A stretch of DNA of 38,717 nucleotides from contig NW_026570575.1 of NCBI RefSeq assembly GCF_019649055.1, forward strand, positions 1 to 38,717, in the 5' to 3' direction. The notes under the pieces were generated by a model. It was not told where the DNA came from and did no database searches. It saw only the letters and a program-made list of their open reading frames with translations. Numbering within the stretch: the stretch's first letter is position 1; each line of letters opens with the position of its first letter. Position numbers and translations under genes: made by a program. This document shows, in pieces, positions 1 through 38,717 of the stretch. This stretch comes from Paramacrobiotus metropolitanus. Taxonomy: Eukaryota; Tardigrada; Eutardigrada; Parachela; Macrobiotidae.

Positions 1-597
1 AGAACGAACTCATTCACTGATATAAGACGGGATGTGTCATTTCTTAAGTTTAAATTTTAGTGGCACTTATTCAGTGGCACCTAGACGAAATTTACTGTGT
101 AATCAGTTGAAATTTTAGTAACACCTAATTAGTCGCACCTAGTCCAAATTTATCGTGTTAATGAGCTGAAATTTTAGCTGCACCTAATTAGTGGCACCTA
201 GATGAAATTCACCGCGTAACGAGTTGAAATTTAGTGGCACCTAATTAGTGGCACCTAGACCGAATTTACCGTGTAATGTGTTGAACTTTAAAGCGCCTAT
301 TTAGTGGCAACTAGACGGGATTTACCGTGTAATGAGTTGCAGATTAGTGGCACCTAGACGAAATTAACCGTGTAATGAGTTAAAATTTTAGTTGCACCTA
401 ATTAGTGGCACCTAGACGAAATTTACCGTGTAATGAGTTGAAATTTTAGAGCGCCTATTTAGTGGCACCTAGACGGGATTTACCGTGTAACGAGTTGAAA
501 TTTTAGTAGCACCTAATTAGTGGCACCTAGAAGAAATTCACCGCGCAACGAGTTGAAATTTAGTGGCACCTAATTAGTAGCACCTAGACGAAATTAA
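1..597. repeat. Tandem array of a ~58-bp repeat (left array, runs off the window)
   Basis: About ten degenerate copies of a ~58-bp unit are visible. Each contains the landmarks TTAGTGGCACCTAGACG, AAATTTACCGTGTAATGAG and TTGAAATTTTAG. Units differ by substitutions and small indels. The array continues past the left edge of the window. The same unit occurs in the opposite orientation at about 3545-4525, so the two arrays form an inverted pair around the two genes at 0.65-3.5 kb. Long inverted repeats built from tandem units are known from foldback-type DNA transposons; here this is an inference, because element ends and target duplications cannot be seen. Confidence 0.9.
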
Positions 598-649
598 CTT
601 CTGGGTTCTGATATAAACTTTATTTTTAGATATAATTCCGTTTGAGCAG

Positions 650-1938
650 ATGACTGAGGAACAGCAAACGGCTACCGAGAAGAACAGAAAGAGATGTGCT
701 GAGCTGAAAAAATGCATTCGACGTGCATCCAAAGCTCACGCAGAATTCATCAACGTAACTCCTCTATTTGGTTTATTCGAAAAGTTTGGGTTTAAAAAAA
801 ACAAATGTTTGTTTTGGCGTAGAGTTTAAAGGTTATTCCACGTGCTGCAACGGTGGATGAGGCTACGTATGAAAATCGGGACACATCATCTTGTCAGGAA
901 AGGGTTTGTTTGAAGAACTCTGGTCGCAGTCTTAATGAGAACAATAAAAAAACCGTGGAGGCAAGTTCGGCGGCCAAGAGCGGCGACCGCTGTATCGCGA
1001 AAGAAATTGAAACATGGTAATAACTAATAAGCGGCACTATAAGTCCGACAGCACAACTACACTGACCGTTATTTGAACTAATGATTGGTTCTTTTGTAAT
1101 TTTAGGGTCGAAACATTTTTTAACGAATCTCCCAACACCAAAACGTCAAAAGCAGGAGTGCTGTTGTTCTTTAGAAGGTATGTTTGATTTTGCTATTTCT
1201 TCTTACTTTGAACGCAAAAGTTTTAAACACTTTAACCGCAAGTATTATTCAGATACGCAGAAGAAAATAATCTGCCTTATAATCCTAATTCGGCTGCTAC
1301 GTCGATCGGGATGCTTCTTAAGCACCGATTCAGCGTCAGCGGCCGCACTGACATCGGAGTTAGGACTGGAATCTATCGTTCTGGAGTTGGGTTAACGGAA
1401 GATGGCAAGAGGGAATTTCAACGACTGACAGGGAAGCCGTTAGAAACCATTTTGCCTAAAGTGCGGTACGTTAATCTACATTTATAGCAGAATTTGTAAG
1501 GAAAGACAATAAATCTGTCATAAAAAATTGAATATCTGCGCACGGTAGGTGTTCATGAAAACGTTATGCGTTGAAGTATTTATAATAATAAGAATTTTGT
1601 TTTAGTAACAGAGATCGGTCTAAACACATATAGCTCTGACGGGTTGCATAATGTTTACATGTCTTTTGTAATCTGGCCTCAGGAAATACAGCAAACGAAT
1701 GTCTCGCTCAAAGCTTGCCACCAGAAAGTCCAATCAAGTGATCGCGAAGCCGTCAGGTGAAGAGTAAATTTTAGTGCTAGCTATGAGTGGACAGTTGACA
1801 CTGTACTTACTACTTAATGTGTGTTTATTTTTTATGGCTACGTTTAAATTCTTGCTTGACATCTGATAATATTTTTTTCATGTGGCCGCTGAAGGATCCA
1901 GTGTGTTATCGGAAGAAGGCCGAGGTTCGGATGATTAG
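650..1938 (+). CDS. Six-exon accessory gene of the MULE element, function unknown
   Basis: No single long frame exists, but six open segments join with perfect phase at GT-AG sites: 650-754, 823-1016, 1106-1177, 1253-1465, 1683-1756 and 1895-1938. They give 233 residues. The N-terminus (MTEEQQTATEKNRKRCAELK) is charged. The longest exon encodes an LPYNPNSAATSIGMLLKHR region, and a basic stretch follows (RKYSKRMSRSKLATRKS), suggesting a nuclear or DNA-binding role. The frame is also open upstream of the ATG to an acceptor at 628-629, so a further 5' exon may lie beyond the array. The terminal TAG (1936-1938) sits inside an acidic tract, and the same frame stays open for 44 more codons to 2073, so this stop may be a nonsense mutation. 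The gene converges on the transposase, as mudrA and mudrB do in the maize MuDR element. I do not recognise the protein. Confidence 0.6.
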
Positions 1939-2073
1939 GATTTGGAAGAACAGCATGTCAGCGAAAGTGATGAGATTGGCGTTTTCGAGGCGATTTGGGA
2001 AGCTGTAAGCGTTATTTGGAAAGCGTTATTGTCATTGCCTTTGAAAACAAAACCTAACTCCCATAAGGCTTAG

Positions 2074-2440
2074 AATGTAATTTAATTTAATGTTGTGGAA
2101 ATTTAAGTCCGAGAAAGGCTGCACTACATGTCCAAGGGTTAATTAAGGCAAATGGCCCGGTACATTGTGACAAAAAGATAAGATACATAAAATAAAACTT
2201 TCCCTTTCGCGCACTCCGATTCACTTTTTTGTGGTACTTTATATCTTTCTAAAGCTAAATGATATGTGTACATTTATAATTGTTCTGAAAACCGTTTGCG
2301 CGCGCAACAACCGGTTGCCGAGATATGCCGTACTAAACTCGGCGAAAAGTTTAAATGCATTATTGTGTACCAAAAGTCTGGTTATTACCCGATCATTTTG
2401 AGACTTTGCAGTAAAGGACACACAGCCATGTAGTCGAAAG
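2074..2440. other. Space between the convergent 3' ends of the two MULE genes
   Basis: This stretch holds no convincing gene of its own. On the minus strand, reading frames that follow the transposase stop are short and lack recognisable motifs; they may be degraded transposase C-terminus or 3' untranslated sequence. Confidence 0.5.
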
Positions 2441-5251
2441 TTAACCAATTTCAGGTTTATAGCATTTATAGCAAAAGTGATTCGGATTGCGCAAAAGCGA
2501 GAGCCTTCTCATTGCCGAAACCGCATTATCCATGCATTCCTTGTTGTGAGCATACATTATGTCTCGAAATTTCTGTTTTACGGACCGCAGTGATTTCAAA
2601 CGGCGATCAAGCCATTGATTGACATTTTTCCGGGCATGCCAAATGCAAAGAATTTTCTGTGCGGCATTTCCAAAAATGTTCTTCCATGCATTATAAAATG
2701 CGTTAGCGTCATCTGATAAAAACCATTGTACGTTCTTGCTTTTCAGTTGGCCTTCGAGAGCTTTGAACAAATGAGTCACAGAAATCTCGTCCTCGTGGTT
2801 GCTTATGCAGTGTGCAACAACAATTCCCCGCTGCTTGTCGTCCAGTGCCACTAAGGTGATTAGCTTAAATTCAGGGCGTCCGGTAATTCCATGCGTACCA
2901 TCGATGCATACACTCCGACAGCTAAGGTTACTTAGCTGTTTTTTCTGAATATCCGTCTGCACAATCAAAATAAAATGCGAGTCTTTTATTTCCGGATATA
3001 GACCCGATTGTTCCCCAAAATTTTTGAAAAAAAGTATAGACTTTTCTTCGTCCGGTAGCGAGGATTGTCGTGCAGCTTCAAGAGCAATACTGGAAAGATC
3101 GTCGGGGTCAGTGGAATGGTAATCCAAACCGTACTCACGCCGGACATTATATACGTCTTGAAGGGTCAAAAAAGCCAGTCTGTGAGGAAGTCCAGCTGTC
3201 AACATAAACAAATCTACTCAAGAAAATGTATCAGATACAATGCGACTTTTACGTTTAATGCAATTTACAGTTCTGATAGTTCTGAAAAGCTGATCGTCTA
3301 AGATCGCGAACAATTTTCCGGGGTGGAACGCCCAAATTTATTCGTGCTGCAATTTCTTGTCTTATGCTGTCCGGAATTTTTTGTTGTGCAACATCCTCGG
3401 CTGGCTCGTGACCATAATGATCCAAGCATCCACGAATGCTCACTCCGCTTCCGCTACGGTACAGCTGCGAGAAAACGTAGGATAGGTCAATAGGATAGGT
3501 CAAATTTAAGCAAAAGCTTGTTACAAATGTTATTTACTAGCTGTTTTTGATATTTCAAATTTTATTAAGAACTGTAAATTTGGAGCACGCGCTGCTAATT
3601 AAGTGCATCTGATATTTCAACTTAATAAACGGTAAATCTAGCCCTGGTGCTGTTAAGTAAGTTTTGCTATTATTTAATTCGAAAACTGCAGAATCCGTCC
3701 AGATGCCACTTATTAAGCGCTACTGAAATTTGAAGCAAATACACCGCCAATTATGCGCCCATTTCTAATTTGATGCCACAAATATTTAACTCCATGTTAC
3801 GCTATGCTGCTTGCAGTATGTTTTGCTGCAAATTTTTCTAGGTGTTACTAAATAGATACTACTAATTTATAACTCATAAAACAGCAGAATTCGTCCAGGT
3901 GTCACTAATTAGGTGCCTCTAAATTTCACCTCATTGCACGGTAACATTCCTCTAGGTGTCACTAATTAGGTGCAACTAAAATTTCAGCTCATTATACTGT
4001 AAAGTCCGTCCAGGTGCCACTAATCAGGTGTCACTAAAATTTTAGCTCATTAAATGGTAAATTGTGTCTAGGTGCCACTAATTAGGTGCCACTAATTTTC
4101 AACTCATTGCACGGTAACAGTCTTCTAGGTGTCACTAATTAGGTGCAACTAAAATTTCAGCTCATTATACGGTAAAGTCCGTTTAGGTGTCACTAATTAG
4201 GTGCAACTAAAATTTCAGCTCATGACACGGTAAATTTCTTCTAGGTGCCACTAATTAGGTGCAACTAATTTGCAACTCATTACACGGTAAATCTCGTCTA
4301 GGCGTCACTAACTAGGTGTAACTAAAATTTCAGCTCATTACAGGGTAAATCTTGTCTAGGTGTCACTAATTAGGTGCTACTAAAATTTCAGCTCATTACA
4401 CCGTAAATTTTGTCTAGGTGCCACTAATTATGTGCCACTAATTTGCAACTCATTGCATGGTAACAGTCTTCTAGGTGCCACTAATTAGGTGCAACTAAAA
4501 CTTCAACTCAAAGCATGGTAAATTTTGCATAAGCGCTAAGTCCTGTAATACAAATTACAAACTAAGCATAAATGTTCTGCTTACAAAATGCTTTCAAAGT
4601 TTCCTATAAATATTTCAGAAAATTTCTTTTAGATGCTGTAGCTCTAAGTTTGGATATTCTGATCACTGTAATGGTGGTGTACCTTGAAGAATGCTGAACA
4701 CCGGAAAGTTAACGTGGCTGAAGATACTTCAGCTTCCGTTCTGGGACTGCGGAAGCACAGATAGGTTTGCCATGTCACATCCTTTGACTTGGTAGCGCCA
4801 GCATACTTATTGAACTGGGAATATGTATACTCTTGAGTTGCTAGCTTCCAGTTATTAAACTCCTCTTCTCCAGCAAAACTTTGATCAATATTTCGATGTT
4901 CAAGTCCATGCATTTTGGCGAGATGCTGAACGAATTGGCCCATGTGCCGATACCGAAAATCGCAGCTAGGTTCGTTGCATACACACACCGAAGCCGTTCC
5001 TGGCGCTAACGTAAAAGCAGTCATCAAAGCTTGCAATAGTACTTAATGCAATGGCAGAAGTCAATTGCCTTTCATACAGATTATTTTAACCCGTTTTTAC
5101 CTTGTGCAGAGGGTTCTGGATGTTTGTGATGTTGACGCAGATGTCTTTTTAAGCTTTTAGCACAGCTGTAACTTCGTACTTCTCCGGAAGTCTCACAAAT
5201 TTCACAGGCATACCTTTGACCAGACACAATACTTTTTTGCTTGGGTTTCAT
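2441..5251 (-). CDS. MULE-type transposase, four exons, probably lacking the C-terminal catalytic Glu
   Basis: Exons in reading order are 5251-5101, 5029-4683, 3464-3269 and 3195-2441; all junctions are GT-AG and in phase (482 residues). Exon 1 has a C2H2 finger (CEIC...HLRQHH). Exon 2 has a second finger (CNEPSCDFRYRHMGQFVQHL) and the MULE N-terminal segment ending CFRSP...CSAFFK, which continues in exon 3 as LYRSGSG...CLDHYGHE. Exon 4 carries the DDE core: CIDGTHG (first Asp), LSDDANAFYNAW (second Asp) and CIWHARKN. The third acidic residue, usually in an E.FH context further on, is not found before the stop, so the protein looks truncated. Intron 2 (3465-4682) contains the right tandem array. 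In this family the enzyme cuts and moves DNA in the nucleus. Exon 3 to 4 uses a less certain donor (GTAAAT). Confidence 0.75.
3545..4525. repeat. Tandem array of the same ~58-bp repeat, inverted (right array)
   Basis: About 16-17 units match the reverse complement of the array at 1-597; landmarks are TAGGTGCCACTAATTAGGTG, TTTCAGCTCATTACACGG and TAAATTTCGTCTAGGTG. Units at 3545-3850 are much more diverged than those at 3950-4500, so decay or turnover is graded along the array. The whole array lies within intron 2 of the transposase gene (3465-4682). Confidence 0.9.
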
Positions 5252-5543
5252 GATTTGACAACAGTGAAAGCGATTATGCACCAGTAATATACGAAATTGT
5301 GACACCACCACACATAGTTATACTCAGATTATAGAGTTAGGTTCTTCGAGAATTTCCACGTTCTCACGATGTGCTAACCTGAGAAGTTGGACTTAGAAAA
5401 CTTTCGCGGAACACAATTTCCACTTCCATGGTTAACAGTGTAACTGAAAAAAAACTGATAATATTGGTGGTGTTTTGCAATTTTTATTGGTTGTGCTGTT
5501 CAGGGATTCTGGCCAATGAGCGCAATGTTCCCGCACTAGTGAT

Positions 5544-6331
5544 TAGAGATGTGCTATCTAAAATTAGTCGACTAATTAACGGTTAACTTCGGTTAACCTG
5601 ACCAAAACTAAAAAAATTAGTTTAACAAACTTTAGTAACTAAAAAGTTTAGTCAGAAAGTTTTTAGTGACTAAATATTTTAGTCAAGTCGATTTTAGTTA
5701 CTACTCGTATATTTCCACGGTTAACCGGTTAATCGCAATTGTGAGGTTAGTGCAGCGACAAACCAAGCCCAAATGTACAAAATAAATTTGTTGGTGTATT
5801 ACACACCTTCCCTGTACTCGGTATTTCTCTGATACTCGCCTAAAGTAAGACCACATGGCGAAACTACGGGTGGATGACTCCAGCAGTACAAGGGGATTTG
5901 TGAAACATGTTGATTTACGGCTATAAATCCCAGTGTCTGAGTGAGCCGGACTAAATACTGACTGACTGCACATACAATGTCATGCACTACTAGTATCCTT
6001 CAATCGAGGAACACATTTTTAAAGACAAATTTATTGGTTCTCATCAGTGAAATAAATTTTGATTCCGTGTGCGCAACAAAGTTTTACAAACGACAATAGC
6101 CTGGACGCAGTGAATTACACTCTTTTTGAAAGCGGAAAAATTTATTTTTAGTCTCGGTTAACTTTGGTTAACCGGTTAAAAATTTTAACCAACTTGTGGT
6201 TAACCGCTAAGAAATTTAGTCGCCAACGTTTAGTTGACTAAAAGTTTTAACCAAGTCAGTTTTAGCAACTAAAACTTTTAACCGAGTTTTAGTTTAGTTT
6301 AGTTTAGCCAGTTTTAGTTTGCCCATCTCTG
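5544..6331. mobile_element. Non-autonomous hAT-type element (788 bp) with 8-bp target duplication
   Basis: The ends are imperfect inverted repeats. The left end starts TAGAGATGTGC, and the right end read inward starts CAGAGATGGGC, a form typical of animal hAT elements. The element is flanked by identical 8-bp copies of CTAGTGAT at 5536-5543 and 6332-6339, the hAT hallmark. Both arms are rich in GGTTAACC and TTTTAGTT units, including a short (TTTAG)n run near 6290. Reading frames inside are short and show no transposase motif. Confidence 0.88.
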
Positions 6332-6344
6332 CTAGTGATGAAGG

Positions 6345-6600
6345 TGTAACAGTAAATTGCTGTCCTACCCCATGGACGGGCTGATACGTTAAATTCAAGC
6401 ATACCGCTCATGAAGGCAGTTACTTGAGCACCAACTGGTTTCGGAGTTCTTTCCGATTTTCCTGATTGGCTGTTGCAATGTTCCGTAGACTTTGTATAGT
6501 AAGGTTTCCCAGAGTTTTCTTCAAAATGTATTCGCTTTTTCAGATCAAACTAATTTTGTAAAAACCTACCAAATTAGGGCTATCGAATAATATATAGAGC
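6345..6600 (+). pseudogene. Decayed coding-like relic, homologous to 15715-15965
   Basis: This segment matches the minus strand at 15965-15715 over roughly 200 bp. It includes a near-exact core (TGGCTGTTGCAATGTTCCGT), and the two share the peptide LAVAMFRRLC followed by F..VFFK and QI.LIL. Here the frame is broken by stops. The family is not recognised. The hAT MITE ends just upstream, at 6339, and may have landed in this repeat. Confidence 0.5.
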
Positions 6601-6903
6601 TAAAAGATTGATCCATTGGGTCGCTCGGGATGGATGCGATGGCCACACCTCCTCTTAATCTTTTATAACCTGTTCAAGAACGAGTAACTCCGTTATTTCC
6701 ATTTACTTTCATTTCGACAAATTATGTCCGATCCGGAATTATTACAATCTGATCCACACGTGGACTGTAATTCACGATATTGTATGCTTAGAGCATTCGC
6801 CTTTTCGGTGTCAGAGACCGCGGTTCGGCCGTTGAGTAGATTTAGCGGCGGTATGCCACAGCGGTCGGAAGTTGATTTTACATATCGCCAAAATTTTGCT
6901 GGA
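6601..6903. other. No gene recognised
   Basis: The only open frame (6724-6942, plus strand, 72 codons) has no recognisable motif or splice signal and overlaps the LINE remnant, so it is not called. Confidence 0.5.
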
Positions 6904-7880
6904 TTATTTCGGTGCGATAACGCAACGTTCAGTTATTTTTGAGCATTCAAATTTCTTTACTAAGCGATCGCATTGCTTGGACAGAGATTTCCATTTCTCT
7001 TTAAGAGGATCTTCAAGTGGCTGCTCTGCTTGACGGTAAATTCTGAACGCTCCATCACAAGCTTTTACTAACTTCTTGATATTAGACGGATACGTGACCT
7101 TTCCAGTTCGAATAACAACAGTACGGTATTCGAAGCATAGACTGGCTGCTTGAATGAAAACTTGTTCAAAAACTGATGCTCGACTGTTACTATCATGATT
7201 ACAAAATAAAGAATTCCAATCGGTATTATTCAAAACATTACAAAAATTACCAATATTATTTTTGTCGATTTTCCACTTTTTTATCTTTTGATTTTTTATC
7301 CTGAATGTTTTGGTAATTAGTGTAAACTGAAAACCCACGTGATCATTTGTGCAGGAGGGCGGAGATATTGCTTCAGCTGGTTCAAATAAACTTTTTCCAT
7401 CAAGCAAACAAAGGTCGAGGCAGTTGTTCATTCTGGTAGGAAAATCATTCTGGTAGGAAAATCGATAAATAACAGGTCACAACTGGCGCTAGTGGATCCT
7501 GTTCCGCGTTGCCAGTCAATGTCGCGAAAATTAAAGTCACCCATCAGCACACTCTTTGAAAGCATATTCGGAGTAAGCTTATTGCGCAGGTGTTCGGTAA
7601 GCATAGGCACAACTTGTTGGCATTTGTCAGGTGGAGCGTAGAGAACAATGAATATCCGGTTTAAAATTTTCGATTCAACAAACAGAGCTTCGACAGAAGG
7701 AATCTCTAGGTCATCACGTCGATAACCTTTATAACTTCTACGAATAATGAGTGCTACACCACCACCGATCTTGCCAATTGGTTTACGAAAAACATTAAAC
7801 GATCGTAGATCAGCGAAAACACAGTCTTCCTCCGGTTCTTCACACTTTTTGAAAGTTTCGGTCACCCAGTACTGAAAATG
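6904..7880 (-). pseudogene. LINE endonuclease segment (inverted 5' part of a non-LTR element), frameshifted
   Basis: Read on the minus strand, 7907-7428 encodes an APE-type endonuclease: VTETF, GGGVALIIRR, an FIVLYAPP segment and GDFNFRDIDW are recognisable. The domain continues in another frame at 7431-6904 as NNCLDLCLLDG...PPSCTNDHVGFQF (the usual SDH is NDH), followed by the linker that normally precedes reverse transcriptase. The frame break coincides with a 17-bp tandem duplication at about 7430-7463. The enzyme would nick target DNA to prime reverse transcription; this copy is dead. It abuts, head to head, the 3' end of a LINE on the plus strand. Confidence 0.82.
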
Positions 7881-8578
7881 TCTAGTGATATCATTGAAAA
7901 GTGCCAAGTTAGCTTTGTGAAAAGCATTCGTCTCGGAAGTAATTTGTCGGATTACGAAGAACGTTTAAAGGAACTAAAATGGGATAGCCTCAAGTTACGC
8001 CGTGTAAAGAAAGCGCTTGTTTTTGTGTATAAATTATGGTTTTGTAAAGTCCCGCTAGGAAATTTTTGTTTTGTAAAGTTTGTCGGTTCGGCTGCTGCGC
8101 TTTAAGCTGTTGCAGGTAGTACTCGTCACTGCATTTATATGACGCTCCATCCTCACCCAATAATGCCGGCTCCAACATCGGTATGCGGAACTACTGTGAC
8201 TGCTGTCCATGGATCGCACGTGGAGCAACTTGCGACCTTGTGGAATGAGCTTCCTTTACCTCCAGAATCCTATAAGTCCCTCTGTGCGTTCCAGAAGGCA
8301 CTCGACGACGTGGATTGGATGAAACTTACGTGGATTAAGAAGCATCCTCTGTGGATTAAGAATCACCCTCAGTTTGCCGCCTGAATTATGTGTGCTGTTG
8401 TTGTTGTTTCGTTAAATTTCAGCTGAAACTGACTGTACAGGCTGCAAGTGATGTCTGTAAAATCCGTTTGATCTTGGATACAACATCCTTCTTTTGCACG
8501 AAAATTTCTGTTTGTTTTCCAATTTCTCTGTCTTAGCTTAAAGGGGGCAATGTTCCGTAGCAAAGGACAATAAATTCC

Positions 8579-8615
<37 letters not shown>
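7881..8615 (+). mobile_element. LINE 3' end: reverse-transcriptase C-terminus, 3' UTR and (TTA)n tail
   Basis: Plus-strand frame 7881-8384 matches the C-terminal end of many LINE reverse transcriptases: DYEERLKELKWDSLKLRRVK, then FVYKLWF, and later ATLWNELPLPPES with FQKAL. One in-frame stop (TAA 8103-8105) interrupts it. About 195 bp of untranslated sequence follow, ending in a trinucleotide tail at 8579-8615. The upstream neighbour is the endonuclease part of a similar element on the opposite strand, the layout that twin priming produces. Confidence 0.8.
8579..8615. repeat. (TTA)n microsatellite, probable LINE tail
   Basis: About twelve perfect TTA units follow the LINE 3' region. Several non-LTR families end in simple trinucleotide runs rather than poly(A). 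Confidence 0.85.
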
Positions 8616-8616
<1 letters not shown>

Positions 8617-9131
8617 TTTCCACGACCGGATACTACTACCACTGAACACGTCACTCGGACTGCGTACAGTACACATTATCTACATTAAGTCCGATGACCA
8701 GTTGTCCAAGACATAAGCAGAAGCAGTACTTACCTATACATAAGAAGTGACCAACTATTGCGAAATACCCAAGTAGCACTTACGTAATGGTGCATATCAG
8801 TACTTTTTTGTTTAAAAATTTCCCTTGACCACTGGTCATCTCGATGACCACCACAGTGCACCCATCTTGAAGTACTCATCTATCGACTATTGTTTAGCTA
8901 TTAACATATTCTATGCAATTTGTTTATCAGTTGTTATAAACGGCAGTGGATAACATGTCGGCGCAACATGGTAACCATGCGTGTTAGGCCGACATGGTCA
9001 TCTCCTGCTTGACCTATGGTCGCTAAAATTTTGAAAAAATTATTTTTCTCTTAACTGAATTTTTTTGTCCCAGACTGCCAATTTTCAGAACTGTAGTCCC
9101 ATCCCTTCTAGTACCCGGTTTTCCTGGGTTA
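8616..9131. other. No gene; contains a dispersed sequence shared with about 31.1 kb
   Basis: No coding frame is supported. The motif CATGCGTGTTAGGCCGACAT (8977-8996) recurs in inverted orientation, with one change, at about 31093-31117. GACCA/TGGTC words are frequent in both regions, suggesting remnants of one repeat family. Confidence 0.5.
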
Positions 9132-9275
9132 ATATATTCTTATGCGCTTTTCAACCGGGTGCGCCGCAGTTTACGTGACCGTGGTTCATTTGCTCGGTCA
9201 TTTGGATGTTGTCTTTGATCTTCTGCGCCGACGAGAGATCGTACGAATTAATGAGCAAAGACTGGCCCGCTTTGA
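9132..9275 (+). pseudogene. Relic Z: 3' end of exon 2 of the membrane-protein family
   Basis: The sequence aligns by eye, at roughly 80 percent, with the 3' end of copy E, including CGGTCATTTGGATG followed by TGTCTTTGATCTTCTG, and encodes VVFDLLRRREIV. It carries the same 7-bp deletion as copy E relative to A, B, C and F. No other part of the gene was found upstream, so only the final part of exon 2 survives. Confidence 0.75.
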
Positions 9276-9714
9276 CGTTTTGATAAGCTACTCCATAATA
9301 TTATTAAACTATGTAGTAATATTACTATTTAGTAATTAATATTACTATTTAGTAATATTATGGCTACTCGTATAATTCGAATTCCATCATCCGTGACGTG
9401 CCTTCAGTTTTGCAATCTAACTTTCGACCGTTCAACTGTTTTTCCTATCTAAAATTTTGTTTGTTTATATATATTCGTAAGCTTTTTTTGCACGCGTTCC
9501 TGCTTTTACATATTGATAACGCGTGGGGTAGCGATATGGCTGATAAAAATTAGTTTTTGAACAGTGCACAGTGGGCGCTGGCTAGTTTATGGTGGAATCC
9601 AGGTTATGGATGAATAAAATTCCTTCTACCGACACAAGGTCGACTATCTCGAGGGCGACGGCAAGAACACATAAGAAAACATAACACGTAAGAAACTTAA
9701 GAAACTACGACGGT
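9276..9714. other. Intergenic, with an AT-rich short tandem repeat
   Basis: At about 9312-9361 the word TAATATTACTATTTAGTAAT is present twice in tandem and is partly self-complementary. Nothing else is recognised before the candidate gene that ends at 9715. Confidence 0.6.
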
Positions 9715-10349
9715 TTAGCCAAGCGGTATCTTGATGTCGTAACGGGTTGGCAGCATTTCTGTTTGGCGTAGTGACGGTCGACAAAATTCATCGAAGAAAC
9801 AGCGGACCACCGTGGCATCCATAGGCTCCGAGGTGGTTTCTCTAGGCACATTGATTCTCAGAACATCGAACTCGGCTTCGATAAACACTGTACGGCTGGC
9901 GCCTTGATCCTGCCGTTCTTTAGACTCCGGGCGGCAAATTATGGGAATGTGTCCTCAGTGGCCACAATCGAGCGCGGCCAACATCTCTGGCCCAACAGCA
10001 CGCCTATCGGTGGACCAAGCGGTCACGCGATAGTTCTATGGACTCCTTTCCGTCGGCTCACCCGCTGCCGCTGGTGTCACCCGCCCGCCGCGCATTGTAC
10101 CCTGTAGTGGCAGTGATGTCACGAGAGTGTGCTGTACGCTGTGGCATCTGTAGTGTTATCCTTCTAGCATGGTAACTGATGTAGCAGTGGCGATCCACCA
10201 CCTCTAGTCGTGACCGGTTGCCATTAAATTTTCAAGATTTTAAATAAATGATCAGAACATGGAATCACATGCGAGTTACACGGTGTAACTTACACCGCAA
10301 CATATACTACCATTATACCATAGACAGTCAAGCAGCAGAGAAATTTCAT
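9715..10349 (-). CDS. Candidate small secreted protein, three exons
   Basis: Proposed exons are 10349-10294, 10147-10062 and 9953-9715; all joins are GT-AG and in phase (126 residues). Exon 1 encodes a signal-peptide-like start (MKFLCCLTVYGIMVVYVAV) and ends at a strong donor (GTAAGT). The last exon is open for 79 codons and looks coding (FDVLRINVPRETTSEPMDA, then VVRCFFDEFCRPSL), ending at TAA 9715-9717. Four cysteines lie after the predicted leader. The family is unknown. The acceptor at 9954-9955 has a weak pyrimidine tract, so the exact start of exon 3 is uncertain. It lies between relic Z and copy A. Confidence 0.42.
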
Positions 10350-10880
10350 CTAAATTCGCCGTCGAAGGCGCTGTCCCCAGTATAGATGCTGTGTATCCCC
10401 GCTGGACATCTGTGCTGATCATTGACGCAGATATTCTGTCGCCCACGTTTCGCCGGTTTCCCGCTGAATCCTTTTCCCAATTCACTAAGCAGCCGGGTGG
10501 CTTCCGGTATTTATCCGATCCGCCAGTATTATTACAATTGCGGTGACTCGCAGATCGCCACATCTCAGCAAAGCGTATCAGCATCAGCCCTCTGCCGTCT
10601 GATCCGAAAAGGCTGTGTTGTAAAAGAAGCTTGCGAAGTGTGGAAAGCTCGAGGTGGAGGTAGCTACTCGCGTTACTGTCTTTCCTATTTTAGCTCTGAA
10701 TGCATTGACAAAGCAGACTAGGTAAACAAGCAAACGGTACGGCGGCGAGGAAAGCGGTCAAAGGGCCAGTCCCGCACATATTCTTGGTCTGCTCCCTTTC
10801 AAATAGTCTTACTGTCCACACTTATGAGAGACTCCTCTGTAAAGTCTCCTTGCATATGCACTACGGCAAAGGATAACTGG
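10350..10880. other. No gene recognised
   Basis: Open frames on both strands overlap here but have no motif, start context or splice signal that would favour any of them. Confidence 0.5.
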
Positions 10881-10980
10881 CCTGCCCTTCCCATTGACTT
10901 TTTTGAAAGGGAGCAGGGAGCTACAGGACACCTGCCCTTCCCCGTGTCTTTTTTGAAAGGGAGTAGAGAGCTGCAGGGCA
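10881..10980. repeat. Two-copy 50-bp tandem repeat
   Basis: Units 10881-10930 and 10931-10980 both begin CCTGCCCTTCCC and share TTTTTTGAAAGGGAG; they differ at only a few positions. An inverted partial match (GCTCCCTTTCAAA) lies at about 10791. No function is evident. Confidence 0.85.
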
Positions 10981-11218
10981 CAAATGCCTACCGGTTGAAA
11001 AAGGCGATTTGGACCGGGCTGCAAGAGCGTCACAGAGGACGGTCAGCAGGGAAGAAGGAATCTGATTCAGACCGCTTGCCGTTTTTATTGCTTTTGGACC
11101 GTTACGCGAGGCTGAGATGTAGGGATTTGCGAGTCACCGCAATTGTAATATATTACTGATTTTCTGCTGCCGTAAACCGTGGTACGAACTGCTTAGTTTT
11201 GCCCAACCGTTACACCAT

Positions 11219-11245
11219 ATTCTCTTCAAAATTCGATTTGTTCTT
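11219..11245 (+). promoter_or_regulatory. Conserved element just upstream of copy A start
   Basis: The sequence TTCAAAATTCGATTTGTTC directly precedes the ATG. Related forms precede copy C (26463-26490) and copy F (37101-37130 on the minus strand, TTCGAAATTCGAGTTGTTC). Conservation across paralogs suggests a core promoter or 5' UTR element; this is inference from three copies. Confidence 0.4.
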
Positions 11246-12511
11246 ATGATCTTATCAGCAACGCCGATAGCGATGGCGTTTTGGGCCAAGGACGACTCCG
11301 CCATCCGAACAGTGCAGAATCGTCCGTCTCTTAACCGCTCTCGCTCGTGTGGCGAATTTTTCACGTTTGATCCTGGCTTTGACGATGTAATGAGAATAGC
11401 TCTCCAGAAGAACTCGTATGCCAAACGTCTCAAGCCTCTTATACGACAGTTGTTAGTGCTATCTGTTGTCCGCAGCCTGCTTTTATTCACCGCCTACGTC
11501 ATCGAATATGTGCGATTTAACTCTGGTGAAGATGAAAATCAACCGGAGGTAGGGCTTAAAAGCTATCAGACTGAAGGGTACCATGCGAAATTACTTTGGC
11601 GAAAGTAATTTAAAAATAACGCCGGAACTACGAGTGTTTTTTTTTATTTTCGAACCGATTAACGAGCCAAGCGACCAGAAAATTTGTGGGAGATTAAAGC
11701 GTAATCCTAGTCGTTCTATCAAATCGTCAGCACACTCGTTCCTAATAATTATAACGCTGTTTAATACAAACTTTATCAACAGCTGATTGTTTAGTTACAA
11801 TTCTATCAATAATATACGACTCTGGTTTTTCAGTCCGACAAGCGTCCATTTATCCTGGAGCTTCTTCCGCACTTTCTGGGAGCCGGTGTTGGATTCTCCC
11901 TTGGCGATTTAATGAATGCTTTGGTGCTGTGGTACAGTGCGCGGAAGCTGCATGGCAAATGGTTTCTGTCGGCAGCAGATGTATGGCAGGGCACGTGGCG
12001 TTATCTGGGCTGTTTGGAAAGTGTGTTCATGCAGGACTTTATAGGCGTTCATCTGGTGTTCGCCATCCTCGCCACTGCCAGCTTAGTGATTGCAGCGGGA
12101 ATCGTTCAGTTATATTATCCTGGATTTTTCATCTCACTGTGGCTGTACGTTGCCTATAACTTATGGAACTATTATACCGTGGATACCGCGAGTTACGAGT
12201 TGTTCCTAGCTACTCTCCCGTGTATCGGTTTATCAGTGTTCAGCTCGGTGATCGCTTGGAAATGTCGCCGCTTGATTCTCCCGTTTCGACAAATTTGCTG
12301 CCTTTCCGAAGCCGATCGCTACTTTGTTGTGGATAGCATCATAGGGCCCATCATCGGGCCCTTTATTGGGCGGTTATACTGGAATTCTTACGTGTTTTTT
12401 TACCGAGTGTGCTACCGTTTAGAGGACCTTGTCGATTGGTCAACCTTTTGGGTGGCGTACGTTGTCTTTGACCTTATCCGTCGGAAAGTAGTCTTCTGTA
12501 TTAATGACTAA
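11246..12511 (+). CDS. Membrane-protein family copy A (intact)
   Basis: Exons 11246-11548 and 11834-12511 join in phase 0 across a 285-bp GT-AG intron (326 residues). Exon 1 has DDSAIRTVQN, then RSRSCGEF at 31-38, a pattern that could be phosphorylated by basophilic kinases, and a hydrophobic segment at about 68-89. Exon 2 has hydrophobic stretches at about 111-134, 170-193, 198-212, 223-243, 268-292 and 300-315, so five to seven membrane passes are likely. Landmarks are LVLWYSARK, KWFLSAAD, LYYPGFF, WKCRR, an IIGPIIGPFIG run and RRKVVFCIND at the C-terminus. There is no signal peptide. The ATG at 11246 aligns with the start of copy F; an in-frame ATG at 11273 is an alternative. I do not recognise the family; receptor, channel and transporter roles are all open. 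Confidence 0.85.
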
Positions 12512-12817
12512 GATTAGTCCGTTCCATCGTCTCGATGCGCTATGATTCCTTACTGCCGTCCGACAATCCCAGCGTTATTACCATTCTGCAAGATAATTTT
12601 TTACGGACTTATTGTACAGTATTTTTCGGTTAATATTTATGTACAGAGTAATGTACTTATTTTATTGTACAAGGTTTACTTTTGGCATGGATTCTAATTC
12701 GTCGTGTCAACTGTCAAGCCCTTTGCGTTCCAAAGTATAAGTTGAAACTTTTAGCTTGTGTTGATACGATTAAACATTTCCAGTTAACAAATGATTCTTA
12801 TCTTGGTTCGGTGTAAA
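12512..12817. other. 3' flank of copy A
   Basis: The first ~60 bp resemble the 3' flanks of copies B and C, sharing words such as CCGTCCGACAAT versus ATCCGACCGTCCG. No clear AATAAA lies close to the stop codon. No other feature is seen. Confidence 0.45.
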
Positions 12818-13096
12818 TTAAATTTTGTGCAACATGTTAATAGCTTTTTCAAGGCAACCTTGGAATTGCCCCTCATCGGCATCAGGTAGCCGGCTCCGGA
12901 GCAGATCCTTCTCAAAACAAATGCATGTCACAACCAAAAACAAATGTTCTCCGGACTTTCTGAATCAAACAGCGTAAACAGATTTCGGTATCCAAAACTT
13001 ACCGACTCGGATCACACAGTCGGGTGACTCGAAGACTGGTTGCAATAAAGATTGATCGCCATCCTTCGGTTCCTGGAAATTGGTATTAAATGCCAT
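12818..13096 (-). CDS. Candidate 74-residue protein, two exons, unknown
   Basis: Exon 13096-13003 encodes MAFNTNFQEPKDGDQSLLQP and ends at a strong donor (GAGTCG then GTAAGT). Exon 12948-12818 encodes EHLFLVVTCICFEKDLLRSR, then LPDADEGQFQGCLEKAINML, and a TAA. The join is in phase with a 54-bp intron. The acceptor (CCGGAG) lacks a good pyrimidine tract; a better-looking site (TTCAG) 12 bp upstream would be out of phase, so the model may be wrong at this junction. The gene lies downstream of copy A on the opposite strand. The protein is not recognised. Confidence 0.4.
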
Positions 13097-13234
13097 CCCC
13101 TCTGGAAAATTCCCTTTTATCTAAAGGATACTGATCGAATTCTATTTACGTAGTAGCCTTGGTGTTTTGATGGCTTCAGTGACCCGTGAGACTTATATCG
13201 ACCCCTTTAAAAGTCTGCCCATAAAAATCATAAT

Positions 13235-14110
13235 CATGATTATCGTTATTATCTTGACCACTCCGTACACTATCTTTCACCTTTTATTCCGTACACAATC
13301 TTTTTCATTACATTTCATTCCGTGCACAACCTTTTTGCACTATCTTTCATTCGGTACACTATCTTTTTGCGCATTAACTTCGACTTCTTACACAACCATT
13401 CGGCACTGCCTTTCGTTTTTAAAATTTTTCACAGCGAAATTATTTCTGGATTTGCTGTTTCTTCGTAAACAGTTGTTATTGCTGCATAATTCAAACCATC
13501 ATCAGCAGTTCTAAAATCCTGTGAGTAAATAATTTTAGACGCCCGTGTGCCGGTTTTCTTCGCAGGGTTTGGACAGCGCCATTTTTTCGTTTCCCACTAT
13601 TCTGTTAAGGACTTAATATACAGATAGATAGAATGAAAAAGACAGCGTGTAACATTCGTAAATCTACCCAGCTGTTTGTTTTTGAACCAATTTTCGACTA
13701 AATGTAAGTGTAAGTGTCTCCCTGCATGTGTAGACAGTGTAAGAAGTTGCTGCTGGGTCTTTTCCCGTAAAGGGCATTCTCTAACTTATTGCAGTAAACG
13801 TTTAATAAGCCTTTTGCGCATCGATCGTGGGGATGTATGTTTGTGAATAAATCTATTCAAATCTGGTTGAAATCCATGGAAAACTGGAGACAGGAATCGA
13901 TTGTTGCTCTTCTGAAGTAATTTAGCGAAAGTATTTTAAATATATGTAATATTACGGTAATAATTTAAGAAGTATAATAGTGCACTGAGCGAAAGGTAGC
14001 GTGAATAGAGTACCGAATGAATGGTAGCGTCAAGGTAGTCTACCGAAAGAAAGGTGGTGCCCGAAAAGGTTGTACACGCAATGAAAGATATAATCACTAT
14101 ATAATAATCG
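13235..14110. mobile_element. Probable foldback element with tandem-repeat arms
   Basis: At 13258-13380 several degenerate ~22-bp units of the form TTCATTCCGTACACTATCTT are present. At about 13985-14090 the reverse-complement form (CCGAAAGAAAGGTGGT, CCGAATGAATGGTAGC, GAAAGATATAAT) occurs. The two arrays are inverted relative to each other, with about 600 bp between them. No transposase and no target duplication were identified, so the ends are approximate. Confidence 0.5.
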
Positions 14111-14938
14111 CGTAAGCCTTAACGAAATTCCCACTCTGTCGAGTTCGTCAGCCAGATCCACTCAATCAAATTTTCATGTCTACGTATCATTCGATAGCCC
14201 TTGACGAGTAGATTTGCCATCGCAAGTTAGTTTTTAGAGAAAAGCAAACGTTTTAAAGAAAACTTCAAAACACTTCAACATAGAAGGCCAATGAGAAGAG
14301 TTGAGAATCCACCACTGCAAACTGACCACCTCACCACTGTTTCGACAACTAAAATGCTTTGTTGGGACGTTCTTGAATCCTACCCACGTACTATTCCGTA
14401 GTCTTAATCCTTGAATTAAGTTATAAATTTTTCATCAACAAATGGCTTCAGAAAAAGTAAGATTTGGAAAGAAGACCTGACAAAGTCTGCGAGTATGGAA
14501 CTGCTCAACCTGTTTCTCAACTCAAGGAGTTTTCATTCGCAGTGGCTTGACCAGTTTAAAGTTGTAACGTTTGCACGGGCGGTTGCCACTGATACTGATA
14601 TGGCGTCGAAGACAAAATTTGCGACGACCTGCGAGTTGCGACTCGCAAGTTGCGAGTTAATTTGTTTTCTGTGGAAAATGATATTCGAGAAAGGTAGCAT
14701 GTTTAGGGTTTTGGGATAGCAAGCTGACAGTTGCATATCCATATGAGCTTATTCAGCTTAGGGTACTTAGTTAAGTAATTAGTGTTAACTGCAGCAGATG
14801 TATATCTGTACCTTACAAGTTTTTATTTGAGAGATTACTTAGCGGTTGTTATGCGCGTCATCCAGGGCGGAATGCTTCATTCTTGAGAGCCAGGAATTTT
14901 GCGAAACTTAAAATAATTTCGTCAGTCTTTCATAGAAG
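14111..14938. other. No gene recognised
   Basis: Short open frames at 14495-14742 on both strands overlap a locally repetitive GCGAGTTGCGACTCGCAAG sequence and are not supported as genes. Confidence 0.5.
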
Positions 14939-15621
14939 GCGGAGCCGCAGGCGACGCCGAACTGCGGCGCGAGCGGAGCTCGCGGAGCAGCAAGCGATGC
15001 GGCCTGCTTTACATTTCCGACTAAACGGGCGATGAAAGAAATATTACAGTATTCTAAATGGCTAATTATTTTTGTAAAAAGTAATTTACTATTGATAATT
15101 GCGTAGTGAATACGAAGCAACAGAGAACCACCTGAAAATCGGGAAATTTTTTATAATTTGATTGTCGAGCGGGAGTGTTTGATTCATTACGTAGAACTCC
15201 AGACTGCAACTGCAAGGCTAATGGTACGTACATTGAAATTCGAAACAGCTGAGCGCGCGAATCGCGATGGTAAAAATGACCCGGTATTTTAATTACAGAG
15301 ATACTACTGTGCAGCTGCGCAAATAAAATTTTGATTGATAGCTGATCGGTTATTTACTGCTATGGTGCGAAGGATTTCTTCTGAAGAACTAAACCGATTT
15401 CCGGAAAAAATTTGGAAAATTTCAGATGCAAATGTCTATACTTCGTATAGGGTTGTCGTGGCAGTCCAGTAACCTGTAACATTATAATAACAGTAACATG
15501 ATAAACCTGTAATCTCCTCATAAAACTACTTAGATCTATAGAAGTAGTTGAAAATCATCATTTTTTTGCATTAACTCTTCTTCTTTTATTTATTCCGCGC
15601 AATTTGCGCGGGGTCAGCTAG
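14939..15621 (+). mobile_element. Helitron-like segment 1, 3' end at 15621
   Basis: The 3' terminus has the Helitron signature: a GC-rich hairpin (CCGCGCAATTTGCGCGG, 15595-15611), then about 6 bp, then CTAG at 15618-15621, with T as the next base. A GC-rich block at 14939-15003 resembles another at 16269-16323 upstream of segment 2, so it may be an internal element of the family. The 5' end (a TC after T) was not located; the start given is only that of the GC-rich block. There is no Rep or helicase gene, so any element is non-autonomous. Confidence 0.6.
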
Positions 15622-15714
15622 TCCTGTATAAAATAAAAGAATAAGATAGTGTGGGGTCACCGTGTTTGCGCACCTACCCAGAACACATTGCTGCACTAAT
15701 TTTTGTTATCTATG

Positions 15715-15965
15715 TAACATTTGATACCCCTAAATGAGTACGTTTTTTCAAAATTAGTCTGATTTGAGAAAACAATAAGGTTTTAAAGAAAACTGTGGAA
15801 AACATTGCTCTACAAAGTCTACGGAACATTGCAACAGCCAAGCAGACAATTTGAAATTGCTCCGTTACCAGTTGGTCGTTAAGTAGCTGCCTCATGAAGT
15901 GGTGGCTCAGTTTATACGTGACAGCCCATCCACGTGCTGGTACAGTACTTTGCACTCTGCTAGAA
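15715..15965 (-). pseudogene. Coding-like relic shared with 6345-6600
   Basis: The minus-strand frame contains WAVTYKLSHHFMRQLLNDQL, then LAVAMFRRLC and VFFKTLLFSQIRLIL. It is open from 15955 to 15710. A second minus-strand frame just upstream in reading order (16227-16036, MSNEKVIRTVDLEAAVKWYE) could be a separate exon, but no splice join was established. The plus-strand copy near 6.4 kb is more decayed. The family is unknown; it is either a dispersed repeat or a duplicated host exon. Confidence 0.4.
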
Positions 15966-16268
15966 AGACTTCAGATCGGATAATTAAGGCCTTGTGGATA
16001 AGTGATGTTATTCGTGTACTGACTGCTTTTTGTTGTCATTTTTTCATGGAAGTACAGAGAACGTTTACAAAACAATGGTCTGCCAACCAACAAATTAGCT
16101 GTTTACAGTTGCAATGGGAGTAATATTGCTTCGGTAGCTTGCCAGCAAATGGTGAGAAAACGGTTTGTTCGTACCATTTTACTGCAGCTTCTAGATCTAC
16201 CGTTCTAATTACTTTTTCGTTACTCATTAACTTTTGATAGTGTTAAATAAGTTTTTCATGCGCGGTCA

Positions 16269-16699
16269 GGCGGAGCGGCAGGCGAAGCCGTGCTGCGGCG
16301 CGGTCGGGGCTCGCGAAGCCCAAGAGAGGCATTTGATTTCTGTAAAAAACCCGTCTCCAGTGACAGACGTGTACGGAGCGGAGGATTATCAAGATACGGA
16401 CTTAAATAATATTATATAAGCATAATTTCCACACTACAAGGTACTTCAGTTTGCATAATTTATGAAAAAGTGAGATAAACCCTGCTTACGGCATGACAAC
16501 TGGGAGCCGTTCATTCTGTACGCAGGTTAATAAAATACGTAACATCGTACGGTATATCTTTAATTTTGCTAAAAAACCTTTGAAGACAAATCCAATATTG
16601 ATTTTCGCTCTATTTGCATACCGGTGTGTTCTGCAGTTAATGACGCAGTTTATTTATAGCCGATTTATTGCGCGCAATTCGCGCGGAGCTGCCAGTTAG
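16269..16699 (+). mobile_element. Helitron-like segment 2, degenerate 3' end
   Basis: A GC-rich block (16269-16323, GGCGGAGCGGCAGGCGAAGC) like that of segment 1 is followed about 350 bp later by a hairpin (GCGCGCAATTCGCGC near 16670-16685) and the terminus AGTTAG at 16694-16699, one base from the CTAG consensus. The 5' end was not found. Confidence 0.45.
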
Positions 16700-16758
16700 A
16701 AGCTTATTTGGTATTTGTGAGTTCGCATCTTTTGCATTTGATAACCCATCGCTGATTA

Positions 16759-16788
16759 ATTCCGCGCATTTTGCGCGGGGTCCACTAG
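16759..16788 (+). mobile_element. Helitron-type 3' terminus 3
   Basis: Hairpin CCGCGCATTTTGCGCGG (16762-16778) is followed by GGTCCA and CTAG (16785-16788), with T next. It lies only 89 bp after the end of segment 2, so this is either a very short element or a second Helitron end nested beside the first. Confidence 0.6.
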
Positions 16789-16866
16789 TTACGAATAATA
16801 CTAATTCGGCACAGTGAACTATCGCTCATAACGGTCCACGGAGCAGATGTCCGCTATAAATATAAA

Positions 16867-18523
16867 GGCCCGCGCTGAACCTTGGATTCGGATTCGGAGT
16901 TGGATTACTCAAACTTGGATTCGGATTCGGATTGGATTACTAAAACTTGGATTCGGATTACTCAAACTTGGACTTCGATCTCTTAACTTGGACTACAAAA
17001 GTTGCATTACTTAATTGGATAAGTTGGATTACTTAATTTGGTTTACTTAACTTGAATTACTGAACTTGGACTACATATTTCTGGGCTTGAATTACGTTTT
17101 TTCATACCGTTTCTCGTGTTTATACCTCTCCTTTTCTCAGGGTATTCTTAGGCTTCTTAGGTTACTTAGGTTTCTTAGGTTTCTTAAAAGAAACCTAAGA
17201 AACCTTAGAATAACATGAGAAAAGGAAAAGAATACACACGAGAGAACGGTACAAAGAAAAACGTAATCCAAGCCCAAAAAATGTAATCCAAGTTTAGTAA
17301 TCCAAGTTAAGTAATCCAAATTAAATAACCCAACTTATAAAAGTCAAGTAATCCAACTTATGTACAGGGGTGCCGGGCCAAGTTCGGACAGTTAAAAAAA
17401 TTTCTCTACTTCCACCAATGAAATCCAAATTTGTTTTACCACTTTTGCGTGATAGTTGTTACGGCCGTGGTGTTGACAAGTGGACGGCGGCTATCGTGGC
17501 TTTGATTAATTGTCCATGTGCATGGTTTGCATCCTCATTAGTACGAGTATTATTATGACCATATCTTTGTGAAGATATTTATGGCCATACGTGTGTGAAG
17601 ACATTTATGTCTTCATCGGATTATTCCTTATCTGCTGTGTAAGATCTGACCGCTGGTCAAGTGGGGATAATGAGAAGGCAGGATGAATGTGGCCTGCAGA
17701 TGTGGTTAATGTGAAATGTAGTGATGGGATTGGTGCATGTGTTTTCCTGTCTTTGTGGCTGTATGCGAATATGAGCAAATTGATGTGGTATATAAGTTGA
17801 TGCAACTGTGGGAAGGCGGCACAGTTGTCGGGAGTGCAGCTGTCATGGTGGAAATAAAAGTTAAGCTTTTTCCCTTAGTGTACGTTACGGTGGTAGACGT
17901 AGTACATTAGGGGTTTTATATCGTAGTGCATGGTCTGTAGCACCTCCATTAATTTTGTTTCCATGCAAAAAGACGAGGCTCAGGGAACGGGAGCCAAATT
18001 TCAAATTTAATTTTTGGTGCAAAAATCACACTGCTTACTAAGAAATAATCAAGTTCATTCGACAATTTTTTAAAAATTGAAGGAGGCTGCAAAGTTTTAA
18101 ACGATAGCATGGTCACCTAGCGGGACCTTCTTCCTTCTCTTTTAAGCGCCTACTCAAGCAGTTTCTCAACAAATGCGTTCAGCAGAATGATGTCAGTTGC
18201 TACATTTTTCATAGGTGCAGTTATAAGCGTAAAAAAAAGGCCGCTACCCCTTCCCCTAAAATCTCGCCCCGCCCCTTATTGTCATCGCAAACATGTTCAA
18301 CTTTGATACTTGTGGATTTGCAATTAAAAGTTGTACAAGAAAACACAAAAACAAAAACAGAGTTGCCTATGGTGATTTTTTTAAATAAATTTTACGCAAG
18401 TGTCCGAACTTGGCGCGGCACCCCTGTAATTCAAGTTAAGAGATCCAAGTCCAAGTTTGAGTAATCCGCATCCAAGTTTGAGCAATCCAACTCCGAATCC
18501 GAATCCAAGGTTCAGCGCGGGCC
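16867..18523. mobile_element. Long palindromic foldback element, split by a later insertion
   Basis: The outer ends are near-perfect inverted copies starting GGCCCGCGCTGAACCTTGGA. The sequence is one continuous hairpin centred near 17183 (CTTAGGTTTCTTAAAAGAAA). Both arms are built from units such as TTGGATTACTCAAACTTGG and GGATTCGGATTCGG. The right arm is interrupted at 17365-18426; removing that insertion leaves about 596 bp of palindrome. No reading frame supports a transposase. No flanking target duplication was identified. Confidence 0.85.
17365..18426. mobile_element. Nested TA-flanked element with ~27-bp TIRs (1062 bp)
   Basis: TIRs are CAGGGGTGCCGGGCCAAGTT at the left and its near-perfect inverse ending GGCACCCCTG at the right, extending through GTTCGGACA. 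TA lies on both sides (17363-17364 and 18427-18428). Removing the element with one TA restores the foldback motif GTAATTCAAGTTAAG, which shows the target was TA. TA targeting suggests Tc1/mariner-type movement. No intact transposase frame is seen. Confidence 0.8.
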
Positions 18524-19526
18524 GTACAGCGTGGTGGTGCTATAGCTAACCGCAAGAAGTCGAAAAATGCAAACAAATTGTTGTTTTAATGTCGTGACTG
18601 GTTTAATAGTACAGTGCCGAATTTTTTTTTGTTCATCTGTTTTATTAACAATTGTATCTGTACTGTGCTGGGTTTGAATTCACCGGAACTAGCAGGGTAT
18701 TTTTGTGAACTCTTATAACTTTGAGTTTGTCATCATTATGCACTTCTGCTGTTGTTTTTCTGTCTACCAGAATTTGTGTTTGCAAGATCGAATACCGATT
18801 AAAACATTTAAATAAGATTAATTACACATTTAAATATGGTAATAATAAAGATATAGCATCATACTTAACAGTATCATGTACTGTAATAATACTAATAATA
18901 CTTACAGAGTTACAGTGCTTCAGATTAATGATGATAATAATATTATGCAAAGTGCTGGTGATGGTTGTAATGCTTACTATTATTACACATATTATTATTT
19001 AATAATCTATTACACATTTGATAATCGTATCACCCTTTAGTACAGATAAGTTAATATAAAATATCTCGAACGTGCGCTGCTTGTTTTCCCATACACTCTT
19101 CTTCTCAGACATTTTTATCATAATGTCTGCAAAATTAATACTTTTGACTGGCGCGCTTTGTTTGCATAGTGAAACCTTAGCTTTTTACCGACTGTGGTGA
19201 AACAGCCTATTCGAGCTTTCAGCCGAGTGTCCACTGCCCAGCCCTGTTTAACTGTCAGACTGTCATGCAGGAGTACATCGTGCACTGTAGATGTACTTGA
19301 ACCAGACCACGGGACGTACGAGTGCAGTCTTCCACTATTAAAGGCAAGTAGGCACGCTGTATAGTGTATACGGATACAACTACAGTTAGCAAAGTTATAA
19401 GCACAAAATTTTCTTCTCGCATCCTCTCGCATTAGAATTATAACAAGCCGTGCCAACGGACAGATTCCCACCAAAGAACCCCCCACAATAATTGTAGGGT
19501 GTTTTTAAACGACGCCTGCAGTCATA
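18524..19526. other. Intergenic, 5' side of copy B
   Basis: AT-rich, with low-complexity AATAAT stretches at about 18840-19010. A plus-strand frame at 19205-19300 with four cysteines was considered and not called. No gene is supported. Confidence 0.5.
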
Positions 19527-20942
19527 ATGGCCGTGGATGATTCCGCAGTTCGAAATGTACAGAAACCGCTGAATCTTATCCGCTCTCGCTCGTGCGATGA
19601 TCTCTCCATGGTTAATCCTGCTTTTCACGATGCGATGATTACTGTTGTCGAGAAACTATTGTACGTGAAGCGTCTGACGTCCCATATAAGACATCTGGCA
19701 CTGCTATCTCTTGCCCGCAACCTGCTTGTTTTTGCAACCTTTGCCGTCGGATATATGCCGTCCCTATCGGACAGCAAGGCAGAAGACCTGGAACAAGAAA
19801 GCCAAGGAAAGGTATGCTTAATAGTTTCAAAATTAAAAGAGATCATCTGCTCACAATCTTTTATTTGTACTGTGCCTTTAAATATTTTCATATGTACAAA
19901 TATATTCGCCCATGCACGAAATCCGAATGCAAATATTGCTGTCCTGCCGGCTGCTGCTGGATTTGGCAAGTCAGCAACAGCTGGCAGGACAGCAAATATT
20001 TATACACGGCGATAGTACCGTTTTCATGCTTATCCCGGCTAATACAGCAATATTTCATTGGTTTCTTTGTTTAAGTGATTTTGAATTATTTAATAAGTAG
20101 CCAATTCCAAATAAATTGGGTGACATGGAAGTACCAGGAACAAAGTAATCAAATAATCCAAAATCACTTAGATTTCATTGGTTTCTTGATTTAAGTGATT
20201 CGGAATAATTTATTTACTTTGTTCCTGGTACTTCCATATCACGTTGTTTATTTGAATTAGCTACTTAATATATATCAGCGCTGGCACAATCATAATTTGA
20301 CAATTTGTTTTTTTTTAGTCAGATACCTTTCCATTCCGCCTGGCGCATTGTCATATCACTGTGTTCTCCTCCCTTATCGATTTATTCCATAAAGTCATGC
20401 TGTGGTACATAGCGCGAAAGGTGCTTCGACAATGGCATCTGTCGGCAGCGACTATGTTAGAAAGCATGCGAATTTCTGTCGATTCTCATGAGAGGGCTTT
20501 TCTGAAATCACAGATGGAACTGATGGATGTGCAACTGATGAATGGCACACTGGCATCTGTTGGCATGCTGACTGGAGTGGCCAGTTTCGAGCTAAATTAT
20601 CCTGGAACATTCTTCGCTCTCTGGTGGTCTGTTGTTAATGCAGTGGGGCAGTATTATACTACCGTGGATACGGTTGGGTATGAATTCTTAGGTACTATCC
20701 CATTGCTCGTTTTGGTGGGATTCAGCTTGATTATCACCTTAAAGTGTCGCCGGACAATTCGTCTTTGCTGGCCCGAGATGCAGGATGATAACTCGTACCA
20801 GATTCTGTCTAGGGTGATCGGGTGGTTATACCGTGTATTTCGCAATGTTTTATTGGACCTTGTTGAATGGTCAGTCATTTGTGTGCACTATGTTGTTTTT
20901 CATCTTCTGGGCCGGGAAGAAGTCTTCTGTGTTAATGCTTAA
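19527..20942 (+). CDS. Membrane-protein family copy B (intact, most diverged)
   Basis: Exons 19527-19811 and 20319-20942 join in phase 0 (302 residues). The intron is 507 bp and contains two hairpins. Exon 1 reads MAVDDSAVRNVQKPLNLIRS, keeps RSRSCDDL, and ends with a hydrophobic LLSLARNLLVFATFAVGY. The start of exon 2 is the most altered of all copies, but LWYIARK, NYPGTFFALWW, LKCRR and a C-terminal FCVNA remain. The ATG at 19527 lies directly before DDSA, so this copy has the shortest N-terminus but one. Frames are fully open, so it is probably functional. Confidence 0.82.
19929..20002. repeat. Hairpin in copy B intron
   Basis: An imperfect inverted repeat pairs AAATATTGCTGTCCTGCC with GGCAGGACAGCAAATATT across a short loop. 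It lies within the intron of copy B. Confidence 0.7.
20097..20264. mobile_element. Hairpin MITE-like insertion in copy B intron
   Basis: Arms 20097-20170 and 20192-20264 are imperfect inverted repeats of about 73 bp with a 21-bp loop; TGGAAGTACCAGGAACAAAG pairs with its complement. A direct repeat of TTTCATTGGTTTCTT (20052 and 20173) also occurs. No target duplication was established. Confidence 0.7.
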
Positions 20943-21080
20943 AGACCAACCACCTCGAGCGACCCAATGCAGTCCGATTCCTTTCGCCAATCCGACCGTC
21001 CGCTACTCTAATATAACTGCCAGCAAATTTATTTCAATCTTTTCGTCTAATGTCATATTTTTCTATTACTTATCTTCACA

Positions 21081-21317
21081 ATGGCTTTCGTGAACAACAA
21101 CAGAAAGTACCGCTCCATTTGGGATATTTTGTTTTGTTTCGCTGCCATGTGAGTCTTTTGGCTCGTGGTGCGAAGAAATTACTTGTTCTTAGCCCGGCAA
21201 GAGCCATTTTGTGTTCGTTTTTGTTTTAGCGTATTAGAAATCTGGCGTACTGTGCAGCTGCTCTTGGCGGCTGCCCCTTGTCGTGCGATGGGGCAGGATT
21301 TTACTTTAGTTTGCTGA
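21081..21317 (+). CDS. Candidate 51-residue single-pass membrane protein, two exons
   Basis: Exon 21081-21148 encodes MAFVNNNRKYRSIWDILFCF and ends at a strong donor (GTGAGT). Exon 21230-21317 follows a pyrimidine-rich acceptor (TTTTTGTTTTAG) and encodes VLEIWRTVQLLLAAAPCRAM before TGA. The 81-bp intron preserves phase, and AATAAA lies 40 bp after the stop. A hydrophobic stretch at about residues 14-36 could span a membrane, after a basic N-terminus. It lies about 140 bp downstream of copy B on the same strand. The family is unknown; the size and layout recall small ER or mitochondrial membrane proteins, but that is only resemblance. Confidence 0.55.
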
Positions 21318-21356
21318 ATTTTTCTGTGTCGCAATCAGTGTACTTGGATTTATGCC

Positions 21357-21362
21357 AATAAA
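21357..21362 (+). terminator. Polyadenylation signal AATAAA
   Basis: Canonical hexamer 40 bp after the stop codon of the 51-residue candidate gene. Confidence 0.55.
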
Positions 21363-21943
21363 GCATTTGAGTAGTTTTTACCATCGATAACGATGTCAGG
21401 ACGAAGCCCGGAAGGTGCAGCCGCGATAAGCGCACTTCTCCTTCTGACAAACTGTTAGTGTCGATTGCCGCTAATCCCATCAAGAGGTAAAGAAATACCG
21501 ATCAGGTCGGTCGTTCTTTGTAGCTGGTAATGGACCACTGTCATTGGGAAGAACTGCACATGGCGTCGAAAGGCTTTGGCCGACGTAGAAATTCGGCTGA
21601 ACGGGAACTGTCATTACACACTCCGAAATTCGCAACGTTTATGTTCGGTCTGTGAAGAATTTTTTCTGAGATTCCCATCGTCACAAGGCAATGCGCCATA
21701 AAGATCTGCCAACATAATGTGCGTGTTCTTCTGCAATATTCAAATTGATGATACTGCATGAAGATCTAGTATATACATATGCAACCACACTTTAATGTTT
21801 TTCAAAGTCTTCTGCTTACAGCTCGATCATTACCGGCATCTGTGGGGCAGCCCCGAGCTTTGTTTTAAACAAATACAGGGCTATCCACACTTGCCAAAAT
21901 TCGTTAGCAGTTTTTCATTCTACAAAATTGGTTTCTTAAATTT
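21363..21943. other. Intergenic; short similarity to 25930-26012
   Basis: On the minus strand, about 80 bp at 21390-21470 resemble 26012-25930, sharing CGCGGCTGCAC followed by CTT.C.GG.CT. The two stretches lie on either side of the hAT element. No gene is supported. Confidence 0.4.
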
Positions 21944-22178
21944 TAGAGTCCGTAAATCGTCACAATTTCGGCAGCGAAACGAAAATTTTTGTCGTACTGA
22001 GCAAACGTAACGAAACTTAACTGCACGCTTCCTGTCCCATAAAATAACGAACCTTGACGAATTTATAAAATATTTGAGCGCAACTTAACGATAACTTTCG
22101 ATATTTTTCCGTAAAAAAAACTGAACGCAACGAAATCGCAAAATACAATCACAGTAGTAAGCGTTCCTGGGATTAGTT

Positions 22179-24929
22179 TTATTTATCTGAATTTTCTATG
22201 TTGTTCCACATCAAAAATAGTAGATCATCAAGCTTATCACTGCTCAAACGGTTACGCCGTTCTTGAAAAACATTTCCTGCGTGACTGAATAATCTCTCCG
22301 ATGGTGTACTCCGATGGTGTACGCGACTATAGACAGGTATTTTCTGGCTAGAGAAGACAAATTCGGCAACATCTGCGTTTGTTCACGCCAAAACGCAAGT
22401 AAATCAAAATCAGAATTTGGAGGGTTCAAACTCATATACAGATCAATTTCATCCTTGAGATCATTCGCTAATTGATTTCCTTTTGGGATGTCTGCGTATT
22501 CCGCAAACTCGGCAAAAACATCATCGCAGTGCCCGCGGTTGGTGTTCTGAACTGCCTGTGGAGAGCCGGCCGACGTTTTATCTAAAAAGTTTCAGCACAT
22601 ATTTCAGATCAACCCTAGTTGGTCAACTATCACTTTAAGTAGAATAAGATTTATACGGAACTACAGTAGAATACGGTAAAATGCCTATATTATTTTGTAC
22701 TCTGTAGTACGTATAGTACAAAGTAACTTGTATGTGATACGTAATCGTATTATGGAAGAATGCAAAGCACACAGAGTCTCTGCAGTGAAAGCACTATTAA
22801 GCTACACCGCAGTGCAATCTTTGTCCGAACTGCTGCGAAAAAAGAACTATAGCACCATACACGTGAATGCAATAAAAATTAAACATTAGATGGACGTACG
22901 TGACTACGTATTATACAGTTAAACATAATGACGCCAGTTAAAACCTTTTTCAACGTACCTGCATTTTTTGTTCGCAACCCGTGCACCATTTTTTGGACCG
23001 CATCTTGAACAAATTTCGCGTCATCAGGTGAAAGAAACAACAGTCGTTTCGTGGCTGGATTGAAGAAAACAGCAATCTTGTGGGCAAGTTCTATATTCAG
23101 CTTGCCCTTGATGACTTTTAAGCAATGCTCCTAGAAATATATTTCTCGATGATGCAATATAAAGCTTAATAACAAACGAACTGTTCTTTGGAAAAAGAAG
23201 CTACCAACCTGAAATTTGTTCATCGCTGGATTCGTACTCACAGAAAATCGCTCAATCTTGCGCTCGATAGTGATGTAATGTGCCAGAACCAGATGCAAAG
23301 TAGGCGATTTGTCCGCGCTTAGATCTTTCGTGGCTTTGAGAAAAGGTTCAAGCAAGCTGGACAGCTCTTGCATAAGCTCCAACGGTCCCGGCAAAAGCTG
23401 TTCTTCGTTTCTGTTTTCCAGAATTGCTTTGATATCATCGTACTGGCCAATAATCGAATCCAGCATGGTCAACTTTGTATTCCATCTTGCTTCCACTGAC
23501 TGAATCAGTTTTTTCTTAAGCCGCTTCGCGATAGTAGATTTTTTGCAATGAGCAACAAGAGATTTACATTCTTCCAGGATATTCCAAATAGGCTCACATT
23601 CGTCCGGCATACGAAACTTGGACTTCTTTCTCCGATTAAAAAAGTTTGACAGGGTGGTGTTTAACAGATGTCCAGAACACGTGATTCTTTAAAGCGCTCT
23701 GAGCCCCGGGTGGGCCTGCATGGCTTTCACCATGTTTCCGCCAGCGTCGGTTATAAACATAATGTCGTCGCACATGTCTTCGGTAACACCATATTCTTTT
23801 AATTTTGAATCCAAAAAATGACGGATGTTAATTCCTTCTTTCTTGATAACCGGATCGAATTCCGCACAAAAAAGAAGCATTTTCTGCATGGTCCAGTTTT
23901 CATCAATGTAGTGATAAATAACACTCAAATAATCCGTCTTGTTCAACTCTTCATTCCAAAAATCTGTAGTTATTGAGCCACCATACGTAGAGACCAAGTC
24001 TTTCAATTTTTCTTTCAGGGCTGCTCGGAGAACTTCCGCCTGCGATTTAACATGATTTGCTACAGTCTTTTCACAAGGCAAGATGTCAGAAGCCAAAATC
24101 TTTTTCTGGTATTTAAAGGATTCAGATAGCAGGCACTGAACAAATTTTTGAAATCCGCGCCCTTCGACAATACCAAAAGCTCGCGAGTCCTTGGCACACA
24201 TCATCGCTAGAGAATCCGCTACAAGTTTCTTAGATTCCGCAGATATCTGGAAAAAATAATATGATGTTTTCCTAATAAATATCAGTAAGAGCAAAATTCA
24301 CACTAATAATTTTAATTTATTTCAATCTGAAAAACATTTTATAAAATTTCTCCGACAACTCTACCTTTGCAGTTGTGAAAGCAGTGATTTTTGTTTGAGC
24401 TTTGTCCGGCTGACAAATGGAAGTGTGATGAGTGAAGGCTGTCGTCCCCGCGTGCTCGCCACGACTGAATACTTTTGCACACCTTTTGCACTGAGCAAAA
24501 GGCAGCTCCTTACCACCCTCGTCCCATACTGTGTGAAAAAATTCCCAAAAATCAGCTCTGGCGTTTTCTTTGGGTTTCGTGGAAAACAGTCCTGCAGTAA
24601 TATTTGCCGCGCATTCTTCCTTCGTAATGGTACAGGTTGGAGTTGCCTTCACTTTTTTCTTCGGCTTCGTGTTCGTGGTGTCGTTCGTGGCCGTTGGCTT
24701 AGAGGAACTAGCATCTACATATGTAAGAATACAAATAAATAAACAGAATACATCGGGCTCCATTCACGGTCGAACAAAAAAGTATGAAAATTACATCGAA
24801 ACTGGCTGAAGTGCTACATTGAGTTACCCTCTGATAATATGTAAAGATCAACTGAGTACCTGTTTCGCTGTCGCTGCTTCCCAAGTCCACTGTAGGGACT
24901 GATCGCTTCTTCGATACAGTAGCTTCCAT
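22179..24929 (-). pseudogene. hAT transposase gene, five exons, broken by a stop and a frameshift
   Basis: Exons in order are 24929-24860, 24714-24365, 24246-23209, 23130-22959 and 22581-22179, all GT-AG and in phase up to the damage. Exon 2 has a BED zinc finger (CKRC...HHTSIC). Exon 3 has the core: STYGGSITTDFWNE, YHYIDENWTMQKMLLF, MFITDAGGNMVKAM, then TCSGHLL and VEARWNT. Exon 4 encodes AVFFNPATKRLLFLSPDDAK. Exon 5 has FDLLAFWRE and, in a shifted frame, the dimerisation motif TPSERLFSHAGN. Damage: an in-frame TAA (23689-23691) just before RITCSGH, and a 13-bp tandem duplication at about 22292-22317 plus at least one more indel. The family excises and inserts DNA; this copy cannot make a full protein. 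Frames are otherwise well kept, so inactivation is recent. Confidence 0.85.
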
Positions 24930-25003
24930 TTGACAGTCCGCAATATCTACGTTGACTCCAGAAAATATGCGAATACTTATGGAATAATGGACGAGCCCAC
25001 ATC

Positions 25004-25145
25004 AAGTTCTCGCACGAAGAAGATCGATAAAAAATTCCAAAACAGAATTGTACACAGCACACACACACACACACAAGTTCTCGCACGAAGAAGATCGATA
25101 AAAACTTCCAAAACAGAATTGTACACACAGCACATTGTATTTACA
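25004..25145. repeat. Two-copy ~70-bp direct repeat with (CA)n
   Basis: Both units begin AAGTTCTCGCACGAAGAAGA and run through CCAAAACAGAATTGTACACA; a (CA)n run separates them. They lie just upstream of the hAT transposase start, inside the element. Confidence 0.85.
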
Positions 25146-25762
25146 CAGCACACATAGCTTGGAAACCGATTTATAAGAAATGAACAAAATAATGATACGA
25201 AACTCCAGCATTTATACCATTATAAAGTTGGTACAACTGCTGAAAATAGAAACAATGAAAACCGTTCATTAAGACTGCACTTTTTCTATGAAAATTGCAG
25301 CTTGCACTTTTGCAGTTCACTAGTGCCGTTATGATTTGCAGTGCTGTGAAGCTATAAACAACATGTGCTTGCGAAACAGTAGTGCAGTGTCTAGAACTGG
25401 GCGTTTCGCAAAGCGTCAGATTCACTGTGTACAATAGGTTGCAGCTTCCAGTGTGCGCTTACGAAGACCCTGTTCCGGGCGCCCAAAACACTGAATTATT
25501 TGTCCAGGCGCAAGAGACGCACGCACGAGTGCGGCTGGCGTACAATTGGAAAATAATTTATTTTATTTTTAAATTCCACATCGGTATCTTTTGACGAAAG
25601 AGCGACTCAAAATTTCAATATAACTGCGAAGCGAGAATACATTTTCTTATAACGAAACTTAACGAAGCGGTGCTCAGAAGTCCGTAAAACATGCGCGGGG
25701 CTTGACGATTCGTTTCGTTAACGTTCGTTAAGCTTCGTCAAAATGACGATTTACGGACTCTA

Positions 25763-26518
25763 CCGGGTCACTTTCTTTATCCAGAATTTACTGTTTGGTT
25801 TCACAGGTAATTCATATTGATCATATACCGCTTCTGTCCAAGACTGATCCTAGATTACTGCCGTAGCAGATCGGGGTACCTTTACGACAACGCAAACCTT
25901 TACAATTGCGGCCACCCAAGGATTTACCAATGTGGAGTCCAGAAAGTGCAGCCGCGGTGTGCATGCGCGCCACTCTTTCTGAGGAAAACCGACAAAGTGC
26001 CGGTTGGCACATACAGGGACCACCTAACCGTCTTCTGATCAGGGAGAAGACGCTGAATTGCTTCCGACTGCAATACTGCACCTATAAAATTTAGTGCGAC
26101 AACTGATTTTTGTCGTGTTTGGTAGATACCGGTTTGGTAGTACCTTTGTATATAAAAGTACAGAGTACAATAAAGCGTTAACGTTTGGCCGCCTGCTTTA
26201 ATCGCCTCATGCAGCAAAACTGCCAACAGATGGAGTGTTTTCTTACAACCTCGAGTCAGCATAATACTTGAATAATGCGAGCTAATGCTTTGTAAGCTCA
26301 ATCCCTTCTGAGGACGTTCTAAGGAACAGTGTGTATTGTGTAATTAGTTGTACTCTGTTCAGCCAGCGTTGTTGATTTATATTGTTAACTAGTGCATTTA
26401 ACCGTGCTGCATATATAATAGTTTTTAATGTCGCATTTTTATTCCTGTTTCGGTTGCGGTAAAATTCTTTCGAAATCTAACTACTTTGTACATATCTATC
26501 ACGCCGGTAATAGTAGTC
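25763..26518. other. Intergenic, 5' side of copy C
   Basis: Overlapping open frames occur on both strands at 25820-26300, but no start, splice or protein motif favours one. The ~80 bp similarity to 21390-21470 lies at 25930-26012. A paralog-conserved sequence (TTCTTTCGAAATCTAAC) lies at about 26465, just before copy C. Confidence 0.45.
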
Positions 26519-27850
26519 ATGGATGACTCCGCGATGCAAAATGTACCGAATCCGCCGGATCTCGTCCGCTCCCGGTCGTACAGTGATTTGTCCATGCTTG
26601 ATCCTGCCTTCGATGATTTAATGAGAAAAGCTGTCGAGAAGAGCTCGTATGTCAAGCGTTTCAAGCCCTTTACACGACGGTTGGTATTGCAATCTTTCAC
26701 CCGCAGCCTGTTGTTCTGCATAGCTTTTGCAATTATGCGAGACCTATCGCACGACAAGCGTGAAAACCAGGAAGGCGAACACCAACAGCAGGTAAGTTTT
26801 ATCGGTTTACCATTAAGAATATCCTCTGAAAGACAGTACCGTGCGATTATGCGAACATCAAGAATTTTCGAACGTAAATCTGTACGAGTAACATTCACTT
26901 AACTTAAAAAACCAGGATGCCAATGTATGGCGTGTGTTTTTAAATAAAATCATTCAGCAAACTGCTTCTAATAAACATCAGAGTACAGATATGTACAGTA
27001 TATAAATAATTCTGTTATTCTATACATTACTTGTTTTAATGAGCTTAATAACTTTAAAGGTAAGTGCCAACCAAAAACAAAAAAAATAGTTACGAGCGCG
27101 GGTACACTTAGTTATAGTTAAGACCATGCAGCTTAGTTAGTTGCAAGTGTGCTAGTTATATAATTATATGACTGTTATGTTATAATAATTATATGACTGC
27201 CCTTTTTCTAGCCAAGCCAACGTCCGTTCCTCCTAGAGTATCTCCCTTTCGCTATCGGCGGATGTGCTGGTTTCGCCTTTGCCGATTTCGGCAATGCTGT
27301 CTTCCTGTGGTACAGTACACGCAAGATGCGCGGGCAGTGGTTTTTGTCGGCTGCCAATATGCGAGACGGAATGTGGGTGTCTGTTGGCTGGTTTGAAAGC
27401 GACTGTTTGCTACTGAACACGGGACTGTATTTAACGACCACCGTACTGTCCACGATCACCACGGTGCTGGTCGTGGGGATTGTCGAGTTCTATGTTCCGG
27501 GATTCTTCCTTTCTCTATGGTGGCATGTCGTCCATGTTCTGTGGCACCATTACATCCTGCATGTACCGGCCCGGCTCGAACTGATATTCGTTATTCTACC
27601 ATGTGCCGGCTTAGTGGTGGCGGACTTTGTTACCGTTTGGTACTGTCACCGAGCCATTCTGCAGTTTCGACAAATTTGCCGGGTGGACTGGCACGACGAT
27701 TTTGACTTTGATTGGTCGATCATTGTTGACCGAGTGTACTACAGCGCACTGGACCTTGTCAATTGGTCGGTCATCTGGGTGGGGTATGTGACCTTTGTAC
27801 TTCTTCGCCGGAAAGTAGTGTTCTGTTCTGTTTTAATGACTAAAGGGTAA
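26519..27850 (+). CDS. Membrane-protein family copy C (intact)
   Basis: Exons 26519-26791 and 27212-27850 join in phase 0 across a 420-bp intron with a strong donor (CAG then GTAAGT); 303 residues. The start is MDDSAMQNVPNPP; the frame is open further upstream but without another ATG. RSRSYSDLSM has Tyr where other copies have Cys. Exon 2 has VFLWYSTRKMRGQWFLSAAN, EFYVPGFFLSLWWHVV, WYCHRAI where the others have CRR, a short acidic DWHDDFDFDW and a C-terminal RRKVVFCSVLMTKG. The GPIIG run seen in A and F is absent. Its 3' flank resembles that of copy B. Confidence 0.85.
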
Positions 27851-28238
27851 CCCACTCGAACGACCGGATCTGCTTAGACTCCCTTCACCGATCCGACCAT
27901 CCGCGACTTTACCGCAGTTCTGAATATGAATATTTTTGAGTCTTGATGTTTTTCATTATATATTATGTAGAGTACATAAATATCCTTCTGCAACAGCTTT
28001 TTGGAAGGTTTTTCTTCATAAACGTAGTAAAGTATGGCAATTCATAAATATTTGGAAATTCAAGGCGTCGGCGCGGTACTCGTTTTGGAACAATGGATGG
28101 AGCGGGAAAATAAAACTCTGTTATATACACAAGAAAAATGCATAGTTTGCTGCTCTATGTATATCGGAAACGCATTGTATAACACTAGGAACTAATGCAA
28201 TATACATTATATACTGAATAATTACAGTGCCTTCTTAC
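27851..28238. other. 3' flank of copy C, no other gene
   Basis: The first ~60 bp are conserved with the region after copy B (CCACTCGAACGACC versus CCACCTCGAGCGACC, then ATCCGACC). Nothing else is recognised. Confidence 0.5.
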
Positions 28239-28889
28239 GAGGGAGATACCCGAACACGTCCGCGTCAGATCAGCATACACTTGGTAACATTAGAATCCTT
28301 AGAAATTCAGCTATTTTCTTCAAGAATCAAAACACCCCCAGATAAAGAACTCGAGTTTAGGGATCTCGGAGATGCTAACACAGATATGATGGCTGACTTC
28401 CATCGAAATTTCAGCATGCGCCATACGCAATGTCCAGCCTAGCTACGCCATGCGTTACGGATAGCCTGGCTTTCAATCTGTAGATTCTGTATTGGTTTTC
28501 TTGAGAGCTGTCTTACCTATTTTGCCCTATCGCGCGCACCAGCATCCGCGGTTGCATTGATCTCTATGCAGCCAGTCGATGCTGTTGCGCTTAATGAGTT
28601 AAAAAACTGCGATAGCTATCGATAAAGCGCTGTTTAACTTCTCGCTGAAAGACGGTTGCGCAATTTCGCATCCGTACAGAGGCGCCGTATGGCTCTGTAT
28701 GGCGTCTGCTGACGTTTCGATGGAAGTCAGCCATCATATCTGTGTTAGCTCCTCAGAGATCCCTAAACTCGAGTTCTTTATCTGGGGGTGTTTTGATTAT
28801 CGAAGAAAACAGCTGAATTTCTAAGGATTCTAATGTTGCCAAGTGTATGCTGATCTGACGCGGACGTGTTCGGGAATCTCCCTCTTTAA
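28239..28889. repeat. Long inverted duplication, ~180-bp arms and ~290-bp spacer
   Basis: Arm 28239-28416 (GAGGGAGATACCCGAACACG onward) is matched by the reverse complement of about 28704-28889, with few differences, including AACACCCCCAGATAAAGAAC. The right arm includes the end of the leftward coiled-coil frame, so the left arm is an inverted copy of that frame's 3' end and downstream sequence. Confidence 0.88.
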
Positions 28890-29294
28890 TTTCGCCATAT
28901 CACGATCAAGTTCTTCGACATTGGTTTGGTGTACGGTATCCATCTGCTCCACAAGGGAACGCAAAGTTTCGTTTGCACTCTGCAGGTCCGCATCTGCTCT
29001 CTCACGTATTTCCCGCTCAACTTTCAAACTTTCCTTGAGTTTGACATTTTCAGTTTCGAGAATAGTTACACGTCCGGCGAGAGATGACAGCTCCTTGCAT
29101 GATTCCCGAATAATAGAAAGCAAGAGGTCAAACACATCTCGGTTGTTCGGTGAGGGTTTGTAGGTCGACGAGTTAACATAGCCATCCATCTTGGCAACCA
29201 AATCAGTTAACGTGGAGGTCATTGTGACCGGCGCACTACGGGCCGGTTTTCCACTGGACTTCGGAGTACTCGTCGGCGTGGGGACAACAGGCAT
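28830..29294 (-). CDS. Coiled-coil protein, possibly a retrotransposon ORF1 product
   Basis: A single open frame of 154 residues starts at ATG 29294. The first 30 residues are rich in Pro, Thr and Ser (MPVVPTPTSTPKSSGKPARS). A region with Leu/Ile heptads follows (about 68-140: VTILETENVKLKESLKVERE, LRSLVEQMDTV, DRDMAKLKRE), predicting a coiled coil. The last 15 codons lie in the inverted duplication, so the C-terminus may be truncated. Short coiled-coil proteins with a low-complexity head are common as ORF1 of non-LTR elements, and the locus is repetitive; a host gene cannot be excluded. Confidence 0.5.
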   Translation of the reverse strand: MPVVPTPTSTPKSSGKPARSAPVTMTSTLTDLVAKMDGYVNSSTYKPSPNNRDVFDLLLSIIRESCKELSSLAGRVTILETENVKLKESLKVEREIRERADADLQSANETLRSLVEQMDTVHQTNVEELDRDMAKLKREIPEHVRVRSAYTWQH

Positions 29295-29777
29295 GATAAA
29301 GGAGATAATGATACGCTTATTAAGTTATCATTTTTACTTCAGTAGGAAGCAGAAAATATTAGAAAGGTCACGCCTATTTGCTCAGAAATTCACTGCACAG
29401 AGCTGACCAGGATGTATTTGTGCACGTGGTGAAAAAAGTTAGATCCGCACTCGAGCTGCTCAAAAGCAAAGTATGGTACCGATACCGAATGGGATACCGG
29501 AGATAAATAACAGGAAACATGTCTGCGCTGATCACCATCGTTAATTGACCAGTGTCCAACTTCTTCCAAGTGTTTTACAAGTGAGTGAAGCGACCAATTA
29601 TTGAGAAATACGGAAGCATCGCGCAGCAAGGTCAGTAAAGTTCAGCTAGAAACAACCGGTCACTTAAGTCTTTACAAAACTATAAATTTTAGTATTCAGA
29701 AAGGAAACAGGACTTCTGAGCCATTTCTTCTATACGTTAAACTCTCGGCTTAATTTGCACAGATTGATTTCTAAAGG
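29295..29777. other. No gene recognised
   Basis: Short frames on both strands have no motif. No repeat was recognised. Confidence 0.5.
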
Positions 29778-29970
29778 TTACAAGGCACGAGTGCTGATGA
29801 ACCGGAAGGTCCAAATGATGTGTTTGAGCATTTTGATGCAAGGGCAAAAGCTCAACTGGAAGAGTATTAATAACGCGAGCGTAATAACATTTACAGGATT
29901 TTTCCCTCATTACTATAGTTTAATTTGGTTGAAATTAGCAAAGAACATACGAATTCTCCCAGGAACAATA
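29778..29970 (+). pseudogene. hAT transposase C-terminal relic
   Basis: Frame 29778-29870 encodes TSADEPEGPNDVFEHFDARA followed by KAQLEEY and a stop. About 25 bp further, after a TTTACAG acceptor-like sequence, another frame reads FFPHYYSLIWLKLAKNIRIL and PGT, which resembles the FP.L..LAK.IL.IPGT part of hAT dimerisation regions. No upstream transposase core was found nearby. It differs from the hAT gene at 22-25 kb. Confidence 0.45.
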
Positions 29971-30684
29971 AAGTAGCCAGTGCAGTGCATGGCAGTAATA
30001 ACGTTCTACACACAGGCAAATGCACTGCACAGCCGATACAGCTCTTTGCGCCACTGTTACAGCCCGACGTTGAGTCCATTTTGCAGTCCACTGTAGAGAG
30101 TACGAGCCATATCTATTTTAGAGCTACCGAAAGCAGTCATTACGCAGTTGTTTTGCATTTTATTCACACTGATTTTAATGGCGTTCAGTCAAAAAATAGA
30201 TTTTTCTGATTTCTCGCCTGTGCTGACCAGTGGTCATTCTGCCGACCGCTTTGCTCCACTTAGTTAATACAGCTTTTTATGGGCTTTCTTTTGATGGTAT
30301 ATTGTATCGTGTACGATGCTTCTGCAAATAGATATGAATTTTTAAGGAATATTGACTAATTATAACCATGCCCAACCGTGTCAAGACCGACATGGTATTT
30401 TGAATTGACCATCACTGACCAGTTAACGGCTTTCCTCTGAACGTTTCTTTATTCTTTTATAAAGCTGAGCAATTACTTCTCCTCTGGTTTTTTTGGTAAT
30501 TATCTGATATGTGGCTGGCGGTCAAGACAAGCAGGACCTCCGGGAGCCCCGTTTGGTCAATTTTGACCATGTTTGGTCACCCCCTGGACCTTATGGACTC
30601 GGTTAAGCTACCAGTTCTGTACTTTAAATTGTCGTCTAACATCTCTTCCTTGAAATAAAACCAATAAAAACAACCAAGTACTTA
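29971..30684. other. Repetitive-looking intergenic DNA, no gene
   Basis: Contains CAGTGCATGG/AATGCACTGCAC inverted words at 29979-30027 and several TGGTCA/TGACCA words at 30220-30600 like those at 8.7-9.0 kb. No coding frame is supported. Confidence 0.45.
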
Positions 30685-31036
30685 CTATAGTGTGAGAAGG
30701 ACTGGTAATCAACCGTTTGACGTCATCACTCTCGCATACACGGGAGGGCGGCTGCCATGGTGACAGATGCGCGTTTTTCACGGTTTTTGTCAGTTTTCTC
30801 AGCAGATTTCTGTTCTCTTCTATTTTTATCCCCCGAAATTGGGATTTAAATATTTAAAATAAGCTATTAAAAGCTCAGAAAGCTTCTGATGAGAAAGAAA
30901 CGTCAGAATATCTTTTAAAAGGGACAACAAAGTCTGTGGAACTATGGTAAGCATTAGCACAGCAGTGTTTTCTGTATGCGACAGTGATGACGTAGTCGAC
31001 CGTTGCGCAGTCTGTTCCCAGTCCTTCTAGCTATAG
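30685..31036. mobile_element. Hairpin MITE (352 bp)
   Basis: Imperfect inverted arms of about 65 bp share GAAGGACTGG, ACGTCATCACT and TCGCATACA in matching order. CTATAGT occurs at both outer boundaries (30685-30691 and 31031-31037). CTATAG is self-complementary, so it could be a target duplication or the tip of the TIR. No coding frame is present. Confidence 0.72.
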
Positions 31037-31195
31037 TCAGTTCTTGAAACAACCTATGATCATAACAACGGATTATAGAGAGAAAGTCCTCCACCATGTC
31101 GGTCTAACACGCATGGTGTGGAACGGGTTAAGACTCAAGAACTCAGTTCGCAGAATGGTAGTACAGGCGTGGACGGCCGGAGCGTTCGAGTGCAC

Positions 31196-32210
31196 TCATC
31201 TGTAGTCATTAATGCAAAACGCTTCTTTGCGGCGCAAAAGGTCGTATATAACATAGTCCACCCAAATGACCGACCAATCGACAAGGTGAAGTACAACGTC
31301 ATACACCCGGAAAAAAGTGCTGTTCCCATCATAGCCGTGATGAAGCCCATCATAGCCGTCCTATGATGGGCTTCATCCGGCTCGCCAAAAGCTCCGACGT
31401 CAGCCCAGCAAACTTGTTGAAACGGCACAATACTCGGGGACACCTCCCGGCGGTTATCAAGCCACAAACCGCTAAACCGATAGACGGGACGGTAGCCAGG
31501 AACATGTCATACCCCGCCGAATCCACGTAATACTCATGCCACAATACAGACACTAGAGAGAGTACAAAAATCAAAGATGATAGAACTCGATAATCCCCGC
31601 TGCAGTTACCATGGCGGCCGTACCGACTATGGCATTAGACCGCGTCTGCATCGAAGGTTTGTCGAACCGTTATATTGCTTGTTCGTTTAAGGCTTCATCT
31701 AAACACAGTTTGCAATGTGTCGAGCTTGTTAATCGGCCCAATAACGAAGAAAACCGTACCTCGCAATTCACTTCTTTAGTCGGTAGTAATTGAAATAAAA
31801 CTGCCAAAAGTGGACTCCAATCGGTCAACAGTCAGGTGCTGCGACTTTCTCTGACAAGGTAACCTATAAGGATAACACGTAAATTTACCGTTTACAGCGT
31901 ACCGCGTCTTGGATTTCACGTTCCTGGTTTTCCCAAGCGACGTCGTTTCGTCTCCGTATTCCGGCTCGTCGTCGTTTTCCCACTAAGCTAGGCTCAGCTA
32001 GCAGTTGCATACATTCGACGGCAAAGGCTGTGCCTAGTAGCAAATTGCGGACAAGAGATAGCACTACCAACTGTCGTATAAGGAGGGAGCTTTAAACGTT
32101 TGGCGTATGAGTTTATCTCGAGATCTCTTCTCTCAAAAGCAAGATCAAACGTTGAAAAACCACGTTGATTTACTCGGCTTGAAAATCACTGTTGGCTTTT
32201 TACGGTTGAT
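31196..32210 (-). pseudogene. Membrane-protein family copy D (broken)
   Basis: Exon 1 remains at about 32210-31903. The region equivalent to YAKRLK...RQL is recognisable but has a 4-bp insertion, and the RSRS segment is decayed. VVLSLVRNLLLGTAFAVE and ENQEREIQD survive, as does the donor (GTACGC). Sequence matching the copy F intron follows (GAAGGTTTGTCGAACCGTTA, and AGGTGCTGC further in), but it runs directly into the middle of exon 2 (GTAAMVTAAGIIEFY then a stop). The end of the intron and about the first third of exon 2 are therefore deleted. Later exon 2 is split across frames (LWHEYYVDSAGYDMFLATVP, then WTMLYTTFCAAKK). A perfect 17-bp palindrome arose at 31340-31378 where other copies encode GPIIG. 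No intact product is possible. Confidence 0.85.
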
Positions 32211-32377
32211 TCTGGATAATAATATTTATTGTTTAACCGTAAGCTTTAGAGAATAAATGCGTAGCAGTAAATAGATCGACGCTATAAACCAAATCGAAAG
32301 GTACCCAGTATAGTCCAGTATCGTCTGACTTCCCATATTGGCTGACCTTTCAGTCCAGTCGTGTTGTGACTTTTAAA

Positions 32378-32593
32378 ATGTTGTTAATCAGCAATGTTTT
32401 ACGCATATATGGAAACCACGTGAACACCAGACGTACAAACTTGTCAACAAATTGGATATATGAAGGTAAGAGCGCAATTAGAGTTATAAAGGCAGATCGC
32501 AGTTAGAGCGATGTTGGCGCAATAATTTGTTATTGTTCCACAGTTGGATCGCTTTTATTACACCAAGCAGCAGCACAGTTTATAAAGACTTAA
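32378..32593 (+). CDS. Candidate 45-residue protein, two exons, unknown
   Basis: Exon 32378-32465 encodes MLLISNVLRIYGNHVNTRRT, then NLSTNWIYE, and ends at a good donor (GAAG then GTAAGA). Exon 32544-32593 follows a pyrimidine-rich acceptor (TTGTTCCACAG) and encodes GSLLLHQAAAQFIKT before TAA. The join preserves phase with a 78-bp intron. The N-terminus is hydrophobic and basic with no acidic residue, like a mitochondrial targeting sequence; this is inference. It lies between the 5' end of broken copy D and the 3' end of copy E. Confidence 0.35.
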
Positions 32594-32775
32594 GCATGAG
32601 ACGTAAAATTTGCAGGTTAAGGTTAAGGAACAAGGAACACAATAAGGAAAACAATATATTACACAGAAAAACGCCAAACGATGCAGACAACAAATTAAAG
32701 AAACCAGTTTGTAGAATTGATGGAAATTCGCATCGGTTAACGATTTAAGGAACTGTAGGACATCGGACAAGTTAG

Positions 32776-34136
32776 TTAGTCTTGCGTTATTACTACAGAC
32801 GATTTCTCCTCGCCTGAGAAGATCAAAGACAGCATCCAAATGACCGACCAAAACGACCGATGGTTACGTACAATGTAGCGCGCTCGGTAGAAAAGCACAA
32901 GAAAATTCCAATATAACCAGTTTGTCAGTTCAAAGTTAATATCGGCGTGCATCTCGGCCCAGAAGATTTGTCGAAACTGGAGAATCGTTCGACGGCACTT
33001 CCAAGTGGTAATGCAGCTACACACCGCTAAACCGACACAGGGGAGAAGAACCACGTACGTTTCGTAATGTGCCACAATGGCGATATTATAATGCCACAAT
33101 TCGTAGATAACATGTAACTTGACCGCGAGCAAAAATCCCGGATAATAAAACTGGATGATCCCCGCTAGCATCACCATGTTAACAGTGGCTGCAATGATGA
33201 TCGACCACTGCAGATCCATAAGAAATTTCAAGGTGGCACTTTCACTACAGCCTACAGAAACCAGTATGTTTTCCCGCACATTGACCGCCGAAAAGAACCA
33301 TTGTCCGTGCATGCTGCGCGAAGAGTACCACAGCAGAAAGGTGTACTCTAACTCGACAAAAGAGAACCCGAGGCCGAGTGCTTCAGGGACGTACATATAT
33401 CTCACGAGAAAGGGCAGCTGACCAGGCTAAAACAAAAAGTAGTCGTATAGTTAGTGTGTCTGTGAAGTTTTTAAGTGAACAGTAGGTTCGTAATCAGCAT
33501 GGTTGAAACAGACTGTACAGATAGTACGAACTTCACCATGAAGTAACGAAGTATATTTTTACGATGGCGGCTGTCTACTCAACTTTGCATACTTAAATAA
33601 AATAAGTAATAGAAGGTCTGATATTTTTGGATCCTGGAAATTTTCAGAATCATGGAAATGGATATTGGGCAATTGGATTATGAAAATTATGGAATTAACT
33701 ATTACGGTTTCATTTATTAGTACGCATATTTTTCTCAAATGATTTAAATACGGAATGATTTTATATGTTGAAACCTTTTGGAAAATATGATATCCTTTAA
33801 CTGTAGAAGTTTGTAGCTTACCTTCTCTTGGTTTTCTTGTTCCTGGTTTTCTTGCGTGTAGCCAGACTGGATATATTCCCAGATTAGTCTATATACGCAG
33901 GCCAAGGGTGTGACTAAAAGCAGCAGGTTGCGGGCAACAGACAACAGTGCCAGCTGTCGTATAAAGGACCTGAAACGCTTGGCATATAATCTCTTTTCGA
34001 TCGTTCTTTTTAAAGCATCATCAAACGCAGGATTAAACGTCGAAAAATCACCACACGACCGAGAACGGATAAAATGCGCCGGTTTTTGCACATTTGGGAT
34101 CGCGGAGTCATCCTTGGTCACTTTCGCTTCCGGCAT
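32776..34136 (-). CDS. Membrane-protein family copy E (altered C-terminus)
   Basis: Exons 34136-33822 and 33426-32776 join in phase 0 across a 395-bp intron (donor AAG then GTAAGC, acceptor TTTTAG); 321 residues. Exon 1 has KDDSAIPNVQKPAHF, RSRSCGDFSTFNP and a repeated QENQEQENQEK tail. Exon 2 has LLWYSSRSMHGQWFFSAVN, QFYYPGFLL, WKCRRTILQFRQIFW. Near the 3' end a 7-bp deletion (about 32830-32845) shifts the frame after WSVIW, so the conserved VVFDLLRRK.VFC end is replaced by SLIFSGEEKSSVVITQD. The old ending can still be read in the next frame (AVFDLLRRGEIVC). The protein may work, but the loss of the conserved tail could make it inactive. Confidence 0.8.
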
Positions 34137-34512
34137 GGCTTCAAAACTATTCGGGTTTTGAGAAATTTAATAACAATCGGAACAAAGAAAATGGCATGAG
34201 AAGTGTGCCAAACGGTTAAAAGAGTGTTTAACGCAATAGTCAAGAGCAAATCAACAATCTCTGCATGAGCGAGGTTATAACTCTATTTCTTAGAAGATCA
34301 TACCTGATGCTTGTTGAGCCTGGCTTGCATTATTAAATTATTGTGCTGGCTCGTAGACGTGACTAATGGTCCGATCTGTGTACTCACCAGCTTGTCTGTT
34401 AACTACATGTCACGATTAGCGCAGGGGGCACGGTTTACATTTATATTGTTGTTAGTTATACACACAACCGTTCATATTTTAATGGCCCCGCCGCACCTGC
34501 TGCAAATAACCA
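34137..34512. other. 5' flank of copy E, no other gene
   Basis: AAATTTCTCAAAACCCGAAT on the minus strand, just before the start codon, is a weak match to the conserved upstream element of copies A, C and F. A plus-strand frame at 34311-34544 lacks support. Confidence 0.4.
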
Positions 34513-34596
34513 TTGCCGATGCTTTAGGAGTACGAGAGGAATGAATGAATGGATTGTTCATTCATGCCTCTCGTACTCGTAGATCACGGCAATGAA
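34513..34596. repeat. Hairpin-forming inverted repeat
   Basis: GAGTACGAGAGG and ATGAATGAA pair with TTCATTCAT and CCTCTCGTACTC across a 7-bp loop, with outer CATTGCCG/CGGCAATG also pairing. It may be the core of a small MITE or a transcribed hairpin. Confidence 0.75.
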
Positions 34597-34984
34597 ATAA
34601 GTTACAATTAGCCTTACGCCGTGCAGTATCGCACTAAAGACATGTGAATGAAAAGTTATTATTCATTATTCTGTATATTCAACATCACGCTGTACATTAG
34701 TTTTCGAAAAGGTTTGTCGCAGGAACAGCGGAATCAAGCACCGAACCTACTTCCGTAAAATAATCTATTAGAGGCATAATAGTGATAATACTCGAGAAAC
34801 TAAATAAACTTTATTTAGTAGAATTTACAGTGGATGAGATGAAGGAAAATTTAATAATAGTGAATGATACTAAGTATCCAGTTACATTTTGCAAGTTAAG
34901 TATTGTACTACTCTGTATATGTAACAGCAAATAACTGCTTTGAGCGACAATGTAGTACAGTACAGTAAAAGCAAGGTACAATGT

Positions 34985-35139
34985 AGGACGAAATGGTCGC
35001 ATAGCCCCATACCCAGCATTCTGTACGCAAGCGGTGCAGTGCACTTGTACGAAACGGATATTTTGAACTCAGTCGTACAGTGCACTGCGCTGCATTCGTA
35101 CTGAATGTGGAGATGTTGGGTATGCGACCATTTTGTCCT
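34985..35139. repeat. Imperfect inverted repeat, ~75-bp arms
   Basis: The outer parts AGGACGAAATGGTCGCATA and (inverted) AGGACAAAATGGTCGCATA match closely, and inner TGCAGTGCACTTGTACGA pairs with TCGTACAGTGCACTGCG. The centre is near 35065. It is MITE-like; no target duplication was seen. Confidence 0.72.
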
Positions 35140-35484
35140 AAGCTGTAAGCCAGTATGTACAGCACAGTGCTTAACCAAACAATAATAGTCTTTATTAATA
35201 ATCAATGCACAAATCAGGTGGAAGAAAAATAAACAGTACATTATTCAACAACAATAATTGCACCGTATGTGGTGATGGTATTGGTACGATGTATATGGAT
35301 TGTTTCACTAACATTTCGAAAAACATCATAAGTAGAAAGAAGTCTGCAGAATAAGTTATGTACACACTACGGAATACGGAACACAGCAAATACCTATAAA
35401 TAAACAGGAAAACATTAAACGATAAGTGTAAAGAAATTAGCTCGCAAAATTGTTAAGCTGCAGACGATCGGATCGTTCAGATCT
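35140..35484. other. 3' flank of copy F, no gene recognised
   Basis: AT-rich, with a few TGTACAG words shared with the neighbouring inverted repeat. No reading frame is supported. Confidence 0.5.
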
Positions 35485-37098
35485 TTAGTCATTAACACAA
35501 AAGACTTCTTTCCGGTGCAGAAGATCAAAGACAACATAATCCACCCAGAAGACCGACCACTCGAAAAGGACCAGTAATACGAAGCACACCCGGCAAAATA
35601 GCGCATAAGAACTCCAGTATACCCGCCATATGATGGGCCCTATGAAGAGCCCAATCCGTCTTGCAATAAGGCTTATAACAAAGTCGCTATCGACTCCGGC
35701 CCAGCACAGTTCTCGAAACGGTTGGAGCGTGTGGTGACTCTTCCAAGCGGGTAATATGCCGCACAGTGCCAAACCAATGTGCGGGAGAGTAACCAGAAAT
35801 ATGCCATACCCCGGCGAATCCACGTAATAATCATGCCACAATACATAGATAGCATGCCACCAGAGAGAGTAGAAGAATCCAGGATAATAGAACTCGATAA
35901 TCCCGACTGCAGCTAACATGCATGCCGTGCCGAGTTTGACGAACGTGGAATACGATCCAAGGCAAACTATCATGAGCTCGCTTTCAAAACATCCTGAATA
36001 AATCCGCGTACCTTGCGACAGATTAGCTGCCGACAGGAACCATTGTCCACGCAGCTTTCGCGCCCAGTACCACAGCGATAAGACATTGAATAAATCGGCA
36101 AAGGAAAGTGCATGGCCTCCTATCCAAAGGAAAGGAAAAAGCTGCAGGAAGAGTGGAGTTCCGTCGGACTAGAAAAACAGTAGTCGATAATTATTATGCC
36201 ATCGCAGGTTTAAGCAACGTAATATCAGAGGGTACTACGCTGAAGGTTTGTCGAACCGTTATGACACATTTCATTTGGGACTTCAGTGAAACCACTTCAC
36301 CCAAAATAGTTGCCATTCGTTCGGATGGTTTACCGGCCCCATCATGTCAAAAACAGCATTTCAAAAAGTACTCCTTTCTAGTCGCTAGATTAAAATGTAA
36401 TGGCATGTACGTGGCCTACAATAAGCCAGGAGGTGCTGCAACCTCCGCTGACCGGGTAAGATAATAAGATAAGTGAGGCTGCTTAGCGGAGCCTACATAG
36501 CTCTACTCTAAAGTCTCTAACTGTTATTCGTATATATACATGATACTGTACAATGTACTCTACAAAACAAACCGTTATCACCGCTTGTGCCGTAAAAGTG
36601 CAGATACATACTGTCATAGTGCCACCCTGACAGTTATACGCCTATACCTATGCTAAAAAGTTGGGAACGTGCACGAAGAAATATTTTTTTGAAGTTTTTG
36701 AATGCGATATGCACAGCCCACCCAAAGAAATTTCTCTGGTTTCTCTTTATCCATTAAAAGGTATGCCTTAATCTTAATTTTACAAATTTAAACCGTACCT
36801 TCCACTGGATTTCCCGTTCCTGGTTTTCCAACATGTCATCGCCTATCAACCGTATATATCTGACAGCAAAAACTGTACAAATTAGCAGGTTGCGGGCAAG
36901 GGAGAGTAGTGCCATCTGTCGTATAAGGAGATTGAGACGCTTGGCATACGAGTTCTGCTTCAGAGCTCTTCTCATCACATCGTCGAAGACAGGGTCAAAC
37001 GTCGACAAATCACCACACGAGCGGGACCGGATAACTTGTTGCGAATTCGGCAAATGTCGGACCGCGGAGTCATCTTTGGTAACTAACGCTACAGACAT
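35485..37098 (-). CDS. Membrane-protein family copy F (intact)
   Basis: Exons 37098-36799 and 36168-35485 join in phase 0 across a 630-bp intron, the longest in the family (donor AAG then GTACGG, acceptor TTTTTCTAG); 327 residues. Exon 1 starts MSVALVTKDDSAVRHLPN and has RSRSCGDLSTFDP and RQMALLSLARNLLICTVF. Exon 2 has SLWYWARKLRGQWFLSAAN, EFYYPGFFYSLWWHA, WKSHHTL in place of CRR, GLFIGPIIWRVYW and HRKEVFCVND. Its intron shares sequence with broken copy D, marking the two as recent relatives. The start codon lies only 56 bp from the LTR of the miniature LTR element, so its promoter region is disturbed. Frames are open and conserved landmarks kept. Confidence 0.85.
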
Positions 37099-37100
37099 GA

Positions 37101-37130
37101 CTGAACAACTCGAATTTCGAAGGAATTTAT
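37101..37130 (-). promoter_or_regulatory. Conserved element upstream of copy F start
   Basis: On the minus strand ATTCCTTCGAAATTCGAGTT lies a few bases before the ATG and matches the element before copies A and C. The LTR starts 24 bp further upstream. Confidence 0.4.
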
Positions 37131-37153
37131 GCCAACCGCACAAGCATCAGTTT

Positions 37154-37396
37154 TATAACGCGGGGCCGTATGGGCGCCACGCGTATCCTCGACAGCGAAC
37201 AGCGGTGAACCCGGATGAGGCTTTATTGCCGAATCTAATGCGCACCGTGGCGCAGCAACACCAGACTAACGAGGAAGGATCCTGCAGCCAGTGCAACTGT
37301 GCTGCAGGTCCGTCAAAACAGCGCAGCAATGTGCGGGGTGGAAATCCCCAGAAACAGCGAATAGCTACTCAGGAGGGCGGGCGTCCCGCCCTTACA
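37154..37396 (-). repeat. 3' LTR of the miniature retrotransposon
   Basis: This copy is nearest to copy F and in the same orientation, so its outward promoter activity, if any, would point toward that gene. Confidence 0.85.
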
Positions 37397-37439
37397 CCCT
37401 TTGCAGGCATCGCTACGTCCTCGGAGCGAAATCTCCCAG

Positions 37440-38060
37440 GATTCGGAGGATCCGCACCCCCGCCGGTCCGGTTCGGGCGGTTAATCCGGTCGGCTCGGTT
37501 CCAGTTTGGTCGGCTCAAATCCGGTTCGGCTCAGGTTGGGTTCCGGGTCAGGTCGGCTCCGGTTCGGTCCGAGTCAACCGTCTGGGTCAGCGCACTGTCG
37601 CGCCAGATCCAGGGTCCAACCCGGAAACGGGTAAATTCCGTGGTTTCTTCAGCAAGGGAAAGGTCACGTTCTGGGAAATTTGGGCAGGGGTTTGGGGTCT
37701 ATGGCCCGTGACCCTGCAAAAAACAAAGCACGCAAATCCGCGGTGAAATCCACTGCTCCGTCCGGGGGATGTCGCCGTCCCAGGAAGTTCGGGCAGTGTT
37801 TTGGTGGGGAATTCTTCGGCGTGGTGCTGGTGGTCGATCCGTGCCGTTGGGATCGGAGTTGGTGCTGCTGTTGGCGGTGTATCCGTTCTGGTTTCCCGCT
37901 GGTCCGGGTCGCGTTCGCCGTCGGCATCGCAGGAGGCGTTTCTCGCTCCGCGGCATCGCAGGAGGCGTTTCTCGCCCCGCGGCTTCTCCGTCCATTCTGG
38001 GGAGGCATCTCCGTCCATTCTGAGGAGGAATCCATCGCGGGGAGGCGTCCATCTCCGTCA
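37440..38060. repeat. GC-rich degenerate repeats inside the miniature LTR element
   Basis: 37440-37580 consists of degenerate GGTTCGG/CCGGTTCGG words. 37920-38030 has tandem copies of CATCGCAGGAGGCGTTTCTC and TCTCCGTCCATTCTG. Open frames here on both strands are by-products of the repeats and lack domain motifs. Confidence 0.65.
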
Positions 38061-38202
38061 GTTGGGAGAGGATCCATCACGTTCCGCGTGGGGGGGTGGG
38101 AATGTAGCTCCACACCCCGGGGTTAAATGGGGTTCATAACTCAGAGGTGCTGCGGGCGCGACGAGCGCGCGCAGCTGGAAACGATAGCCAGATCTGCTAC
38201 CA

Positions 38203-38446
38203 TATAACGCGGGGCCGTATGGGCGCCACGCGTATCCTCGACAGCGAACAGCGGTGAACCCGGATGAGGCTTTATTGCCGAATCTAATGCGCACCGTGGC
38301 GCAGCAACACCAGACTAACGAGGAAGGATCCTGCAGCCAGTGCAACTGTGCTGCAGGTCCGTCAAAACAGCGCAGCAATGTGCGGGGTGGAAATCCCCAG
38401 AAACAGCGAATAGCTACTCAGGAGGGCGGGGCGTCCCGCCCTTACA
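38203..38446 (-). repeat. 5' LTR of the miniature retrotransposon
   Basis: Directly adjoined by the primer-binding site. It has one extra G in the GGGCGGGGCGTCCC stretch compared with the other LTR. Confidence 0.85.
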
Positions 38447-38690
38447 GTTTCAAATATGCCTTGATTTAACTGGCAAGTCTTTAACACAAAATGGTGCATT
38501 TGCGGGACACAAATTTCAAACGATTTCAATTAAAATGGTGAAAACAGATGAAAATGGCATACGATCTCTCAACTATGCAACACGAGATACTGTAACAGGC
38601 AGCAGCAGTTTATTTGTTCAGCAAATCAATAACACCACCGGAGCGAGTACATCTTTTCTTAGCAAGTACTCAAAACACCCGATACAATAA
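38447..38690 (+). CDS. Coding-like frame at the right edge, uncertain
   Basis: After the LTR a plus-strand frame stays open for about 80 codons (KMVKTDENGIRSLNYATRDT, then NNTTGASTSFLSK) to TAA. Its composition looks protein-like, but there is no start codon, splice site or known domain within reach, and the upstream part of the frame runs through the LTR. It may be an exon of a gene continuing beyond the window, or chance. Confidence 0.22.
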
Positions 38691-38717
38691 TTCTACTTAC
38701 GTATGCGGTATACTGGC

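Follow-up and report, generated by a model that had tools for sequence, protein, structure and literature searches.

Do the repeated two-exon genes of a short tardigrade contig represent a membrane-protein family of their own, and what might their products do? The window, the whole 38,717-nucleotide contig C355 of the 169.8 Mb Paramacrobiotus metropolitanus assembly, forms part of a larger array. We identified 110 exon-level matches in the genome (E ≤ 0.001), a number that rules out chance resemblance among the window copies, and 108 of them lie on C156, C42, C355 or a single stretch of C1. The local expansion proposed in the first-pass annotation was thus borne out, and the cluster that it described is real, but the family extends past it, with distant relatives on other contigs. 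The family is a large tandem, birth-and-death array of two-exon genes. It appears to be new as a protein family, while fast-turnover tandem gene arrays are already known. If real at the protein level, it would provide a tardigrade with a large, fast-turning membrane-protein array outside Pfam coverage and thereby a candidate sensory or recognition repertoire; no description of such a repertoire in tardigrades was found in the literature searched.

Table 1. Features of the array in the window (a slash in donor sites marks the exon-intron boundary; exon 2 includes the stop codon).
Feature	Position	Strand	Remarks
Relic, 3' end of exon 2	9129..9293	+	closest to tail-B copies
Copy 1 (w1), exon 1	11273..11548	+	ATG at 11273 or 11246; donor GAG/GTAGGG
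Copy 1, exon 2	11834..12511	+	225 aa, tail A (RRKVVFCIND)
Copy 2 (w2), exon 1	19527..19811	+	stretch without counterpart on C156:1-108000
Copy 2, exon 2	20319..20942	+	207 aa, tail A (EEVFCVNA)
Copy 3 (w3), exon 1	26519..26791	+	donor CAG/GTAAGT
Copy 3, exon 2	27212..27850	+	212 aa, tail VVFCSVLMTKG
Fold-back (palindromic) dispersed element	28239..28884	.	between forward and inverted halves
Broken copy	31205..32197	-	exon-2 remnant 31205-31630 (frameshifts), exon-1 remnant 31909-32197
Copy 4 (w4), exon 2	32776..33426	-	216 aa, tail B (WMLSLIFSGEEKSSVVITQD)
Copy 4, exon 1	33822..34136	-	donor AAG/GTAAGC
Copy 5 (w5), exon 2	35485..36168	-	227 aa, tail A (HRKEVFCVND)
Copy 5, exon 1	36799..37098	-	donor AAG/GTACGG

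Coordinates and reading frames confirmed the first annotation: five two-exon copies are open, a sixth is broken and a seventh survives as a relic (Table 1). All five open copies share a phase-0 GT-AG intron at one common place (285, 507, 420, 395 and 630 bp in copies 1–5, respectively), and all five carry the expected N-terminal DDSA and RSRS[CY] motifs. The remaining landmarks were looser than claimed: YPGF is exact in three of the five (YPGT in copy 2, VPGF in copy 3), CRR is present in three and VFC in four, copy 4 being without VFC owing to a different reading frame in its tail. The exon-2 homologues of copies 1, 4 and 5 on C156 are located at 59514-60188 (98.1% DNA identity), 46735-47382 and 44273-44953, respectively, the homologue of copy 3 (64.2 kb) is split across two frames, and the broken copy has counterparts at 55928-56230 and 47963-48215. 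Copy 2 forms a long branch in the tree.

The annotated orientations were recovered, with three open copies and the relic pointing right and two open copies and the broken copy pointing left. The layout of three plus followed by three minus copies was not supported as described: homologous copies on C156 are arranged head to tail, and relative to them the layout of the window represents an inversion. It may stem from real polymorphism, from a join made during assembly or from duplication of the locus. The relic is the left edge of the segment common to C156 in forward orientation; it matches C156:56813-56975 at 93% and the ends of the C156 copies at 4.8, 7.7, 24.3, 38.6 and 47.3 kb at 76–87% over 59–137 bases. 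The fold-back element matches its own reverse complement at 78%, has matches of at least 640 bases at 86–93% on 15 other contigs, and folds with a z of -39.9 against 20 shuffles. Recombination suppression is not invoked to explain how far the window and C156 have diverged; C156 and C42 are also 8–10% apart over the first 5.3 kb of C156.

The coding sequence is under moderate purifying selection. The dN/dS ratio, suggested in the first-pass annotation as a check on function, is below 1, with 0.41–0.82 across 78 paralogue pairs and ~0.63 pooled over three window/C156 pairs (pN 0.059 vs pS 0.092, Fisher p 0.019), from which copy 3 was omitted because its C156 homologue is frameshifted. Open frames persist at dS near 1. 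Between the window and C156, indel events per kb number 0.8 in exon 2, 4.6 in exon 1, 8.6 in introns and 15.8 in 3' flanks, and substitutions amount to 5.7% in exon 2, 6.5% in three introns (those of copy 5 were left out) and 11.5% in 3' flanks; for copies 3 and 5, the 5' flanks could not be aligned with C156 (56% and 49%). Among 105 pairs of 15 copies, the ratio is lowest in the N-terminal 33 residues (0.35) and highest in exon-2 residues 1–25 (0.84) and 176–200 (0.76). Copy 1 exon 1 had two surplus intron codons in the regional and window/C156 comparisons.

Tail-B copies, including window copy 4, have a C-terminus that was rewritten by a frameshifting deletion, whereby the RKEV[FY]C end was swapped out. 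Constraint is frame-specific in both tails, A and B, and the new frame of tail B bears marks of selection. The rewritten C-terminus offers an opportunity to test whether a frameshift gave rise to a novel tail under constraint. Tail B may have a single origin, which was starred while the tree included the tail columns and lost once these were removed (trees used 47 of 48 rows; row C156_55.9, with 346 bases, was dropped).

Three hydrophobic segments are clear, one is moderate and two are doubtful, and on a stricter hydrophobicity scale only two exon-2 segments and none of exon 1 pass. AlphaFold on exon 2, with an alignment of the five window copies, gave a mean pLDDT of 46.6, too low for a usable model. 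We infer about four spans, an aromatic stretch (YPGF..WWH) and a last segment that possibly does not cross, with the RSRS N-terminus and the basic C-terminal tail both cytosolic; a crossing by this segment would instead place the basic tail outside. The charge distribution is compatible with the cytosolic N-terminus of the first-pass annotation, its placement itself being a prediction.

A core that changes faster than the constrained N-terminus accords with a surface receptor or a subunit of a receptor-channel. Our preferred reading, tentative and of less than even confidence, is a fast-evolving protein of this kind from a tandem family with no detectable known relative. The core of such a receptor would diversify between paralogues while its regulatory ends stay fixed, and phosphorylation at RSRS might regulate trafficking or the binding of partners. 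Of the possible roles, a sensory, chemoreceptor-like one ranks first, as a guess from the evolutionary pattern; membrane proteins of gametes, glands or the immune system would be equally expected to show this pattern. Counting against the preferred reading are exon-2 substitutions hardly fewer than those of introns and the small number of segments that pass the stricter hydrophobicity scale. A membrane-protein family of gametes or the male tract, with turnover driven by reproduction and not by sensing, is an unlikely alternative that fits the fast copy turnover and the reported concentration of ~2,000 male-biased P. metropolitanus genes on 29 loci, but passages of the same source name only scaffolds 2 and 5, not those of the array (PMC11191345). 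We judge as similarly unlikely a transporter or inner-membrane protein family whose expansion serves stress physiology, which would account for the repeated hydrophobic segments and conserved ends, but the Pfam matches include no transporter family. Rapid copy and allele turnover is moreover unusual for transporter and stress-physiology genes, which counts against this explanation; in its favour, the host is described as desiccation tolerant in a passage of PMC8277472.

The family, annotated as matching no known receptor, channel or transporter family, had no credible Pfam or PDB match. Copy 1 and profile A1 had zero PDB matches at E ≤ 10, and the match of profile A3 to one ribosomal protein (E 0.093) is not credible. 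Weak Pfam matches to QcrA_N (E 0.26), VNG_1110C (8.8e-4 in 3 of 25 members), DUF996 (0.072 in 2 of 25 members) and DUF3458_C (0.064 and 0.13) were judged chance. A single peptide pattern searched in viral contigs and copy 1 alone searched in prokaryotic contigs, both reaching close relatives only, found no relative. Rhodopsin-class GPCRs (PF00001) have likewise undergone a large expansion in the genome, with 147 scored matches, and PF00001 was absent among the Pfam matches listed for the family proteins scanned.

Divergence of a known family past ordinary detection is distinctly improbable, with gustatory receptors and Orai channels as the examples weighed. Gustatory receptors (PF08395, 7tm_7) have seven membrane spans, and such proteins are likewise hydrophobic, multi-segment and present in many copies in this genome (36 matches), but 30 of the 36 matches are within open frames of 335–449 aa, whereas the family has ~300–330 aa in two exons. 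Pfam searches with window copies 1–5 and the distant relatives C5a, C5b and C68 returned no 7tm_7 entry at E ≤ 10. Alignment with hhalign to a three-sequence 7tm_7 profile, a weak test, gave probabilities of 0.05–0.23 and scores of 11.0–16.5, near the reversed controls (12.5–13.6), and homology was rejected; the comparison of all clades pooled (16.5 vs 12.5 reversed) favours divergence. Orai channels (PF07856, one locus in the genome) have about four spans with both ends cytosolic, and their length and hydrophobic-segment number are like those of the family. Orai homology, prompted by a superficial TM1/TM4 resemblance, was rejected with an hhalign probability of 0.52 and a score of 17.55 vs reversed controls of 17.39 and 16.05 (two-sequence profile, likewise a weak test), and the Orai intron interrupts an ALLSGFAM/VAMVEVQ stretch, whereas that of the family is elsewhere, in a later loop.

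Exon 2 is open for at least 200 residues in all five window copies and in 11 of 27 copies cut out of C156 (fragments at 66.9 and 73 kb were left out). Least probable of all is an array largely decaying and without present function, which would fit the 16 of 27 C156 copies without such a frame, the upper dN/dS values and the similar substitutions of exon 2 and introns, but is opposed by frames open at dS near 1, few exon-2 indels, the pooled ratio below 1, and tails that are each constrained in a frame-specific way. Sequencing errors may also lie behind some of the breaks, as two of those in exon 1 on C156 are not present in the C42 version.

In window copies 1–5, C5a, C5b and C68 alike, a phase-0 intron follows the first hydrophobic segment. 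C5a and C5b retain the RSRS-type N-terminus and an RKEV[FY]C[VI]N[DE] end; C68 and C6 have neither this N-terminus nor the RKEV[FY]C end, and terminate in LKKLRILLCYV and LKKLKIVLCLNPR, respectively. Based on the shared intron and, in one clade, the end motifs, we propose a putative superfamily of three clades; one trimmed clade-III member from C29 entered this comparison. Doubtful as a whole is the fuller picture of an undescribed tardigrade superfamily of cell-surface receptors or receptor-channels, whose largest clade would be a tandem, structurally polymorphic array, with one group carrying a selected frameshifted cytosolic tail, so that a single scaffold would serve two classes of signalling. 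C29 (at two places) and C67 carry clade-III members that are partial or broken, and C50:333955 is a broken clade-I copy.

The two-exon family is represented in the window by five open genes, a broken copy and a relic, as the first-pass annotation had described, and all five introns are GT-AG, in phase 0 and at an identical point. Among the landmarks said to be common to the copies, DDSA and RSRS[CY] occur in all five open genes, while YPGF (3/5), CRR (3/5) and VFC (4/5) are shared in part only. The genome scanned comprised 169,799,020 bases on 533 contigs (C1, 4,484,719 bases; the window is the entire contig C355). Querying it with copy 1 returned 110 exon-level matches (E<=0.001), nearly all of them in an array spread over four contigs (see table), with one match each on C5 and C50. 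On contig C156, matches have a single orientation except for fragments at 72.8-73.4 kb, and in 11 of the 27 exon-2 loci cut out, exon 2 stays open for 200 residues or more. Contig C42 aligns to C156 in reverse orientation; identity is 96.5-98.9% for the main blocks within C156:5.3-41.5 kb and is 90-92% across the first 5.3 kb of C156. We read C42 as a probable second haplotype of C156. According to PMC8277472, the Paramacrobiotus sp. TYO assembly derived from approximately 3,000 pooled animals and used Canu options that keep heterozygous variation, followed by HaploMerger2 reduction, and residual haplotype contigs are thus expected. With C42 taken as a haplotype, our own tally gives approximately 35-40 loci, fragments included. 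Since two exon-1 breaks on C156 (12.0 and 32.5 kb) do not occur in the C42 version, some copy breakage may be sequencing error.

Features of the array, its distant relatives and the window
Feature	Location	Strand	Description
Array	C156 1-104 kb; C42 12-75 kb; C355; C1 4.117-4.179 Mb		108 of 110 matches to copy 1
C5a	C5:634068-635375	-	~25-37% identity to window copies, parts of both exons
C5b	C5:630378-631789	-	Neighbour of C5a, found by it at E 1.4e-6
Fold-back element	window 28239-28884		~650 bases, between forward and inverted halves
ORF with MULE transposase domain	window 2441-3211	-	Flanked by two tandem-repeat arrays

Two neighbouring genes on C5 extend the family into a proposed wider superfamily. 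C5a as query found the cluster with E down to 1e-13; C5b alone found C5a at 3e-5 but the cluster only at E ~0.2. Their sequences near the start are RNRSYSTLS (C5a) and RRSRSCNLTT (C5b), and at the extreme end RRKEVFCVNE and KRKEVYCIND, respectively. A third clade has members on C68, C6, C29 and C67. Profile comparison linked the cluster with the C5 pair (probability 99.7, E 8.3e-26), the C5 pair with the C68 clade (95.7, E 9.1e-9) and, more weakly, the cluster with the C68 clade (51.7, E 1.5e-4, score 37.9); control scores were at most 15.3 for reversed alignments and at most 21.7 for 30 column shuffles per pair. C5a, C5b and C68 have a phase-0 intron at the place matching that of the cluster.

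Pfam and PDB gave no credible match for the family proteins and profiles scanned, in line with the novelty proposed at first inspection. Homology to Orai (PF07856) and to 7tm_7 (PF08395, gustatory-receptor-like) gained no support: small profiles of just two and three sequences from the same genome, respectively, scored about as high as reversed controls. Scans of viral and prokaryotic contigs, with a reach of close relatives, gave no relative, and the literature searched, mostly outside subscription journals and including accessible text of PMC9145152 and PMC5531438, held nothing on such a family. The genome has 36 matches to 7tm_7 (32 over the cut-off), spread over many contigs and mostly within long open frames. 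Rhodopsin-class GPCR matches, 147 of which were scored out of 1939 first-look candidates, are clustered and mostly single-frame, at C54:764771-875710 and elsewhere. The only Orai locus found (C64:141442-142292) has a phase-0 intron inside ALLSGFAM/VAMVEVQ; its second exon is apparently read in two frames, perhaps by assembly error or a further intron.

The first-pass annotation had named a dN/dS near 1 as an argument against function; the values obtained were below 1. Nei-Gojobori estimates (own script) were 0.41-0.82 across 78 paralogue pairs (dS mostly 0.6-1.4), 0.18 in one closer pair, and 0.67, 0.61 and 0.59 in three intact window/C156 pairs, which pooled gave pN 0.059 and pS 0.092 (Fisher p 0.019). 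Between window and C156, indel events rose from 0.8 per kb in exon 2 through 4.6 (exon 1) and 8.6 (introns) to 15.8 (3' flanks); substitutions are less informative (5.7% in exon 2, 6.5% in introns, 11.5% in 3' flanks). When 15 copies were compared in 105 pairs, the ratio had its minimum, 0.35, over the initial 33 residues, and its highest values in exon 2, at residues 1-25 (0.84) and 176-200 (0.76).

Exon 2 has two C-terminal ends. Tail B (WMLSLIF..G..(SS)V) occurs in 14 of 48 exon-2 rows; the others have tail A (LLRRK-VFC-ND), a variant tail or no readable end, the tail A variant being found in five copies at C156 70-103 kb. A broken C1 copy at 4178.9 kb still shows MLSLIF. In tail B, approximately 7 bases are lost after WSVIW and similar DNA downstream is read in another frame. 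This near-identical change speaks for one shared deletion or gene conversion, which we jointly favour over repeated deletion, itself possible. With tail columns included, the 14 tail-B rows formed one starred clade (97/99). Without the tail and its neighbourhood, and with three long rows excluded, 10 of the 14 were united (100/100), and copy 4 with its homologue and a C1 pair fell near this group with unsupported placement; a single clade was neither rejected nor demonstrated by the tail-free data (AU p 0.21 and 0.25). In the first stretch past the deletion, pN/pS was 0.21 in the new frame, 1.30 in the old and 0.61 in the third (9 rows), and over the whole of tail B 0.42, 1.25 and 0.67, respectively (7 rows), which suggests, from small samples of related rows, that tail B may be under selection. 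For tail A (11 rows), pN/pS was 0.31 in its own frame; the two alternative frames had 1.40 and 1.78.

Mean hydropathy has three clear peaks, one in exon 1 (1.79) and two in exon 2 (1.87 and 2.11), a moderate peak (1.46) and a weaker last segment (1.32); just two segments pass a stricter scale. An aromatic YPGF..WWH stretch stands among the hydrophobic segments. Basic residues lie before segment 1, after segments 2 (RKxRG) and 4 (CRR) and at the protein's end, and segment 1 is followed by an acidic stretch; this placement favours cytosolic location of both ends, provided that the last segment does not cross the membrane. The predicted structure is all helix at a confidence too low for use. Judging from hydropathy, charge and the evolutionary pattern, our guess is that the family may be a putative surface receptor or channel subunit. 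By resemblance to known motifs, RSRS may be a kinase or 14-3-3 site, and the tail A cysteine four residues from the end may be lipidated.

The reported arrangement of three copies pointing right and three left is present, and is to be reread as inverted with respect to C156. Window 9129-28235 matches C156:56813-65283 forward in blocks (~93-94%), with copy 2 in extra DNA of the window, and window 31128-37155 matches C156:56816-41719 reversed in blocks (79-93%). Because left blocks match forward and right blocks reversed, the window's layout is, on these alignments, inverted compared with that of C156, and one breakpoint falls near C156:56815. The same pattern is expected whether the inversion is segregating, the locus is duplicated or the contig contains an assembly join. 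Matches to the fold-back element, each at least 640 bases long and 86-93% identical, occur on 15 other contigs.

A tandem repeat with a unit of 57-58 bp forms two arrays (window 38-598 and 3830-4527) that are inverted to each other and, together with the transposase ORF, are perhaps a MULE-type element with tandem-array terminal inverted repeats. Window 23689-24763 and 7428-7907 (both minus strand) hold Hermes-type DNA-binding and BED-finger ORFs and a retrotransposon-endonuclease-like fragment, the fragment scoring under Pfam's cut-off. A direct repeat of 244 bases (99.6%) lies near the contig end (window 37154-37396 and 38203-38446).
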